64,000 nucleotides of DNA from Nitratireductor sp. B36 (GTDB lineage Bacteria > Pseudomonadota > Alphaproteobacteria > Rhizobiales > Rhizobiaceae): NCBI RefSeq assembly GCF_020833685.1, contig NZ_JACKZY010000002.1, forward strand, positions 372,001 through 436,000, read 5' to 3'. The position numbers and the translations under genes are program-made. The notes beneath the pieces are model-generated. The model saw only the letters and a list, made by a program, of their open reading frames with translations, searched no databases and had not been told where the DNA came from. Below, piece after piece: positions 1-64,000 of the stretch. Positions within the stretch are counted from its first letter, which is position 1. Each line of letters opens with the position of its first letter.

Positions 1-625
1 AGCCTTCGACCGGGGGGTGGAGCTTCTAACCAAGGTCGGCATTCCGTCGCCTGTGCAACGCATGAATGATTATCCGCATCAGCTTTCGGGCGGTATGCGG
101 CAACGCGTCATGATCGCCATAGCACTGTCTTGCTCTCCCAAGCTGCTTCTTGCCGATGAGCCCACCACGGCGCTCGACGTGACCATCCAGGCCCAGCTCC
201 TCGACCTTCTTCTGGAAATCCAGGCCGAGACAAAGATGGCGATCGTGCTGATCACGCACAGCATGGGGGTCATTGCTGAATGCGCCGACAAGGTGGTGGT
301 GATGTATTCCGGCCGAATCGCGGAACAGGGCCCGGTCACGGAGATATTCGACAGGCCGGGGCATCCCTACACGAAAGGTCTCATGCAGTGTACGCCGGAA
401 CTGACCGGAAATTCCCGTCGATTGACCACCATACCGGGTACGCTCCCAAGCCTTAGCGCGCTGCCACCCGGCTGTCGTTTCGCGCCGCGCTGTGACCTCG
501 CACAACCGGACTGCGTGGCCGGTAGACCGCCAATGATCGCTATAGGAAAGGAACATGCTTCTGCCTGTATCCGGGCGGATGAACTCGTCGTCTCGGCAGC
601 ACAACCAGAGGGAGCCGAGGTATGA
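1..625 (+). CDS. Dipeptide/oligopeptide ABC transporter ATP-binding protein (DppD-like), 5' truncated by window edge
   Basis: One of two nucleotide-binding subunits of a peptide/opine-class (PepT family) importer acting at the inner face of the cytoplasmic membrane. The reading frame is open from the first base, so the gene starts upstream and Walker A lies outside the window. Visible parts are the ABC signature (LSGGMRQRV), Walker B with its glutamate ([14 protein letters not shown]), the switch histidine (LITHS) and the family's cysteine-containing C-terminal region ([17 protein letters not shown]). The stop overlaps the start of the next ATPase by 4 bp (ATGA), so the two are translationally coupled. 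Permeases and binding protein would lie upstream. The substrate cannot be read from the ATPases; this class also carries opines, sugar derivatives and glycoconjugates. Confidence 0.93.
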
Positions 626-1614
626 GCAAAGCACCGCTTCTATCCGTTCGGGATCTTTCCAAATATTTCACCATCCGCAGCCCTTTCAGGGGCACGACCG
701 TTGGCACAGTGCAAGCGGTCAATCGGGTGAGTTTCGATATCGGCGAGGGAGAAACGCTCGGGCTCGTTGGAGAATCCGGTTGCGGAAAATCCACGACCGG
801 GCGGCTGCTTCTGCGTCTTATCGAACCGGACCGCGGGGAGGTCCTTTTCGAGGGGAGGGACCTCTTGAAGCTTGATGCCGGTGAACTCAAGGCCATCCGC
901 AAGTCGATTCAGATCGTCTTCCAGGATCCGTTCAGTTCCCTCAACCCCCGTATGACGGTCGAAGACATTATCACCGAGCCGCTCTATGTGCAGGGAGGCA
1001 TGACGCGACATGACATGCGCGACCGTGCCCGTATGCTGCTTGAGCGGGTGGGGCTCAATGCGGCGCATATCACGCGTTACCCGCATGAATTTTCGGGCGG
1101 GCAGCGGCAGCGGATCGGTATCGCGCGCGCTCTTGCGGCAGACCCGCGCTTCATCGTCTGCGACGAGGCGGTCTCGGCGCTGGATGTCTCGGTGCAGGCG
1201 CAGGTCATCAATCTGCTGCAGGATCTTCAGGAGGAATTCAACCTTTCCTACCTGTTCATCGCGCATGATCTTTCGGTCGTGCGACATATCTCGGACCGGG
1301 TTGCCGTCATGTATCTGGGTGAGGTGGTGGAGATCGCGGGAAAGGATGCGCTCTACGCCTCTCCACGTCATCCCTATACAAAGGCGCTTCTGGAGGCGAT
1401 TCCGGTTGCCCATCCACGTCTCCGAGGCAAGCGTGCGCGCCTTGGCGGTGAGGTATCCAGCGCTCTCAACCCGCCTCCGGGATGCCGCTTCAGCCAACGC
1501 TGTCCTTTCGCACAAGACGTTTGCCGAAGAGAGGCGCCGGCGCTCAGGGAGTTGGGCGAGCGCCATCAGGTAGCGTGTCATTTTGCAGAGGAATTGCAGG
1601 CCGTCGCAGCCTGA
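622..1614 (+). CDS. Dipeptide/oligopeptide ABC transporter ATP-binding protein (DppF-like)
   Basis: Second ATPase of the importer, 330 residues, the usual length for DppF/OppF. Walker A is [12 protein letters not shown] at about residues 50-61, followed by the Q-loop ([11 protein letters not shown]), the signature [15 protein letters not shown] and Walker [15 protein letters not shown]. The C-terminal oligopeptide/dipeptide motif ([17 protein letters not shown]) marks the peptide/nickel subfamily. The ATG at 622 sits inside the stop of the preceding ATPase gene. Together they form the heterodimeric motor. The next gene, a sugar-acid dehydratase, starts 66 bp downstream on the same strand, which suggests uptake and catabolism are co-transcribed. 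Confidence 0.95.
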
Positions 1615-1680
1615 AAACAAATTCCGCTGTCATGACCGGAAGATCATCAGGGCCATTGCGCCAATCTCGCGAGAAACGAA

Positions 1681-3408
1681 ATGACCAGCAAAAAAGATCC
1701 GTTGCGTTCCACCGAATGGTTTGGAGGGCATGAAAAGGGAGCCTTCATTCACCGAAGCTGGATGAAAAACCAAGGCTTTCCTCAGCATCTTTTCGACGGC
1801 AGGCCTGTCATCGGCATCTGCAATTCATGGTCGGAACTGACCCCTTGTAACGGTCAACTGCGCGATTTGGCCGAACATGTTCGGCGCGGCATCTTCGAGG
1901 CAGGCGGTTTTCCCGTCGAATTCCCGGTGATGTCGCTGGGTGAATCAAATATGCGCCCGACCGCCATGATGTTCCGCAACCTGGCGGCGATCGAGGTGGA
2001 AGAAAGCATTCGCGCGAATCCCATTGACGGGGTGGTTCTTTTGGCGGGCTGCGACAAGACCACACCGGCTCTTCTAATGGGGGCGGCGAGTTGCAACCTG
2101 CCGACACTGCTGGTTTCTGCCGGCCCCATGCTGAGCGGCAGTTTCAACGGAGAGGTCCTGGGATCGGGGACGGACGTCTGGCGTCTCAGCGAGGAGATGC
2201 GGGCCGGAACGATCTCGCCAGACCAGTTTTCGGCGGCGGAGGCCGCCATGAGCCGGTCGCCCGGCACCTGCAACACGATGGGCACTGCCTCCACGATGGC
2301 CTGCCTTTCGGAAGCAATGGGGATCACGCTTCCAGGAAACGCGGCCATCCCTTCTGTGGATGCGCGGCGGCGCGTGCTGGCGTTCATGAGCGGCAGGCGC
2401 ATTGTCGAGATGGTTCACCAGGGACTGGGCATGTCGCAAATCCTGACGCGCAAGGCGTTCGAAAATGCAATCTGCGCAAACGCTGCAATCGGTGGATCGA
2501 CCAATGCGGTTATCCATTTGCAGGCATTGGCGGGGCGGGTCGAGGTGCCATTCTCGCTCGATGACTGGAACCGCATTGGCCGCAACATTCCGACCATTGT
2601 CGATCTGATGCCTTCGGGCCGCTTTCTGATGGAAGACTTCTTCAATGCCGGGGGCATGCAGGCAGTGCTCAGAAGGCTTCTCGATGCGGAGCGTCTTCAC
2701 GCGGATTGCCTCACGGTGAATGGCCGTACGATTGCCGAGAACAACAGCGCGATCCGGGTGCTCAATGAACAGGTCATTCGTCCCTTTTCCGAACCGCTTA
2801 CCGCGGATGGGGGGATCGTGGTGCTGCGAGGCAATCTGGCTCCCAATGGGGCGATTATGAAGCCTTCGGCCGCGACAGCGTCGTTGATGACGCACCGCGG
2901 CGCGGCGGTGGTGTTCGAGGACATCGATGACTACCACGCAAGGATCGATGATCCCGCACTCGACGTCGACGAAACCAGCGTTCTTGTGCTGAAGAATTGC
3001 GGCCCGCGCGGGTATCCGGGCATGCCGGAGGTGGGGAACATGGGGCTGCCCCGCAAGCTGCTTCAGAAAGGCGTGTCTGACATGGTGCGCATATCCGATG
3101 CGCGAATGAGCGGCACGGCCTATGGCACGGTCATCCTCCATGTATCACCGGAGGCGGCTATCGGCGGCCCCCTCGCGCTGGTGGAAAACGGTGACATGAT
3201 TTCCATTGATGCATTGACAAACTCCATAGTGCTTGAAGTGCCGGACGAGGAGCTTGCCCGTCGTAAGGCAGATTGGGTGCCGGCCGCGCCGCCCGCCAGC
3301 GGGTTCGAGCGGATGTTTTCCGATCACATCTTGCAGGCGGATGAAGGGTGCGATTTCGAGCTTCTCAAGGGTCGGCGCGGGGCCGCGGTGGCGCGGGATT
3401 ACGTATGA
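1681..3408 (+). CDS. IlvD/Edd family dehydratase (aldonic/sugar-acid dehydratase type)
   Basis: A 575-residue [Fe-S] dehydratase that removes water from 2,3-dihydroxy acids. Cluster-ligand cysteines expected for the family are C48 (GICNSW), C124 (LAGCDKTTPA) and C197 (SPGTCNTMGTAS); the C-terminal half also fits (KNCGPRGYPGMPEVGNMGLP). The length and the CNSW start resemble the pentonate/hexonate dehydratases (L-arabonate, D-xylonate, galactonate) more than the branched-chain biosynthetic IlvD. Its place between an ABC importer and a LacI regulator supports a catabolic role. The stop overlaps an ATG of the next gene (ATGATG at 3405). The actual sugar acid is unknown. Confidence 0.9.
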   Translation: MTSKKDPLRSTEWFGGHEKGAFIHRSWMKNQGFPQHLFDGRPVIGICNSWSELTPCNGQLRDLAEHVRRGIFEAGGFPVEFPVMSLGESNMRPTAMMFRNLAAIEVEESIRANPIDGVVLLAGCDKTTPALLMGAASCNLPTLLVSAGPMLSGSFNGEVLGSGTDVWRLSEEMRAGTISPDQFSAAEAAMSRSPGTCNTMGTASTMACLSEAMGITLPGNAAIPSVDARRRVLAFMSGRRIVEMVHQGLGMSQILTRKAFENAICANAAIGGSTNAVIHLQALAGRVEVPFSLDDWNRIGRNIPTIVDLMPSGRFLMEDFFNAGGMQAVLRRLLDAERLHADCLTVNGRTIAENNSAIRVLNEQVIRPFSEPLTADGGIVVLRGNLAPNGAIMKPSAATASLMTHRGAAVVFEDIDDYHARIDDPALDVDETSVLVLKNCGPRGYPGMPEVGNMGLPRKLLQKGVSDMVRISDARMSGTAYGTVILHVSPEAAIGGPLALVENGDMISIDALTNSIVLEVPDEELARRKADWVPAAPPASGFERMFSDHILQADEGCDFELLKGRRGAAVARDYV

Positions 3409-4829
3409 TGAAGGAGGGAACCTTGTTGAATTGTGGAGTGGGCCGCGCGGACATGACGCCGCCGGTGGGCATCCCTCATATCCTGTGGGGGGCGCGTACC
3501 GTTGATCTGGCCGAGAGCATTCACCTGCCGCTGCATGCGACAGCACTTTGCCTTGAAAACGACGGAACGAAAATTCTGGTCTGCGATCTCGATCTGACGG
3601 GATTGCCCACACGTGTCTGTGATGAACTGCGTTCGGAAATCGAGCGTGAAACCGGCGTTCCGGCTGCTCACGTTTCGATAGGGGCAACGCACACACACAG
3701 CGCCCCCGTCTGGGATGCGGAGACGACCAATGGTCTGTCGCCGGACATGCCCGGAATGAAGCTGATGCCATCATGGCGCGAAAAGTGCCGGAACGCTGTT
3801 CTTTCAGCTTGCCGCACGGCGGTGGAAAGCCTGCAGCCGGCGCGCATCGCCTCTGGTTATGGCACAAGCGAGGTCACACTGAACCGGCGTTTCTCCACGC
3901 CGGAGGGACGGATGGTGGTCAGCCCGCATCAGGGCGGGTTGCGCGACACCACGATAGCGCTCCTGCGTTTCGACGATCTCGACGGCAATACGATCGCAAG
4001 CGTGGTGGGTTACGGCACGCATCCAATCGTGCTCGCTCACCAGAATACGGCGATCAGCGCCGAGTTTCCGGGAGCTCTGAAAGAAGGTGTCGAGAAGCTC
4101 GTCGGCGGTATCTGTCTGTTCCTGCAAGGCAGTGCGGGTGATCAAATCCCGTTCGAGGCCCTGAGCGGCGATGTCCGGCTTGCCGAGCGGATCGGCAACC
4201 GGATCGCGGCAGATGCAGCCGCCACGCTCACCGCGATGTCTCCGATGAACTACCGCACGGAATACAGCCATGTGGTGGAATCGGGTGCTCCGCTCGGCGT
4301 TCAAAAGAAGACGGTGCTTGCCGACAACCCCGCGACAATCCGCGTTGCCGAAGCCGTGGCCGAGCTGCCCGTCAAGCCGTTCGAGTCCATCGACGTTCTT
4401 GAAGAACGCGCGGCCGCGACGAAGGCGGAGCTCCACGCGTTGAAGAATGAAGGCGTGGACCATGACACGCTTGCCGATATTCATTTCCGGGCACGGCGCG
4501 ACGATATCATGCTCGTCATGGCCCGGCGCGTTCAGGGCGTTTCGACGGTGCCCATTCCGATACGCGCCCTGCGCATCGGCGATGCGGTTCTGGTGTCGGC
4601 TCCGATGGAGATCTTTTCTGCCACGGGACTAGCCATCCGGGAGGCGTCGCCCTTCGGGATGACTTTCGTAGGAGGGTATACAAACGGGACCGAGGGGTAT
4701 TTGCCACCTGCCGATTGCTATGCTGAAGGCGGCTATGAGGTGGAGCTTGCCTGCTATGTTTCGAAGGATGCAGAAGCGGTTTTCCGGCAATCTGCGATCG
4801 AACTGGTGAAAGCACTTTACACGGAGTGA
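3405..4829 (+). CDS. Neutral/alkaline ceramidase N-terminal-domain-like hydrolase
   Basis: About 470 residues resembling the N-terminal, metal-binding domain of neutral/alkaline non-lysosomal ceramidases; bacterial homologues often sit in sugar-catabolic operons with unknown substrates. The zinc-type signature is visible as GATHTHSAPVWDAE early in the protein and YGTHPIVLAHQNTAISAEFPG plus QGSAGDQIP further on. No signal peptide is evident, so it is probably cytoplasmic. ATG at 3405 overlaps the dehydratase stop, but a strong AAGGAGGG at 3411-3418 precedes two in-frame TTG codons (3423, 3426), and the product then begins at LLNCGVGRADMTPP; the TTG start is a serious alternative. Function is inferred from family only. 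Confidence 0.8.
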   Translation: MMKEGTLLNCGVGRADMTPPVGIPHILWGARTVDLAESIHLPLHATALCLENDGTKILVCDLDLTGLPTRVCDELRSEIERETGVPAAHVSIGATHTHSAPVWDAETTNGLSPDMPGMKLMPSWREKCRNAVLSACRTAVESLQPARIASGYGTSEVTLNRRFSTPEGRMVVSPHQGGLRDTTIALLRFDDLDGNTIASVVGYGTHPIVLAHQNTAISAEFPGALKEGVEKLVGGICLFLQGSAGDQIPFEALSGDVRLAERIGNRIAADAAATLTAMSPMNYRTEYSHVVESGAPLGVQKKTVLADNPATIRVAEAVAELPVKPFESIDVLEERAAATKAELHALKNEGVDHDTLADIHFRARRDDIMLVMARRVQGVSTVPIPIRALRIGDAVLVSAPMEIFSATGLAIREASPFGMTFVGGYTNGTEGYLPPADCYAEGGYEVELACYVSKDAEAVFRQSAIELVKALYTE

Positions 4830-4998
4830 AGGCGCTGAAGTGCCTAGAGTGGCATCCGAGAGAGCAAATAAACGCATTTACCGTTGCTGAAGCTTTCAGT
4901 TGTCCACAGTCTCCAGACCCGCCAGGCCGCAATTCGGCGTATATCAATCACAGCAGCTTGTAGGGCCGCTGTGACGGGGCAATTGGGTCGAACGCGAT

Positions 4999-6039
4999 AT
5001 GGCCAAGAAGTCCGCCGTGGGGCGGTCGTCAAAACCGAGCCTTAAGGACGTGGCAAAACTCGCCAATGTCTCCGTGATGACGGTCTCCAATGTCATCAAT
5101 GGACGCATGGCGCGTGTCGGCGACGAGGTGGCCGCGCGGGTGCGCGAAGCTATCCGCGAACTCAATTATCGCCCTCAGCGCAGTGGCCGCAGCTTGCGGC
5201 TGCAAAAGGAATTCGCGCTTGGACTGACGGTATTGCATCCTGATCGGCGTTTTCTCGACGATCCATACATCACCCAGGTTGCAGCGGGGATGAGCAATTA
5301 TCTCGCCACCATCGGCTACAGCCTCATGGTGAACGGGTTGCGCAACCTCGAAGCTCTCGACACGTTGATGGAGCGCAGCTTCGGCTATGACGGTTTTGCG
5401 GTGATGGTCTCAGGTGAGCGTGAGCAGAGGGTGCAGGTCTATAAAAAACTCGCACAGCTCAAGCTGCCGATGGTCGTCATCCAGGACGCTCCACCATCTG
5501 ATCTGCCTGAAGTCTCTTCGGTCTGTCAGGATGATGGTGTAGGGGCGGGGATGCTTGTCGAGCGCCTGATCAGCAAGCGAGCCAAGCGAATTTTGTTTGC
5601 CGCTTCCCGCCAGGTCTGGCCGGCTATGGAGAGACGGGCAGCCGCCGCCGTTGCCGCTGCGGGAAAGCGGGCACATATCGATCACCTGTCGTGCAGCGAA
5701 GATGATTTCGAATTGTCCATCCGCCAGATCGAAGCCTGGTTGCGAAGTCATCCTAACACCGACGCCGTTATGGGTGGCAACGACCAGCTTGGCCTTGCGG
5801 CGATGCAGGCTGCGGAGCGATGCGGTCTTTCCGTGCCGGCGGAACTGATGGTGACCGGCTATAACGCCTTCCTTTTCCAGAAATTCTCCAAGCCCACCCT
5901 GTGCAGCGTTTCCTCGCCTGCTTACGAAATCGGCCAGGAGGTTAGCAAGATGTTGATCGACCTGCTCAATGGAGATGGGGGCGAGGCTCAGCATCTTCTG
6001 ATGCCAGTAAGTATCGTCGAGGGCGGCTCCATCGGCTGA
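4999..6039 (+). CDS. LacI/GalR family transcriptional regulator
   Basis: A 346-residue repressor. The N-terminal helix-turn-helix and hinge are clear (SLKDVAKLANVSVMTVSNVI at about residues 14-33, then ELNYRPQRSGRSLR). The rest is a periplasmic-binding-protein-like sensor domain with the usual ending (VSSPAYEIGQEVSKMLIDLL). It lies 169 bp downstream of the transporter/dehydratase/hydrolase genes on the same strand and most likely responds to the transported sugar acid. The ATG at 4999 has only a weak ribosome site. It is the last gene before the island boundary at 6294. Confidence 0.92.
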   Translation: MAKKSAVGRSSKPSLKDVAKLANVSVMTVSNVINGRMARVGDEVAARVREAIRELNYRPQRSGRSLRLQKEFALGLTVLHPDRRFLDDPYITQVAAGMSNYLATIGYSLMVNGLRNLEALDTLMERSFGYDGFAVMVSGEREQRVQVYKKLAQLKLPMVVIQDAPPSDLPEVSSVCQDDGVGAGMLVERLISKRAKRILFAASRQVWPAMERRAAAAVAAAGKRAHIDHLSCSEDDFELSIRQIEAWLRSHPNTDAVMGGNDQLGLAAMQAAERCGLSVPAELMVTGYNAFLFQKFSKPTLCSVSSPAYEIGQEVSKMLIDLLNGDGGEAQHLLMPVSIVEGGSIG

Positions 6040-6293
6040 TCTGAAATACATGCCCGACGATATTTGTTGGCTCTTATAGAGAGTGGTTTGAGTTGCTTTC
6101 CGAGAAGGAAAAAGGTGAAGGAATCCATACGAACCAAGAAAGAATAACGTTCTGCTTGGCTAAATAGCTAGGAAGTCGCGGCCTTGGGTATCAGAGGCAC
6201 ATCTTCTCGATACGTAGCGCACAGTGAGAGACAATTGCTTCTTGGGGCCGGTTAATACCGCTCGGCGGGTCGGAGTGGCCCCCCTGCATGAAC
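6040..6293. other. Intergenic region between LacI gene and island left end
   Basis: No convincing gene is seen. This should be the original chromosomal flank of the tRNA-Met attachment site. Several short open frames exist but none has a recognisable product or a good ribosome site. Confidence 0.5.
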
Positions 6294-6382
6294 TGGTAGC
6301 GGAGGAGGGTTACCGCCAATCCCCACACCTACCGGATATACGCTACAGGCTTCGATTATACTCCAGGGTTCTGGCGGCATAG
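6275..6382 (+). CDS. Possible micro-ORF at the element left end (copy A)
   Basis: A frame ending in TAG at 6380-6382 encodes YRQSPHLPDIRYRLRLYSR followed by VLAA and stop. A near copy lies at 24360-24455. Between the two copies, 8 of 11 changed codons are synonymous and the other three are D/E, Y/F and V/T. Copy A has no ATG; the best start is GTG 6275. The frame runs through the attachment core, so it could equally be a by-product of end-sequence conservation. No family is recognised. Confidence 0.3.
   Translation: MAPLHELVAEEGYRQSPHLPDIRYRLRLYSRVLAA
6294..6329 (+). repeat. attL-like left end of the genomic island (16 bp tRNA 3' copy plus inverted arm)
   Basis: Bases 6294-6309 (TGGTAGCGGAGGAGGG) are identical to 28669-28684, which is the CCA end and acceptor/T-stem side of tRNA-Met on the opposite strand. 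Directly inside the island, 6317-6329 (CAATCCCCACACC) is the exact reverse complement of 28655-28667, which abuts the same core at the right end. This is the arrangement expected of attL and attR of one integrated element, with the intact tRNA restored at attR. Confidence 0.85.
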
Positions 6383-6622
6383 TCACGCAGTGTGTTTGAT
6401 CAGTTTGGCGTCGGCAAACGGCGCTATTCTCGATCAGTGTTTGCAGCCAACTTGTATGGGGCGGCGAAACCTTCGCGCGGTAGGCATATTCATCCATCGC
6501 CGCTGATCGTAGTTCGCTTATTCTTTGCATGAGCGCATTCGGTTTTTGGTCAAGCTACGGTGAGCACACCATTCGTGAAATCGGCGCCTACCCTTCGTCC
6601 TCGAACTCAAACCACAGAGGGA

Positions 6623-6757
6623 ATGATGCGCGAGCATACCGGAAGGAAGTTCGATTGGGTGGCGGCGCTGGCGTTCGGCTCTGGCGCGGCGGTGATGATT
6701 CCGAGCATGATCGCTTTGGCAGTCTCGTTGATGGCTGTGTTCGTTTTGCTGTTCTGA
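6623..6757 (+). CDS. Small hydrophobic membrane protein (hypothetical)
   Basis: Forty-four residues starting MMREHTGRKFDWVAALAF: a short basic N-terminus followed by one long hydrophobic segment (about residues 12-44) ending in VFVLLF. An AGAGGG stretch lies just upstream, tight against the first ATG; the second ATG at 6626 has better spacing. It looks like a single-span inner-membrane miniprotein with its N-terminus inside. There is no family call and it stands alone, so it remains tentative. Confidence 0.4.
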   Translation: MMREHTGRKFDWVAALAFGSGAAVMIPSMIALAVSLMAVFVLLF

Positions 6758-7129
6758 AACCGTAGCAATGCGGGGAATTGCGTCTTGATTCACTGGTCTA
6801 AGCCGCCTGGTCATTGCAAGCTGTGCGGGCTGCGCTATTGTGCGGCTTGGAAAACGATTGAGTTCGTAACGTGCCTAATTCTCGAATGGACAGGACATCG
6901 TCGCGGACCCGCATCCGGTTCATGAACCACGCGGGCAGTCTTATCGCATGCATCTAGCCCTGGCGCGGCCGCAAGGCCGTCGACCGGGGGCCGGAAATCC
7001 AACCAAGTCACAAATTCGGTTCTGATTTCCGGGTCCGCAACCGCTGGCCCGGTGGAGATGCATGATGATCGACAGACTTCCCAGCCGCTTGTGCGTGGCT
7101 TCCGATATTGTTGTCCGCGGGAGGCGGAC
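6758..7129. other. Intergenic region upstream of dadA
   Basis: No gene seen. The only clear signal is the ribosome site GGGAGG about 7 bp before the dadA ATG. Overlapping open frames on both strands have no recognisable product. Confidence 0.4.
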
Positions 7130-8383
7130 ATGAGGATCCTGATCGTAGGCAGCGGGGTCATCGGCGTGACCTCCGCATGGTATCTGGCGCGCGCCGGACA
7201 CGAAGTCACCGTCCTCGACCGGCAGTCGGGTCCCGCGCTGGAGACCAGCTATGCCAATGCCGGAGAAGTGTCGCCGGGCTATTCGTCTCCTTGGGCAGGT
7301 CCGGGAGTGCCGTTGAAGGCGCTCAAGTGGCTCCTGATGAAGCACGGCCCTCTCGCCATCCGTCCCCGGCTCGATCCGGCGATGTGGTCGTGGTTGTTGC
7401 AGATGCTCGCCAACTGCACGTCGCGGCGATACGCCGTGAACAAGGCGCGCATGGTGCCGATCGCGGAGTATAGCCGTGACTGCCTGCGGGAACTGCGGGC
7501 CGGGACAGGTATCGCATACGACGAGCGGGTGCGCGGCACCCTGCAACTGTTCCGGACCCAGAAGCAGCTCGATGGAACGAGCGGAGATATCGAGGTCCTG
7601 AAGCAGTTCGGCGTCGAGTTCAACGTCCTTGATCGCCGCGGCTGCGTCACTGCCGAACCGGCGCTCGCGCGGGTAACCGAGAAGTTCGTCGGCGGCTTGC
7701 AGCTTCCTGGCGATGAGACGGGGGACTGCCGCGTCTTCACCGATAAGCTGGCGGCTCTCGCCTCTGCCGCGGTCGACTTTCGTTTTGGCGTCTCGGTTGA
7801 AGGACTCGTCCAAGAAGGCGGCAGAGTTTCAGGAGTCCTGACTTCGGACGGGTTGCTTCCAGCAGAAGTCGTCGTCGTCGCCGCAGGAAGCCACTCCCCC
7901 CGACTTCTCGCTCCTGTGGGCATCCATGTCCCTGTCTACCCGGTCAAGGGTTACTCGCTTACCATGCCCATAATCGATGAAGCGGCCGCGCCCGTATCGA
8001 CGGTGATGGACGAGACCTACAAGATCGCCATCACGCGTCTGGGCGACCGCATCCGCGTCGGCGGCACTGCCGAGATATCGGGCTTCGACCTCTCGTTGCC
8101 GAGTTCGCGTCGCGCGCCGCTGGAGCATTCGGTCATGGACCTGTTTCAAGGGTCGGGCAGCGCCGCGGACGCATCCTTCTGGTGCGGCCTCAGGCCGATG
8201 ACCCCGGACGGTCCGCCGATCGTGGGGGCCACATCGGTGGCCGGCCTCTACGTGAACACAGGGCATGGAACCCTCGGATGGACGATGGCCTGCGGCTCGG
8301 GACGAGTCCTGGCGGACCTCATTTCGGGCAAAATTCCCGATATCGACGTCTCAGACCTCGGGCCAGCGCGGTATCGGTCATGA
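7130..8383 (+). CDS. dadA: D-amino acid dehydrogenase, small-subunit type
   Basis: A 417-residue FAD enzyme that oxidises D-amino acids (classically D-alanine to pyruvate and ammonia) and feeds electrons to the respiratory chain at the inner membrane. The Rossmann motif is at the extreme N-terminus ([21 protein letters not shown]); the substrate and FAD end is typical ([19 protein letters not shown], then [17 protein letters not shown]). ATG 7130 is chosen because GGGAGG precedes it and the dinucleotide fold begins at once; longer upstream extensions have no homology. It overlaps the downstream alanine racemase by 4 bp (ATGA), the dadAX arrangement, but that partner is broken. Confidence 0.93.
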
Positions 8384-9115
8384 GCGCGCAGGCGATGCGG
8401 GCGGGCGCCATCCTTACGATCGATCTTGAGGCGATCGTTTCCAACTGGCGGCTGCTGTCGAAACTGGCGGAGCCCGCCGAGTGTGCCGCTGTCATGAAGG
8501 CGGACGCCTACGGACTCGGAGCGCCCGAAGTCGCGGCCGCGCTTCAGGCGGCAGGGTGCAAAGCCTTCTTCGTCGCCCATCTCGAAGAGGGACTTGATCT
8601 CAGGGAGGCGATCGGTTTCAGCTCCCGCGTCGTCGTTCTGAACGGCACTCCTCCGGGTGCCAAGAACGAGTTCCTGCGATCGGTCTTGATCCCGGTCGTC
8701 GACACGGCAAGAGAGCTCGCTGCCTGGCGAAGTCGCGCCTGCGAAGCGGGACGCGGCGTGCCTGTCGCACTCCATCTCGACACGGGTATGTCTCGCCTCG
8801 GACTGTCGCCGGGCGACGTCGCCATGCTGGTAGACGATCCCGCCCTCATGGAGGGGCTTTCAGTGGAGCTGATCATGAGCCATCTCGCCTGCGCCAACGA
8901 GCCGACGCATCGCGCCAACCAAAGTCAGCGGCGCGAGTTCGCCTAGCTCCGCTCGGTCCTCCCTCGCGAACTCGTCGGGTATCTTCCTTGGCAAGGGATT
9001 CCACAGTGACCTTGTGAGACCGGGAGCCGCGCTCTACGGGATCAACCCGGCTCCCGGGGCGCCAAATCCGATGCGTCAAGTCGTGAGGCTGTCCGTGCGC
9101 GTCCTTCAGCTATAA
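8380..9115 (+). pseudogene. Alanine racemase (DadX/Alr) pseudogene
   Basis: The intact N-terminal part has the PLP-lysine motif (AVMKADAYGLG) and substrate-binding strands (LHLDTGMSRLG), but the frame stops at 8944-8946 after 188 residues, while the family has about 360-380. Homology resumes in another frame after the stop ([11 protein letters not shown], then [16 protein letters not shown] and NPMRQVV) up to TAA at 9113, where it ends before the catalytic tyrosine/barrel-closing region. There is thus a stop, a frameshift and a 3' deletion. An active racemase is very unlikely; D-alanine for DadA would have to come from elsewhere. Confidence 0.88.
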
Positions 9116-9235
9116 TCCTCCAGCAAGAAGCTGGAAAGGGGCGTGTGTTACATTGTCGTTCTGGCCAAAGACGGCGAAATTCTTATACACATCGGCGTAG
9201 ATCCTGTAGTTGGATTCGACGAAGCGGGCTGACGT
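9110..9235 (-). pseudogene. Unidentified gene fragment (C-terminal tail)
   Basis: On the minus strand a 41-codon frame reads ARFVESNYRIYADVYKNFAV and onward to a natural-looking end (FQLLAGGL, stop). The composition looks like a real protein tail, but there is no start codon and a stop lies just upstream. It abuts the broken end of the alanine racemase, so it probably marks a deletion junction. The parent family is not recognised. Confidence 0.3.
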
Positions 9236-9345
9236 TCAGAGCAGGCTGGCTGGTTTCAGAATGGAACGCTGGCCGCCATCCGCACTAGCCGCTGAATTTC
9301 GGCGTGTGCTCACCGCTTGCGAGGATGTCGAAGATTCCGAGTGAT

Positions 9346-9861
9346 CTAGTCAATCCGCCCGCGGGCTAAGATGTCCTCGACTGACGGCAGGGCCGACATC
9401 ACCTCAATCGTGATATCGCTTTCTGCCGGCGTCGTTCCTTCCCAGCCGGCGTCGCTCGGCTTTCCCACGACGATCCGACCGACCATTGCCGCCATCTCGT
9501 GCGGGACACAGTAATAATCATAGACACCCGGTACCTTGAGAACGATCTCTGCGCTTTCTCCCGGCAGGAGAAACCCGGTATCCCAAGGCTCCGCATTGGA
9601 GGGTATGCGGCGCGAACGGTCGTAATTTGCCGGGTGATAGGCTGTGGCGGTATGGCTATTGCCGTTATCCCGGTTGATGAACCGCAGGGCCGTGCCAGGC
9701 GAGACAGCAAGTCCGACAGGTGTGAACCAGATGCGCTCGCCGCGCGACGTGCCGCGCATTTCTATTGTCACGGCAGGTGCAGCCTTGAGCGAAGGCGAAA
9801 AGAGGAATGCGGCGCCAAGGCCGCCTCCCATTGCAAGGAATTGTCGACGCGGGGTGATCAT
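9346..9861 (-). CDS. Tat-exported cupredoxin (pseudoazurin/plastocyanin-like)
   Basis: A 171-residue periplasmic blue-copper-type protein. The N-terminus is a twin-arginine signal (PRRQFLAMGGGLGAAFLF, about residues 4-21). Type-1 copper ligands are visible: a histidine in SHTATAYHP and the loop YYCVPHEMAAM giving Cys, His and Met. The likely role is periplasmic electron transfer. The start overlaps the stop of the upstream gene (9858-10277) by 4 bp, so they form a two-gene operon on the minus strand driven from the symmetric promoter region at 10326-10361. It has a short C-terminal extension beyond the copper loop (about 45 residues). Confidence 0.85.
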   Translation of the reverse strand: MITPRRQFLAMGGGLGAAFLFSPSLKAAPAVTIEMRGTSRGERIWFTPVGLAVSPGTALRFINRDNGNSHTATAYHPANYDRSRRIPSNAEPWDTGFLLPGESAEIVLKVPGVYDYYCVPHEMAAMVGRIVVGKPSDAGWEGTTPAESDITIEVMSALPSVEDILARGRID

Positions 9862-10277
9862 TCTGCCAGACGTCCCTTGGCGTCAGCGTCATGGTAAAGA
9901 ACGACATGCGCGTGTGGCTTGTCCACGCCCGGATGGCCGGCATTGTAGTAGATGTCGACGCCACTCACCGTGTGCGAGCCAATGCTCAGCCCGTCATAGG
10001 CGGTACCATTCTGCAGTTCTTCGAGGGGCGTCATGTAGACTGTGGCGGATAGTTTGCCATCGTGATCATAGGCCAGGAACGGGCCGGCGGGCAGGGTTTC
10101 GGGATCGACGAACAGCGTGCCGAGACTTGGGATAAACTCCGGCAGGGGTAAAGCATCGCTGACTTTGACGTAAGGTTCTCCGGGCGGTGCTTCCTTCAGG
10201 GTTTCCTCGTCATGCGCGACTGCTGGAGCTGCTGCAAGAAGCGATACGGTGGTAAACAGTATATGCAGAAATTTCAT
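9858..10277 (-). CDS. Secreted hypothetical protein with His-rich C-terminal strand
   Basis: A 139-residue protein with a Sec signal peptide (MKFLHILFTTVSLLAAAPAV, cleavage near AHDEE). The mature part ends in GVDIYYNAGHPGVDKPHAH with VVLYHDAD following, i.e. closely spaced histidines that could bind a metal. It resembles the small TTHB210/DUF5602-like secreted proteins, a weak recollection rather than a firm call. AGGAAAGGA lies 8 bp before the ATG. It is first gene of the operon with the cupredoxin, which supports a periplasmic copper or redox role. Confidence 0.7.
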   Translation of the reverse strand: MKFLHILFTTVSLLAAAPAVAHDEETLKEAPPGEPYVKVSDALPLPEFIPSLGTLFVDPETLPAGPFLAYDHDGKLSATVYMTPLEELQNGTAYDGLSIGSHTVSGVDIYYNAGHPGVDKPHAHVVLYHDADAKGRLAE

Positions 10278-10325
10278 GGGGTTGTCCTTTCCTGTTGGAT
10301 GGAGGCCCTTTGGAGGGTGCTCGAT

Positions 10326-10361
10326 CCATTGGATGCGCGCCGCTGCAAAACGTTCCCGAAA
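10326..10361 (-). promoter_or_regulatory. ECF-sigma-like promoter facing the cupredoxin operon
   Basis: Reading leftwards: TTTCGGGAACG, 11 bp, then CGCGCATCCAATGG. The same two blocks occur on the other strand at 10397-10433 with a 12 bp spacer, facing folE. The -35-like GGGAAC and a -10-like CATCCA are 16 bp apart, which fits ECF sigma promoters. An ECF sigma gene lies in the folE operon. Confidence 0.6.
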
Positions 10362-10396
10362 TTGAGCCGCCCTGGCCGAATAAAAATTCTACGACG

Positions 10397-10433
10397 TTTC
10401 GGGAACGCAGCGCCGGGTCCGCGCATCCAATGG
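10397..10433 (+). promoter_or_regulatory. ECF-sigma-like promoter facing folE
   Basis: TTTCGGGAACG at 10397-10407, 12 bp, then CGCGCATCCAATGG at 10420-10433: a mirror copy of the block at 10326-10361. GGGAAC and CATCCA are 17 bp apart. The two copies point outwards to the two divergent operons, as expected for paired promoters. Confidence 0.6.
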
Positions 10434-10495
10434 TCGAATGGAGCGATTGCCCCATCCCGCCGAGCGGCCGTCTTGCCGCAAGAAGGAGTTTGATT

Positions 10496-11215
10496 GTGCT
10501 CAACACGATGTTCCCCCCCGATCACACCTGCGACAGCGTCCCGGTATCTGCCCGAATTCGCGCACGTTTGAGGGATGCCGGCCACACCTTCCGGGCCAAT
10601 GACAACATTGCGGCTTTCATCGAGGATGGTGAGCTGGAAGACCTTTGCCTGGAAGTCGAGAACCGGATGAATGCGGTGCTCGACGCACTCGTGATCGACA
10701 CGGAGAATGATCACAACACCGTGGGCACCGCGCGGCGGGTGGCGAGGATGTTTGTCGATGAGGTGTTTGCAGGGCGGTATCGCCCGGCGCCGCCCGTCAC
10801 CAGCTTTCCCAACGTCTCGCAGCTGAATGAACTGATGATCGTCGGCCCGCTCACGGTGCGCAGTGCCTGCTCCCACCATCTGTGCCCGATCATGGGAAAG
10901 ATGTGGATCGGAGTCCTTCCCAGCAGGGAGGCTGAACTGATCGGTCTGTCCAAGTTTGCCCGCGTTTGCGACTGGATCATGAGCCGCCCGCAGATTCAGG
11001 AGGAAGCTGTGATCATGTTGGCCGATGAACTCGAAAGCCGTCTTCAGCCTGAAGGGCTGGCCGTCGTGATGGAGGCGGATCATTTCTGCATGCACTGGCG
11101 TGGCGTGAAGGATGAGCAGCCGGTGATGACGACGTCCATTATGCGCGGCGCGTTTTTGCAGAACGAGGCGCTGAGGCGTGAATTTCTCGACCTGCGAAAA
11201 GGGGGTGACAAGTGA
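10496..11215 (+). CDS. folE: GTP cyclohydrolase I
   Basis: A 239-residue enzyme that converts GTP to 7,8-dihydroneopterin triphosphate, the first step of folate and pterin synthesis; it acts as a cytoplasmic homodecamer with zinc. The zinc/catalytic motif is present (RSACSHHLCPIMGK) and the ending is typical (GVKDEQPVMTTSIMRGAF). The GTG at 10496 is preferred because AAGGAG lies 7 bp upstream; ATG 10508 is the alternative. Start of an operon with an ECF sigma factor and a Rieske flavoprotein. A folE inside an island is probably a second copy, perhaps a stress-time isoenzyme, which is inference. Confidence 0.9.
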   Translation: MLNTMFPPDHTCDSVPVSARIRARLRDAGHTFRANDNIAAFIEDGELEDLCLEVENRMNAVLDALVIDTENDHNTVGTARRVARMFVDEVFAGRYRPAPPVTSFPNVSQLNELMIVGPLTVRSACSHHLCPIMGKMWIGVLPSREAELIGLSKFARVCDWIMSRPQIQEEAVIMLADELESRLQPEGLAVVMEADHFCMHWRGVKDEQPVMTTSIMRGAFLQNEALRREFLDLRKGGDK

Positions 11216-11338
11216 TCCTGATCAGACGTTCAAGATCAAGTCCGACAAGTCTATTCTGTTGGCTCGGCAGTGGTGAACCTTCGATGCCAGGGAACGGGAT
11301 GAAGGGTGCTGGTGTTAGTCAACTCCGAGGAGGCACAA

Positions 11339-12046
11339 ATGCATGAAGCCATCGAACGGGCTGCATCTGTATTCACTGAAGATGTTCCAGATACCGAATT
11401 GGCCAGGCGTGCGGCCCGAAAGGACGGCGCCGCCTTCGAGGCGATCATGCGTCGCCACAACCAGCTCCTGTTCCGAACGGCCCGGGGCATCGTGCGCAGC
11501 GACGGTGAGGCAGAGGATGTCGCGCAGGAAGCATGGATGCAGGCGTGGCGCGCGCTGTCGGGCTTCCGCGCCGAAAGCAAGCTTTCCACCTGGCTGGTCC
11601 GCATCACCGTCAACGAGGCGTTGGGCCGGTTGCGCCGGAAAAGCGCGCAAATCATTCCATTGGAGACAGCCATGATGTCGTCCGACAAGGACACACGCTC
11701 GGCACTGACGGAAGCACCTGCTCGTGGACCGGAGCATTCGGTCGAACGGTCCCAGCTCCGCGCTCTTATAGAGGCGCGCATCGCGGTGTTGCCCGAAGCA
11801 TTTCGCAGCGTCTTCATGCTGCGGGCAATCGAGGACATGAGCGTTGATGAGGTGGCGGAGGTGCTGGACATTCCCGCAGCCACAGTCCGCACACGCTATT
11901 TCCGTGCCCGTGCCCTTCTGCGCGAAAGCCTCGCGCAGGAGATGGACGTTGCCATCGGCGAGGCCTTCAGCTTTGCCGGTGAGCGCTGTGATCGCATCGT
12001 GGCGGGCGTGTTGGCTCGAGCCCGGGCGGAAGGTCTTTGCGAGTAG
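11339..12046 (+). CDS. ECF-type RNA polymerase sigma factor
   Basis: A 235-residue sigma-70 group IV factor. Region 2 runs from about residue 15 (ELARRAARKDGAAFEAIMRR, then AEDVAQEAWMQAWRAL) and region 4 follows near residues 145-200 (LPEAFRSVFMLRAIEDMSVDEVA, then VRTRYFRARALLRESL). GAGGAGG stands 5 bp before ATG 11339. No anti-sigma gene is seen next to it. The paired GGGAAC-type promoters at 10326-10433 are its most likely targets, and GGGAACG also occurs at 11290, 49 bp before its own start. Confidence 0.9.
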   Translation: MHEAIERAASVFTEDVPDTELARRAARKDGAAFEAIMRRHNQLLFRTARGIVRSDGEAEDVAQEAWMQAWRALSGFRAESKLSTWLVRITVNEALGRLRRKSAQIIPLETAMMSSDKDTRSALTEAPARGPEHSVERSQLRALIEARIAVLPEAFRSVFMLRAIEDMSVDEVAEVLDIPAATVRTRYFRARALLRESLAQEMDVAIGEAFSFAGERCDRIVAGVLARARAEGLCE

Positions 12047-12110
12047 GGCTGCTTGCTGAGCGGAAACAATCTGCGCTCTGCGGGACGAATGATACGAAGG
12101 GAGACATGGC

Positions 12111-13631
12111 ATGGGCAATACGCAGGACGTGGATAGGGGCCCGGACCTCACTGAGGGGGTGACGTTGGCTGACTTCAACGACCGACAGATGTTGCGTGGG
12201 CATGTGGGGAAGGCCTCCGTTCTGCTTGCACGTGTTGGTGAAGAGGTTCTGGCGGTCGATGCCAGTTGCACGCATTACGGAGGTCCGCTGGACGAGGGAC
12301 TGATCACCGGAGAAACCGTTCGCTGTCCGCTTCATCATGCCTGTTTTTCGCTGCGCACCGGCGAGGCTCTGGCCGCTCCTGCCTTTGACCCATTGTCATG
12401 CTGGAAGGTGGAGCGTGATGGCCAACGCATTTTCGTTCGCGAGAAGGCGGCGCCGCCGCCGCGCGTGATAGCAAACACGGATGAACCGCGCGCCATCGTG
12501 ATCATTGGCGCTGGAGCTGCCGGATTTGCTTGCGCCGAAATGCTGCGCAGAAGAGGCTATGATGGGGCACTCACTCTTCTCGGCGCCGACGAGGATGCGC
12601 CGTATGACCGGCCGAACCTGTCCAAGGACTATCTCGCCGGAGATGCGCCGCCCGAATGGATGCCGCTCAGGCCGGATGAGTTTTACCAGAAGAACGACAT
12701 CGATCTGCAACTGGGCGAAACGGTTTCCTCCATCGACGTGCCGGCGCACCGCGTGGCGCTGGAGGGCGGGCGTGTTCTGGAGTTCGACCGCCTTCTGATC
12801 GCGACGGGAGCGGAACCGGTTCGCCCACCGATCCCCGGTGCCGACCTGCCGCATGTCTTCACCCTGCGCAGCTTTGCTGACGGACGTGCCCTTGCCGATG
12901 CGGCAGAGAGAGCGAAAACTGCCGTTGTGCTGGGCTCGGGTTTCATAGGACTCGAGACGGCGGCGGCGCTCAGGCAGCGCGGACTGACAGTGCACGTGGT
13001 CACGCAGGATGCCCGTCCGCTTGAGAAGGTGCTTGGGCCTGCGCTGGGAGATTTTATTGCCGGGTTGCATGAAGACCATGGTGTCACTTTCCACATGCGG
13101 ACTTCGATCAAGGCGATCTCCGCGAATGCGGTGACACTCTCTTCAGATGACACGATTGATGCGGACCTGGTTGTCATCGGTGCAGGTGTACGCCCGCGCA
13201 CCGCACTGGCGGAGAAGGCGGGGCTGTCGGTCGATGATGGAATTCTCGTCGACGAACGGCTCCAGACGTCTGCCCCCGGCATTTACGCGGCGGGTGACGT
13301 GGCGCGCTGGCCGGGGCCGCAGAACCGAGAAACGATGCGCATTGAACACTGGGTGGTAGCAGAGCGCCAGGGTCAGGTGGTGGCTGCAAACATGCTTGGT
13401 GATGATAAGCCGTTTGACGACATGCCTTTCTTCTGGAGTGCACATTACGACATTCCCATTCGCTATGTGGGCCATGCCGAACACTGGGATGTTGCGGCCG
13501 TTGATGGCGATATTACAGCGTGCGATGCCAGCGTCAGCTACCGGAGGGGCGGGCGAACGCTGGCCGTAGCCACCCTTGGGCGAGATGTGGAGGCGCTGGT
13601 CAGAAGGCGAACCCTGCCAACCTCCGAATGA
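12111..13631 (+). CDS. Rieske [2Fe-2S] domain fused to FAD/NAD(P)-dependent oxidoreductase (AIFM3/ferredoxin-reductase type)
   Basis: A 506-residue two-part protein. Residues about 15-105 form a Rieske ferredoxin domain with both ligand pairs (CTHYGGPL and CPLHHACF). From about residue 120 it is a two-Rossmann flavoprotein: FAD site IVIIGAGAAGFACAEMLRRR, NAD site AVVLGSGFIGLETAAAL, and the second FAD motif GIYAAGDVARWPG. Such fusions pass electrons from NAD(P)H to the cluster. It lies 64 bp after the sigma factor and belongs to the folE operon. No signal peptide is present, so it is cytoplasmic. The electron acceptor is unknown. Confidence 0.9.
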   Translation: MGNTQDVDRGPDLTEGVTLADFNDRQMLRGHVGKASVLLARVGEEVLAVDASCTHYGGPLDEGLITGETVRCPLHHACFSLRTGEALAAPAFDPLSCWKVERDGQRIFVREKAAPPPRVIANTDEPRAIVIIGAGAAGFACAEMLRRRGYDGALTLLGADEDAPYDRPNLSKDYLAGDAPPEWMPLRPDEFYQKNDIDLQLGETVSSIDVPAHRVALEGGRVLEFDRLLIATGAEPVRPPIPGADLPHVFTLRSFADGRALADAAERAKTAVVLGSGFIGLETAAALRQRGLTVHVVTQDARPLEKVLGPALGDFIAGLHEDHGVTFHMRTSIKAISANAVTLSSDDTIDADLVVIGAGVRPRTALAEKAGLSVDDGILVDERLQTSAPGIYAAGDVARWPGPQNRETMRIEHWVVAERQGQVVAANMLGDDKPFDDMPFFWSAHYDIPIRYVGHAEHWDVAAVDGDITACDASVSYRRGGRTLAVATLGRDVEALVRRRTLPTSE

Positions 13632-13644
13632 GGCCAGCTGGCCT

Positions 13645-14196
13645 CTACCGAGCTGGGTAGCGAACACGCAGGTCGGGGTCGATCACGGCGCCGTCGGACA
13701 AGTGCGCCTTGGTGAGCTTTCCGATGTCCATGACATGATAGACGCTCACGCCGCGTGCAATGAGGTGGTCGGTGATAATCCGCCGATGGCAGCGCCACCA
13801 GACCGCTTCTGCACACATGAGGGCGCATCGCCGCTCATGGCAAAGATCGAGCAGCTTGAGCAATGCTGATCGAAACGTGTCGGTGAGGGCGAAATCCGCG
13901 TAGTTGTGAAAGCTCTTGTTGCGCCAGAAGCCGTTTTCATCAGGCGGAATTTCTGCGACCTTGGACCTTAGACCGCCAAGGGGCGGGCAATGGATGTAGC
14001 CGATTCCATCAGATTGGAGCTGTGGCTTGAGTAACTCCGAATTATAGGACGGATTGGTCCGTGATCTCGGAAACCTGCGCACGTCGACAACCATGTCGAT
14101 TGACGCTTCCAGAAGCATTGCCTTGAAGGTTTCCAGTGTCCGGTTCGAATGGCCGATCGTGAAAGCCACTGTTTCTGACTGGACCGCCTCATCCAT
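13645..14196 (-). CDS. DUF488 domain protein
   Basis: A 183-residue cytoplasmic protein of the DUF488 family, with the hallmark TIGHSNRTLETFKAMLLEA near the start, VVDVRRFPRSRTNPSYN, and a cysteine/arginine end region (LMCAEAVWWRCHRRII). The biochemical role of the family is not established. It converges with the Rieske flavoprotein gene (13 bp apart) and overlaps the upstream DUF2945 gene by 8 bp, so these two are one transcript. Confidence 0.88.
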   Translation of the reverse strand: MDEAVQSETVAFTIGHSNRTLETFKAMLLEASIDMVVDVRRFPRSRTNPSYNSELLKPQLQSDGIGYIHCPPLGGLRSKVAEIPPDENGFWRNKSFHNYADFALTDTFRSALLKLLDLCHERRCALMCAEAVWWRCHRRIITDHLIARGVSVYHVMDIGKLTKAHLSDGAVIDPDLRVRYPAR

Positions 14197-14398
14197 TTTT
14201 TGAAAGCGCCGATTCCTTGTGAGCGGCGATATGATCGGTCTTGTCGCTCTTGATCTCGTACTGGGGCTCGTCTGGCGATGCGCGCCGCCTGTGCCCCTTG
14301 TACTCGAAGTCGCTGTCGTGGATCTTGATGATCTTTCCGGAGACCCGTCCGGCCTCCGAATTCCAGCTCACTGAATCACCGACATCGAACCTGGCCAT
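14189..14398 (-). CDS. DUF2945 (hypervirulence-associated Tudor-like) small protein
   Basis: Sixty-nine residues beginning MARFDVGDSVSWNSEAGRVS, a Tudor-like fold typical of DUF2945, with GHRRRASPDEPQYEIKSDKT in the second half. GAGGAG lies upstream of the ATG. It overlaps the DUF488 start by 8 bp. Such genes are common in stress-response clusters of rhizobia next to DUF488 and small zinc-ribbon proteins; that association is background knowledge and the role is unknown. Confidence 0.82.
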   Translation of the reverse strand: MARFDVGDSVSWNSEAGRVSGKIIKIHDSDFEYKGHRRRASPDEPQYEIKSDKTDHIAAHKESALSKNG

Positions 14399-14508
14399 TG
14401 GACTGTACTCCTCGTCTGGGCATTGCCAAGAACAACGCGTGGTGGATGAAGGACGTTCCAAATGCGAAGTGGTGTGGCCGTCCCGAGGGCCGCGATCGGG
14501 AACCCAGA

Positions 14509-15348
14509 TCACCGAACCACCTGTTTGAGACCGTCCAATGCTATCGGCAATTCAGCGCGGGCCGTGCCCGCCTCTGCGTAGATAGCATAGGCGGGATAGG
14601 TGAAGCGGGGAGCTCCTGCAACGAGTTCGAGTTCGCCGGTTTCCAGGTGTGGTTTGACAGCACCTTTTCGAAAGTACCCGCTACCTCCAGCGCGAAGGAT
14701 GTAACTCAGGCCGAGGGGGCCTAGGCCGACCAACAGCCCGTGTGGGTCTGTTGAAAGTGTCGCCGAAGCCTGTGACGCTGCAAACTGTGGCCCCCAGTCG
14801 ACATGGACATAGTGCGGTTCTTCCGACGCAGCTTTCTGCACGGTCCGCACGAGAACGAGTTCTTCTTCCTCGATCAGTTCAACCTTGAAACCCGTCAACA
14901 TCGGCGGTGCGTAAAGCACAGCGATGTCGAGCACGCCGGTCCGCAATTGCTCAATCAACTGGTCCGGCAAGCCGACATTGGCGCGAATGGCGATTTCCGG
15001 CCGGTTCTGCTTCATCCATAGCAGCCAGTCGAGCAGCACGGGGTTCCACAGGCTGAGTTCGCCCCCCAGAGCTATGATGCCGGTCTTTCCTGCCGGAATT
15101 TTGAGTTGCTGGCGAGCGCGTTCCCACACCTGGAGAAAGGACAGTGCGAAGCGTTCGAACTCACGGCCGGCCGATGTCAGAACCGCTCCGTTCCGGTTTC
15201 GTATGAAGAGTTTGCGTCCGAGTTCGTCCTCGAGCGTGCGGATACGTGCGCTCACCGTGGTTTGGGTGACATGCAGCCGCTCCGACGGTTTCAGGAAGCT
15301 TCCAGTGTGCACAATCTCCAGAAACGTTCGCGCGCGTTCAATATCCAT
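14509..15348 (-). CDS. LysR family transcriptional regulator
   Basis: A 279-residue regulator with the N-terminal winged helix-turn-helix (MDIERARTFLEIVHTGSF, then RLHVTQTTVSARIRTLEDEL) and a substrate-binding domain. The methionine at 15348 is chosen because the domain starts there; upstream residues have no homology. It is divergent from the 5-formyl-THF cyclo-ligase gene at 15457. A perfect inverted repeat (15365-15379) sits between them and is the likely operator. Targets probably include the downstream ligase and cytochrome oxidase genes. Confidence 0.88.
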   Translation of the reverse strand: MDIERARTFLEIVHTGSFLKPSERLHVTQTTVSARIRTLEDELGRKLFIRNRNGAVLTSAGREFERFALSFLQVWERARQQLKIPAGKTGIIALGGELSLWNPVLLDWLLWMKQNRPEIAIRANVGLPDQLIEQLRTGVLDIAVLYAPPMLTGFKVELIEEEELVLVRTVQKAASEEPHYVHVDWGPQFAASQASATLSTDPHGLLVGLGPLGLSYILRAGGSGYFRKGAVKPHLETGELELVAGAPRFTYPAYAIYAEAGTARAELPIALDGLKQVVR

Positions 15349-15364
15349 CACGATCTCCGATAAA

Positions 15365-15379
15365 TGCAATTTATTTGCA
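15365..15379. promoter_or_regulatory. LysR-type operator
   Basis: TGCAA-TTTAT-TTGCA is a perfect 5-5-5 dyad in the divergent intergenic region, 17 bp before the LysR start and about 78 bp before the ligase start. The form (T-N11-A) and place fit a LysR binding site. Confidence 0.6.
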
Positions 15380-15456
15380 CTGATACACCATTTAATTCCG
15401 TTTGCCTTTGATTTTCGAAAGGCGCAGCCTGAGCGTGGTTCACGAGGAGTCCGCCA

Positions 15457-16104
15457 ATGCAGCATTCGTCAAAGCCCCCGCAATATGCGTCCCCGCCATG
15501 CTTCATGCATGAGCTGTCCGCCAGCGGTGGCGGTGAAGATGTTGCCTCAAAGGACTGGACGGAGGTTCGACGCTGGCGAAAGGAAAAGCGCAAGCTCCTG
15601 ATTGCGGCTCGGATGGCAAAGAGCCAAATCGAGCGGCAAGCCTGTTCCGACGGGATCGTTCGGAAGTTGGATCGGACGATCAAACAGTTCGCAGGCAAGG
15701 TGATCGGCATCTATTGGCCGGTACGAGGAGAACCGGACCTGCGCAACTGGGGCATCGAAGCCATCGATCGTGGTGGGCGGCTGGCGCTGCCGGTCGTCAC
15801 TGAGAAGGGGGCGCCGCTTGAATACCGGCTATGGACTCCCGGTGATCCTCTGGAGCGGGGTGTCTGGAACATTCTCGTGACAGCAGGGGGATCTGCAGTG
15901 CAACCTGATGTTGTCATCGCGCCACTCGTGGGTTTTGACGCAAGGAGCTACCGGCTCGGCTATGGCGGCGGTTATTTCGACCGCACTCTGGCGGCGATGT
16001 CCGCGAAGCCGCGGACGATAGGCGTCGGTTATGCCGACTACGCGCTGACAAGCATTTTCCCGCAACCTCACGACATACCAATGGATGAGATCATCACGAG
16101 TTAA
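15457..16104 (+). CDS. 5-formyltetrahydrofolate cyclo-ligase family protein
   Basis: A 215-residue enzyme family that converts 5-formyl-THF to 5,10-methenyl-THF with ATP. The motif LVGFDARSYRLGYGGGYFDR near residue 165 and the basic ATP-binding start (WRKEKRKLLIAARM) are present. GAGGAG precedes ATG 15457. With folE it is the second folate gene in the island. The N-terminal 30 residues are longer than usual. It is likely co-transcribed with the cytochrome oxidase gene 96 bp downstream. Confidence 0.88.
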   Translation: MQHSSKPPQYASPPCFMHELSASGGGEDVASKDWTEVRRWRKEKRKLLIAARMAKSQIERQACSDGIVRKLDRTIKQFAGKVIGIYWPVRGEPDLRNWGIEAIDRGGRLALPVVTEKGAPLEYRLWTPGDPLERGVWNILVTAGGSAVQPDVVIAPLVGFDARSYRLGYGGGYFDRTLAAMSAKPRTIGVGYADYALTSIFPQPHDIPMDEIITS

Positions 16105-16200
16105 CCGCTGAAGACAGGCAGTCGATTTTCGGACAAAGCGACGTGTCCTCGCCAATTCCTCGAGACCACCGTGCCTGTCGCATGAAAGAGGGTCCTGCAC

Positions 16201-17808
16201 ATGTTTGCGAATGCGCATGAGAAAGAGTTGGAGCGAGCCGCCGACACTCCACCATTCGTTCGCCGTTGGTTATTCTCGACCAATCACAAGGATATCGGAA
16301 CACTCTATCTGATCTTCTCGATCCTTGCGGGCATTCTCGGCACTGCTTTGTCGGTCGCCATTCGTATGGAGTTGCAGGAGCCGGGCTTGCAGATATTTGC
16401 CGCCTCCGAAACCTTCAACGTGTTTGTAAGCGCCCACGGGCTCGTGATGATATTTTTCGTCATCATGCCGGCGCTCATCGGTGGCTTCGGCAACTGGTTC
16501 GTGCCGATCATGATTGGCGCGCCGGATATGGCCTTCCCGCGAATGAACAACATTTCGTTCTGGCTTCTTGTCGTCTCGTTCCTGCTTTTCCTCATGTCGC
16601 TGTTCGTGCCGGGTGCGCCCGGTTCGTTTGGCCATGGAGGCGGCTGGACGCTGTATCCGCCTTATTCCGTGTCCGGACAGCCGGGGCCGGCGGTCGATCT
16701 CGTCATCCTGTCGATCCACCTGTCGGGCGCCTCATCGATCCTTGGGGCGATCAATTTCATCACGACGATCTTCAACATGCGCGCTCCGGGCATGACGCTG
16801 CACAAAATGCCGCTTTTTGCATGGTCCATGCTGGTCACTGCATTCATGCTCCTGCTGGCGCTACCGGTGCTGGCAGGCGCCATCACCATGCTTCTGACCG
16901 ACCGAAATTTCGGCACGGCTTTCTTCGATCCGGCAGGGGGTGGGGATCCAGTCCTTTACCAGCATCTGTTCTGGTTCTTCGGACATCCGGAAGTCTACAT
17001 CATGATCCTTCCTGCCTTCGGCATTATAAGCCACGTCATTGCGACCTTCGCCCGAAAGCCGATCTTCGGCTATCTCGGCATGGCATACGCCATGGTGGCC
17101 ATAGGCGTGATCGGCTTCGTGGTGTGGGCGCACCACATGTACACCTCTGGCATGTCTATTGACAGCCAACGCTATTTCGCCTTCGCCTCAATGGTGATCG
17201 CGGTGCCGACCGGCGTGAAGGTCTTCTCCTGGCTTGCCACCATGTGGGGTGGCTCCGTCACCTTCCGTGTGCCGATGTTGTGGGCGACCGGCTTCGTTCT
17301 TCTGTTCACGATCGGAGGCGTGACCGGCGTGGTCCTTGCCAGTCCCGGCGTCGACCGGATGTTACACGACACTTACTATGTCGTTGCGCATTTTCACTAC
17401 GTTCTGTCACTGGGTGCAGCGTTCGCCATCTTCGCGGGCTGGTATTACTGGTTCCCCAAGATGACCGGTTACACGATGAACGAGACGTTGGGACGATTGC
17501 ATTTCTGGCTCACCTTCATCGGCGTCAACCTGGTCTTCTTTCCGCAGCATTTTCTTGGCCTCGCCGGAATGCCACGCCGCTATGCCGACTACCCCGATGC
17601 CTTCGCCGGTTGGAATTATATCTCCTCGGTCGGATCTTATGTTTCAGCGGCAGGTCTTCTGGTTTTTCTTTTCGCTGTAGGTGAAGCCTTTTCCCGCAAG
17701 TGCCTTGCTGAAGCCAATCCATGGGGTGAGGGAGCGACGACGCTCGAATGGACGCTGACCTCGCCGCCACCGTTTCATCAGTTTTCGTCGCTCCCGCGTA
17801 TAATGTGA
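16201..17808 (+). CDS. ctaD: Cytochrome c oxidase subunit I (aa3 type), orphan copy
   Basis: A 535-residue integral membrane protein with about 12 spans, the catalytic subunit of the terminal oxidase reducing oxygen to water and pumping protons. Ligand motifs are intact: the first heme histidine ([10 protein letters not shown]), CuB with the cross-linked His-Tyr ([14 protein letters not shown]), the CuB pair ([11 protein letters not shown]), the K-channel lysine ([10 protein letters not shown]) and the heme a3/heme a histidines (VAHFHYVLS). Subunits II and III and assembly genes are absent nearby; only a Tim44-like gene follows 12 bp downstream. It would need subunits encoded elsewhere, or works in a variant complex. 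Confidence 0.95.
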
Positions 17809-17820
17809 CAGGAGGCATGA

Positions 17821-18429
17821 ATGAACGAGGTTATGGATGGAGCAACCAGCCTGCCCGGGATCATTCTGTTCTGGTTGTGGTGGGTTTTTCTGACGTTTCT
17901 TGAAGCTGCGACACGGGTCAAGGATACCGAACATCAACCGCAGCCGACACAAGCCATGGCAGATGCCGCAATCGAGGATGGCACGACCCACACCGGCATC
18001 GCCAGAATTCTGCGCTTCGATCCCGCATTCGACCTCGACATGTTTCTGTACGGTGCGCGCCATGCCTACGAGACCATTGTGGAGGCGTTTGCGGCGGGGG
18101 ACATGGAGAAACTTGAATCTTTGGTTTCGAAAGAGGTTCTGGCAATCTTCGTAAAAGACTGCGCCGCGCGCGCCAGTCGAGGGGAGAGTGTCGACCTCAC
18201 CCTGATCGGTGTTAAAAGCATCGACATTGCGCAGATGGACGTGGCCGAGACTGCGATGGAAGTGACGCTACGCTTCCACGCGCAAATGATCTGGGTCGAA
18301 CGCAGCGCCGAAGGTCTGATCGTCAGTGGGAATCCTGCGGAAATCATCGACGTGGTCGAAGCATGGACGTTCGCCCGCCCCATCCCGGTCCCCGGCAATG
18401 CATGGGTGCTCGTGGCCACCAGCGGTTGA
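17821..18429 (+). CDS. Tim44/TIM44-like domain protein, membrane anchored
   Basis: A 202-residue protein with one N-terminal transmembrane helix (GIILFWLWWVFLTFLEAA, about residues 13-30) followed by a soluble Tim44-like domain (FLYGARHAYETIVEAFAAGD, VSGNPAEIIDVVEAWTFAR). Bacterial Tim44-like proteins are inner-membrane lipid-binding or assembly proteins. It is 12 bp from the oxidase gene, so a role in maturation of that oxidase is a fair inference. GGAGG lies before the ATG. Confidence 0.8.
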   Translation: MNEVMDGATSLPGIILFWLWWVFLTFLEAATRVKDTEHQPQPTQAMADAAIEDGTTHTGIARILRFDPAFDLDMFLYGARHAYETIVEAFAAGDMEKLESLVSKEVLAIFVKDCAARASRGESVDLTLIGVKSIDIAQMDVAETAMEVTLRFHAQMIWVERSAEGLIVSGNPAEIIDVVEAWTFARPIPVPGNAWVLVATSG

Positions 18430-18690
18430 ACGGAGCAGGAAGTGAGGGGCGGGTTCTGTCTGCGTGCTTCAGACGCACCCACGACCCCTTGAAACAATGG
18501 GTTGAGTGGCTAGATTCATTGCATGTGTAACCTGTTTCTCTCATTGACGCTCAGGATAACCTCGCAAGCCCATGGGCTTGCCGGGGCGGCTTTGCGTTGA
18601 TGTAAAGACATCGGCTCTTTTTCCGCTCCGGGTTCCTCGCACAGGTTCTTTGAGGTGATCCGCCGGTTCTTCCCGGTGTTGGAGAGAGAC

Positions 18691-18879
18691 ATGTTCATAA
18701 TTGCCCTGCCCCTGCTCTGCAGGCGATGCGGTGATATTTCGCCGCGCGCAGCCACACGCTGCCTTCATTGCAAAACTCTGTTCAAGGCTACCGTTCGATC
18801 ATCGCCGTCTTCCTATCAGGGATGCAGCCGATCAATGCGCAGCCACAAAGCGCATCGCTTCGACATGGTGCGGATGTGA
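18691..18879 (+). CDS. Mini zinc-ribbon protein (CX2CX10CX2C), copy 1
   Basis: Sixty-two residues with one small zinc-ribbon: LPLLCRRCGDISPRAATRC then LHCKTLF. GGAGAGAG precedes ATG 18691. The stop overlaps the GTG start of the MscS gene by 4 bp (GTGA at 18876), so the two are probably coupled. A second gene with the same CX2CX10CX2C spacing and the shared core PRAAxRC lies on the far side of mscS at 20090. No named family. Confidence 0.6.
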   Translation: MFIIALPLLCRRCGDISPRAATRCLHCKTLFKATVRSSPSSYQGCSRSMRSHKAHRFDMVRM

Positions 18880-19805
18880 ATAACCTCCGCTCGACACTGA
18901 CCCGTGTTCTGCTGCCGGTGCTGTTCACATCGGCGGCAGTTGCGTCATACATGCTGCACCCTCAGGCACTGGCTTGGCTCGAATTCGACGTGTCGGAGAA
19001 ACCGATCCGTGTCCTGACGGGCGGGGCCGCCTATTTTTCGGCAGCCTGGCTGGGCGGTCGGCTCGTTGGACTTGCACTGGAGCGTGCTGGTCGCAAACGC
19101 CGTCAGGTGCCAAAACTTCTGCTTGAACTGGTTTCAGCGGCTCTTTTCATTGCCGCGACCATTGCAACTGTGATGCTGGTGATCGGCCAGAGCTGGAGCG
19201 GTGCCATCGCCGGTTCAGGCCTTGTGATCGCCGTCATCGGCTTTGCTTTGCGGAGCACGCTTGCCGATGTCTTTGCGGGGATCGCGGTTGGACTGGAAGC
19301 CCCTTACCGGATCGGTGATTGGATCTCCATCAACGATCGGACAAGAGGGCGGGTGATCGAAATCGGCTGGCGGACGACGCGGCTGTTCACACGCAACGAC
19401 ACCTATGTGATTCTTCCCAACAGTCAGATCGCCCAGCAGGCATTGACCAACTACAGTGCGCCCAATCGCAAGTATCGCGCGCAGGTTGAAGTTGTGCTCA
19501 GCCATGAGCTTCCCGTTGCGGTGGCGCGTGAGTTGCTGGCCGACGCGGCGGCCCGTTCGCCGATCATTGTCAATGTCCCGAAGCCGGATGTGCGGGTCGC
19601 TTCCTACGATATTGACGGCATCCGTTATCATGTGCGGTTCTGGGTGCCCAGTTTTGCCGACGATATCGATTGCCGTGACGCCATTTTCGGCCAAATCGAC
19701 TCCGCGCTTCGCGACGGCGGATTGCCGCTGCCTGCTACAGGTTTGCGGTTGTTGAGCGAACGGGTAACGGGAGGCGCTCAGAGGCGGGAAATCGGCGATG
19801 CCTGA
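18876..19805 (+). CDS. MscS family mechanosensitive ion channel
   Basis: About 309 residues. Four hydrophobic spans in the first 140 residues, then the pore-lining helix and Sm-like beta domain (VIGFALRSTLADVFAGIAVG, PYRIGDWISIND, and the hallmark VILPNSQIAQQALTNYS). The channel opens on membrane tension and releases solutes. GTG 18876 is preferred as it overlaps the zinc-ribbon stop; upstream ATGs at 18822 and 18768 would add a non-homologous, poorly hydrophobic leader. Confidence 0.88.
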   Translation: MNNLRSTLTRVLLPVLFTSAAVASYMLHPQALAWLEFDVSEKPIRVLTGGAAYFSAAWLGGRLVGLALERAGRKRRQVPKLLLELVSAALFIAATIATVMLVIGQSWSGAIAGSGLVIAVIGFALRSTLADVFAGIAVGLEAPYRIGDWISINDRTRGRVIEIGWRTTRLFTRNDTYVILPNSQIAQQALTNYSAPNRKYRAQVEVVLSHELPVAVARELLADAAARSPIIVNVPKPDVRVASYDIDGIRYHVRFWVPSFADDIDCRDAIFGQIDSALRDGGLPLPATGLRLLSERVTGGAQRREIGDA

Positions 19806-20089
19806 CCGTCGGCCTCAATGCACGGAGTCAGAATTTTCTCATAAGAAAATTTTGTAATAATAATATGATTTGTTGCGTCTCTGAGGTCTTGTTTATTTAT
19901 TTCTTTGGGCTATATTAAAGTCATGGGTAAGAAAATTTACAAAATATTCTGCACCGGCCTCCGGGAGATTCATGTAATCGCCCGGGGCTTTACGTGCGAA
20001 TCGTAGAAAAAACGCCTTCAGGCTCCGGGTTTTCTTCAAGAAAAAATGTCAATTCTTTTGCGAAATTTCTTGCGGAAGCGGAGCGTAGA
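19806..20089. other. AT-rich intergenic region
   Basis: No gene seen. It is strikingly AT-rich for this genome (for example TTTTGTAATAATAATATGAT near 19849) and probably holds the promoter of the zinc-ribbon gene downstream. Confidence 0.45.
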
Positions 20090-20302
20090 GTGTCCATTCG
20101 TAATACATTGCTGTTATGTCAAAAATGCCGCGCCGGTATTCCACGGGCTGCAGTGCGTTGCCCCTGGTGTTCTGCCTCAGTGCGCGTTTTCGCGAGCACG
20201 AGATATCCTGCTGACCATGAACTCCGACTTCGGAGTACGGGATACACCAGGAACCGTAGATACGCGAATGATGGTCGGAGTGACCTTGAGCCAGGAGGCT
20301 GA
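20090..20302 (+). CDS. Mini zinc-ribbon protein (CX2CX10CX2C), copy 2
   Basis: Seventy residues from GTG 20090 with the ribbon LLLCQKCRAGIPRAAVRC then PWC, spaced exactly as in the protein at 18691. GGAG lies just upstream of the GTG; an ATG at 19994 in the same frame would add 32 residues without clear homology. The rest is basic and low in hydrophobic residues. The function is unknown; nucleic-acid or metal binding is possible. Confidence 0.5.
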   Translation: MSIRNTLLLCQKCRAGIPRAAVRCPWCSASVRVFASTRYPADHELRLRSTGYTRNRRYANDGRSDLEPGG

Positions 20303-20440
20303 GATGTCGCAGTCGTCCCACCAAACTGAAGGAGCGCATATCCAAATCGGAACACCTCCCTGGCGCTGAATCCTCGGCGCCAGGGGACGTGGAGGGCGAA
20401 CTCGGTTCGTCAATGCCTCATTAAATTTGGAGAAGCGCAT

Positions 20441-20563
20441 ATGGCCAAGAGAAAAGGCGATCAGAAGCGAAAGCAACCAAAGGGAAAAAAGAAGAAAAAC
20501 ATCCAACAGCCCGATGCGGTCACAGAACAGTTGGCATCCGCCAATCGGAAGCCACCTCGATAG
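20441..20563 (+). CDS. Small lysine-rich hypothetical protein
   Basis: Forty codons: MAKRKGDQKRKQPKGKKKKN at the start, then a neutral tail ending SANRKPPR. GGAGAAG is 7 bp before the ATG. It matches a recurring type of tiny, strongly basic rhizobial protein of unknown function (general recollection). Too short for usual gene finders. It may bind nucleic acid. Confidence 0.55.
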   Translation: MAKRKGDQKRKQPKGKKKKNIQQPDAVTEQLASANRKPPR

Positions 20564-20735
20564 ACTGACCTTATGACATGAGGAAGTGAATGGCCGCCCA
20601 GGCAGTCAAAATCGCTTCCTTGGTCGGGTAACCCACGCTCCCCGGGCGGACAGACGTTCCCGCGCGGGGAGTTTGTTTGTCGTCCGGTATGACGGAGCGA
20701 CTATCTTGGATCCCAGGAATAATGGATGGCGTGCG

Positions 20736-21260
20736 ATGATACCCGCTCGTGTTTCCTTCGTGGTCGATTTCGAGATCGATGCAAATTCCAACGGCAGGAG
20801 AATGGCGCTGTGGAGGGTTGCTGCTCGAACTGCAGAACTACTGCCTAACAGCAGCAAGGCCGACGTCGCCAGCGCGCTTTATGCACGTGAGAGGCTGGGC
20901 ACCACCGCGGTCGGCGGCGGCATCGCTTTCCCGCATGCTGTTGTGGAGGGTTTTCCGGAGCCGTTGATTCTGGTTCGGCGATTGAAAAGACCCATCGATT
21001 TTGGTGCTCCGGATGGGCGCGGAATCGATATTCTCGCGGCAGTGCTCGGCGACACAACCGATATAAAGTGGCTCCGCTCGGCTTTGATAAGGCTCGAGCG
21101 GCTCGCCCGGGATAAGAAACTGCTCACGCAACTGCGCAGTGCCGATAACTCAAATGAGGTCAGGGCGATATTACTGGAAAGCGGCCTTGAGGTTCGTATC
21201 GCTCGAGACATGATGACAATGGGTGGGGCGATGCGTTGCAAAATGCACGCTTTGGGTTGA
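20736..21260 (+). CDS. PTS EIIA (PtsN/EIIANtr-like) domain protein
   Basis: About 174 residues. The EIIA-fructose/Ntr domain is clear: SALYARERLGTTAVGGGIAF followed by PHA with the phosphorylatable histidine, VRRLKRPIDFGAPDG, and DILAAVLG. EIIANtr proteins regulate transporters and nitrogen/potassium signalling. The start is uncertain; ATG 20736 gives a normal length, while 20586 adds an Arg-rich leader without homology. As an extra copy in an island it may act as a stress-time decoy or regulator, which is speculation. Confidence 0.75.
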   Translation: MIPARVSFVVDFEIDANSNGRRMALWRVAARTAELLPNSSKADVASALYARERLGTTAVGGGIAFPHAVVEGFPEPLILVRRLKRPIDFGAPDGRGIDILAAVLGDTTDIKWLRSALIRLERLARDKKLLTQLRSADNSNEVRAILLESGLEVRIARDMMTMGGAMRCKMHALG

Positions 21261-21378
21261 GCTGGATCGATGTCTTTGAGCGCAGGCGCGACAGTTGCGC
21301 ACTGGGGCTCGGGACGGTTGCCGCAAAAAACGCCATCTTTCCTATTGCACCGGAAGTGTCGCGACCGGTGTACAGGAT

Positions 21379-22630
21379 TCAACCCGGTTCCGTACGCGGA
21401 TCGAGCCCCAGGGCAGCTGAGGAAGTATCGGGAAGAGGAACGAATTTCTCCCGCTCTTCTTCTGCAGGCAGACGCCCGTCGGCTTTCATGCTGAGCAAGA
21501 GGAACAGGGCGTATATCACGGCTATCGTGGACTCGAATAAAAAGAACGATGCCGGTCCGTAAAGCGACATGAGCGCGGCAGCGAGAAGCGGGCCGATCGT
21601 TGCGCCGATGGAGTAGACCATCAAAAGGCGCCCGGATGCCGCGACATAATATTTGCGTTCCAATCGATCGAAGACCTGAGCGACGCAAAGCGGATAAACG
21701 CTGCTGATCGCACCTCCGAATGCCAAAGCCATGACGATCAGAACGGCGCGCGGAAGTTCGACGGCAAGCGCGCCCGACAGTAGCCCCCATGACGCGCCGA
21801 CTGCAATCAATATGCAGGACATGACGATGCGCCGGTCAAACTTGTCCGCCAGCATGCCCACGGGAACCTGAAGTCCCAGCCCTCCCAGCACGACGGTGCT
21901 CACGAACAGAGCCGCTTCAGAAGCGCTCAAGCCAATCTGGCGAGCGAAGACCACGCTCAGCGCATAGAAGGAACCGACGAGGATGCCTGCGACGCCGGCT
22001 CCCGCCAGACCGATCCGTGATACCTCATACAGTCTTCGTACGCCGAGCACGCGCAACTCACCCAAATTCGGCTCTCCAAGGCGTGTCATGGCGATGGGAA
22101 CAAGGGCCAGCCCGGTCAGTGCCGAGGCCAGCATCAGATGGCCGCTGGAGTCGTCCGGGGCTAAGCTGATCAGTGTCTGACCCGTTGCGACGGCCAAGTA
22201 GAATACCAACATGTAGAAGCCGAGGACGCGCCCCCTGGTCTCATTGTTGCTGCGCTCATTGAGCCAGCTCTCAATTGCAGTGGTCATGCCCGCGATGCAA
22301 AAACCGTTGATCACCCGCAGAATGATCCAGACGATAGGCGTCGGGAAGAAACCGTAGGCAAGGCAGATTGCGGCGGTCAATGCGGCGAATGCCGAGAAGG
22401 CTCGGATATGTCCGATTCGCATGATGACCCGTTTCGCGCGATAGCCGCCGAGCACCAGGCCCAGATAATAAGACGCCATCACGACGCCTGTCAGAGCCAC
22501 CGGGTAGTCTGCAGCCTCCATCCGTAGTGGGTAAAACCACGCCAAGCAAGCTGTTACCAGCCATGACGAGGATGGTGCCTCCCAGGAGGGACTTCACGGG
22601 AGCCAGCGATTCTACGAGGTTCCGAGGCAT
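21379..22630 (-). pseudogene. MFS transporter (YcaD-like), frameshifted
   Basis: Two frames join into one typical 12-span major facilitator protein of about 417 residues. The first 34 residues (MPRNLVESLAPVKSLLGG through GNSLLGVVLP) begin at 22630; the rest starts at LRMEAADYPVALTGVVMASY in another frame and runs to 21379. The break is at about 22523-22530 and looks like one extra base in CCCACTACGG. MFS motif A-like loops and RVINGFCIAG are intact. Either a real pseudogene or a sequencing error; translation from the internal TTG at 22545 would lack the first span. Confidence 0.8.
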
Positions 22631-22992
22631 CGTTTGAAAATGCTCTCCTCCTGTGCCCGCATGATTGACGGACAGGTTGTCGCCCACCACCAGTATCAGA
22701 AACGAGCTTGTTCAGGCAGTTGGCGGAAGAAGAGCCTCGCCCGAAACCGCTTTTCAAATATTTTCCTCAATGAACGCAAATCAGCTTTGGCGATGGTCGA
22801 ACCGCATCCAGCCAGCGTGGTTTGAGTCGCTTGGCTCGGCGTCGCGAATCCATGCAGATTGGGGGAACTGGCAAGAGCCTTGCGCAGGCACACCAAGCGG
22901 GTTTGCTTCGCATTCATACTTGCCAGCCCCTTGTGCAGAGCAATGGTGAGAAAAATTCTACTGTCGCGCTGTGAGCGACTGTATCATCATAT
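22631..22992. other. Intergenic region
   Basis: No supported gene. Several overlapping open frames lack ribosome sites and recognisable products. Confidence 0.4.
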
Positions 22993-23211
22993 CTAGGCAG
23001 CAGGTTTTACCACCCGCAGCCTAATACCGGTCGAACTCTCCCGCATCACCCCTTCAGCGTAGTGATTCAGATGCGGCGGTGCAGCCCGCCCCCCGTCATC
23101 CTCCCAGCGCGCCAGGCATTCAGAGCTGGGCTCACCTGCATAGCCAATGCTGGCTGCAGGTTCGAACGTCTTCGGAAACAGTTTGCCGAAGTGTTCACTA
23201 CGCATCATCAT
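22993..23211 (-). CDS. Hypothetical small protein
   Basis: Seventy-two residues starting MMMRSEHFGKLFPKTFEPAA and ending in a basic RLRVVKPAA. GGAAGG lies 9 bp before the first of three tandem ATGs. Composition looks protein-like and it follows the DUF1127 gene on the same strand. No family recognised. Confidence 0.4.
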   Translation of the reverse strand: MMMRSEHFGKLFPKTFEPAASIGYAGEPSSECLARWEDDGGRAAPPHLNHYAEGVMRESSTGIRLRVVKPAA

Positions 23212-23288
23212 GTCATCGATCCTTCCATATTTGTCGTGGCGGCGGTTTGCTGATCTCTCCACGAATTGTACTCGCGCTTTTCGCCAGA

Positions 23289-23597
23289 TCACGAAGCCAG
23301 AGGATTGCCCGACGCGCTCTGGCGCTCGACCTCTGGTGAGACCGGCCACATTCGCAATTCGCGATCGTCGAAGCCGTTGACGACGCGCGGAATGTCGTTT
23401 CGCGAAATCCCAATATCATCGAGCAAATTGTCGTCCATGGCCCGCAGAGCCGCGATCATCCTGCGGCGTTGCCAGTTTCGAACGACATTTCGAGCCAATC
23501 TGCGCAACCTGCCAGGTATTCTGTCTCTATTTGACTGGCCGAACTTGTGGGTCTCGGGAGACAAGGAAATGTCGGGATTGATAATTTCAGTGTGCAT
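23289..23597 (-). CDS. DUF1127 domain protein
   Basis: A 102-residue protein with the DUF1127 (YjiS-like) arginine-rich helix: RRRMIAALRAMDDNLLDDIG then ISRNDIPRVV. Small DUF1127 proteins in rhizobia affect phosphate and carbon metabolism and RNA turnover (family knowledge). This one is longer than the 45-residue type, having an N-terminal extension. GGAGAA precedes the ATG at 23597. Confidence 0.75.
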   Translation of the reverse strand: MHTEIINPDISLSPETHKFGQSNRDRIPGRLRRLARNVVRNWQRRRMIAALRAMDDNLLDDIGISRNDIPRVVNGFDDRELRMWPVSPEVERQSASGNPLAS

Positions 23598-23894
23598 GAC
23601 GCGTTCTCCAGATTGAGGAGGTTGAACCGGCACGTTTGCGTCCTACTTTCGAGCCGTCCGCATATGAGCGGAAGCGGGCCCTTCGGCGCATTCGTGACTC
23701 AGAGTATCGGTGTGGAGATCAGGAGTACCCCGCAGCGCAGACAGGCAAACGCCTTGTCCCGCCCGGGGTCACCGGCGGTTCAGATTGTTTCCTGCAGTGA
23801 GCAGGAACCTCATATGGAGACTGAACTTGGTCATGCTCCGTATTTGGGTTTGTCGGCGCACCTAATCAAGTGCGCAAGGTGCGCTGCGACCTTC

Positions 23895-24320
23895 TGGCGC
23901 GAGCTATGGTAGCTTGAGTCAATCGTGAACAGTTCGAGCAGGTTCAAACGCGTAATCGCGGACGCAGCCTTGACTTCCCGCACTGTCACAGACGGCTGCG
24001 CCACATGCTTTCTGGGTGTCTGAGATGAAGCGCTGATGGATTGGACTTGTCACAAGGACAAATCGGGATGTATCCGGATCAGATGCTCGGAGGCAATGGA
24101 AAGCGGACGTGTCCCGACATTAATGCCTTTTATCTCGAACCGTGGAAACCGCGATCCTGGCTGGAATGTGCGCTGAAATGAAGAACTCTCCAAAGTGCTC
24201 GCCGAATAGGTAACGACCCATCACGAGAGCGCGAGCGACCATCGCGGAGGCCACTGCCACTCGAACTCGGCTTACTGACGTGCCGCTTCGGGATATGTCG
24301 CGGTCGCTTGAGGAGTATGA
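23895..24320 (+). pseudogene. Decayed serine recombinase remnant (element 1)
   Basis: The DNA is clearly related, with many indels and stops, to 27870-28300 of the second recombinase. Matching blocks include GTTCGAGCAGG with CGCAGCCTTGACT, GTATCCGGATCAG, ATGTCCCGAC-like CGTGTCCCGAC, TTTATCTCGA, and TCGAATTCGGCTT-like TCGAACTCGGCTT. It covers the end of the recombinase DNA-binding domain, the zinc-ribbon region and the start of the coiled coil. No open frame survives. It lies where a recombinase gene should lie: at the right end of element 1, just before a copy of the element's left-end sequence. Confidence 0.8.
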
Positions 24321-24359
24321 TGCCGCTCTGGCGTGTTCCAACACACGAGATGTAGTGTT

Positions 24360-24455
24360 ATGGATATCGAGTCTTTGGACCGCTACCGTCAATCCCCACA
24401 CCTGCCGGAAATACGCTACAGGCTCCGATTGTTCTCTCGGACATTGGCGGCCTAG
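24360..24455 (+). repeat. Second copy of the element left-end sequence, with 31-codon ORF (copy B)
   Basis: It matches 6305-6382. Bases 24380-24402 (CCGCTACC, GT, CAATCCCCACACC) equal the reverse complement of 28655-28677 with one mismatch, i.e. the arm plus part of the attachment core. An ATG-started frame over the block encodes MDIESLDRYRQSPHLPEIRY and on to TLAA. It is read here as the left end of the second element. A coding role is possible because the changes from copy A are mostly synonymous. Confidence 0.7.
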
Positions 24456-24655
24456 CCATACTGACAGCACTGGAGCTTCCAGACCGTCCCGTCATAGCGA
24501 AAAAGCGGTCGATCAACTCTAGCCGCCGATGGAGTCCTCGGTCTTATCTGAAACTGCCAATCGCTTGGCGTCCGCCAAACGAAAAGCATGTCAGGTTTTG
24601 ACACCCCAACGTGCCAGCCTCCATCTGAAGGACCGGTGGTTCACGGCTGAGCTCG

Positions 24656-25456
24656 ATGAATTTTACCCATTACAATCTGGGGCACGTCGAACGGGGCAGT
24701 GTCGTCGTGGTGACGCTCAGCGGCAGCGCGGCCAACGTTCGCCTCATGGATGGCTCAAATTTCAGCAACTACAAGGCGGGCCGCCGCCATCGTTACGTCG
24801 GAGGACTTGCCAAACGTTCCCCCGTGCGCCTGCCGGTGCCGCATTTCGGCACCTGGCATGTTGCCGTCGACATGCAGGGGTTGTGTGGTTCGGTGCGGTC
24901 TGGTGTTCAGGTGATCCGAGGTGATGCGCTCAAGCCTCTTCCTGCAATCAACGAGGCACCGCTGCGTAGCGTCCCCACACTCGTTCGCAATGCCGAGGAC
25001 GAACTCGCTCCCACGACCGAGGCCCCCGATGGCCGGGTTTTCGATGTTTTCATCTCCCACGCATCGGAGGACAAGGATGAAGTCGTGCGACCGCTGGCGA
25101 ATGCACTGCGCGAAGCAGGATTGTCGGTCTGGTACGACGAATTCGAATTGCGGATCGGCGACAGCCTTCGCCGCAAGATCGACCGCGGTCTGGGAAGCAG
25201 CCGCTTTGGCGTGGTCGTGCTGTCGCAGGCGTTCTTTGGCAAGGGCTGGCCCGAATACGAGCTCGATGGACTGGTAACCCGCGCCGTGTCGGGCGAACAG
25301 GTCCTGCTGCCGATCTGGCACAACGTCTCCAAACGCGAGGTGATTGGCTACTCGGCTTCGCTCGCGGATCGACTGGCGCGCAGTACCGCCACTCACACCG
25401 TCGAAGAGATTGCCGCGGAAATTGCCGACGTCGTGCGCCTGCCGAATGCAGCGTGA
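24656..25456 (+). CDS. DUF1883-TIR domain protein
   Basis: A 266-residue protein. Residues 1 to about 90 are a DUF1883 domain (MNFTHYNLGHVERGSVVVVT, SNFSNYKAGRRHRYVGG). Residues about 128-262 are a TIR domain: FDVFISHASEDKDEVVRPLA, LSVWYDEFELRIGDSLRRKI, and GKGWPEYELDGLV, where E202 is in the place of the catalytic glutamate of NAD-cleaving TIR enzymes. Bacterial TIR proteins often act in anti-phage defence by depleting NAD or making signal nucleotides. DUF1883 could be the sensor. It is followed by two small related genes and a Fic gene in the same element. Confidence 0.88.
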   Translation: MNFTHYNLGHVERGSVVVVTLSGSAANVRLMDGSNFSNYKAGRRHRYVGGLAKRSPVRLPVPHFGTWHVAVDMQGLCGSVRSGVQVIRGDALKPLPAINEAPLRSVPTLVRNAEDELAPTTEAPDGRVFDVFISHASEDKDEVVRPLANALREAGLSVWYDEFELRIGDSLRRKIDRGLGSSRFGVVVLSQAFFGKGWPEYELDGLVTRAVSGEQVLLPIWHNVSKREVIGYSASLADRLARSTATHTVEEIAAEIADVVRLPNAA

Positions 25457-25482
25457 CCCCGGACGCCCCAGGAGAGACCCAA

Positions 25483-25680
25483 ATGAGAAAGCAGATTGAA
25501 GATGAATGGACAGGTTGGGACGGCGACACCATCGTCCGGCTGACCGACGGTTCGGTATGGCGCCAGGAGGAATATCACTATGAGTATCACTACGGGTACC
25601 GCCCCTCCGTGACCCTGTCCGGCAATGTCATGCATGTCGAGGGCATGAGCCGCGGCATTCGCGTCCGCCGGATCGACTAG
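25483..25680 (+). CDS. Small GWDGDT-type protein, intact copy
   Basis: Sixty-five residues starting MRKQIEDEWTGWDGDTIVRL, then VWRQEEYHYEYHYGYRP and a C-terminal strand with VEGMSRGIRVRRI. AGGAGAG precedes ATG 25483. It belongs to a recurring small bacterial family with an alternating tyrosine strand (recollection); its function is unknown. It starts 26 bp after the TIR gene, so it is probably co-expressed. A truncated duplicate follows 12 bp later. Confidence 0.7.
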   Translation: MRKQIEDEWTGWDGDTIVRLTDGSVWRQEEYHYEYHYGYRPSVTLSGNVMHVEGMSRGIRVRRID

Positions 25681-25692
25681 GAGAACAGGGGA

Positions 25693-25899
25693 ATGCAGAC
25701 ACGCATTGCAGGAGCCTGGACGGGCTGGAGCGGCGATACCATTGTCAAGCTCGCCAACGGAACGGTCTGGCGTCAGGATCAGTATTATTATCGCTATCAG
25801 TACAAGTACCGGCCATCCGAGACGCCAAGTTCCTTCGCCACCTCTTGCGTCGGCTTTCCCCAAACCAGCGCGAACAGTTCCTCGCGCGAGCTCTTGTGA
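25693..25899 (+). CDS. Small GWxGDT-type protein, chimeric second copy
   Basis: The first 45 residues repeat the preceding gene (GAWTGWSGDTIVKLANGTVW, then YYYRYQYKYRPSE), but the C-terminal strand is replaced by TPSSFATSCVGFPQTSANSS. That replacement is the antisense of a helix-turn-helix gene fragment (25819-25905). So this is a tandem duplicate cut by a recombination event; the product may be non-functional. GGAG lies upstream of the ATG. Confidence 0.55.
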   Translation: MQTRIAGAWTGWSGDTIVKLANGTVWRQDQYYYRYQYKYRPSETPSSFATSCVGFPQTSANSSSRELL

Positions 25900-25905
25900 C
25901 GGCAT
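25819..25905 (-). pseudogene. 5' fragment of a helix-turn-helix protein gene
   Basis: On the minus strand AAGGAG precedes an ATG at 25905. After a one-base frame slip the translation reads SSREELFALVWGKPTQEVAK then ELGVSD, the usual opening of a rhizobial DNA-binding protein family that continues with VALAKVCRKL. Homology stops dead at about 25819, inside the small tandem gene. It marks a past recombination junction in element 2. Confidence 0.55.
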
Positions 25906-26083
25906 TTTGGCTCCTTTCTGGTCAGTGGCCGGCGGGCATGCTTCGCTTACTTATCGACACTTATATCTAGCTGTGAACGATTTTCGACATTGGTGATTGT
26001 TTTTCAATCGTTCGGACTGTAAGGCTCTTTCGATCGACGGGCGATGTATGATCGCTTTTCGACAGCCATGAGGGAAAGCCGAC

Positions 26084-27643
26084 ATGAAGCTGGATATCGG
26101 GAATCCTGCCCATTTTCAGAACGAACCCGTTCCAGAGGGCGCCCGGCTCGCAGGGTGGGCGGCCCTCGTTCACGCGCTCGACGTGAAAGCACCGGTGCGA
26201 AGCCCTTCCTGCATCTCCGAACGGCACGTGCGCGGCAATCGTCGGGGGGAGGGCATCTGGGAGATCTATGACAAGCGGTATCAGCCGGACGATACCCTTG
26301 ATGGGCATCTCGGCTTTGCCCTACGCCATGAGCCGATCGATTTTCTGGTTCTCAAACGCATCCTCGATGCACTGCCAGAACAGGACCTCATAGACTTCAT
26401 CCAGCGGACACCGACCGGCGCGGTCACACGCCGCGTATGGTTTTTTTACGAAACCCTGACGGGCAAGCGCCTCGATATCGACGACGCCCCCACAGTTACC
26501 GCCGTCGACGCACTTGATCCGGAAACATATTTCACCGGTCCAGCGTCACTGTCCCTGCGCCATCGTGTGCGCAACAATCTGCTTGGCACGGGCGCGTTCT
26601 GTCCGATCATCAGGCGCACCGAAAAGCTGGAAGCATTTCTGGCCCTCCACCTTTCCAGGAAGGCCCAGGAGACGATAGGGCGGACAGGTGCTCATGTCGT
26701 CTCCCGGGCCGCGAGCTTGCTCCTGCTGGCCGACAGCCGCGCGAGCTTCGAGATCGAAGGGGAGCGCGCACCTGCCAATCGGCTCGAGCGCTGGGGACGC
26801 GCGGTTCTGGAGGCCGGCAAGCGTCCACTCAATCAGACCGAAATCTATCGCCTGCACCGCATCCTGATCGGCGACGACCGGTTCACCGAGATTGGATATC
26901 GCAGCGAGGGCGTGTTTCTGGGCGAGCGGGACCACAACCATGATCCGTTGCCCGAATTCATCGGAGCTCGCCCTCAGGATGTTCCCGACATCATGACCAG
27001 CCTCAATGAATGCAACAACAGACTGCGGATCTCAGACGTCGATCCGGTCCTGCAGGCCGCGGCAATCGCGTTCGGGTTTGTATACGTGCATCCGCTGGCC
27101 GACGGCAACGGGCGCCTGCACCGCTGTCTCATCCACCACGTGCTCGCCGAGCGCAAATACACCCCGCCCGGCATGGTGTTTCCTGTTTCTGCGGTCATGC
27201 TGGATCGTATCGACGACTACACCTCGACCCTGAAGCGGCACTCTGGCCCCTTAATGGAGTTCATCGACTGGCGCGCGCTGCCCAATCACAATGTCGAGGT
27301 CACCAACGAAACGGCGGACCTCTATCGCTATTTCGAGTGTACCGAGGAGGCCGAGTTCCTCTATAGCTGCGTGCAGCGGACAGTCGAAATCGATCTGCCG
27401 CGCGAGATCGACTACCTCAAGTGCCGCGATCAGGCGCTGACCGCCATCATGAATCTGGTCGAAATGCCGGACCGTATGGCGCAGGACCTCATCATGCACA
27501 TCCGCCAGAACGGCGGCTCCCTCAGCAAACGCCGCCGCACCGGCGAATTTGAGAAGCTGCGCGACGACGAAGTTCAGCAGATTGAGGCAATTGTCGCGGA
27601 TGCCTTCCAAGATTTTGACAACAGCTACAGCACAGAACCCTAA
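26084..27643 (+). CDS. Fic family protein with intramolecular inhibitory helix
   Basis: A 519-residue protein. The Fic core motif is HPLADGNGRLHR starting at H336 (consensus HPFxDGNGR), preceded by the flap region (GERDHNHDPLPEF). An (S/T)xxxE(G/N) inhibitory motif is present upstream as S221-FEI-E225-G226, typical of class II Fic enzymes in which the inhibitory helix is N-terminal. Fic enzymes usually AMPylate protein hydroxyls. The C-terminal 130 residues resemble the winged-helix end of this group. The ATG has GAGGGAAAG upstream. It stands alone after an AT-rich spacer between the mini-genes and the recombinase, as cargo of element 2. Confidence 0.9.
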   Translation: MKLDIGNPAHFQNEPVPEGARLAGWAALVHALDVKAPVRSPSCISERHVRGNRRGEGIWEIYDKRYQPDDTLDGHLGFALRHEPIDFLVLKRILDALPEQDLIDFIQRTPTGAVTRRVWFFYETLTGKRLDIDDAPTVTAVDALDPETYFTGPASLSLRHRVRNNLLGTGAFCPIIRRTEKLEAFLALHLSRKAQETIGRTGAHVVSRAASLLLLADSRASFEIEGERAPANRLERWGRAVLEAGKRPLNQTEIYRLHRILIGDDRFTEIGYRSEGVFLGERDHNHDPLPEFIGARPQDVPDIMTSLNECNNRLRISDVDPVLQAAAIAFGFVYVHPLADGNGRLHRCLIHHVLAERKYTPPGMVFPVSAVMLDRIDDYTSTLKRHSGPLMEFIDWRALPNHNVEVTNETADLYRYFECTEEAEFLYSCVQRTVEIDLPREIDYLKCRDQALTAIMNLVEMPDRMAQDLIMHIRQNGGSLSKRRRTGEFEKLRDDEVQQIEAIVADAFQDFDNSYSTEP

Positions 27644-27799
27644 GCTTCAGCCATCGTATTGTTCGGGATCGCACTTCGGTTCGAGCCGACAGAGATCGGC
27701 CACGACGTGGCGTGGCGGACGGGTGCCTCGGCGAAAGATGCAGGCAGGCGTCAGCGCGGAGTTCGAATCCCTCTCGGGGCCTCAAGTCGGAATGAACCT

Positions 27800-28712
27800 G
27801 AGCACCACATCGAAGGCCGGCCGCCGTGTGTCTCGCCCCAATCCGAAAGAAGAGTGGCAGTCAGCCGACGTGCCCGAACTCGCTATTGTCAGCCGCGAAC
27901 TGTTCGAGCAGGCGCACGCGCGCAAACGCGAGCGCAGCCTTGACTATCCACACCATCATCGCCGACCGCGTCATATGCTTTCGGGGCTGCTTCGGTGCGG
28001 TGCGTGCGGATCAGGCATGTCGACCAACGGCAAGGATAAATCAGGCCGTATCCGGATCAGGTGCTCGGCCGCGACGGAAAGCGGGTCATGTCCCGACCCG
28101 AAAACCTTCTATCTCGAGACCGTGGAGACCGCCGTTCTGTCTGGCCTGCATGCCGAGATGAAGAGCCCCAGGGTACTCGCCGAATACGTGAAGACCTATC
28201 ACGAGGAACGCAAGCGACTGTCCGCAGAGGCCGATGCTAATCGAATTCGGCTTGAGCGCCGCGCCGAGCAACTCAAGCGCGAGATCGACCGTTTGGTCGA
28301 TCATCTCGCCAAAGGTATTGGCGATCCGTATGTGATCGGTCCCCGCTCGACTGAACTCTACCATGAGCGCGAGGCGGTTCTTGCAGAGTTGGAGAAAGCT
28401 CCACCTGCCTTCGAGGTCGTTTCGCTGCATCCCGCCATCCTGAAGCGCTATGAGGAGCAGCTCGAAGTCCTTCAACACGCACTGGCGGAAGGCATCCGGT
28501 CAGGCGACCGGGAATGTGCGGAAGCAATACGGGAACTGGTCGAAACGGTGACCGTCTACCGCGATCCTTCAGAACCCGGAGCGGTCGAGATCGAGATTGC
28601 AGGACGGCTCAACTCGATCCTTGGCGAACGTGCCTACCCCAATGGCGTCAAACGGGTGTGGGGATTGATGGTAGCGGAGGAGGGATTCGAACCCCCGACA
28701 CAAGGATTATGA
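27800..28712 (+). pseudogene. Large serine recombinase, N-terminally truncated (element 2)
   Basis: An open frame of about 300 residues holds the recombinase DNA-binding domain end (RPNPKEEWQSADVPELAIVS), the zinc beta ribbon (LLRCGACGSGM and later SCPDP) and a long coiled coil (residues ERRAEQLKREIDRLVDHLAK on). The N-terminal resolvase domain with the catalytic serine (about 150 residues) and the first part of the recombinase domain are missing: the Fic gene ends at 27643 and nothing homologous lies between. The last codons (VAEEGFEPPTQGL) are antisense reading of tRNA-Met. The enzyme cannot be active as encoded. Confidence 0.85.
28655..28684 (+). repeat. attR-like right end of the genomic island
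   Basis: Arm GGTGTGGGGATTG at 28655-28667, AT, then the core TGGTAGCGGAGGAGGG at 28669-28684 within the tRNA 3' end. The core is identical to 6294-6309 and the arm is inverted relative to 6317-6329. Confidence 0.85.
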
Positions 28713-28745
28713 TTCCTCTGCTCTAACCGACTGAGCTACTCCGCC
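28669..28745 (-). tRNA. tRNA-Met (anticodon CAU)
   Basis: A full cloverleaf on the minus strand: acceptor GGCGGAG/CTCCGCT, D stem GCTC/GAGC, anticodon stem GAGGA/TCCTT with loop ATCATAA (anticodon CAU at 28709-28711), T arm GGGGG-TTCGAAT-CCCTC, discriminator A and encoded CCA at 28669-28671. The elongator Met type is most likely; a lysidine-modified Ile2 tRNA cannot be excluded from the anticodon alone. The 3' 16 bases serve as the island attachment core, and integration has restored the gene. Confidence 0.95.
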
Positions 28746-28801
28746 GCCTGGAGGCCGGGGAACCTGTTTCAAACCGGTCCGGTGCCTCACGAAGACGCGC
28801 G

Positions 28802-28831
28802 GATATAAGGGGGCGGTGTCTGTCGTGTCAA
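28802..28831 (-). promoter_or_regulatory. Promoter of tRNA-Met
   Basis: Read leftwards: -35 TTGACA (28831-28826), 18 bp, -10 TATATC (28807-28802), 56 bp before the tRNA 5' end. Close to the sigma-70 consensus. Confidence 0.7.
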
Positions 28832-28973
28832 GCGGGGTTCACCGTTTCTTGGGGGAATTTGTCGAGGCTAACGATTTCCCTGAAGAAATTGGCGGGATTT
28901 CACGGGCAGGGTTGAGTCGTGAGGGCCGCGTCTGTATGTGTTTTCTGCGCCAAAATCTTGGGCGAAGGATTTT

Positions 28974-29927
28974 ATGAAACCGCGTATTGCCGTACTCGGA
29001 TGTGGCTACTGGGGCTCGAACCACATTCGCACGCTTAAGTCTCTGGGAGTGCTGGCTGCCGTGTCCGATGCCAATGAGGCGCGGGCTGAAGGCTTTGCCA
29101 GCGAACATGAATGCGTGGCGATCTCACCCGACGCGCTCTTCGAGCATGCCGAGATCGACGCGATCGTGCTGGCGCTGCCGCCGCAGTTTCATGCCGAATA
29201 TGCCATTCGGGCCATGCGTTCGGGCAAGGATGTCCTGGTTGAAAAACCCATAGCGCTGACTGTCGAGGATGCCGAGCGCTCGGTCTCCGTGGCGCATGAA
29301 ACAGGGCGCATTATCATGGTCGGCCATGTGCTGCGCTTCCATCCGGCTTTCGAAAAACTGAAATCGCTGATCGACCAGGGCGATCTTGGTGACATCCGCT
29401 ATATTCATTCGCACCGGCTGGGGCTTGGCAAGTTTCACACCGAGAACGACGCTCTGTGGGATCTTGCCCCACACGATCTCTCGATGATCCTGGCGTTGAC
29501 GGGAGCAGCTCCCGAAGAAGTGCGCGGCGAGGGAGCGGCGCTGCTCGACCATCTGAGCGATTTCGCGCATTTGCACATGCGTTTCCCCGGCGGCCTGCGC
29601 AGCCACCTCTTCACCTCTCGGCTTAACCCCTATCGTGAGCGTCGCCTGACGGTTGTCGGCGACAAGGCGATGGCGGTTTTTGACGACGTGGAGCCATGGG
29701 GGCGCAAGCTCGCCGTCTATCGTCATGCGGTCTGGCAGGATAGCGGCCACTGGGCGTTCACCACCAACGAGCCGACCTATGTGGATGTGGAAGAGGGAAT
29801 GCCGCTGACGCGTGAGCTGCAGCATTTTCTCGACTGCATCGAAACAAGAAGCGAGCCGCGCACGACAGGCGAAGAAGCCATAGAGGTTCTGCGAATTCTG
29901 ACGGCCGGTTCTGTAACACATGGCTGA
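28974..29927 (+). CDS. Gfo/Idh/MocA family NAD(P)-dependent oxidoreductase
   Basis: A 317-residue dehydrogenase. The N-terminal dinucleotide fold has IAVLGCGYWGSNHIRTLKSL, followed by LALPPQFHAEYAIRAM and the diagnostic VLVEKPIALTVEDAE. The C-terminal half is the substrate-binding sheet (DLAPHDLSMILALTG). Substrates are usually sugars, inositols or UDP-sugar acids; the WGSNH form is often seen in UDP-sugar 3-dehydrogenase relatives. ATG 28974 has AAGGA upstream. It stands alone between tRNA-Met and mnmA. Confidence 0.88.
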   Translation: MKPRIAVLGCGYWGSNHIRTLKSLGVLAAVSDANEARAEGFASEHECVAISPDALFEHAEIDAIVLALPPQFHAEYAIRAMRSGKDVLVEKPIALTVEDAERSVSVAHETGRIIMVGHVLRFHPAFEKLKSLIDQGDLGDIRYIHSHRLGLGKFHTENDALWDLAPHDLSMILALTGAAPEEVRGEGAALLDHLSDFAHLHMRFPGGLRSHLFTSRLNPYRERRLTVVGDKAMAVFDDVEPWGRKLAVYRHAVWQDSGHWAFTTNEPTYVDVEEGMPLTRELQHFLDCIETRSEPRTTGEEAIEVLRILTAGSVTHG

Positions 29928-30030
29928 GGCGTCACATCAGCGAGCGTAAACTGCCGGCCTATTGCCCATTTTGCGTGCACGCATGCTCTTTGCAGGCCGG
30001 GCGCTGCTGGCGCGGGCGATCTTATCGACC

Positions 30031-31212
30031 TTATGCGCTGTGGGCGGCTGCTGCCAGACGCGTGAGCTGAGCTTCGGCTTCCCGCCCTCTTTCCGAACGC
30101 TCGATGAAGCCACCGCCAAAGACGCGGGCCTCATTGCCGTCATCGGAGTAAAGCACGCAGGCCTGCCCGGGAGCGACGCCTGCCTCGCCCTCGGTCAGTT
30201 CAACCCAGGTCTTGCCGTCTGCGTGATGCAGCACGGCAGGGCGTGGTGGGCGGGTCGAGCGAACCTTGGCAAAGACCTCCATCCCATCTGCGGGCAATTC
30301 GTCAAGCGGCCCATCGCCCAGCCAGTTCACCTGGCGCAGGAACACCTTGTGCGTTTCCAGCGCCTCTCGCGGGCCGACGATGACACGCGCATTCTCGGCA
30401 TCCAGATGCACCACGTAGAGCGGTTCTCCCGTGGCAACGCCGATACCGCGCCGCTGGCCGATCGTGTAATGCATGACGCCGTCGTGGCCGCCGAGCTTGC
30501 GCCCGTCCAGATGCACGATCTCACCCGGCGTTGCGGCTTCCGGCTTCAGCTTGCTGATGATGTCGGAATACTTGCCGCGCGGTACGAAGCAGATGTCCTG
30601 GCTGTCCTGCTTGGTGGCAACGCTCAGGCCCATCTCCTCCGCAATGGCGCGCACCTCCGGTTTGGACAGACCGCCCAGCGGGAAACGCAGATAGTCGATT
30701 TGCTCCTGCGTGGTGGCGAAGAGGAAATAGCTTTGATCGCGATCTGCATCCACCGGCCGTGTAAGGGCCCGGTGGGCGCCATTGGCGCGGCTGCGGATAT
30801 AGTGGCCGGTGGCGAGTGCATCGGCGCCGAGATCACGTGCCGTCTCCAGAAGATCGGCGAATTTCACGGTCTGATTGCATGAAACGCAGGGGATCGGCGT
30901 TTCGCCGGCGACGTAGCTTTGAGCGAAGGGGTCGATCACGGCTTCGCGAAAGCGCTGCTCGTAATTCAGCACATAGTGGGGGATGCCCAGCGTCTCTGCG
31001 ACACGGCGTGCGTCATCGATGTCCTGACCGGCACAACAGGAGCCCGGACGGTGTGTCGCCTCGCCATGATCATAAAGCTGCAGCGTGACCCCGACGACGT
31101 CATAGCCCTGTTTGGCGAGGATGCCGGCGACGACGGAGGAGTCCACGCCGCCCGACATGGCCACAACGATTCGGCAGTCCTGCGGGCGTCCGGGCAGGTC
31201 GAGGCTGTTCAT
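30031..31212 (-). CDS. mnmA: tRNA-specific 2-thiouridylase
   Basis: A 393-residue enzyme that puts the 2-thio group on wobble uridine 34 of Lys, Glu and Gln tRNAs. The PP-loop is [17 protein letters not shown] near residue 20; the catalytic cysteine pair is in [11 protein letters not shown] and [10 protein letters not shown]. The C-terminal beta barrel is complete. The methionine at 31212 starts just before the PP-loop region and is preferred to a longer leader. Core housekeeping gene. Confidence 0.95.
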
Positions 31213-31500
31213 TTGCTTGATCTTCTTTGTGTTTGATCGTGGCCGATTACATGCCAATGCGGCGAATATAGGTCAAGGATCTGCGTGCTTCCAGCCCGAA
31301 GGTTAACGAGAGCCATCAGGAGCCAAGCCTTGGTTTCCCGGAGGTTTGCCGTGCGGGTCGACGCAATTTGAAACAAATCGGCGACAAATTCCTAACGCGG
31401 GATTCATGTCCGTTACCGTATGCTTACCATGTGTTTAGGCAAATTTTAAAGCCGGCGCAGTAGCTTGTGTATCGGGTCTTGAGTTCAGGTAGAGAGTACT

Positions 31501-31776
31501 ATGACCGAAATGGTTCGACCGCGCGTAAAATATGTGATCGGCCCGGATGGCAGCCCGCTGACAATTGCGGATCTGCCGCCGAGCAATACGCGCAGGTGGG
31601 TAATCCGTCGCAAGGCGGAAGTGGTGGCCGCAGTGCGCGGTGGGCTTTTGAGCCTCGAGGAAGCCTGTCAGCGATATCGTCTGACGGTGGAGGAGTTCCT
31701 CTCGTGGCAGGCTTCTATCGATGATCATGGCCTGGCGGGGCTGCGGACAACACGTATCCAGCAATATCGACATTGA
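31501..31776 (+). CDS. sciP: CtrA inhibitor SciP (DUF1153)
   Basis: A 91-residue helix-turn-helix protein that binds CtrA and blocks its activation of promoters in early G1 (known in Caulobacter; conserved in Hyphomicrobiales). Recognised by RPRVKYVIGPDGSPLTIADL, RRWVIRRKAEVVAAVRGGLL and LTVEEFLSWQ. It is followed by a strong terminator at 31835 and lies 1.1 kb upstream of ctrA itself, so the regulator and its target are linked. Confidence 0.92.
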   Translation: MTEMVRPRVKYVIGPDGSPLTIADLPPSNTRRWVIRRKAEVVAAVRGGLLSLEEACQRYRLTVEEFLSWQASIDDHGLAGLRTTRIQQYRH

Positions 31777-31834
31777 TCAGGTTTCGGCGCATTTCCACGA
31801 AAACTGGAAATTGCGTCGACTGCCGTTCAAACCC

Positions 31835-31867
31835 GAAAGGGGCCGGTGTTCTGCGCCGGCCCCTTTC
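31835..31867 (+). terminator. Rho-independent-type terminator after sciP
   Basis: A perfect 12 bp stem GAAAGGGGCCGG/CCGGCCCCTTTC with a 9-base loop, followed by TTT. Located 59 bp after the sciP stop. Confidence 0.75.
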
Positions 31868-32041
31868 TTTACGGGCTCAGTGCCAGCTCGGTCCTATACG
31901 GTTACCCGGATCGGGGGTATCTTTTGAGAAATGCTTGAAAACATGGCTCTTTTCCTCGGTCACAGGAACAACGCAAAACGGCAGGGAAATCCCCGCCGTT
32001 GAAACCGGTTCAGCGCTCAAATGTGGTCGTGGGGGCGGTAA

Positions 32042-32416
32042 TCAGCCAGTCATCGCGCGGGATGCTGCTGCGTCCTGACGGCCGCGCCCGTCACGGTTCT
32101 CCAAAGCTTCGGCCTTGGCAAGTTCTGCTTCCGCTTCGGACAGTTCCGCCTCGGCGGACTTACGCTGTTCGACAAGCTCTGCTTGCGAGGTGCGCAGGTT
32201 GTCGCGGCGCAGGCGCGCGGCCTTGGCAAAGGTTGGGTAGGCGAAATGGTTGAGATCGGTGATACCGGCCTTCGTTTCTTCCGAAATGATCTGCGCATCC
32301 AGCTCCGCAGCCATGCGGTCGAATTCGGCGATCATTGAATCCAGCTGTGCCATGCGGCGGCGCTTCTCATTAACCTGAAACTGCTTCAGTCGAACGAGGT
32401 TTTCACGCGGCTTCAT
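32042..32416 (-). CDS. FliJ-like coiled-coil protein
   Basis: A 124-residue protein, almost all coiled coil, with MKPRENLVRLKQFQVNEKRR at the start and a central DLNHFAYPTFAKAARLRRDN. In related rhizobial genomes the gene next to ctrA is annotated as flagellar export protein FliJ, a chaperone of the flagellar type III export apparatus. Divergent from ctrA, sharing its 443 bp regulatory region, so likely under CtrA control. No other flagellar genes are near. Confidence 0.75.
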   Translation of the reverse strand: MKPRENLVRLKQFQVNEKRRRMAQLDSMIAEFDRMAAELDAQIISEETKAGITDLNHFAYPTFAKAARLRRDNLRTSQAELVEQRKSAEAELSEAEAELAKAEALENRDGRGRQDAAASRAMTG

Positions 32417-32859
32417 ACTCGATACTCCCACAATACGCACACACCAGCGCCCCTCGGCGGCTGTCCGTCCCGTTTACGCCGGGTCAGTCCTCGCAGGGTA
32501 AGCGCACTTAGGAAACAAATTCCTAAGATTTGGCCCCTTCGGTAACCATTCGTTTACGGGCATTGTTAATCATAAGGACGATGGCTTAAGGCACGGTAAA
32601 GATTGTGCGTGAGAAAGCCGTAATTTGATTGCGGGGAGAGTCGGTTAGCATGAATTGCTAATGTGATTCGATCTATTCATAGGCGGATATTTCACCATTG
32701 GAATCAAAGCGGTGCTTTCAAAAGCTGAAAAGGGAATCTGGTGCTTGCCAGACCGAATTAGATTTTGTTAACCATTAACTGGCAGCCTCCGATTCAGGCA
32801 ATCATTGCTTCGGTGCCGGGTGCCTGCCAGGCCGGGTCGGCGGCGAGAAGGGGATAAAG
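32417..32859. promoter_or_regulatory. ctrA / fliJ-like divergent regulatory region
   Basis: Contains CtrA half-site-like TTAACCATTAAC at 32767-32778 and further TTAAT/TTAC clusters (32551-32572), plus GANTC methylation sites (GAGTC near 32637, GATTC near 32667 and 32791). This mix of CtrA boxes and CcrM sites is typical of an autoregulated, replication-timed ctrA promoter. No gene seen in the region. Confidence 0.65.
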
Positions 32860-33555
32860 ATGCGCGTTTTGCTGATTGAAGACGACAGTGCCACGGCACA
32901 GAGCATCGAACTGATGCTCAAGTCCGAGAGCTTCAATGTTTATACGACGGACCTCGGAGAAGAGGGCGTCGATCTGGGTAAGCTCTACGATTACGATATC
33001 ATACTGCTTGATCTCAACCTGCCGGATATGTCGGGTTACGAGGTCCTGCGGACACTGCGCCTTTCGAAAGTGAAGACGCCGATCCTTATCCTCTCCGGCA
33101 TGGCCGGCATCGAGGACAAGGTGCGGGGCCTCGGCTTCGGTGCGGATGACTATATGACCAAGCCCTTCCACAAGGACGAGCTGGTGGCGCGTATTCACGC
33201 CATCGTGCGTCGCTCCAAGGGGCATGCACAGTCGGTTATCACCACCGGTGATCTGATTGTGAACCTGGATGCCAAGACGGTTGAGGTCGCTGGACAGCGC
33301 GTCCACCTGACGGGCAAGGAATACCAGATGTTGGAGCTGCTTTCGCTCCGCAAGGGAACGACGCTCACCAAAGAGATGTTCCTGAACCATCTTTATGGCG
33401 GCATGGACGAGCCGGAATTGAAGATCATCGACGTCTTCATCTGTAAGCTTCGCAAAAAGCTTGATGCAGCATCCGGCGGTCAGAACTTCATCGAGACGGT
33501 GTGGGGGCGCGGTTACGTATTGCGCGAGCCCGAGGAAATTCGCGAAAGCGCCTGA
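32860..33555 (+). CDS. ctrA: Cell-cycle response regulator CtrA
   Basis: A 231-residue OmpR-type master regulator of the alphaproteobacterial cell cycle. The receiver domain has acidic residues in LLIEDDS, the phospho-acceptor D51 ([18 protein letters not shown]) and the KPF lysine ([11 protein letters not shown]). The C-terminal winged helix contains [20 protein letters not shown] and [10 protein letters not shown]. Phosphate comes from ChpT, encoded 560 bp downstream on the other strand. It ends at a strong terminator. Confidence 0.97.
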
Positions 33556-33585
33556 CACCTTCTCGAATCCCCTTCAAAAACGCGC

Positions 33586-33612
33586 AAACCCGGCCGCGAG
33601 GCCGGGTTTTTT
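33586..33612 (+). terminator. Rho-independent terminator after ctrA
   Basis: Stem AAACCCGGCC/GGCCGGGTTT (10 bp) with loop GCGA, followed by a T run. Starts 31 bp after the ctrA stop. Confidence 0.9.
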
Positions 33613-33647
33613 GCTTTGCCTGGATCTATTTCTATTGTGGCCGGGTG

Positions 33648-34016
33648 CTATGCGGCGGTCTGAAACTCTCGGAACTGCTCGAGCAATTGCGCGCGCGTAA
33701 AAGGCTTCAACATGTAGCCTTGGGCACCAGCCCGCTTCGCGCGCATGATCGCGCCGAGGTCGAGCTCAGCCAGACACAAGAGAATATAAGGCTTGAACTC
33801 TGCCGGCAAAGCCATCAACCGGCGAACGAGATCGCTTGAATCCATATCCGGCAGAGAGCTGTCGATGATGATGATGTCGGCCATATCATGGGCAGACAGA
33901 TCGAGGGCCTCCTGCCCACTGGCCGCCTCAGTGACCATCATTTCCGCGCTGGCGAGTATCCGTTTGGCGACCTTCCGGATGACGCTGGAATCGTCGACGA
34001 TCAGGCAGCGAGCCAT
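33648..34016 (-). CDS. Single-domain response regulator (receiver only)
   Basis: A 122-residue lone receiver: LIVDDSSVIRKVAKRIL, phospho-acceptor aspartate in ADIIIIDSSLPDMDS and the lysine in GYMLKPFTRAQLLEQF. Start ATG 34016 is directly before the first strand. It lies between ctrA and chpT and downstream of chpT on the same strand (102 bp), so it may be a phosphate acceptor or sink of the ChpT relay, like CpdR or DivK. That link is inference. Confidence 0.9.
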   Translation of the reverse strand: MARCLIVDDSSVIRKVAKRILASAEMMVTEAASGQEALDLSAHDMADIIIIDSSLPDMDSSDLVRRLMALPAEFKPYILLCLAELDLGAIMRAKRAGAQGYMLKPFTRAQLLEQFREFQTAA

Positions 34017-34118
34017 TTTCCACATCCTTTCGTGCAATGCAGTTGCCGCTGTCAGGCAAGCAGGAAGGATTATGGAGCACGGCTGGTAAAGCTGCCGCAA
34101 AGACTTATGGTTAACGGA

Positions 34119-34754
34119 CTATTTCCCTGCAGACAGGATGATCTCATCGGCCGTGGCGCGAATATTGACGGTCATGCCGGTATCGCGCGCCAGAAGCAGC
34201 GTGTAGTAAAACTGAACGCTGTGGGCATCGATGGGCTCTTCCGGTTTGCTTCCAGAGTGAAGCTCAAGAAATTTTGGGGGAACACGGAGCATTGGCCCCT
34301 CGGCCTTGATCTTGAAGGCAGGCGCGCTTTCAAGATTTTCTAGGTAAACACGCAGTTTGCCGCCGCGTGGGATAGCGGAATTGGCAACCAGCAACAGGTT
34401 CAGCAAAAGCTTTACCTGGTTCTTGGGCAGAAGCGCACGCGCGCCGTGCCATTCGAGGTCGGGCTTTTCGTTCGCGATGAACGCCGTGGCCACTGCCTGT
34501 GCATCTCCTGTATCGATCTGCATGCCAGCCGAGCCGGCGGCGCCAAAAGCGATGCGCGCAAACTGAAGGCGTGCCGAGGCGTTGACTGCGCTGGCGCGGA
34601 TCAGGGCCATGGCATCTTCGTCAGCGCCGCCCTCATCTAACAGTTCTAGGCCGTTGTTGATCGCACCCACCGGCGAAATGATGTCGTGGCATACGCGGCT
34701 GCACAGAAGAGCGGCGAGATCGGTTGCGCTCAATGAGAAAAGTTCGGACATAGG
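34119..34754 (-). CDS. chpT: Histidine phosphotransferase ChpT
   Basis: A 211-residue dimeric phosphotransferase that passes phosphate from CckA to CtrA and CpdR. The histidine is H24 in the helix LLCSRVCHDIISPVGAINNG; the C-terminal half is a degenerate Bergerat-like domain (LPKNQVKLLLNLLLVANSAI). GGAGGACAG directly precedes the ATG at 34754; ATG 34748 is the alternative. Together with ctrA and sciP it makes a compact cell-cycle control block. Confidence 0.92.
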   Translation of the reverse strand, partial: PMSELFSLSATDLAALLCSRVCHDIISPVGAINNGLELLDEGGADEDAMALIRASAVNASARLQFARIAFGAAGSAGMQIDTGDAQAVATAFIANEKPDLEWHGARALLPKNQVKLLLNLLLVANSAIPRGGKLRVYLENLESAPAFKIKAEGPMLRVPPKFLELHSGSKPEEPIDAHSVQFYYTLLLARDTGMTVNIRATADEIILSAGK

Positions 34755-35114
34755 CATCTGTCCTCCAGACGTTGTTGCCGATCGGGCCATCGCCGCCTGT
34801 GGACGCTGCGGTGCCGGCCGGTCTTTGCTCTTGTGGTTCCGACTTCGAACAGGCTCCAGTCACCAACCGAATCAGATCATGGAACGCGCTGCTTCTGGTT
34901 ACACAGGCGCGCGAAAACCGGCAACAGTTTGGCCTGAAATGGCGCGGGCGGCAGACGCTCATCCCGGGCGTGGGGCCATGCGCCGGCCATGTTTCAGGTT
35001 GAGGTTAACAGTTGGAAAAGATTCACGGCCTATTTTGAAGCAATCGTGGCTCTTGGCGGGGTAACGGTGGGCGGTCTGGGTCTATGACAGCCACTCATGG
35101 ATGGAGAATGAACA
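34755..35114. promoter_or_regulatory. chpT / DUF1134 divergent intergenic region
   Basis: No gene seen. It holds a CtrA half-site-like GGTTAACAG near 35004 and GANTC sites (GAATC near 34869, GATTC near 35020), consistent with CtrA control of the DUF1134 gene. Confidence 0.45.
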
Positions 35115-35705
35115 ATGCCTGCACGGCTTTTTGATTGGACGCGGTTTATCCAGGTTTTTCTGGTGGTTTTCGCGGTCGGCCTGGGCGCCATCTCCGTGAC
35201 CACCAATACGGCACGGGCCAACAATGGTTACACGGCTCAGGAGATCGTTGACGCCGGACACGGATTTTTCGGTGCCACCACGGGTGGTCTGGCAACCGTG
35301 GTGGAGAAGGTCTTTTCCAATTACGGCTTGCCGAACGGATATGTTCTTGGCGAGGAAGGCTCCGGAGCGTTCATCGGAGGCCTGACCTATGGCGAGGGCA
35401 TGCTCTATACCAAGAACGCTGGCGACCATAAGGTCTTCTGGCAGGGACCATCTATCGGGTGGGACTATGGCGGTCAGGGATCCCGCGTCATGATCCTCGT
35501 TTACAACCTCAACTCCGTGAACGATCTTTACCGACGTTTCGGCGGCGTTGCGGGCTCTGCTTACCTGGTGGCGGGTCTTGGCTTCAATGCGCTGACCAAT
35601 GACAACATGATTTTGGTTCCGATCCGCACCGGTGTCGGCGCGCGCCTTGGCATCAATCTGGGTTATCTGAAAATGACCCCGCAGCCGACCTGGAATCCTT
35701 TCTAA
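35115..35705 (+). CDS. eipA: DUF1134 envelope protein (EipA-like)
   Basis: A 196-residue secreted protein with an N-terminal signal (FIQVFLVVFAVGLGAISV, cleavage near ARANNG). The mature domain is DUF1134: YTAQEIVDAGHGFFGATTGG, LVYNLNSVNDLYRRFGGVAG, LVPIRTGVGARLG. In Brucella the homologue EipA is a periplasmic envelope-integrity factor, part of the CtrA regulon and encoded next to chpT/ctrA; the same order here supports the name. Confidence 0.88.
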   Translation: MPARLFDWTRFIQVFLVVFAVGLGAISVTTNTARANNGYTAQEIVDAGHGFFGATTGGLATVVEKVFSNYGLPNGYVLGEEGSGAFIGGLTYGEGMLYTKNAGDHKVFWQGPSIGWDYGGQGSRVMILVYNLNSVNDLYRRFGGVAGSAYLVAGLGFNALTNDNMILVPIRTGVGARLGINLGYLKMTPQPTWNPF

Positions 35706-35865
35706 GGTGGCTCTCCCACGGTGGCGGGCAACTGATCGGTCCGCCGTCCCCAATGGTCAAAACGGCTACCTGAGCGTATCAGCTTGACGTGCGTGTCGTT
35801 TTGCGTGACCCAATGAGGTAACAACTGCACATGCAGGGTTTCCTCGACGAAATGGGTTTCATGCG

Positions 35866-37104
35866 GTGATCACGACGATACTGCTTATTCTTCTGGGCTT
35901 TTTTATCGCAGGGTTTCTCGCTCTTGCTTTGGCGCCGCTTGTGTGGCGCAGGGCGGTGCGGCTTACGACAAAGCGGATAGAAGCCAGCATGCCGCTTTCC
36001 ACCAATGAACTCGAGGCGGAGAAAGATCGGTTGCGCGCCAGCCATGCCATGGCGGCCCGCCGGCTCGAGATGAACATCGAGTCCCTGAATGCGAAGACGT
36101 CTTCGCAACTGGTCGAAATTGCCCGGTTGAGCGATGAGGCCCGGCAGCTTGCCGAGGATCGCGACGCACAGGACAAGGTGATTGCCGAATTGCGCAGCGA
36201 GACCGAAAAACAGCGCACGGCCCTGGCGGAGAACGCCGAAGTCATTTCCATGCTGGAAACCAAGCTGGAGGAAGCGCTCTCGGAGCTTGAAGTGCGCGGC
36301 AGCGCGCTGACGGAGCTCAATGACCGCTATGAGGAAGAGCGCTTGCTGGCGAGCAGCCGGCAGATCGAAATGGTCGCTCGCGAGACGGAACTGCGCAAGG
36401 TGGAGGATGATCTGGCCGAACTTCGCCGTGATCGCAAGGATGCCGTTCGCGCAGCACGCGAAGCCGAAACCGCTCGCAAAGAGGCTGAAGCCGGCTTGAA
36501 AGTGGCCGAGAAGCGCAACGCGGATCTTCAGAAAAAGCTGGAGGCACAGATGAGGGCCCTTTACGAACACGAGGAGAAGCTTGAGCGCCGTGAAGCCGAA
36601 ATTGCACGTCTCCGCAAGGAGAAGAATGGGGCGAGCGAGGCCAGCTTGTCTGAGGAGGGTGCTCGCCGGCTGAAGGAGGCGGAGGCGGAATGCGAGCGCC
36701 TGTCACGTGAACTTGCAGACAAATCCCTGCAATTTCATACGCTTTTGGCCGATGGAGGTACAAAGACGACGGTCGTTCAACAGTCTTCCGACGGTGATCA
36801 GGAAAAACTCAAGACACGGATTTCCAGGCTGCTTCAGGAAAACAAGAAACTGCGTGCGGAGCTTTCTGAGAGCAAGAAAAACGGAAAGGCTCCGCGTGCC
36901 ATGGCAGCCGATGATGCGCAGGCGGATGGAGCGTTGCGCGAGCAGATCCATAGCCTGGCGGCAGAAGTGATCGGTCTGACGGCATCCCTGGAAGGGGAGA
37001 GTTCACCAATCGCCGAAGCACTTCGGTCTCAGGAGACAGGAGGCGACGGTCGCCCCATGAGCCTTGCCGAAAGAGTGCGCATTCTGCGCGAGCGTGCATC
37101 CTAG
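35866..37104 (+). CDS. Membrane-anchored long coiled-coil protein, unknown function
   Basis: A 412-residue protein. One N-terminal transmembrane helix (ITTILLILLGFFIAGFLALA, residues 2-21) is followed by heptad-rich, charged sequence from about residue 45 to 350 and a conserved-looking end (MSLAERVRILRERAS). GTG 35866 is the start; an ATG at 35861 is out of frame. Topology suggests the coiled coil is cytoplasmic. Such proteins can act as membrane scaffolds or in cell division; no family is recognised. Confidence 0.75.
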   Translation: MITTILLILLGFFIAGFLALALAPLVWRRAVRLTTKRIEASMPLSTNELEAEKDRLRASHAMAARRLEMNIESLNAKTSSQLVEIARLSDEARQLAEDRDAQDKVIAELRSETEKQRTALAENAEVISMLETKLEEALSELEVRGSALTELNDRYEEERLLASSRQIEMVARETELRKVEDDLAELRRDRKDAVRAAREAETARKEAEAGLKVAEKRNADLQKKLEAQMRALYEHEEKLERREAEIARLRKEKNGASEASLSEEGARRLKEAEAECERLSRELADKSLQFHTLLADGGTKTTVVQQSSDGDQEKLKTRISRLLQENKKLRAELSESKKNGKAPRAMAADDAQADGALREQIHSLAAEVIGLTASLEGESSPIAEALRSQETGGDGRPMSLAERVRILRERAS

Positions 37105-37106
37105 CA

Positions 37107-37910
37107 TCACACCGGGCGCCAGAGCCGGTGTAGGGCAATCGCAGAGGCTGCGGCCACGTTGAGGCTGTCGAAATCCGGGGCCATCGCAATGCGTGCGGTG
37201 GGAAGCCGCCTCATGTCCTCTTCCGAAAGTCCATGCCCCTCGCTGCCAAGAAGCAACGCATGGCGCGGGTCGCGCTCTATCTCCGCAATGTCCCTCTTTC
37301 CTTGTGGGCTCAGCGCGAGAATTGAATAGCCCCGATCCTGTAGTGCCGCTGCAAGACTGGCTGTATCGCTGAACCGTGCGAAGGGAACTTTCAGCGTAGC
37401 CCCTACCGATACACGGATAGCCTTGCGGTAGAGCGGATCGCAACAATCGTTGGTGAGAAGCACGGCGGCAGCGCCGAAGGAAGCTGCGTTGCGGAAGATC
37501 GAGCCCATATTGTCGTGATTGGATATGCCTGCGAGGGCGACCACCAGCGCCGCGTCGGGCAGCGTATCGAGCAGCGCTTCGCCGCTTGTTTCGCGCTTGC
37601 GACCGATTGCCAGAATGCCCCGATGGATCTCGAAACCGGCGATCTCGTCCATGATCGCAGCGCTGGCTGTATAGATTGGAACGTCTTCGGGAATGCGCTC
37701 AATCAGGTCGCCGAGCCCGGCCACACGGTTTTCGCGCAGAAACACGCTTTCGGCTGTGAACCGGCTTGTGGAGAAGAGCACGTTGAGCACCACCCGCCCT
37801 TCGGCCACGAAACGGCCCTGCCTTCCCACGAGATCGCGTTCGCGAATATGGCGATAGGCAGCGATGCGAGGATCTTCGGCGCTTGCGATAGATAAGAGCT
37901 TCCGTTTCAA
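37107..37910 (-). CDS. TrmH/SpoU family RNA 2'-O-methyltransferase
   Basis: About 267 residues. N-terminal substrate-binding domain (GRFVAEGRVVLNVLF) then the SPOUT knot: ISNHDNMGSIFRNAASFGAA, LLLGSEGHGLSEEDM and APDFDSLNVAAASAIALH. It methylates a ribose in tRNA or rRNA; the exact site is unknown. TTG 37910 is chosen because it overlaps the upstream stop (TTGA) and gives the family length; longer frames add an odd Arg/Pro-rich leader. Confidence 0.85.
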   Translation of the reverse strand: MKRKLLSIASAEDPRIAAYRHIRERDLVGRQGRFVAEGRVVLNVLFSTSRFTAESVFLRENRVAGLGDLIERIPEDVPIYTASAAIMDEIAGFEIHRGILAIGRKRETSGEALLDTLPDAALVVALAGISNHDNMGSIFRNAASFGAAAVLLTNDCCDPLYRKAIRVSVGATLKVPFARFSDTASLAAALQDRGYSILALSPQGKRDIAEIERDPRHALLLGSEGHGLSEEDMRRLPTARIAMAPDFDSLNVAAASAIALHRLWRPV

Positions 37911-38701
37911 CTGGCGAGCCCCATGCGCGCTTCCTTTGCCATCGCCACAAGGGTGTGGCGCATCTGTTCCGTGTCGCTTAGCGGAGATTTGAAGAAAATG
38001 CGGCACGTTCGGTCGCCGAGTGCCAGGTCGATCCCCTCGGGGTCGATCCCGGTCAGTTGCCATTTTCCTGACGGAGCATTCGCAAAATGGCGGGCGTAGT
38101 TTTCAATCGCGTCTGCATGGTCGCTGTTCATATGGGCGATGGCACCCGCTTCTGCTTCGGCCAGGCCGGTGAGTGCCGGGCTATCGATCACAAGTTCCGT
38201 TCGAGACAGCTTGTAGGCTCGTGCAAATCCTCCATTGAGAAGTGCCGTCTTTGGCTCCAGCCGGTAGAGAGAGAAATCCGGGAAATCGATATACAGCTTG
38301 GCCTTGGGATGGCGTGCGAGATAGCGACGCTTGGCGCGCGCATGGTCTTCGCTGTCGTGCTCCAGCCGCAATGCGGCAACCTTGACGGAAAGGCGTGGAT
38401 GCGCCAGCGGGTCGCCTTTGCCGGGTTCGCCCAACAGGAGGGAGCAGCGCGGATCGGATTCCAGCCCCTTCGTATGAGCGGACAGTCCAGACACCAGGAT
38501 GAGCGGTGCTCCGTCCAGATCGGTTGCGGTGGCAACGCGGGTGGCGAAGGGCGCGCCGTCTTCTGGATCGATTGTCGCCAGTCCACCGAAGCGCGCAGCG
38601 CGCATAAGCGTCTTCGCAAGACGAATGGCATCCGCATCCGTTTCGAGAATGACGTCTTTTGTTTTTCCTTCGCTCATCGATGCCTCAATCCGTTGAAGCA
38701 T
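37907..38701 (-). CDS. HugZ-like / pyridoxamine 5'-phosphate oxidase-fold protein with DUF2470
   Basis: A 264-residue (or 256 from ATG 38677) protein. The split-barrel FMN/heme-binding fold is seen in GLATIDPEDGAPFATRVATA and GLSAHTKGLESDPRCSLLLG; the C-terminal DUF2470 domain has AIAHMNSDHADAIENYARHF. Such proteins bind or degrade heme (HugZ) or act as FMN oxidoreductases. It is translationally coupled to the methyltransferase (4 bp overlap). Confidence 0.8.
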   Translation of the reverse strand: MLQRIEASMSEGKTKDVILETDADAIRLAKTLMRAARFGGLATIDPEDGAPFATRVATATDLDGAPLILVSGLSAHTKGLESDPRCSLLLGEPGKGDPLAHPRLSVKVAALRLEHDSEDHARAKRRYLARHPKAKLYIDFPDFSLYRLEPKTALLNGGFARAYKLSRTELVIDSPALTGLAEAEAGAIAHMNSDHADAIENYARHFANAPSGKWQLTGIDPEGIDLALGDRTCRIFFKSPLSDTEQMRHTLVAMAKEARMGLAS

Positions 38702-38758
38702 CTCCTTCGCCGATCATGCTTTCGGCTGCAAGCGGCGACGGTGGATTTCCGTAGTCTG

Positions 38759-39520
38759 CTATTTCGGCGCCATGCGGATCGCGCCGTCGAGGCGGATGGT
38801 CTCGCCATTCAGCATCTGGTTCTCGACGATATGGCAGGCAAGCGCTGCATATTCGGAAGGTTCACCAAGGCGCGGCGGGAAGGGCACCTGTTGGCCGAGC
38901 GAGGCCTGCGCCTCTTCCGGCAAGCTCGCCATCATCGGCGTCTTGAAGATGCCCGGCGCGATGGTGCAAACCCGGATGCCGGAACGTGAAAGATCGCGCG
39001 CGATGGGCAGTGTCATGCCCACCACCCCGCCTTTGGAGGCGGAGTAGGCCACCTGGCCGATCTGACCGTCGAAGGCTGCCACCGACGCGGTGTTGACGAT
39101 GACCCCGCGCTCGCCACCCTCAAGCGGTTCGAGTTCCTGTGCCTGGGCGGCAAACAGGCGGATCATGTTGAACGTACCGAGGAGGTTGATCTCGATCACC
39201 TTGCGATAAAGATCGAGCGGGTGGGGCCCATCCCGGCCGACGGTCTTAGTGGCCGTGACAATGCCGGCGCAATTCACCAGTATGCGGGGCGCACCGAGCT
39301 TTTTCGTTGCTTCATCCAGAGCCGCCAGACCATCGGCTTCGCTGGTGACATCGCATTTGACCGCAATGCCGCCGATATCGGCGGCCACCCCTTCGGCTCT
39401 CTCCATGCCGACATCGGCGATGGCGATCTTTGCGCCTTTGTCGGCGAGCGCGCGCGCGGTCGCTTCACCAAGACCTGAGCCTCCGCCCGTAACGAGTGCA
39501 ACGATGCCGGATGGGTTCAT
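38759..39520 (-). CDS. SDR family dehydrogenase (3-hydroxyacyl-CoA dehydrogenase type)
   Basis: A 253-residue short-chain dehydrogenase. The NAD site is [20 protein letters not shown], the NAG motif is [10 protein letters not shown], and the catalytic YxxxK is [12 protein letters not shown] with the serine in VNTASVAAF. The long loop with [17 protein letters not shown] resembles type II 3-hydroxyacyl-CoA dehydrogenase (HSD10-like). Likely in fatty-acid or branched-chain degradation. Monocistronic, no partner genes near. Confidence 0.88.
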
Positions 39521-39614
39521 GAGACTGCCTCCCTCGATGTGTCGTCAAGACACTAGCGAGGGAGGCCGGGCTGGAAAAGCGGCATCTGCGCAATGCCGCT
39601 GTGTGTGAAGATGC

Positions 39615-40802
39615 TCAGCGCCGGATGATGGCGCCAAGCACGTCGCGTATGCCAATCGCCCCGACAAAACGTGAGGCCTCGTCAAAGAGCGCCACCGGAG
39701 CCGTCTGGGATTGCTGCATGGCCCGCATCACAGTGCGCAACGGCGTACCCGCCGTCGCCCAGAAGACCTTTGGCCTGTCCTCGGGCAGGTCTTCGATATT
39801 GTCGCAGGAGACCCAGATGGCAGGCTTGCCGTTTCTCTCAGCATCGATGACCAGCATGTTGTCGTCGAACTTGAACCGGGTGGTCTTGCGCCGGTCGAGC
39901 CACAGCCAGCCTTCGCCGGCCGCCTCCAGGTCGCGAACATCGCGCATCACGTTCCAGGCGGTCAGCACAGAGAGCGGATTCACATTGGAAATGAAGTCCC
40001 GCACATAATCGTTTTCGGGTGCAAGAACGATATCTTCCGGCGTGCCCGTTTGCACGATCCGACCGCCTTCCATGATGGAGATGCGGTTGCCGATCTTGAG
40101 CGCTTCCTCAAGATCGTGGCTCACGAACAGGATGGTCTTTTTCAGGCGCTCCTGGAGCTCGAGCAACTCGTCCTGCAGCTTGGTGCGGATGAGCGGATCG
40201 AGCGCGGAGAAGGGCTCGTCCATGAGCAGGATCGGCGCTTCCGTGGCAAAGGCGCGGGCAAGGCCCACACGCTGCTGCATTCCGCCCGAAAGCTCATGGG
40301 CATATTTGTCGGCCCAGTCGGTCAGATGCACCAACTCGAGCTGCGCCATCACGCGTTCCTTGCGCTCCTTGGCGGGTACGCCGGCCAGCTCCAGCCCGAA
40401 ACCAACATTCTCCGCCACCGTGCGCCAGGGCAGGAGGGCGAATTGCTGGAAGACCATCGCCACGCATTCGCGGCGGATCTTGCGCAACTCGGCTTGTGAG
40501 CAGTTCACCACGTCCGCCTGCCAGTCGCCGTCGTGAACGACGACATTGCCACGCGCCACGGTGTTTAGCCGGTTCACCGCACGCAGCAATGTGGACTTGC
40601 CCGATCCCGAAAGCCCCATCAAAACGGATATCTCGCCGCGCTCGACGGTGAGGTCGCAATGGGCACAGCCGAGCACCGCGCCGGTTTCGGCAAGGATTTC
40701 CTCGCGGTTCCTGCCCGCATCCACCAGCGGAAGAGCTTCGGCCTTCTGGCGATCCGTCCCAAAGAGGATGTCGACCTTTTTGAAATCGATGGCCACGCTC
40801 AT
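39615..40802 (-). CDS. choV: Choline ABC transporter ATP-binding protein
   Basis: A 395-residue ATPase of the quaternary-amine transporter class. Walker A GLSGSGKSTLLRAV, signature LSGGMQQRVGLARA, Walker B ILLMDEPFSALDPL. The C-terminal tail has a CBS-like sensor (PKVFWATAGTPLRTVMRAMQ). The insertion ILAETGAVLGCAHCDLTVER is typical of rhizobial ChoV. Coupled to choW by a 4 bp overlap. Confidence 0.93.
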   Translation of the reverse strand: MSVAIDFKKVDILFGTDRQKAEALPLVDAGRNREEILAETGAVLGCAHCDLTVERGEISVLMGLSGSGKSTLLRAVNRLNTVARGNVVVHDGDWQADVVNCSQAELRKIRRECVAMVFQQFALLPWRTVAENVGFGLELAGVPAKERKERVMAQLELVHLTDWADKYAHELSGGMQQRVGLARAFATEAPILLMDEPFSALDPLIRTKLQDELLELQERLKKTILFVSHDLEEALKIGNRISIMEGGRIVQTGTPEDIVLAPENDYVRDFISNVNPLSVLTAWNVMRDVRDLEAAGEGWLWLDRRKTTRFKFDDNMLVIDAERNGKPAIWVSCDNIEDLPEDRPKVFWATAGTPLRTVMRAMQQSQTAPVALFDEASRFVGAIGIRDVLGAIIRR

Positions 40803-41653
40803 TTGTCGCTTCCCCGCTCGATGCGCGCGATGCGGTCGAGAATGATCGCCAGCACGACGATGGCGAGGCCGGCTTCAAGCCCGAGAGGAATGTTGACCGA
40901 GTTGAGCGCGCGCACCACCGGTTTTCCGAGCCCGTCGGCGCCGATCAGTGCGGCGATGACGACCATGGAAAGCGATAGCATGATGCATTGGGTGAGACCC
41001 GCCATGATGGAGGGCAGGGCAGCCGGCAGTTCCACCTTCCACAGGAGCTGCCGTTTTGTAGCGCCGAAAGCGTGGCCGGCCTCAATCATGGGCTGGGGAA
41101 CGGAGGTGATGCCGAGATAGGTGAGCCGGATTGGGGCCGGTGAAGCGAAGATTACGGTCACGATCAGGCCGGGTGCGGCACCCAGGCCGAACAGGATGAG
41201 AACGGGGATGAGATAAACGAAGGTCGGCAGTGTCTGCATCAGATCGAGCACCGGTCGCAGAAACTGATAGACGCGAGGATTGTGCGCTGCCCAGATGCCA
41301 ACGGGAACGCCAATCGCCATGGACACGGCGGCCGCGGCCACGACGAGCACCAGCGTTTCGACCGTTTCTTCCCATAAACCCTGATTGATGATGAAAAGCA
41401 GGCCGAGCGCTACCGCGACTGAAAGCTTCCAGGAACGTTGTAGCGCATAGGCAAGTGCTGCAATGGCAAGCACCAGTACGATCGCGGGAACGGCCAGCAA
41501 AATGTCCACCATTCCGTCGAGCACGTCGGCCAGAACATCTGCCAGTGTGTCGAACAGCCAGGCAAAATTGGTGGTCAGAAAGTCGAAGAAGTCTCGGCCC
41601 CACCGGCCGATGGGAATTTTCCAGTCAGCGATCCATTCTGAAAGAGGGTCCAT
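40799..41653 (-). CDS. choW: Choline ABC transporter permease
   Basis: A 284-residue inner-membrane protein with about six to seven spans and the ABC permease loop (FGATKRQLLWKVELPAALPS with IMAGLTQ). The N-terminal WKIPIGRWGRDFFDFLTTNF matches the ProW/ChoW group. It forms the channel with ChoV and receives choline from ChoX. Confidence 0.93.
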   Translation of the reverse strand: MDPLSEWIADWKIPIGRWGRDFFDFLTTNFAWLFDTLADVLADVLDGMVDILLAVPAIVLVLAIAALAYALQRSWKLSVAVALGLLFIINQGLWEETVETLVLVVAAAAVSMAIGVPVGIWAAHNPRVYQFLRPVLDLMQTLPTFVYLIPVLILFGLGAAPGLIVTVIFASPAPIRLTYLGITSVPQPMIEAGHAFGATKRQLLWKVELPAALPSIMAGLTQCIMLSLSMVVIAALIGADGLGKPVVRALNSVNIPLGLEAGLAIVVLAIILDRIARIERGSDK

Positions 41654-41718
41654 GAGCCCGGGGATTTCCTTTTTTCGGATTTCTTCTTATGCGTTGCGTC
41701 TGCCGTCGGTGCGGCGGG

Positions 41719-41740
41719 CTTTCGGCCTTCAGGCCGAAAG
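41719..41740 (-). promoter_or_regulatory. Hairpin between choX and choW
   Basis: CTTTCGGCCT/AGGCCGAAAG forms a perfect 10 bp stem in the choX-choW spacer with almost no loop. Without a T run it is more likely an mRNA-stabilising or partial-termination stem that keeps choX expression above choWV. Confidence 0.5.
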
Positions 41741-41788
41741 GGAGACGCCGCGGAGTGCCTGCCCGGGCACCCCGCACCGTCCTGTCGT

Positions 41789-42736
41789 CTACATGCCCAG
41801 ATGCGCCTTCACGGCATCGAGACCGGGCTCGCCCTCAAACGTGGTGACACCTTCGAGCCAGGGGCCGAGCGCGTCGGGATTGGCCTTGAGCCATTCTTCA
41901 GCGGCCTTTTGTGGTTCGGCACCGTCGTCAAGAATCTTGCCCATGATCTCGTTCTCCATCTGGAGAGAAAAGACCATGTTCTTCAAAAGTTTGCCTAGGT
42001 TTGGGCATTCTTCGGAAAGGCCTGCGCGGGTGTTGGTGTGCACTGTTGCGCCGCCATAATTGGGGCCGAACACATCGTCACCGCCTTCAAGATAGGCCAT
42101 CTCGATATTGGCGTTCATCGGGTGCGGTTCCCAACCGAGGAACACCACGTGCTCCTTCGATCCCACAGCGCGGCGCACCTGCGAGAGCATGCCGGCTTCC
42201 GAGCTTTCCACCACTTCGAAATCCTTGAGACCGAACGTGTCGTTCTCGATCATGTCGAGGATCAGACGGTTGCCGTCATTGCCGGGCTCGATGCCATAGA
42301 TCTTGCCGTCCAGCTCGTCGGCAAACTTGGCGATATCGGCAAAGCTCTTCAAACCCGCATCATAGGTATACTGTGGAACCGCCAGCGTGTATTTCGCCCC
42401 TTCCAGATTGGTGACCACGGTTTCCACCGTGCCATCCTCGCGGTAAGGCGCAATATCGGCCTCCATGGTCGGCATCCAGTTGCCGAGGAAGACGTCCACG
42501 TCATTGTTCTTGAGCGATGCATAGGTCACCGGCACCGAAAGGACCTGCGTTTCGGGCTCATAGCCAAGCCCCTCCAGCACCACCGAGGCAGTGGCCGTTG
42601 TTGCGGTGATATCGGTCCAGCCGACATCCGAGAAAGTTACGGACTGGCAGGACTCCGGTTCGGCGGCGAATGCGGTGCCCGATGCGAGACTTGCGGCGAG
42701 CGCAAGGACCTGGGACGTTTTTCGGCTCGGTAACAT
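41789..42736 (-). CDS. choX: Choline-binding periplasmic protein
   Basis: A 315-residue substrate-binding protein with a signal peptide (SQVLALAASLASGTAFA, then AEPESC). The mature protein starts CQSVTFSDVGWTDITATTAT and contains NNDVDVFLGNWMPTMEADI and a C-terminal GEPGLDAVKAHLGM, matching the ChoX/ProX-type fold with aromatic cage residues. First gene of choXWV; imports choline for betaine synthesis or phosphatidylcholine. Confidence 0.93.
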   Translation of the reverse strand: MLPSRKTSQVLALAASLASGTAFAAEPESCQSVTFSDVGWTDITATTATASVVLEGLGYEPETQVLSVPVTYASLKNNDVDVFLGNWMPTMEADIAPYREDGTVETVVTNLEGAKYTLAVPQYTYDAGLKSFADIAKFADELDGKIYGIEPGNDGNRLILDMIENDTFGLKDFEVVESSEAGMLSQVRRAVGSKEHVVFLGWEPHPMNANIEMAYLEGGDDVFGPNYGGATVHTNTRAGLSEECPNLGKLLKNMVFSLQMENEIMGKILDDGAEPQKAAEEWLKANPDALGPWLEGVTTFEGEPGLDAVKAHLGM

Positions 42737-42962
42737 TGACGGCTCTCCTCTGTGTTTGTTCTTGGCTGAGCGCGGGTCTTAACCGGCTTTGCGCGTTATT
42801 TCAAAGGCAAGCACCAATTCAGGGGCGCTGCAAGCACAAACAGGTGTCTGTTTGCGCCATGCAAGGTGTCGTATGCGACGGTATTTGGTGGAAGAATGGC
42901 GTTGCGGCGTTTTCTAAAGTCTGCTGGTGGTGTTTAAGAGCGCGAACGGCACAGGCAGCGCA

Positions 42963-43583
42963 ATGGCAAAGCTCTACTTCCACTATGCGACCATGAATGC
43001 AGGCAAGTCGACCATGCTCCTGCAGGCATCCTATAACTACCGCGAGCGCGGGATGAACACGATGCTGTTCGTCGCGGGCCACTACCGCAAGGAAGATGGC
43101 GGCTATATTTCCTCGCGCATCGGGCTCGACAGCGATGCGGAAATGTTCCGCGATGGCGATGACCTTTTTGCGCGCATCGCCGAGCACCATGACCACACGA
43201 CGGTTCACTGTGTATTTGTCGACGAGGCGCAGTTTCTGGAAGAAGAGCAGGTTTGGCAGCTCGCCCGCGTGGCAGACAGGCTGGGCATCCCGGTCATGTG
43301 CTACGGGCTGAGGACCGATTTCCAGGGCAATCTCTTCACTGGTTCGCAGGCGCTTCTGGCGCTGGCGGATGAACTGCGCGAAGTACGCACGATCTGCCGC
43401 TGCGGCCGCAAGGCCACCATGGTGGTGCGTCTCGGGCCTGACGGCAAGGTCGCGAAAAAGGGCGCGCAGGTCGCCATCGGCAAGGATGTCTATGTCTCGC
43501 TTTGTCGAAAGCACTGGGAGGAAGAGATGGGGCGCTGGAAGGCGGAGGATCTTGTGGGGTTTGCCGGGAGTGCTGCCGACTAG
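42963..43583 (+). CDS. tdk: Thymidine kinase
   Basis: A 206-residue type II thymidine kinase for salvage of thymidine to dTMP. P-loop FHYATMNAGKSTMLLQASYN at the start, FVDEAQFLEEEQV, the flavour of the lasso loop (VPVMCYGLRTDFQGNLF-like IPVMCYGLRTDFQGNLF), and a zinc site ICRCGRKATMVV with a later cysteine (SLCRKHW). ATG 42963 begins immediately before the P-loop strand. Confidence 0.95.
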   Translation: MAKLYFHYATMNAGKSTMLLQASYNYRERGMNTMLFVAGHYRKEDGGYISSRIGLDSDAEMFRDGDDLFARIAEHHDHTTVHCVFVDEAQFLEEEQVWQLARVADRLGIPVMCYGLRTDFQGNLFTGSQALLALADELREVRTICRCGRKATMVVRLGPDGKVAKKGAQVAIGKDVYVSLCRKHWEEEMGRWKAEDLVGFAGSAAD

Positions 43584-43592
43584 TCTGCTCGT

Positions 43593-44603
43593 TCAGGCGA
43601 TACCCAGAAAGCGGATGAGCGCATAGCTCGCCACACCCAGCGCAGTCAGCGACAGAAGGGCTGCGACGATCACCCGGCCACCGCTTTTCATCACGCTTCT
43701 CATATCGACTGTCAGGCCGAGTGCTGCCATGGCGACGATCGTCAGAAGCCCAGACGTTTCATGCATGACTGGAAGTGCCGGAGCCGGTATGAGATCTGCC
43801 GAGCGCAGCCCCATCATGGCCAGAAAGCCGATGATGAACCAGGGCACCATCTCGAAGAACCCAAGCTTGACGCCGGTCTTGCGCCCATGGGTCAGTCCTA
43901 AAAGGAAGATCACCGGCCCGAGCATCAGCACACGAACCAGTTTGACCAGTGTTCCCACCTGAATGCCGATTGCGCCGGCCGGCGCGGCGGCGGCCAGCAC
44001 CTGAGGCACCGCATAGACAGTGAGGCCGGCAAGCACGCCCGACTGGACCGGGCTCATGCCGATGGCCGCATAGAGGACGGGCAAGAGCAGCACGACAAGA
44101 ATGCTCAGGAATGCCGTGAAGGACAGGGAGGCGGCCACTTCCGATGCTTCGGCGCGGATCACGGGTGCCGCGGCTGCAATCGCCGAATTGCCGCAGATGG
44201 AGTTTCCGCAGGCGACCAGCGTTGCAAGGCCGCGCGAAAGGCCGAGCGCGCGGCTGATCGCATAGCCTGCAACGAGCGAGAGTACGACCACGCCCACAAT
44301 CCCGCCCACAAGTCCGAGGCCCGCGTCGCCAAGGGCTGCGAGACTGATCGAGGCACCGAGCAAAACGATCGCCACTTCCAGCACCGCCTTGGCACAGAAA
44401 TCGATGCCGGGGCGGAAGGCAGGGCTGATGCGGGCGATGGAGCTTATCGCGGCGCCGAACAGAATGGCGAGAACCAGTCCTTCGAGCCACGCCTCGCCGA
44501 GAAATACCTGTTCTGCCCACGCGGCCGCCAGCGCTGCTGCTGCGACGAGAACAGACAGAACAATGCCGGGAACAAGCTGTAGCGGGTGGCGAAGTGCGGA
44601 CAT
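43593..44603 (-). CDS. YeiH family (UPF0324) putative sulfate-exporter-type transporter
   Basis: A 336-residue protein with about 10 membrane spans. Family signatures are ILLGASISLAALGDAGLGLV, LVACGNSICGNSAIAAAAPV and VGTLVKLVRVLMLGPVIFLL. The substrate is not proven for the family. Divergent from a LysR regulator at 44705 (102 bp apart), the usual YeiH/YeiE arrangement. It converges with tdk (9 bp). Confidence 0.88.
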   Translation of the reverse strand: MSALRHPLQLVPGIVLSVLVAAAALAAAWAEQVFLGEAWLEGLVLAILFGAAISSIARISPAFRPGIDFCAKAVLEVAIVLLGASISLAALGDAGLGLVGGIVGVVVLSLVAGYAISRALGLSRGLATLVACGNSICGNSAIAAAAPVIRAEASEVAASLSFTAFLSILVVLLLPVLYAAIGMSPVQSGVLAGLTVYAVPQVLAAAAPAGAIGIQVGTLVKLVRVLMLGPVIFLLGLTHGRKTGVKLGFFEMVPWFIIGFLAMMGLRSADLIPAPALPVMHETSGLLTIVAMAALGLTVDMRSVMKSGGRVIVAALLSLTALGVASYALIRFLGIA

Positions 44604-44704
44604 GAAGGCGACCTGATGCGATGACCCATTCTTGGTCGCATGGCGCTTTATCGACTTCTATCGAATAGTATGGCATATATTGTTCGTATAAATCGAATGA
44701 TACC

Positions 44705-45637
44705 ATGACCTTTGAACAATTGCTGATCTTTGTGGCCGTCGCCGAGCGGGAGCACCTGACCCAGGCTGCCGCCGCTGTCGGGCGTACGCCCTCTGCCGTC
44801 AGTGCATCGATCAAGGCGCTTGAGAGCTATTATGGTGTCGAGCTTTTTCACCGCGTTGGCCGCCGCATCGAGCTGACACGTGTCGGCAAGGTGTTTCTTG
44901 GCGAGGCGCAGGCGACGCTCGCGCGGGTGCGCTCGGCCGAAACCATGCTTTCAGAGCTTGGCGGGCTGCGGCGCGGCACGCTCAATGTCCACGCCAGCCA
45001 AACGGTGGCCAGCTACTGGTTGCCGCCGGTGCTCATGCGGTTTCACAAGCTTTACCCCGGCATCTCGTTGAAACTCACTGTGGGCAACACCCGCATGGTG
45101 GCAGACGCAATGCTGGAAGGCGTGGCCGAGGTGGGGCTGGTCGAGGGGAGGGTGGATGAGCCGGCGCTCACCGTGCGCCGTGTGGATCGGGATGTCATGG
45201 CAGTCGTGGTCGCACCAACGCACCCATGGGCCTCAGGCAAGCCGCTTGCGCCGCAAGATCTTGTCGAGGGCTCAACATGGATCATGCGGGAGGAGGGATC
45301 GGGCACCCGTGCCGCCTTCGAAAGCACATTGACCGAGATGGGCGTCGACCCAGCCGGGCTCAATCTGGTCATGGAGTTTCCCTCCAATGAGGCGGTGCTT
45401 TCCGCCGTGCGCGAGAGCGGCTGTGCCGCAGCCATTTCCATGTCTGCTGCAGGCCCCCTGGTGGAGCGCGGTTTGCTGAAAGTCGCGAATATCGATCTTG
45501 GTGCACGCGATTTCAGCCTGCTTCGTCACAGGGAGCGCAGGCAGAGTGGTGCTGCCACCGCGCTTGAGGAATTGTGCGTCGAGGCCGGTAACGTCTTTCA
45601 ATCGTCAATCGACCCACATATATTTCCGCAACCCTGA
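44705..45637 (+). CDS. LysR family transcriptional regulator (YeiE-like)
   Basis: A 310-residue LysR protein: N-terminal winged helix (TFEQLLIFVAVAEREHLTQA, then AVSASIKALESYYGVELF), then a substrate-binding fold (TVASYWLPPVLMRFHKLYPG, NEAVLSAVRESGCAAAISMS). Divergent from the YeiH-type transporter, which it most likely controls; the AT-rich spacer holds a candidate dyad (TTCGAT-like pairs near 44657-44697). Confidence 0.88.
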   Translation: MTFEQLLIFVAVAEREHLTQAAAAVGRTPSAVSASIKALESYYGVELFHRVGRRIELTRVGKVFLGEAQATLARVRSAETMLSELGGLRRGTLNVHASQTVASYWLPPVLMRFHKLYPGISLKLTVGNTRMVADAMLEGVAEVGLVEGRVDEPALTVRRVDRDVMAVVVAPTHPWASGKPLAPQDLVEGSTWIMREEGSGTRAAFESTLTEMGVDPAGLNLVMEFPSNEAVLSAVRESGCAAAISMSAAGPLVERGLLKVANIDLGARDFSLLRHRERRQSGAATALEELCVEAGNVFQSSIDPHIFPQP

Positions 45638-45657
45638 CCTTTGCGGAGCGTATCAAC

Positions 45658-46746
45658 ATGGCCACCTTGCAGAATTTCGACACGGAGATCGCGAAGACCC
45701 GTGAGGTGGTCGACGAGATGCGCTCGAAGATCGAGCAGTCGGGCACCGTGCTCGACAAGCTCGCCCGCACTGACGAAAAGATCGGCCAGGCCGATTTCGA
45801 CATTGAGAATGCCCGCATTCAGGATGTCTTGACGCAGCAGAAGGTGATGGAAGCAAACATCGCCGACCTGATCATCGGCCTTGAGGATGCCACCAATGTC
45901 TTCGGCTCCGAATTCGAGAGCATGAAGAGTTATACGGGCTGGGAAAACTTCATCGGCATCTTCTCCAAGCAGAAAAAGCAGCGCATGCGCACCGAGCGTG
46001 TCCGCAACATGTCTCTCGCGGGCAATCTGCAGGAACTGCTTTCAAAATCGGACACCATCACCGGTATTCTGAAGGATCAGAAGCAGGTGCTCGAAGAGCG
46101 CTACCAGACCTCTGAGGCCAGCCTTGCCAAGGTCATCGAACGGCGCAAAACCACGATGGAAACCTTGGAAGCGACCCAGAAACGCATCGAGGAACTCAAC
46201 CCGATGCTGCTCGACATCGAAAACCGGATCGCCGCGTCCACAAGCCAGAAGGAGCGTGCGAAGCTCGAGGGAGAACGCTCGAAGCTTGCCACCGAATACA
46301 ATGAGGCACAGGCGAAGGAGCAGGAGCTTCTTGCCGAAAGCCAGACGCTCGAGCGCTACACCTCCATGTTCCAGACCTTCGTGGATTCGCTCAACAACCA
46401 GATCGCGGCCCAGTCGACGCTGATCAACAAGCTCACCATCGACACCGAACAGCGCATCGTTCTCTACAAGGCGCTCGAAGATTCATTGAAGACCGCAGCC
46501 CAGCAGGATGTCGCCCACCGCATCAACACGCTTGGCTCGAAGGTCGACAACACCGCTGAGGAAACCATGGCCGGTATAGGTGCCGCGGCACAGCGGCACA
46601 TTGGCGACCTGCTTGAACTGCATGAGAAAAACATGGTCACCACCGCCGACATCCAGCGCCGCAAGAAGCTTGCCGACGATGCCTTCGCCCGCCGCTTTGA
46701 GGACGTGATGAAGAAGCACGACGCCGCGAATTACGTTCGGGCGTGA
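45658..46746 (+). CDS. Cytoplasmic coiled-coil protein, unknown (gene 1 of five-gene cluster)
   Basis: A 362-residue protein, helical throughout, with several heptad stretches (DFDIENARIQDVLTQQKVME, LLDIENRIAASTSQKERAKL). No signal peptide or membrane span. A conserved-looking loop KSYTGWENFIGIFSKQKKQR (about residues 95-114) breaks the helices. The layout recalls scaffold proteins such as TelA-like or PspA-like proteins but no family is recognised. GGAG lies before the ATG. First of five genes on this strand ending at 52664. Confidence 0.75.
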   Translation: MATLQNFDTEIAKTREVVDEMRSKIEQSGTVLDKLARTDEKIGQADFDIENARIQDVLTQQKVMEANIADLIIGLEDATNVFGSEFESMKSYTGWENFIGIFSKQKKQRMRTERVRNMSLAGNLQELLSKSDTITGILKDQKQVLEERYQTSEASLAKVIERRKTTMETLEATQKRIEELNPMLLDIENRIAASTSQKERAKLEGERSKLATEYNEAQAKEQELLAESQTLERYTSMFQTFVDSLNNQIAAQSTLINKLTIDTEQRIVLYKALEDSLKTAAQQDVAHRINTLGSKVDNTAEETMAGIGAAAQRHIGDLLELHEKNMVTTADIQRRKKLADDAFARRFEDVMKKHDAANYVRA

Positions 46747-46784
46747 CGAGATACGGTGTGCGCACCTTCAATGCCGATCCGCAC

Positions 46785-46885
46785 CCTTACCCTCTCTCCG
46801 CTCGCGGGGAGAGGGGGACGTTTACGTGGCGGTCGTCTTCCTTCTCCCCGCGAGCGGGGAGAAGGAGCCGGCAGGCGGATGAGGG
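46785..46885. repeat. REP-like palindromic intergenic element
   Basis: Two palindromes in one spacer: CTCTCCGCTCGCGGGGAGAG and CTTCTCCCCGCGAGCGGGGA plus GAAG, followed by GGCGGATGAGGGG. The same module recurs at 48108-48275. Such units are common between genes in Hyphomicrobiales. Confidence 0.75.
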
Positions 46886-46918
46886 GCGGGCGCCAAGGTC
46901 CCAGAACAGGTCTTTTGC

Positions 46919-48067
46919 ATGAATACCGCTCCTGACGCCGCATTGCGCTATTTCGACGCCATTGCGTCCGCGCTTGAAGGGCTCGGCGTCTATTTCGGTG
47001 ACCGCTCCGCATCGCCTTTCCAGTCGCACGGTCTCGTGGCGGAAGTTGTTTCACCCTATATCGGTCGCCTGGAGCGCTCCTTCGAGTGCTGGCAGAACCG
47101 TCTCGGTTTCATGGAAAAATTCCGCATCCAGCGCGCCGAGAGTGGTTATCCGGTTTTTCAGAGCGTGCTTGAACTGGAAAACGACCGGCGTCAGGCCGAG
47201 AAACGTCTTGCCGGCATCTCCGGACCGGATGAACTTCGCGCCGAGATGGTCGATTTCATCCTGCGCCACCGGGAATTTCCGGCTGACCTCCAGCGCTCCA
47301 TGGCCGAGCGCCTTTATCTGGAGCAATTGAAGGCGGGCAATGTGTTTTCGCCGTTCATTTTGCCGGAAACGGTGCGCGTTTCGGTGAATCCCAAGACAAA
47401 ACGGCCGTATTATCTGGTGCATTGGGGCGCTTTTGACGGAAATTCGAGCCTTCCCATGGTCTATATGGCAGCGGTCGAGGATTCCTCGCCCGGCATGGTC
47501 AAGGCGCTTGTTTCCGACGATGGCAGGCTCAACGAGGATGTCGAGATCGGCCTGCCGGTGGGGGGGCTGCTCAATCCGGAGCTTGCGCATCAGTTCGACG
47601 ATTTTGCGGAAAAGAACTCCGCCTATTCCCTGTCGCCGGCCACGATTGCGGGTAATCTCGACAAGGATTTCGACCACCTTCACCCCAAGCAACTGCGCCG
47701 GGTGGTGCTGGGACCGTTTTACACGGCCGGCATCACGGAGAACAATTCGACCGTCTCGGAAGTGCTTGGCAAGGTGCGCCGGCAGGAAAATGCGTGGCTT
47801 CTCACCTGGACGGTGCAGGAGGTCTATTCCAAGACCGAGCGCCCGGCCCGCAAGGGGCTGTGGTCCAGCCAGCCGGCGCGCGAGGAATTTTTCATTGACA
47901 CCGACGACCTCGATGCGGCCCGCATGGGCGTGAGCGCCTATGAGCAGCACGCGCTTGTGCCGCACGAGGCCTATCAGGCGCTCTATGCCGCCGGCGAGGC
48001 GCAGAAGATTTTCGATGGCTACGACGTGCACGTCATTTCGGGCGGGCGGGTGATCACGGATGTGTAG
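46919..48067 (+). CDS. Hypothetical protein, unknown domain (gene 2 of cluster)
   Basis: A 382-residue soluble protein without signal peptide or membrane span. An N-terminal helical part (about 1-135) has WQNRLGFMEKFRIQRAESGY; the later part is beta-rich (RPYYLVHWGAFDGNSSLPMV, VVLGPFYTAGITENNSTVSE, AWLLTWTVQEVYSKTERPAR). No catalytic motif is seen. The gene is flanked by REP-like elements on both sides yet keeps its place in the cluster before the AAA+ ATPase. Confidence 0.72.
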   Translation: MNTAPDAALRYFDAIASALEGLGVYFGDRSASPFQSHGLVAEVVSPYIGRLERSFECWQNRLGFMEKFRIQRAESGYPVFQSVLELENDRRQAEKRLAGISGPDELRAEMVDFILRHREFPADLQRSMAERLYLEQLKAGNVFSPFILPETVRVSVNPKTKRPYYLVHWGAFDGNSSLPMVYMAAVEDSSPGMVKALVSDDGRLNEDVEIGLPVGGLLNPELAHQFDDFAEKNSAYSLSPATIAGNLDKDFDHLHPKQLRRVVLGPFYTAGITENNSTVSEVLGKVRRQENAWLLTWTVQEVYSKTERPARKGLWSSQPAREEFFIDTDDLDAARMGVSAYEQHALVPHEAYQALYAAGEAQKIFDGYDVHVISGGRVITDV

Positions 48068-48107
48068 CAGCTTCGCCCAGGCAGAAGACTATGCGCCAGC
48101 GTTTGTG

Positions 48108-48275
48108 CCCCCTTCTCCCCGCTTGCGGGGAGAAGGTGAGGATGAGGGGCGCGCGCCAGGGGTGAAAGTTTTGCAAGGCATGGGCGCCTTTCCGCCCGAA
48201 ACGCCGCATGCCCCTCATCCGCCTGCCGGCACCTTCTCCCCGCAGGCGGGGAGAAGGGCGATGGCCGCTGGCGTT
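48108..48275. repeat. REP-like palindromic pair
   Basis: CTTCTCCCCGCTTGCGGGGA and CTTCTCCCCGCAGGCGGGGA, each continuing GAAG, in the spacer before the AAA+ gene, with CCCCTCATCCGCCTGCCGGC between. It is a second copy of the module at 46785. Confidence 0.75.
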
Positions 48276-48319
48276 GTGCATCAAGGGCGGTTCCACTGCC
48301 CGACAGATCAGGAGTTTCC

Positions 48320-50224
48320 ATGGACACCGGCCTGACGACCATCGACGAGAAGGACATCGAAAAGCACCGGGCGACGGCGCAGAGCCTTGTGACGCGCTTT
48401 GTGGTGCTTCAGTCTGATGGCGGCCGCTCCGGCACCGAGCTTGCCGGCACCGGGCGGCGTTTCGTGTCGACCGTCTCCACCGGCGCGTTGCGTCGCACGC
48501 GTGAAGTGGAACTTGCAAAAACCATCGCCGCCATCCGGCAGGGCGACCCGATGCTGTCCATTCCACAGCACACGCTTCTCTATCGTACGCGTCGCGGGGT
48601 GGCCGTGGCGCTGGCCGTCGCCGATGTCTTTGCGCGTTCCACCGAACTTGAAAGCCTTCAGGAGCGCAACGCCCGCAGCCCGCTTGAGGGCGATGCGGCG
48701 CAGACCTATCACGCGCTTCTGCAGGCATCGGCCTATGTCGCCGCCTTCACGCTCTCATCCTATCTCCTCCAGATGCTTGACGCCGACAGCGAGCCGGTAA
48801 ACGACACGGATGAGCCGGATTTCCAGTTCGATACACCGCAGGACGCGCTCAAAAGCGTTCTTGCCGCGCTCGAAGGCGCGATCTCGGGTGCTGCCGACGA
48901 CACGGCGATGACGGCGCGCGCCCGCGCGCTTGCCCGCGTCGCAATCGAGGGGCTCTTGCAGCGGCGCAGCCGTTTCACCGGTCTCGGCGCGTTCGAAGAC
49001 ACGCATATGCGGCTTGAGACCGACGATTTCACGCTGGACGGGTTCGATGTTGCGCCGGGCAGCCGGCGCAAGCCGCTCGTCATGTCCTTCAAGAAGCCCA
49101 ACGAGATCATCGGCAATCACATCGCCAAATATCAGGCCATGAAGCTCGCCAAGATGCTGATGGCCTATGATTTCGACCGTCAGCTCAACCCGTTCGTGGA
49201 GCTGGGGGGCTTTCTGTTCACCTTCATCGGCGATGGCGCGCCGGGCACCGGCAAGACCATCCTCATTCAGATGACCGCCGGACTTTTGAACGATTACTGC
49301 CAGATCGCGGGCGTGCCGTTCCACTACGAGAATTTCGGCGTCGACCAGATTTCCTCCTATCAGGGCAAGTCGGGGCAGAACTGCAAGCAGTTCGTGGAAA
49401 ATGTTCTGAGCCCGCGCGCCATCGGCTTCGGCACCATCGACGACATCGATCAGGTGGCGGCCAAGCGCTCCGACGACCGGGCGTCTGCCGGCCAGCAGGA
49501 GGTGACGGGCGTTCTGATGGAGAGCTTTGCAGGGGCGGGCACCGTTGTGCGCGGCAATTGCTCCTTCGGCATGTTCTCCAACTATCCGGAGAATGTGGAC
49601 GACGCGCTGCGCCAGCGCGCCGGCGCGCGCTGGCTTGTCGACGGGCCGCAGACATTTGAGGACTATGTCGACATTTTCGTGCTTCTGGCCGGCAAGAACC
49701 ATTCGATCCCGCTTGGCGAGCACGAGCCGTTTGCAACGCAGGAGATCAGACGCGCGGTCGAAACCGCCTATGAGGCGCATTCGAAACCGCAGGAAGAAGG
49801 GCTGGCGAAGGTCTATGAGCGCTTCCTGAACGATCGCGGCGAGCCGAAGACGCTTACGGATATCGGCGCTTATCTGCACGAGATCAAGCTGGCAGAGCCA
49901 CGCTTCACCGGCCGCGCCATCAAGAACATCACCGACGCCATCAAGATGCGCGCCATGGACATCGAGCTTCCGGACGAATGGTTCGAGACGCCCGACGCTT
50001 TCATGCGCAAAAGCTATGATGAAAAGAAAGCGATGATCGCCGAACTGCGCCGGCCATTCACGATGGACATGGTGATGCAGGAAATCAATCGCTACGCGGA
50101 TTCGGAGTTCCGCTATTCGCACCGGTCCGACGATGCGGCGGTTTCCACCATCGTCCGCGACCAGCGCCTGCGCGAACGCGCGCTGCGCGAGATCGAGGAC
50201 ATGAAGGCGAGGGGGACCTGGTGA
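48320..50224 (+). CDS. AAA+ family ATPase (gene 3 of cluster)
   Basis: A 634-residue protein. The first 290 residues are helical and not assigned. The AAA+ module follows: Walker A FIGDGAPGTGKTILIQMTAG, a Walker B-like GFGTIDDIDQVAAKR with aspartate where glutamate is usual, a sensor-like GNCSFGMFSNYP, and the arginine-finger region VDDALRQRAGARWLVDG. The C-terminal part is helical (YLHEIKLAEPRFTGRAIKNI). CAGGAG precedes ATG 48320. The stop overlaps the GTG of the next gene by 4 bp, so the two proteins are made in step and probably act together. Confidence 0.85.
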   Translation: MDTGLTTIDEKDIEKHRATAQSLVTRFVVLQSDGGRSGTELAGTGRRFVSTVSTGALRRTREVELAKTIAAIRQGDPMLSIPQHTLLYRTRRGVAVALAVADVFARSTELESLQERNARSPLEGDAAQTYHALLQASAYVAAFTLSSYLLQMLDADSEPVNDTDEPDFQFDTPQDALKSVLAALEGAISGAADDTAMTARARALARVAIEGLLQRRSRFTGLGAFEDTHMRLETDDFTLDGFDVAPGSRRKPLVMSFKKPNEIIGNHIAKYQAMKLAKMLMAYDFDRQLNPFVELGGFLFTFIGDGAPGTGKTILIQMTAGLLNDYCQIAGVPFHYENFGVDQISSYQGKSGQNCKQFVENVLSPRAIGFGTIDDIDQVAAKRSDDRASAGQQEVTGVLMESFAGAGTVVRGNCSFGMFSNYPENVDDALRQRAGARWLVDGPQTFEDYVDIFVLLAGKNHSIPLGEHEPFATQEIRRAVETAYEAHSKPQEEGLAKVYERFLNDRGEPKTLTDIGAYLHEIKLAEPRFTGRAIKNITDAIKMRAMDIELPDEWFETPDAFMRKSYDEKKAMIAELRRPFTMDMVMQEINRYADSEFRYSHRSDDAAVSTIVRDQRLRERALREIEDMKARGTW

Positions 50225-51507
50225 ACCTCCTCCGCGAAAACGATCTCATTTTCGGCCGCCTCCTGAAGATTGAAGAACCGCATCTGATCGCGCGTTACAA
50301 CAAGGCGCTGGATGCCTTCGGCGTGCCGCAGACGAAACTCGCCTCCTTCGAGATCGACCGCACCGGCTTCTCGCCGCAGATTGCCGAGGAGCTGGACGAC
50401 GAGCAGTATCTCGATCCCAACGGCGTCAATCGCCGCTTCATCATCCTCACCCCGGCGCAAATCGAATTGCCCGTGGTGCACACGGCCTTCTCCAACACCT
50501 CGCAGCTCGTCTACGAATTCATGATGGCCAATGCGCGCGCCATCAATGCGATCACCATCAAGGATGTGGTCTATGGCGAGATCGAGGAGCAGGTGAACCA
50601 GGTGCGCGATATCGAGGACCTGCTGTCCATCGCGCAGGTGGAGTTCAAGGTTCTCTCCGCCGAAGACCTGCTCGGAAAGGCCGCGGAGCTTGGCCGGCTT
50701 GCCGACCGTGTGAAGCATGAACCCGACGCCTGGCGCGACGACGAATTGCTCAACCGCATGGTCGCGCTTGCGCGGGAAACCGGCGACATCCGCGAAAACA
50801 GCCTCGTGCCCGAACAGGTCGTGTTTCGGCATGATGCCTATTGGACGAGCCATTTCGGCGGCGTCTACATATTCGCCGATACGGACACAACAACGGTGAT
50901 CGCTGATCCGGCGACGCCGGGCTTCCGCCGCTCGCGGCCCTGGCAGGTGAGTTATCTGTCGAAGGACGATCCCGCGCGCATCTTCCGATTTCTGGCCGAG
51001 ACGGGCCGCATCCAGCTCCCCCGCGCCTCGTGGATCGAGCGCTCCAATTATCTTGCCCATCGCGGCGAAATGGTGCTGCTCGATCTGATCCGGCGCGAGG
51101 AGCCGGATACGGATTTCGCCCGCGTCGATCCGGTGTGGCTGCAGACCTGGACGCACCGCAACGCGAAACTGGTCGCTGGCGAGGGGAGTGTTCCGCTTCT
51201 CAACGCCGCCGTGCGCGAAATCAGCCAGACGGGGACGCTCAAGATCGAAGAAATTCCGGCGCGTGAACGCTTTCTCGTCACCCGCGCTGACCCCGCGCAC
51301 AAGGATGCCTGGCTCACCAACCGGCTGATCTCCGATTTCGTGCCGTCCGATTTCATTGCGCGCTACGTCTTCAACAAGCAGGGTTTTTACCGGGATTACG
51401 AAACCTGGCCGCAAGCCTGGCGCGAATATGTTGTGGCGCGGCTGAAAACCGCATATCTCATGGACAAACCGGCGCTGCGAAAGCGCCTCTACGGCCTGGA
51501 AAACTGA
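50221..51507 (+). CDS. Hypothetical protein, DUF6638-like (gene 4 of cluster)
   Basis: A 428-residue soluble protein starting GTG at 50221 (GTGA overlap; GAGGGGGAC upstream). It begins MNLLRENDLIFGRLLKIEEP and includes LDDEQYLDPNGVNRRFIILT and RPWQVSYLSKDDPARIFRFL. It looks like the family named DUF6638 in alphaproteobacteria, which is recollection rather than a checked hit. No catalytic signature seen. Coupling to the AAA+ gene suggests an adaptor or substrate-binding partner. Confidence 0.72.
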   Translation: MNLLRENDLIFGRLLKIEEPHLIARYNKALDAFGVPQTKLASFEIDRTGFSPQIAEELDDEQYLDPNGVNRRFIILTPAQIELPVVHTAFSNTSQLVYEFMMANARAINAITIKDVVYGEIEEQVNQVRDIEDLLSIAQVEFKVLSAEDLLGKAAELGRLADRVKHEPDAWRDDELLNRMVALARETGDIRENSLVPEQVVFRHDAYWTSHFGGVYIFADTDTTTVIADPATPGFRRSRPWQVSYLSKDDPARIFRFLAETGRIQLPRASWIERSNYLAHRGEMVLLDLIRREEPDTDFARVDPVWLQTWTHRNAKLVAGEGSVPLLNAAVREISQTGTLKIEEIPARERFLVTRADPAHKDAWLTNRLISDFVPSDFIARYVFNKQGFYRDYETWPQAWREYVVARLKTAYLMDKPALRKRLYGLEN

Positions 51508-51539
51508 TCCAGGCCCCAAACGCCTGAGGGAGGCGCTTC

Positions 51540-52664
51540 GTGCTCGATCCGATCGTTGAATTCTTCACCCGCGTGTTTCACTGGATCGGTCGCGGTATCG
51601 GGCTGTTGATTGCCTGGATCCTCTGGCCGTTCATGGCCGCCGGCCGCTGGTATACAAGGCGCGGCTGGATCATTCGGGGTTCGATCGGACTTGTGCTGCT
51701 CGCGATCGTTGGCTTCTACGGCTATTTCTTCTGGCAGACACAGGTCTGGACGGGCTTCAATCCCGATTACGTCGCGGAATACAATCTTGACGCGCGTGGC
51801 GTTTCCGCCGGCGAGCAGACAGCAGCCACGCAGGGCGGTGAGACACGGACCTGCGGACGGTCCGCCATCGTCGACGTGACCGGAGATCTCACCGACTTCA
51901 ACGTCAACGACAATGCATGGATTTCCTCCATGCTGCTCTACAAGCTCGGCTTTTTCTTCGTGCTCGACTGGGACGACACGCCCTTCTTCGACAACAAGGC
52001 ATCGTTCCAGCGCGGCATCAATCAGGCGACACGCCGCAGCGCCATCGAACTCGTTGATGCGCTTGGCCGTGTGCGCGGCACATCGCAGATCGACCGCGAT
52101 CTGCAGAATGCGCGCGGCGCGCTCACCTTCGATGAGGAAACCTGGTATTTTGGGCTGAGCCCCTTTGGGCCCAAGACGCCCACCCCTAGTTTCTATCGCT
52201 CCGCCATCCGCGATCTGCGCAGCTTCAACGACCGGCTTGAGACTTGCGAGGCCGTGTTCGATGCGCGCGCCGACAATCTGATCCAGTATCTCGACCGCAT
52301 TGCGAGCGATCTGGGTTCGACCTCCGATCTTCTGCGCCAGCGTTCGGAAAACTACAATTCCGGCTGGTTCGACACACGTGCCGATGATCGTTTCTGGTTC
52401 GCCTATGGCCAGCTCTACGCTTATTACGGCCTTCTGAAAGCGGCGGGTGCCGACTTTGAAGATGTCATCAAGCAGCGTTCGCTGGGCTCGCTCTGGGACA
52501 CGACGGAAGAGCAGTTCCGCGCGGCGCTGAATGTGCAGCCCTTCATCATCTCCAATGGGCGTGAGGATGGCTGGATCATGCCGACCCACCTCGCCACGAT
52601 GGGGTTCTACATCCTGCGTGTGCGCTCCAATCTCGTGGAACTGCGCCTCGTTCTGGACCGGTAG
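51540..52664 (+). CDS. DUF2333 family membrane protein (gene 5 of cluster)
   Basis: A 374-residue protein with two hydrophobic segments near the N-terminus ([16 protein letters not shown], then [18 protein letters not shown]) and a long periplasmic domain ([60 protein letters not shown]) typical of DUF2333. GTG 51540 with GAGGGAGG upstream. It ends the cluster and would give a membrane anchor for the cytoplasmic AAA+/coiled-coil partners. Biochemical function of DUF2333 is not established. Confidence 0.82.
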
Positions 52665-52846
52665 GTCATCCGGTCTGCGGGTCAAACGCCGATGTCTGCC
52701 CCGCCTGCTGCTTCATTGCCACCGTCGCACATGCCCTGTCGCATTTCACGCATTGCGCGCCTCTTTTGCGACGGTGGACGTTTAGAATTCGCGGCTTTAT
52801 GCCAATCGGCAAACGTTGCGGACCACCGGGAGAGGAAATCATCGTC

Positions 52847-54526
52847 ATGGCCGAAGTGAAATCCGACATCGAGATCGCCCGCGCGGCGAAGAAGAAGCCC
52901 ATTCAGGAAATCGGGGCGCGGCTCGACATTCCATCCGAGCACCTTCTTCCCTATGGCCATGACAAGGCGAAGGTTTCGGCCGAGTTCATTGCAGAGGCCC
53001 GCAAGAACGGGAACGGCAAGCTGATCCTCGTTACGGCGATCAACCCGACCCCGGCGGGTGAGGGCAAGACGACCACCACGGTCGGTCTTGGCGATGGTCT
53101 GAACCGCATCGGCAAGAAGGCTGCGATCTGCATCCGCGAGGCCTCGCTTGGCCCCTGCTTCGGCGTCAAGGGCGGGGCAGCCGGCGGCGGCTATGCCCAG
53201 GTGGTTCCGATGGAGGACATGAACCTCCACTTTACCGGCGATTTCCACGCCATCACCTCTGCCCACAACCTGCTTTCGGCGCTGATCGACAACCATATTT
53301 ACTGGGGCAACGCGCAGGAGATCGACATTCGGCGCGTGGCCTGGCGTCGCGTGATGGACATGAACGACCGTGCGCTGCGCGAAATCGTCTGTTCGCTCGG
53401 CGGCGTGGCCAATGGTTTCCCGCGCGAAGCGGGTTTCGACATCACCGTTGCCTCCGAGGTCATGGCCATTCTGTGCCTTGCGACGGACCTGAAGGACCTC
53501 GAAAAGCGGCTCGGCGACATCATCATCGGCTATCGCCGGGACAAGAGCCCGGTCTTTGCCCGCGACATCAAGGCCGATGGCGCCATGACGGTGCTCCTCA
53601 AGGACGCGCTTCAGCCCAATCTGGTGCAGACGCTGGAAAACAATCCGGCTTTTGTGCATGGCGGCCCCTTCGCCAACATCGCCCATGGCTGCAACTCGGT
53701 GATGGCGACAACCACGGCGCTGAAGATCGCCGACTATGTGGTGACGGAGGCCGGTTTCGGCGCCGATCTCGGTGCGGAAAAATTCTTTGACATCAAATGC
53801 CGCAAGGCAGGCCTCAAGCCCGCCGCCGCCGTGATCGTGGCGACCGTGCGGGCGCTCAAGATGAATGGTGGCGTCAGGAAGGAAGACCTGGGCACCGAGG
53901 ATGTCGCATCCGTCAAGGCAGGCTGCGTCAATCTTGGCCGCCACATCGAAAACGTGAAGCAGTTCGGCGTTCCGGCCATCGTCGCCATCAACCATTTTCA
54001 CACGGATACGGATGCCGAGATTGAGGCGGTAAAGGCCTATGTGGCCGAGCAGGGGGAAGAGGCCGTTTTATGCCGCCACTGGGCGGAAGGCTCTGCCGGG
54101 ATCGAGGAGCTGGCGCACAAGGTGGTGGCGCTGGCCGAAAGCGGGGTCTCCCAGTTCGCACCGCTCTATCCCGACGACATGCCGCTCTTCGACAAGATCG
54201 ACACGGTGGTGAAGCGCATCTATCGCGGCTCCGAGGCGATCGCCGACAAATCCGTGCGCAATCAGCTAAAGCAATGGGAAGAGCAGGGATACGGCCACCT
54301 GCCGGTCTGCATGGCCAAGACGCAGTATTCCTTCTCCACCGATCCCAATCTGCGGGGCGCACCCACCGGCCATGTGGTGCCGATCCGCGAGGTGCGGCTT
54401 TCCGCCGGCGCCGGTTTCGTGGTGGCGATCTGCGGTGAGATCATGACCATGCCGGGTCTGCCGCGCGTGCCGTCCTCCGAGCATATTTTTCTCAATGAAA
54501 ACGGCCTGATCGAGGGGCTTTCCTGA
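52847..54526 (+). CDS. fhs: Formate--tetrahydrofolate ligase
   Basis: A 559-residue enzyme making 10-formyl-THF from formate, THF and ATP in one-carbon metabolism. The P-loop is [20 protein letters not shown] near residue 70; other blocks are [40 protein letters not shown] and the C-terminal [23 protein letters not shown] 52847 is chosen: GGAGAGGAAAT is upstream and the typical [15 protein letters not shown] start follows. It is monocistronic. Confidence 0.96.
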
Positions 54527-54546
54527 TAAGTTGAGTCTGATGGCTG

Positions 54547-54565
54547 GGCGGGCTGCAGGCCCGCC
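54547..54565 (+). terminator. Hairpin after fhs
   Basis: GGCGGGC/GCCCGCC stem with a 5-base loop, 21 bp after the fhs stop; no T run follows, so termination is not certain. Confidence 0.4.
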
Positions 54566-54607
54566 AACTGCCTGCACGGGGACAGAGGGCAGGCCCGTAT
54601 GTGGTAC

Positions 54608-54630
54608 AAACTCAAGTTCACTTGAAGTTT
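54608..54630. promoter_or_regulatory. SoxR-like operator upstream of soxR
   Basis: An imperfect dyad AAACTCAAG-TTCA-CTTGAAGTTT resembling the known SoxR box (CCTCAAG...CTTGAGG), 44 bp before the soxR ATG. It suggests autoregulation or a shared SoxR-controlled promoter. Confidence 0.65.
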
Positions 54631-54673
54631 AATCCTGGTCATGAGATTTTAGCCTCAACAGGAGAGGCTGCCG

Positions 54674-55108
54674 ATGCTCACCATCAATCAGGTTTCAAGG
54701 CGCAGTGGCGTGGCCGCATCCGCACTGCGATATTATGAAGAGCGGGGATTGATCACCTCGGAGCGTGCAGGCTCTGGCCATCGGCGCTACCAGCGCGCCG
54801 TGCTGCGTCGCGTGGCCTTCATCGTTTTCGCCCAGCGGGTGGGGCTGTCGCTTGATGAGATCAAGGCGGAACTCGACAAACTGCCCACCGACCATGTGCC
54901 GAAGGGTGATGACTGGGCGCGGCTTTCCGAGCACTGGACGAAGCGCATCGATGAACGCATCGCCGAGATGGAGCGGTTGAAGCACGGCCTAACCGAATGC
55001 ATCTCCTGCGGATGCCTCTCTCTGGAGACCTGCGCTCTGACGAACCCGGCCGACCGGGCAGGCCGGATGGGGCCGGGTCCGCGTTATTGGGTAGGTGCCA
55101 AGGCGTGA
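54674..55108 (+). CDS. soxR: Redox-sensitive MerR-type regulator SoxR
   Basis: A 144-residue MerR protein. N-terminal winged helix (TINQVSRRSGVAASALRYYE), dimer helix, and the [2Fe-2S] cysteine motif C109-x2-C112-x-C114-x5-C120 (ECISCGCLSLETC), which senses redox-cycling compounds and superoxide. AGGAGAGG precedes the ATG. No obvious target gene is adjacent, apart from its own promoter with a SoxR-like box. Confidence 0.95.
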   Translation: MLTINQVSRRSGVAASALRYYEERGLITSERAGSGHRRYQRAVLRRVAFIVFAQRVGLSLDEIKAELDKLPTDHVPKGDDWARLSEHWTKRIDERIAEMERLKHGLTECISCGCLSLETCALTNPADRAGRMGPGPRYWVGAKA

Positions 55109-55118
55109 GCGACGTTTT

Positions 55119-55898
55119 TCAGCTTTCCTTCACACGCCTTGTCCAGCTGCGCATGGCAATCGGTAGCCATTTGGAAAAGCCGGGCGAAAGCGTTTCGTAT
55201 CGCTGCTTGAAGTCATCGTGGCTTTCATAAATGTCGGCAAGCCCGGCGTAAGCGTCGTGTGAGCAGTCTCTACCCCACATCTGTGCCACCCAGGCATGGT
55301 GTCGTTGGATCAATGGATCAAGCGCCCGTGCTTGCGGCACTGTGCCGTCCTCCATTGTCTTCACTAGGTCCGCCTCGATCCCCGCGAGCGCACTCATTCG
55401 CTCTTTCATATCCTGATCGCTGATTGCCTTTGCTGCCGAATCGCTTGCGGTGACTTTCTCGTGTGTTGAATCACCAAGGCGATCTTTCAGCCATGCTTCG
55501 TATTCGGCCTGTTTTTCGGGCGTCACGAAGCCCTTGTACAAATTCTCATATTGCATCGCACGTTCTCCTTTCAGATGGGCGATCGTGCGGTCGATCGTCC
55601 TGATGAGCTGGCGATAGCGCTTGGCTTCGGCCGCGAGATGGCTGCGTTGTTCATTCAGCGCTGCCAGACTGTCGAAGCGCGGATCGTCGAGAATGGAACC
55701 GATCGTCTCGAGCGGCATCCCAAGCTCGCGATAAAGGAGGATCTGCTGCAGGCGCAGCAATTCCGCCTCTCCGTAGTAACGGTAGCGGTTCTCGCCGACA
55801 CGCACAGGTGAAAGAAGGCCTATGGCATCATAGTGGTGAAGGGTCCGGACCGAGACGCCGGCAAGCTTCGCCAAATCGGTGACCATCCATTCTTTCAT
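55119..55898 (-). CDS. MerR family regulator with TipAS-like C-terminal domain
   Basis: A 259-residue regulator: MerR helix-turn-helix (MVTDLAKLAGVSVRTLHHYD), coiled coil (LNEQRSHLAAEAKRYRQLIR), then a TipAS antibiotic-recognition-like domain (YKGFVTPEKQAEYEAWLKDR, IQRHHAWVAQMWGRDCSHDA). Proteins of this kind bind thiopeptides or other drugs and activate efflux or their own gene. Convergent with soxR (10 bp). The spacer in its own -10/-35 region (55905-55935) is the likely autoregulatory site. Confidence 0.9.
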   Translation of the reverse strand: MKEWMVTDLAKLAGVSVRTLHHYDAIGLLSPVRVGENRYRYYGEAELLRLQQILLYRELGMPLETIGSILDDPRFDSLAALNEQRSHLAAEAKRYRQLIRTIDRTIAHLKGERAMQYENLYKGFVTPEKQAEYEAWLKDRLGDSTHEKVTASDSAAKAISDQDMKERMSALAGIEADLVKTMEDGTVPQARALDPLIQRHHAWVAQMWGRDCSHDAYAGLADIYESHDDFKQRYETLSPGFSKWLPIAMRSWTRRVKES

Positions 55899-55949
55899 CG
55901 CGCACGCCTCCGCAGGACCAAGGGATTAATCCCTCCCCTGTCGTGAGGG

Positions 55950-56465
55950 TCAAGCGGCACTGGGCCCCGGGTCATCGCCGTCGGAGTATTCGGGGGAATG
56001 TCGCGCAATCGCATCCGCATTATGAACAAGGCGCAGCGCCGGGCGCGCCACCGCGCGCATCTTTCGACGTGCTGCTTCCGGCTGATAAAGCACGTCTTCG
56101 AGCATGAGGTGCTCCGGGTGAGAGTTGCCGTGTCTTGGAAGAACGATGCTCTCGCCTGCAGCCAGCCCGATAAGCGCCAGCCCGCGCAATGTTGTCAGTG
56201 GCAATGTCAGCCCGACGAAGCCTTGTAGTTCGTCGTGGCTGATGATGCGTGTTTGCGGGTGTTCATCACCCGTGCGGAAGCGCACACGGCTGTTCAACGT
56301 CGCCACATGGGCTGGCGCGTCTTCGCGGAGCACGACACGCGCTCCATCAAGCTTCGCGCGCAGAAGTGCCGCATAGGCTTCACTGAAGTGGTGCCTGCGC
56401 TCCTGCAAAAATTCCAGAATGGTGAAGTCCTTGGTGGTGAGAATACATCCCTGCCCGGTCCACAC
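55950..56465 (-). CDS. Rnk/GreA C-terminal-domain protein
   Basis: About 171 residues from GTG 56465, which has AGGAG 7 bp upstream; a longer frame from 56597 lacks a ribosome site. The C-terminal half is the GreA/GreB-C (FKBP-like) domain as in Rnk: FRTGDEHPQTRIISHDELQG and GLALIGLAAGESIVLP. The extra N-terminal helix (ILEFLQERRHHFSEAYAALL) fits Rnk coiled coils. It probably binds RNA polymerase or nucleoside diphosphate kinase. A second Rnk gene lies 206 bp upstream. Confidence 0.75.
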   Translation of the reverse strand: MWTGQGCILTTKDFTILEFLQERRHHFSEAYAALLRAKLDGARVVLREDAPAHVATLNSRVRFRTGDEHPQTRIISHDELQGFVGLTLPLTTLRGLALIGLAAGESIVLPRHGNSHPEHLMLEDVLYQPEAARRKMRAVARPALRLVHNADAIARHSPEYSDGDDPGPSAA

Positions 56466-56671
56466 GGCGATCTCCTGCTGATCTCCAGTACGGCCCTTCG
56501 CATGGGTGGTCGAAAGGGCCGTGAACAAACAAATCCGCACGCCACTTGCGTGGTTGTGCAGCCTGCATTTGGGTGGTTTCCCCTGCGCCCAAGGCATGGC
56601 GCAGGGGTCAAACTCCCGTCAGGAGATGTCCCGTGAAAAAGCGGAGATGCGGGCTCGTCATGATTGTAAGC

Positions 56672-57085
56672 TCAGGCGTTTTCTTCCTGGGTCACGCGGA
56701 CCACGGTCAGCTTGTGAGTCTGACCCGTACGCGCGGTCCAGTCGATTGATTGGCCCTCCTTGAGGCCGATAAGCGCCGTGCCCACGGGTGTCGTGATGGA
56801 GATGCGGCCCTGTTCGATATCTGCGTCGCCGGGGTAAACCAGGGTCACGGTTTTTTCGGGCCCACCGTCGGCGGTATAGACGACGGTCGAACCCATGCGC
56901 ACAATGGTAGCGGCAAGCGAGCCGTCGCGAACGACGCGAGCCCGGTCCAGTTCGGCCATCATGGTTTCCGATACGTCCGGATTGCGATCTTCCAGCGCTT
57001 CGGCCAAGCCGGTCAGGCGTTCGTAGTCGGTTTCGGAAATCGTGATGCTCGGCTTGCGCCCTGTCTTCTGCTGCATTGGCTTGTC
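56672..57085 (-). CDS. rnk: Nucleoside diphosphate kinase regulator (Rnk)
   Basis: About 137 residues: helical start (PSITISETDYERLTGLAEAL), then GSTVVYTADGGPEKTVTLVY, PGDADIEQGRISITTPVGTA and LIGLKEGQSIDW, the classic GreA-C fold of Rnk. ATG 57085 or 57076 is likelier than 57109. It is on the same strand as the other Rnk-like gene, so they form a related pair. Confidence 0.85.
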   Translation of the reverse strand, partial: DKPMQQKTGRKPSITISETDYERLTGLAEALEDRNPDVSETMMAELDRARVVRDGSLAATIVRMGSTVVYTADGGPEKTVTLVYPGDADIEQGRISITTPVGTALIGLKEGQSIDWTARTGQTHKLTVVRVTQEENA

Positions 57086-57109
57086 CATGCGTGTCATCCG
57101 GGCATGCAA

Positions 57110-57529
57110 CCATGCACGCCACGAGGCTTCGATTGTCGTACGAAATTCTGGTGATGCGCCTTAGAACCGTTTCCGCCGTGCGATCTGATCGTGTCGATCA
57201 ACAGGCGGAGGAGCGCCCCTCGGTTCGGAGGCGCACGGCACCGAACCGGGGGTCAGTATCCCGCAATGGGACATACCCGGAAAAAAACGGACATGTGTTT
57301 TCGGTTCGTGCTCATTGTTTAAACGTGGTGCGTGGATCAGGCGATGTCAAGACGGTTGCAGTAAATGCTGGAGTAATGCGCAGGACCATATGAACCCGCC
57401 AGTTGCGCGCTCACAGCAAATCTCCGAAGGTTTCGAACCTTCCCGAATTCAATCTTAATTACGCAACAATCATGGTGTTCGCATCCAGCGTGTTGCAAAA
57501 CCGATCAGTCAGGCGGGGGCTATTAGGCA
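57110..57529. other. Intergenic region between rnk and PAP2 gene
   Basis: No gene seen. It contains AT-richer stretches suitable for the divergent promoters (GTTTAAACG near 57317, CTTAATTACG near 57453), nothing else recognised. Confidence 0.4.
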
Positions 57530-58297
57530 ATGACAGGTGAGCAGGACGGATTCTTTCGACGGGTTGCGCGCCAGCGCGGGGCACTTGCACCGGTGCTCCT
57601 TCTCCTCGTGCTGACACTTGGCTCGTTCGCCTTTTTCGCCATTGCTGATGAGGTGGCGGAAGGGGAGATCAAGGCTCTCGATGAATATCTGCTCCTCTCC
57701 CTGCGTAATCCCATGGATGCGTCTGATCCGCTCGGCCCACCCTGGCTGGAGGAAACCGCACTTGAGATCACCGCCATCGGCGGTTATCCGGTCATCGTAC
57801 TTTCGCTTCTCGTGTTGACAGGTCTGCTTCTTGTAACACGCCGTTTCGGTGCAGCCTTCTATGCGCTTTTGTCCGTGGGGTCTGGCGCGCTTGTCTCATA
57901 TCTTCTGAAAAACCATTACGAGCGTCCGCGGCCGGATCTTGTCGAACATCTCGACGTGATCCACACGGCCAGCTTTCCAAGCGGTCACGCAACGGTCACC
58001 ACAGTCGCTTATCTGACGCTGGCTGCTCTTGTCGTGCGTTTTTTTCCGGACTGGAGGGTCAGGCTTTATGTGCTTGCTGTCGCGGTGTTCATTTCCTTTA
58101 TCGTCGGAGCAAGCCGCGTTTACCTTGGGGTTCACTGGCCGAGCGATGTTGCTGCAGGCTGGGCGCTGGGCGCTGCCTGGGCAAGTTTCATATGGCTGTG
58201 TCTGAGTCTCCTTGCGCTTTATCGCGGCAGACGGGCGGGCAATGGCTCGGGAAAGCGGTTGCGCGAAAGCGCTGTCGAGGTTATGGAGAAACCATGA
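57530..58297 (+). CDS. PAP2 family membrane phosphatase
   Basis: A 255-residue protein with about six spans and all three phosphatase motifs: KNHYERPRPD, SFPSGHAT and SRVYLGVHWPSDV. Likely acts on lipid phosphates such as undecaprenyl pyrophosphate or phosphatidate at the outer face of the inner membrane. Its stop overlaps the trpL leader start (ATGATGATG at 58294), which is unusual packing. Confidence 0.9.
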   Translation: MTGEQDGFFRRVARQRGALAPVLLLLVLTLGSFAFFAIADEVAEGEIKALDEYLLLSLRNPMDASDPLGPPWLEETALEITAIGGYPVIVLSLLVLTGLLLVTRRFGAAFYALLSVGSGALVSYLLKNHYERPRPDLVEHLDVIHTASFPSGHATVTTVAYLTLAALVVRFFPDWRVRLYVLAVAVFISFIVGASRVYLGVHWPSDVAAGWALGAAWASFIWLCLSLLALYRGRRAGNGSGKRLRESAVEVMEKP

Positions 58298-58338
58298 TGA
58301 TGATTTCTTGCGCAAAACTCTGGTGGTGGGCCCGCTAA
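58294..58338 (+). CDS. trpL: trp leader peptide
   Basis: A 14-residue frame, MMMISCAKLWWWAR, with three Trp codons in a row (58321-58329), followed by overlapping RNA stems. ATG 58294, 58297 or 58300 can each start it. Ribosome stalling at the Trp codons when Trp-tRNA is short is the classical attenuation sensor, as known for rhizobial trpE(G). Confidence 0.9.
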   Translation: MMMISCAKLWWWAR

Positions 58339-58408
58339 CAGCGGCCAGCCGTGCAGTGTGCGCGCAGAAAAGACCATGGCCGCAGGTGAAAACCGGGCGG
58401 CCTTTTTT
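58339..58408 (+). promoter_or_regulatory. trpE(G) attenuator (anti-terminator and terminator stems)
   Basis: GCGGCCA (58341-58347) pairs perfectly with TGGCCGC (58377-58383) to form the anti-terminator. Alternatively GGCCGC (58378-58383) pairs with GCGGCC (58397-58402), with an inner GGT/ACC, followed by six T (58403-58408), which is the terminator. The first segment GGCCCGCT next to the Trp codons can sequester GCGGCC, giving the 1:2 stem. Confidence 0.88.
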
Positions 58409-58448
58409 GTCTGCGCTTCCCGGCGGTGCCTGAAACAGGGAGCATGAA

Positions 58449-60638
58449 ATGAGCCTGGAAGTTCTGGATAACGGTGCTGAGCGTTTTACGACCGCTGGCG
58501 GTGTGATGATCACGCGAAGCCGTGTGGAAACCGCCTATGAAGGCGCCATCGACGCCTATATCGATGCGCTGGATGAGCGCCGCGGGGCAGTTTTCTCCTC
58601 CAATTACGAGTATCCGGGTCGCTATACCCGCTGGGACACGGCGATCATCGATCCGCCCCTGGTGATCTCGGCCCGTGGCCGCGACATGAAGATCGAGGCG
58701 CTGAACAGACGTGGCAAGGCACTTTTGCCCATCCTTGCCGACCGGGTTGCTGCACTCGATCCCGTGACGGTGAAGCAGCGCGATGATGGGCATCTTGAGA
58801 TTTCGGTGGCAGAGCCCGAGCGGGTCTTTTCCGAGGAAGAGCGCTCCCGTGTGCCCACGGTCTTTACTGTGCTGCGTGCCGTTACGGAGCTTTTTCACAC
58901 CGATCACGATGCCAATCTGGGGCTCTATGGGGCGTTCGGCTACGATCTCGCCTTCCAGTTCGACCCGATCAGGCAGAGCCTCAAGCGCCCCGAAAGTCAG
59001 CGCGATCTGGTCCTCTACCTTCCTGATGAGATCCTGGTGGTCGACCATCACGCGGCCCGAGCCTGGCACGACCGGTACGACTATTCGGGCGAAGGCTTCT
59101 CGACGGCGGATCTGCCGCGAGATGGCACGCGGGAGGCCTTCAAGACAGCCGATCATGTTCCACCGCGCGGCGATCACGAGCCCGGTGAATATGCCCGTCT
59201 GGTGGAGAAGGCGAAGGACAGTTTCCATCGCGGGGATCTGTTCGAAGTTGTTCCCGGGCAAATGTTCATGGAACGCGCCGAACGCCGACCCTCGCAGATT
59301 TCGCGTCGTCTGAAGGAGATCAATCCCTCACCCTACTCCTTCTTCATCAATCTGGGTGAACAGGAATATCTTGTCGGCGCCTCGCCGGAGATGTTCGTGC
59401 GGGTCAATGGAAGGCGCGTCGAGACCTGTCCGATATCCGGCACGATCAGACGGGGCGATGATGCGATTGCCGATGCCGAGCAGATCATCAAGCTTCTGAA
59501 CTCCAAGAAGGACGAGTCCGAACTCACCATGTGCTCTGATGTCGACCGCAACGACAAGAGCCGTGTGTGCGAGCCGGGGTCCGTGCGTGTGATCGGCCGC
59601 CGCCAGATCGAGATGTATTCGCGCCTCATTCACACGGTCGATCACATCGAGGGGCGGCTGCGCGAGGGCATGGATGCCTTCGACGCGTTTTTGAGCCATG
59701 CCTGGGCCGTCACGGTGACGGGTGCGCCGAAACTCTGGGCCATGCGGTTCATCGAGGAGAACGAGAAGAGCCCGCGCGCCTGGTATGGCGGCGCCATCGG
59801 GATGGTGCATTTCAACGGCGACATGAATACCGGCCTGACACTTCGAACCATTCGCATCAAGGATGGTGTGGCAGAGGTTCGGGCGGGTGCGACGCTACTG
59901 TTCGATTCCGATCCGCAGGAGGAAGAGGCCGAAACGGAGCTCAAGGCGTCGGCCATGCTTTCGGCGATCCGCGATGCGGGGAAAGCAAACATGGAAAATG
60001 AAACGCGCGCCGGTGCCCGTGTGGGTGAGGGGGTGAAGATCCTGCTTGTCGATCACGAAGATTCCTTCGTGCATACGCTCGCCAACTATTTTCGTCAGAC
60101 GGGCGCGGAAGTGGTGACGGTGCGCTCGCCGGTCGCCGATGAGGTGTTTGACCGCGTTGCGCCGGATCTGGTCGTTCTCTCACCCGGACCCGGCCGGCCG
60201 GAGGATTTCGACTGTAGGGCCACCATCGCCAAATCTCGCGCGCGCAATCTGCCGATGTTCGGTGTTTGCCTTGGTCTTCAAGCGCTTGTCGAAGCCTATG
60301 GCGGCGAACTGCGCCAGCTCGCCGAGCCTATGCATGGCAAGCCTTCGCGCATTCGTGCCAGTGGAAACAGCCTTGTGTTCTCGGGCCTGCCTTCGGAAGT
60401 GACGGTTGGGCGCTATCATTCCATTTTTGCCGATCCGGTGCGCATGCCATCCGCCTTCGTGGTGACAGCGGAGACTGAGGATGGTGTCGTGATGGGGATA
60501 GAGCATGAGGAAGAGCCGATTGCAGCCGTGCAATTCCATCCCGAATCGATCATGACGCTTGGGCAGAATGCAGGGATGCGCATGATCGAGAATGTGGTGG
60601 CGCATCTGCCGCGCAAGGCACGTGTGAAAGCGGCCTGA
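58449..60638 (+). CDS. trpE(G): Anthranilate synthase, fused components I and II
   Basis: A 729-residue fusion that makes anthranilate from chorismate and glutamine, the first tryptophan step. The TrpE part has [53 protein letters not shown] and [20 protein letters not shown]. The glutamine amidotransferase part starts near residue 525 ([20 protein letters not shown]), with nucleophile cysteine in [12 protein letters not shown] and catalytic His/Glu in [10 protein letters not shown]. The fusion is characteristic of Hyphomicrobiales. Controlled by trpL and the attenuator. Confidence 0.96.
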
Positions 60639-60695
60639 AAGATTGAGCTTTTGTGTTCCCGTGGGGTTGGCCGGGAGCCGTGAAGGGGAACCGTC

Positions 60696-61577
60696 ATGCC
60701 ATCCAACGGCAAGCTTCAACGCATCGCAATGTGGTCCATTGTTGTTGCGCTGGGCATTTTTGCACTCAAGCTTGCCGCGTGGTGGCTTACCGATTCTGTG
60801 GCGTTGTTTTCCGATGCGATGGAATCGGTGGTCAACGTCGTCGCCTCATGCGTGGCATGGTATGCGCTGCGCATCGCCCACACACCGGCGGACGACAACC
60901 ACCCTTTCGGTCATCACAAGGCGGAGTATTTCTCCGCCGTTCTGGAAGGCGTCCTGATCGTTGTTGCTGCGCTGCTGATCATCCATGAGGCATGGACGGT
61001 TCTTTTCGACCCGCGCCTGCTCGATGCTCCGGTTCTCGGATTGCTGGTAAACGGGCTGGCTGCGGTCGGAAACGGCCTGTGGGCGTGGCTGCTCATCTCG
61101 ACTGGGCGCAAGGCGCGCTCGCCGGCCATGGTGGCGGACGGCAAGCATCTATGGACCGATGTGGTAACCTCGGCCGGGGTGATACTAGGCCTCGTTCTTG
61201 CGGTTGCCACCGGCTGGTATTGGCTTGATCCGGTGATGGCGCTGGTGGTTGCGGTGAACATTCTGTGGCATGGCTGGCATCTGGTCGGCGATTCCGTCCA
61301 GGGGTTAATGGACGTGTCCGTGGAGCCGGAGGAACTGGCCAGAATCGAGCGTGTGATCGCCGACAATGATGACGGCGCACTGGAATTTCATGATCTCAAG
61401 ACGCGTGAAGCGGGCAGGGCCCGCTTCATCGAGTTTCATCTGGTGGTTCCCTCGCAAATGACGGTCGAAAGCGCCCATCGCATCTGTGACCGTATCGAGG
61501 GAGCGCTCGCCAAAGCCCAGCCCGGCGCGGAAGTCACCATTCATGTGGAGCCGGAACACAAGGCGAAATTCTGCTGA
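60696..61577 (+). CDS. Cation diffusion facilitator family transporter
   Basis: A 293-residue metal/proton antiporter with six spans and a cytoplasmic C-terminal domain. Metal-site residues are visible in SVALFSDAMESVVNVVAS (D in span 2), HPFGHHKAEYFSAVLEG, and ADGKHLWTDVVTSAG (span 5). The C-terminal domain has HDLKTREAGRARFIEFHLVV. Exports Zn, Fe, Mn or Co; specificity unclear. Convergent with the YCII gene, with no spacer. Confidence 0.92.
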   Translation: MPSNGKLQRIAMWSIVVALGIFALKLAAWWLTDSVALFSDAMESVVNVVASCVAWYALRIAHTPADDNHPFGHHKAEYFSAVLEGVLIVVAALLIIHEAWTVLFDPRLLDAPVLGLLVNGLAAVGNGLWAWLLISTGRKARSPAMVADGKHLWTDVVTSAGVILGLVLAVATGWYWLDPVMALVVAVNILWHGWHLVGDSVQGLMDVSVEPEELARIERVIADNDDGALEFHDLKTREAGRARFIEFHLVVPSQMTVESAHRICDRIEGALAKAQPGAEVTIHVEPEHKAKFC

Positions 61578-61997
61578 TCAGGACCGTTTGATGCCTTTTT
61601 CCAGCACATCAGGATACGTCTTCACGATCTCCTGAATCTCCTCGCTATAGTCGTCCATTTGCTGGATTTTACGCACCTCGATCGTCTCGTTGGGCGAGGC
61701 AGGGCAGCGTTTGGCCCACTCGATGGCATCAGCCATTGTTGGAACATTGATGATCCAGAAGCCGCCGAGCACCTCCTTGGCCTCGATGAAGGGGCCGTCG
61801 ATCACCACCGGTTCGCCGCTGGCGAACGAAACCCGCGCGCCTGCAGACGGCGGATGCAGGCCTTCCAACGCTTCCAGAACACCGTCGGCACGCAATTCCT
61901 CATTGTAGGCCATCATCTTGGCCACCGCGTCGGCGGGTAGATCAAGCTCGGGGCCGGCCGTCTCATATCCCTTGGGGATCATCAGCATCATGTAGCG
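61578..61997 (-). CDS. YCII-related (DGPF) domain protein
   Basis: A 139-residue protein starting MRYMMLMIPKGYETAGPELD, with VIDGPFIEAKEVLGGFWIIN, the DGPF motif of this YciI-like family, and a C-terminal helical tail. Start ATG 61997 is preferred because it begins the domain and has AAGGAACC upstream. Exact function unknown; often found with ECF sigma or SRPBCC genes, as here with an SRPBCC gene nearby. Confidence 0.85.
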   Translation of the reverse strand, partial: RYMMLMIPKGYETAGPELDLPADAVAKMMAYNEELRADGVLEALEGLHPPSAGARVSFASGEPVVIDGPFIEAKEVLGGFWIINVPTMADAIEWAKRCPASPNETIEVRKIQQMDDYSEEIQEIVKTYPDVLEKGIKRS

Positions 61998-62172
61998 CAT
62001 TGCAGGTTCCTTTCTCGCTTTTGCTCCCATCTAGGACGGACAGGGAAGGGGCGATCCGACAGGCCCATCGATTTCGTTTGGTGAACCCGGACCCCTACGA
62101 CGCTACCGCGAGCCTGATTTCCGCGCCAGATAAAGCTTTTTGCCGATCCGGTTGCCGATCCGGGGGCAGGGC

Positions 62173-62667
62173 CTAAGCGGCCTTGCGTTCGGCAAGCTGG
62201 CGATCGAGGCGGGCATAACCCTGTTCCATCCCGTCGGACATGGGGGATTTCAGGATCATGTCGCGTGCTTCCTTCGATTTGCAGCGGATCACCATTTCCA
62301 TGCGTGTGCCTTCGCCGTCTTCCTCGAAGGTGGTGGTGATTTCCGTGCCGCCGCCGGTCCAGTCCTCGTCAAATATTTCCTCGTGAACAATGCGGTGAGG
62401 GATGTCGATCTCCCGGTAGGTCGCCGTCATGCCCATATCGGCGCCATTTTCGGTGTTGTGCCAGACGTAGCGGCCTTTGCCGCCTTCCTTCAGGTCGATT
62501 TCGCAAACAGGCAGGGTCCAGTTTTCCGGGCCGGTCATCCAGCGCTTGATAAGCTCGGGTCGCGTGTGGGCATCGAAAACCATTTGCCGCGGAGCGTTGA
62601 AATGGCGGGTAATCAGCAGCTCGTTATCACCGCGGGTGGTGACTGTGAGAGTGTGGGGTTGTGGCAT
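62173..62667 (-). CDS. SRPBCC (AHSA1-type) family protein
   Basis: A 164-residue START-fold protein: ELLITRHFNAPRQMVFDAHT, then RPELIKRWMTGPENWTLPVC and MILKSPMSDGMEQGYARLDR. Such proteins bind hydrophobic ligands. It follows an ArsR regulator on the same strand with a 39 bp gap; ArsR/SRPBCC pairs are common and co-regulated. Confidence 0.88.
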   Translation of the reverse strand: MPQPHTLTVTTRGDNELLITRHFNAPRQMVFDAHTRPELIKRWMTGPENWTLPVCEIDLKEGGKGRYVWHNTENGADMGMTATYREIDIPHRIVHEEIFDEDWTGGGTEITTTFEEDGEGTRMEMVIRCKSKEARDMILKSPMSDGMEQGYARLDRQLAERKAA

Positions 62668-62706
62668 GCTCTTACCTTTTCGGAATTCGAGGGGGCTGAC
62701 GCCTGT

Positions 62707-63066
62707 TCAGCCGGTCCCGGCCGGCGGTTCATTCACGGTCTTCAAGGTGTCGAGGAGTGCGTCGAGCTTTGCGTAACGCTCTTCCAGGAATTGACGGTAC
62801 TGAGCGAGCCAGTCGATGGCATCGCCCAAGGGTTTGGCCTCGAGCTTACATGGACGTTTCTGGGCATCGCGGCTGCGCGACACGAGCCCCGCCTTTTCCA
62901 GCACCTTGATGTGTTTGGAGATGGCGGGCTGGCTGAGTTTGAACGGCTCAGCGAGTTGCATCACGGTTGCTTCGCCTTTTGCCAATCGGGCGAGAATGGC
63001 GCGCCGTGTTGGGTCTGCCAGAGCGGCAAATGTCGCATCCAACTGGTCTGTCTGCATGATGCTCAC
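62707..63066 (-). CDS. ArsR family transcriptional regulator
   Basis: A 119-residue winged-helix regulator: TFAALADPTRRAILARLAKG, LSQPAISKHIKVLEKAGLVS. It lacks the metal-binding ELCVCDL motif in helix 3 (here ATVMQLAEPFKL), so it probably senses something other than arsenite. It opens an operon with the SRPBCC gene. Its promoter lies in the AT-rich stretch at 63066-63110 (TAGTTATATAACTAA, a dyad that may be the operator). Confidence 0.9.
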   Translation of the reverse strand: MSIMQTDQLDATFAALADPTRRAILARLAKGEATVMQLAEPFKLSQPAISKHIKVLEKAGLVSRSRDAQKRPCKLEAKPLGDAIDWLAQYRQFLEERYAKLDALLDTLKTVNEPPAGTG

Positions 63067-63084
63067 TTTAATTCTATTTTAGTT

Positions 63085-63099
63085 ATATAACTAAATGGA
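63085..63099. promoter_or_regulatory. Putative operator of the arsR-SRPBCC operon
   Basis: TTAGTTATATAACTAA-type perfect dyad (arms TTAGTTAT/ATAACTAA) directly upstream of the ArsR gene, where an autoregulatory site is expected. Coordinates are accurate to a few bases. Confidence 0.5.
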
Positions 63100-63206
63100 A
63101 ATATATAGTCAATGCCTCCTTTGGAGCCACACCGACCTGAAGTGAACATTCCCATCCGGGGTCTCATCCTGTATGTCGTGACGGCAGGCAGTCAGGACAC
63201 TCATTA

Positions 63207-64000
63207 ATGGATTCCACACCGCAACCCTCTTTCGAAGGCCCGCTCACGCGCCTTGCTCCGGTTGCACAATGGCTGTTTCTCGTCGCGCTCACAGTGGCTT
63301 TCGCCGGCATCATGCTCTACGGGACGCTGCCGGCGGCGCTGCTGATTGGCCCCATGCTGGCAGCTGTTGCCACCGGGGCAATGGGTGCGCGCATTCGTGT
63401 TCCGGGTCTAGGCTTTGCCTCGGCGCAGACGCTGGTGGGGCTTCTGATCGGCGGTTCACTGGAGCCCGCGATCATCGCGTCCTTCGCTGATATCTGGCCC
63501 ATTCTCCTGCTTACGGTTCTGGTAACGGTCGCGGCCAGCAGCTTTCTCGGCTTTCTTGTCAGCCGCTGGAGGATCCTGCCGGGCACGACGGCCGTCTGGG
63601 GGTCTGCGCCGGGTGCAGCTACGGCCATGGTTCTCATGGCAGGTGCTTTCGGCGCGGATGCAAGGCTCGTGGCGTTCATGCAATATTTGCGCGTGATTTT
63701 CGTGACCGTTGCCGCGGCGCTCATTGCACGGCTATGGGTGGACACTTCTGGTGTCGAAATGCCCGCAACAGACTGGTTTCCGCCGATCGGTCTTGCCGCC
63801 TTCGCGATTACGCTGGTCACTGCGCTGGCGGGAGGGCTTTTCGGCAGGCTGGTGCGCTTTCCGGCGCCGTTCTTTCTTGGAGGCATGGTTGCCGGAGCGC
63901 TGGTGCATTTGGGCGGCGGTCTTGCGCTCGAGCTCCCGCCCTGGCTCATGGGCGCCTCCTATATGATGGTGGGTTGGACCATCGGCCTGAAATTCGACCG
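63207..64000 (+). CDS. AbrB family membrane protein (ammonia monooxygenase-like), 3' cut by window edge
   Basis: An open frame from ATG 63207 to the last base, at least 264 residues. Repeated hydrophobic spans and the AbrB-type duplication are visible: LPAALLIGPMLAAVATGAMG and again FFLGGMVAGALVHLGGGLAL; also AQTLVGLLIGGSLEPAIIAS and GTTAVWGSAPGAATAMVLMA. Such proteins (AbrB/Gate-like, about 350 residues) are putative transporters, wrongly named ammonia monooxygenase in the past. Reads divergently from arsR. Confidence 0.85.
   Translation, partial: MDSTPQPSFEGPLTRLAPVAQWLFLVALTVAFAGIMLYGTLPAALLIGPMLAAVATGAMGARIRVPGLGFASAQTLVGLLIGGSLEPAIIASFADIWPILLLTVLVTVAASSFLGFLVSRWRILPGTTAVWGSAPGAATAMVLMAGAFGADARLVAFMQYLRVIFVTVAAALIARLWVDTSGVEMPATDWFPPIGLAAFAITLVTALAGGLFGRLVRFPAPFFLGGMVAGALVHLGGGLALELPPWLMGASYMMVGWTIGLKFD

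What the first reader, a model, noticed from the sequence alone, without database searches (positions are those of the whole stretch)
6294..28684. Island ends rebuild a 50 bp attP with 13 bp inverted arms at tRNA-Met
The 16 bp TGGTAGCGGAGGAGGG occurs at 6294-6309 and at 28669-28684 (3' end of tRNA-Met). On the island side of each copy is one arm: GGTGTGGGGATTG before the right core and its exact reverse complement CAATCCCCACACC after the left core. Joined as in a circle, they give 13 + 24 + 13 = 50 bp, with 18 of 25 base pairs symmetric and the centre inside the shared core (the GG at 6304-6305 / 28679-28680). Large serine integrases are known to use attP sites of about this size with imperfect dyad symmetry, and a (broken) serine recombinase gene ends at the right arm. 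This defines a 22.4 kb island to the base.
Basis: partly seen in the sequence, partly recalled or inferred. Interest (0 to 1): 0.85.

Follow-up and report, generated by a model that had tools for sequence, protein, structure and literature searches.

The report
Integrase gene rewritten by its insertion
The two ends of this inserted DNA are the attachment sites of a serine-integrase element that sits in a tRNA gene, and in this element family the attachment site lies inside the integrase gene itself, so each insertion cuts off the enzyme's tail and replaces it with one read from the back of the tRNA gene.

Summary
They are attL/attR halves of a large serine recombinase (LSR) family that uses the 3' end of tRNA-Met. 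Inducible phage phiPam-6 of Paracoccus is a published case with the same core (PMC3925955, passages).

New: attP lies inside the LSR gene. Integrated, the frame ends in 13 residues read antisense from the tRNA; free, it ends in a tail encoded on the other end of the element. Of 45 distinct P' copies of this clade 40 keep that tail to a common stop, with 35 of 65 changes synonymous (null mean 21.3, 0 of 10,000 shuffles as high). Two phage records and the phiPam-6 locus show the same layout. This clade's tails mostly end ..LAA, like the host tmRNA tag (..RLAA), suggesting a degron removed by integration. That function is inferred. No empty site was found.

The parts
28669..28745 (-). tRNA-Met(CAT), the attachment target; its 3' end is rebuilt by the element
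   Evidence: ARAGORN; in 9 same-genus genomes its 3' end is followed by an LSR gene in 2 (G002, G009) and by other DNA in 7
28669..28684 (+). core, right copy (attR side), identical to the tRNA-Met 3' end
28655..28667 (+). P arm (outer part of the attP half)
   Evidence: same 13 letters beside intact LSRs in L262-L265, L267 and L300, one letter different in L260 and L261
27819..28712 (+). C-terminal fragment (residues 271-567 of the L049 relative) of a large serine recombinase; catalytic part missing; its end is read from core and tRNA (MVAEEGFEPPTQGL)
   Evidence: (Zn_ribbon_recom, E 1.1e-12)
24377..24455 (+). P' half of unit B, with the native integrase tail DRYRQSPHLPEIRYRLRLFSRTLAA and stop
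24311..24376 (+). conserved flank of unknown nature in place of the tRNA core at this junction ('class 2')
   Evidence: no Rfam match in four loci with relatives of it
23909..24273 (+). decayed fragment of a second serine recombinase (end of unit A)
   Evidence: 23918-24273 is 71% identical in DNA to 27888-28253; protein hits of 45% and 40%
6294..6309 (+). core, left copy (attL side)
6317..6329 (+). P' arm of unit A
6296..6382 (+). core and P' half of unit A with native integrase tail EGYRQSPHLPDIRYRLRLYSRVLAA and stop
6040..6213 (+). left flank shared with G001, where a decayed P' half follows at nearly the same point
24656..25456 (+). unit B cargo: DUF1883-TIR protein (candidate defence family PDC-S66)
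26084..27643 (+). unit B cargo: Fic-domain protein (candidate defence family PDC-S24); homologous DNA lies downstream of P' halves in G002 and G009
7052..22545 (.). unit A cargo, among it: DAO-type FAD oxidoreductase, alanine racemase N-terminal domain, cupredoxin-like, GTP cyclohydrolase I, sigma factor, Rieske/FAD reductase, DUF488, LysR, 5-FTHF cyclo-ligase, COX1, MscS, PTS EIIA, MFS transporter

Best explanation
The stretch 6294-28684 is a composite of at least two islands stacked at tRNA-Met by large serine recombinases (LSRs) of one family common in Alphaproteobacteria; both LSR copies here are decayed. In this family attP lies inside the 3' end of the LSR gene. In the free element the frame runs through P arm, core and P' arm into a native tail (about 25 codons in this clade; 17 to 64 residues counted from the core in other lineages). 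The LSR joins attP to the tRNA-Met 3' end; the crossover falls in the core, rebuilds the tRNA end, and at the same stroke severs the tail from the LSR gene, which now stops after about 13 codons read antisense from core and tRNA (VAEEGFEPPTQGL and close variants). Excision would give the tail back. Shown by sequence: attP inside the frame, two alternative C-termini, coding selection on the tail, stacking. Inferred: the two forms differ in lifetime or activity. I think it most likely (about 45%) that the tail of this clade is an ssrA-like degron (..LAA) that makes the newly arrived integrase short-lived and is shed on integration.
For: Frame through attP. Natural uninterrupted LSR+tail genes: phage records RR1-A and Mae-JY30, probable tandem junctions in G009, G084 and G114, viral contigs; 204 distinct complete LSR ORFs; 130 in the tRNA-Met antisense class (129 end in GL; 44 are exactly VAEEGFEPPTQGL), 35 first called free, of which 27 run in frame through the core into another tail and 8 end in other tRNAs or are unclear; 39 had no in-frame core. 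Dyad around the core (best of 7 offsets): mean 13.4 of 25 pairs for the 27 free forms, 9.0 for the 130. Tail beyond the arm: 40 of 45 distinct copies open to the common stop; 65 changes, 36 at third positions, 35 synonymous against 21.3 expected, 0 of 10,000 shuffles as high; identity drops right after the stop. phiPam-6 locus: attR frame ends VAEEGFEPPTQGL, attL tail ends ..ILRHAA; the phage was induced and gave particles (PMC3925955, passages). Host tmRNA tag ANDNYAEARLAA; 36 of the 40 open tails end in AA (my count of the list). The tail lies outside the folded LSR core in a model of a viral relative.
Against: No experiment, no circular-junction reads, no empty site with the same flanks. 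Other clades often lack the ..AA end: 14 of 33 tail clusters end in Ala (background 17%), 8 of 33 in Ala-Ala (background 7%), so a degron cannot be the general rule. One reverse-strand frame of the tail also has many synonymous changes (23 of 54; forward tail frame 30 of 57 in the same call). In two of three other clades non-synonymous codon differences outnumber synonymous ones (49 to 33 and 85 to 34). The internal junction at 24377 has an unexplained left flank. An open frame of about 25 codons is not in itself improbable.
Confidence: 0.77

Rival explanations
1. Compact packing only: attP overlaps the int gene to save space, and the tail is a native C-terminus whose replacement by the tRNA-derived end makes no difference to the enzyme.
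For: In the model of a viral relative the tail is disordered and the LSR core is complete without it. Tail sequence and length differ widely between clades. phiPam-6 was induced from its integrated state (PMC3925955, passages), so the swapped form appears to work for excision (inference).
Against: Purifying selection down to the last codon in the window's clade; tail motifs shared between divergent LSRs such as LIDxGxW (by eye).
Confidence: 0.27
2. The tail is a working part rather than a degron, for example needed for attP x attB synapsis or for blocking excision while free, so that integration itself sets directionality.
For: Long tails in some clades share a motif (L218, L248, L492, L499) and the model of L248 has a helix there, at low confidence. 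Clades without a terminal Ala still keep an open tail.
Against: No biochemical data; in the window's clade the tail is short and ends like the host ssrA tag.
Confidence: 0.25
3. The conserved stretch beyond the P' arm is a DNA site (for a directionality factor or host protein), not coding.
For: It is strongly conserved in DNA, up to 94%; one reverse frame has 23 of 54 synonymous changes.
Against: Changes are in phase with the tail frame (35 of 65 synonymous); the two other forward frames gave 9 of 55 and 11 of 54 and two reverse frames 10 of 57 and 10 of 55; conservation ends at the stop codon.
Confidence: 0.05
4. One single 22.4-kb element with one attP, as first read.
For: Outer repeat and arms are exact.
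Against: Internal P' half at 24377 and a second LSR remnant at 23909-24273; relatives carry several P' halves on one contig.
Confidence: 0.1

Closest known systems
phiPam-6 of Paracoccus aminophilus JCM 7686 (PMC3925955, passages read)
   Different: An inducible phage with an intact LSR frame; the window holds decayed, stacked islands. The passages read do not mention the tail swap.
Integration-dependent immunity of mycobacteriophage BPs and of M. abscessus prophages (PMC4557955, PMC8092301, passages read)
   Same: attP inside a gene; integration changes the C-terminus; the viral form often has an ssrA-like ..AA tag.
   Different: There the split gene is the repressor and the enzyme a tyrosine integrase; here it is the serine integrase's own gene, and the new end is read from a tRNA gene.
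Archaeal 'suicidal' (SSV-type) integrases (PMC8371274, passages read)
   Same: Recombination site within the integrase gene.
   Different: Tyrosine recombinases whose gene is broken in two; [quoted passage not shown] Here the catalytic and DNA-binding parts stay whole and only the end is exchanged.
Large serine integrases phiC31, Bxb1, A118, SPbeta
   Same: Resolvase, Recombinase and Zn-ribbon domains, PDB relatives SPbeta YokA and A118 integrase, attP of about 50 bp (PMC3783163, passages).
   Different: From recall, their attP lies outside the int gene and their targets are mostly protein genes.
Tyrosine-integrase islands in tRNA genes (Islander, PMC4383910, listing and start of abstract only)
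   Same: Rebuild the tRNA gene on insertion.
   Different: Other recombinase family; from recall, long identity blocks and no symmetric 50-bp attP.

Membership tests
Large serine recombinase elements | Resolvase + Recombinase + Zn-ribbon LSR gene at one end | tested here: inconclusive
   Window copy keeps only the Zn-ribbon and C-terminal part; the intact relative L260 has all three domains.
Large serine recombinase elements | attP of about 50 bp with imperfect dyad, short shared core | tested here: met
   18/25 (outer ends) and 22/25 (right P half with inner P' half); dyad higher in 27 free forms than in 130 integrated ones.
phiPam-6-like tRNA-Met serine integrases | Core at the 3' end of tRNA-Met and LSR next to it | tested here: met
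   same core at the phiPam-6 locus (PMC3925955 passages).
phiPam-6-like tRNA-Met serine integrases | Active excision and integration | not testable with these tools
   LSR fragments in the window lack the catalytic domain; no reads available.
Integration-dependent switch (BPs type) | attP inside a gene so that free and integrated products differ at the C-terminus | tested here: met
   By sequence.
Integration-dependent switch (BPs type) | The switched gene is the immunity repressor | tested here: not met
   It is the integrase; so it is not a member, it may only work like one.
Integration-dependent switch (BPs type) | Free form carries a functional degradation tag | not testable with these tools
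   Only sequence likeness..LAA against host tag ..RLAA.
Archaeal suicidal integrases | Tyrosine recombinase split in two on integration | tested here: not met
   Serine recombinase domains; the main part of the gene stays whole in intact integrated members.
Tyrosine-integrase tRNA islands | Tyrosine integrase gene next to the tRNA | tested here: not met
   The gene next to the tRNA is an LSR remnant.

The most novel reading that the evidence does not exclude
A bacterial integrase that carries its own state sensor: because attP lies inside its gene, the act of integration swaps its C-terminus, turning a short-lived, ssrA-tagged establishment form into a stable prophage form whose last 13 residues come from the antisense strand of a tRNA gene, and excision resets the switch. 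This would be an integration-dependent protein switch on a serine integrase, spread over many genera of Alphaproteobacteria.
Probability: 0.42. Interest if true: 0.85.

Novelty: new variant of a known kind. Interest (0 to 1): 0.72.

Why it matters
How serine integrases are held to integration and then kept quiet is a central question for phage biology and for their use as genome tools; directionality factors are the known answer. A family in which the recombination event rewrites the end of the recombinase would be a second, built-in layer and is directly testable with natural pairs of proteins. It explains why many 'recombinase family proteins' of these bacteria end in EEGFEPPTQGL or a close variant (130 of the 204 distinct ORFs sampled here), offers natural integrase/att pairs at tRNA-Met, and warns that int genes copied from integrated elements lack their native end.

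Tried and rejected
Chance repeat: rejected. Tyrosine integrase at the tRNA: rejected, the neighbour is an LSR remnant. DNA-level rather than coding conservation of the P' side: disfavoured (but one reverse frame gave 23 of 54 synonymous). Degron as a general rule: not supported. In one search 14 of 33 tail clusters end in Ala and 8 in Ala-Ala (one-sided p 6e-4 and 2e-3 against 646 background ORFs); 18 of those 45 tails were added by me from outputs, not by rule. The rule-based subset of 27 tails (22 clusters) gives 8 and 5 (p 0.025 and 0.019). The background ORF set is mechanical and may hold false ORFs. Left out of the tail count by eye: other-tRNA or unclear ends (L067, L200, L202, L232, L246, L406, L407, L413); cores that lie in other genes or were unclear (L502, L504, L511, L512, L513, L514, L516, L522, L523, L524, L528, L529, L531); L213 and L445 (no in-frame core). 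Codon test outside this clade: raw pairwise counts without a null; third positions lead in three groups (68 of 140, 95 of 203, 10 of 13), the last from one pair of sequences.

Empty site: sought in 40 genomes, own included, with the left flank (6 of 40 matched, two of them only in the att half) and with the tRNA side (40 of 40 matched somewhere, mostly in tRNA genes). Besides the window's own genome only G001 was seen with both flanks on one contig, and it is occupied. Sought again for the Stappia array (the flank in 2 of 13 other genomes; no tRNA in the 3.8-kb loci, nor in the three further 20-kb stretches fetched) and for phiPam-6 (left flank in none of the 29 other loci read, which are part of the sites listed). 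Not found.

The 65-bp flank at 24311-24376 ('class 2'): upstream alignment and LSR search and Rfam gave no identity. One structure model was made: the tail is disordered, so it says nothing on a docking site. Phage and plasmid look-ups found no relative of the tail-bearing LSR at 60% identity or above.

Not in print: ten paper searches and passages of 13 papers showed no bacterial serine integrase with attP inside its own gene; most subscription papers and bioRxiv preprints are not in that library, so this is a weak negative.
Full report
What was checked. Two details differ. The recombinase frame does not stop at the arm: it runs on through arm and core into the tRNA and stops at 28712 with ..VKRVWGLMVAEEGFEPPTQGL. 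And the arm occurs a third time at 24390.

What it belongs to. Of 297 genomes of the same family (own included) 74 hold a relative of the recombinase fragment at E <= 1e-20. Four close members (83-93% identical) have 567-codon frames; the one scanned has Resolvase, Recombinase and Zn-ribbon domains, and a family profile finds SPbeta YokA and A118 integrase among PDB chains. Of the 30 LSR loci (window included), 22 show tRNA-Met(CAT) within the fetched stretch; one shows tRNA-Lys and seven none. In the named collection the 80 best loci come from Rhizobium, Bradyrhizobium, Mesorhizobium, Nitratireductor, Methylocystis, Stappia, Roseibium, Paracoccus and others. In six genomes chosen for holding such an LSR, a search for the 12-bp core gave 14 sites: five pairs 11.9 to 41.8 kb apart and one array of three, each ending at the LSR and tRNA-Met; one site lay apart. 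The inducible phage phiPam-6 of Paracoccus aminophilus is a published case: serine recombinase, tRNA-Met, 17-bp repeats with the same core (PMC3925955, passages). Serine-integrase insertion at tRNA-Met is therefore known.

The island is composite. A second P' half is at 24377, and a decayed LSR fragment lies before it at 23909-24273. Each unit thus reads P' half, cargo, LSR remnant. Relatives show several such halves on one contig: four in G002:C14, three in a Stappia genome, three in G114:C40. The window's LSR lacks the first 270 residues of its 567-codon relative, so the island cannot move by that enzyme. Unit B carries a DUF1883-TIR protein and a Fic protein, both matching candidate defence families; unit A carries metabolic and respiratory genes.

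attP lies inside the integrase gene. Reading the LSR frame from the core into the P' half gives a tail like DRYRQSPHLP(E/D)IRYRLRL(F/S)SRxLAA and a stop. In G009, G084 and G114 this is one uninterrupted natural gene: LSRs only 35-39% identical to the window's end in this tail, probably at tandem junctions. Two phage records show it too: Rhizobium phage RR1-A ends VVAGERFEQSPQIILGRFVA and Microcystis phage Mae-JY30 ends VVAEVRSNPSPPFRFGVIAA, each with the core inside the gene; the dyad is 19 of 25 in Mae-JY30 and 12 of 25 in RR1-A. The phiPam-6 locus ends VAEEGFEPPTQGL at attR and keeps VAEEGFSRSHRMPEPMFILRHAA at attL. Over the loci fetched by then, 204 distinct complete LSR ORFs fell into 130 in the tRNA-Met antisense class, 35 first called free (27 after removing 8 other-tRNA or unclear ends) and 39 with no in-frame core; 8 running off a contig were left out. 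The dyad around the core averages 13.4 of 25 pairs in the 27 and 9.0 in the 130 (best of 7 offsets; sequences are related, so its p value is not to be taken at face value).

The tail is coding and selected. Of 45 distinct P' copies of the window's clade 40 are open to the same stop and 5 are not. Beyond the arm, 39 aligned copies (one with an internal shift left out) show 65 distinct changes, 36 at third positions and 35 synonymous; the same base changes placed at random give 21.3 on average and in none of 10,000 trials 35 or more. On the earlier set of 26 copies the tail frame gave 30 of 57 synonymous, the other forward frames 9 of 55 and 11 of 54, and the reverse frames 10 of 57, 23 of 54 and 10 of 55; identity fell from 0.84 to about 0.5 and then 0.3 just after the stop. 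Three other tail groups show third positions as the most changed, but without a null, with one group of only two sequences, and in two of them non-synonymous codon differences outnumber synonymous ones. In Rhizobium sp. L1K21 both arms of a 61,856-bp element carry the matching change (GTGTGTGG on the P side, CCACACAC on the P' side), with one other mismatch.

How it probably works. Free element: the LSR is made with its tail. Integration: crossover in the core rebuilds the tRNA 3' end, and the LSR gene now ends in about 13 codons dictated by the antisense strand of the tRNA; excision would reverse this. The LSR dimer is expected to contact 50 bp of attP, with the Zn-domain motif at positions 16-24 of each half (PMC3783163, passages), which falls within the 13-bp arms. 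In an AlphaFold model of a viral relative (mean pLDDT 76, pTM 0.47) the residues after about 510, which include the tail, are mostly below pLDDT 50 while the LSR domains before it are modelled. The tail can therefore probably be exchanged without harming the fold. Its purpose is inferred. The host tmRNA tag is ANDNYAEARLAA and 36 of the 40 open clade tails end in AA (one search list); over all clades 14 of 33 clusters end in Ala and 8 in Ala-Ala, above a 17% and 7% background but far from universal. A degron shed by integration, as in the BPs repressor (PMC4557955, passages), is my leading guess for this clade; a working tail or a neutral overlap remain possible.

Novelty. Known: serine integrase at tRNA-Met (phiPam-6), attP inside a repressor gene with tag removal (mycobacteriophages), att inside a tyrosine integrase gene (archaeal suicidal integrases, described as exclusively archaeal in PMC8371274, passages). 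Not met in ten paper searches: a serine integrase whose own gene holds attP and whose C-terminus is exchanged on integration. I call it a new variant of known kinds.

Limits. No empty site, no junction reads, no experiment; relatedness of copies is only partly handled by counting distinct changes; several tails were chosen by eye; the nature of the flank at 24311-24376 is open.

Noticed in passing
window 24311-24376; also in L010, L107, L112, L124-L126, L130, L131, L467: A conserved flank of up to about 65 bp (..GGTATCGAGTCTAG) precedes the P' half in place of the tRNA core in several genomes, with unrelated DNA further out. Nature unknown; no Rfam match in the four loci tested.
   Followed up: partly
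window 24656-27643: DUF1883-TIR and Fic genes, both hitting candidate anti-phage families (PDC-S66, PDC-S24), lie in the small unit next to the tRNA; Fic-like DNA recurs after P' halves in G002 and G009.
   Followed up: partly
L032 (G001:C1, about 667.9-679.4 kb): The same gap between the LacI flank and tRNA-Met holds about 11.5 kb that look, from the translated frames alone, like an aromatic-catabolism cluster, with a decayed P' half at the left edge.
   Followed up: partly
L155 (G314:C7:686453): Beyond the 61.9-kb serine element a partial tRNA-Met copy reaching the anticodon region suggests a second, perhaps tyrosine-integrase, element in the same hot spot.
   Followed up: no
L218, L248, L492, L499 (also L183, L185): In some clades the tail is long and shares a motif like LIDxGxWQ..L..AI; it too would be lost on integration.
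   Followed up: partly
L052, L074, L194, L207, L364, L366: Some relatives read the tRNA-Met antisense in another frame and end in TPDTRIMIPLL; others end in what look like other tRNAs (VAGGRIELPTSGL, VAGAGFEPATFRL).
   Followed up: no
among L269-L291 (Bradyrhizobium, Mesorhizobium): The core beside the integrase follows the host tRNA variant (GGGAG or GGGGG instead of GGAGG), as expected if the element must rebuild the local tRNA end.
   Followed up: no
L016 (G004:C166:12056-14598): A P' half lies about 1.5 kb after a guaA-like frame and next to a tyrosine-recombinase-like frame (my reading of the translations; no family search).
   Followed up: no
window 16201-17808: A cytochrome oxidase subunit I gene sits in unit A; whether other oxidase subunits are near was not searched.
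   Followed up: no
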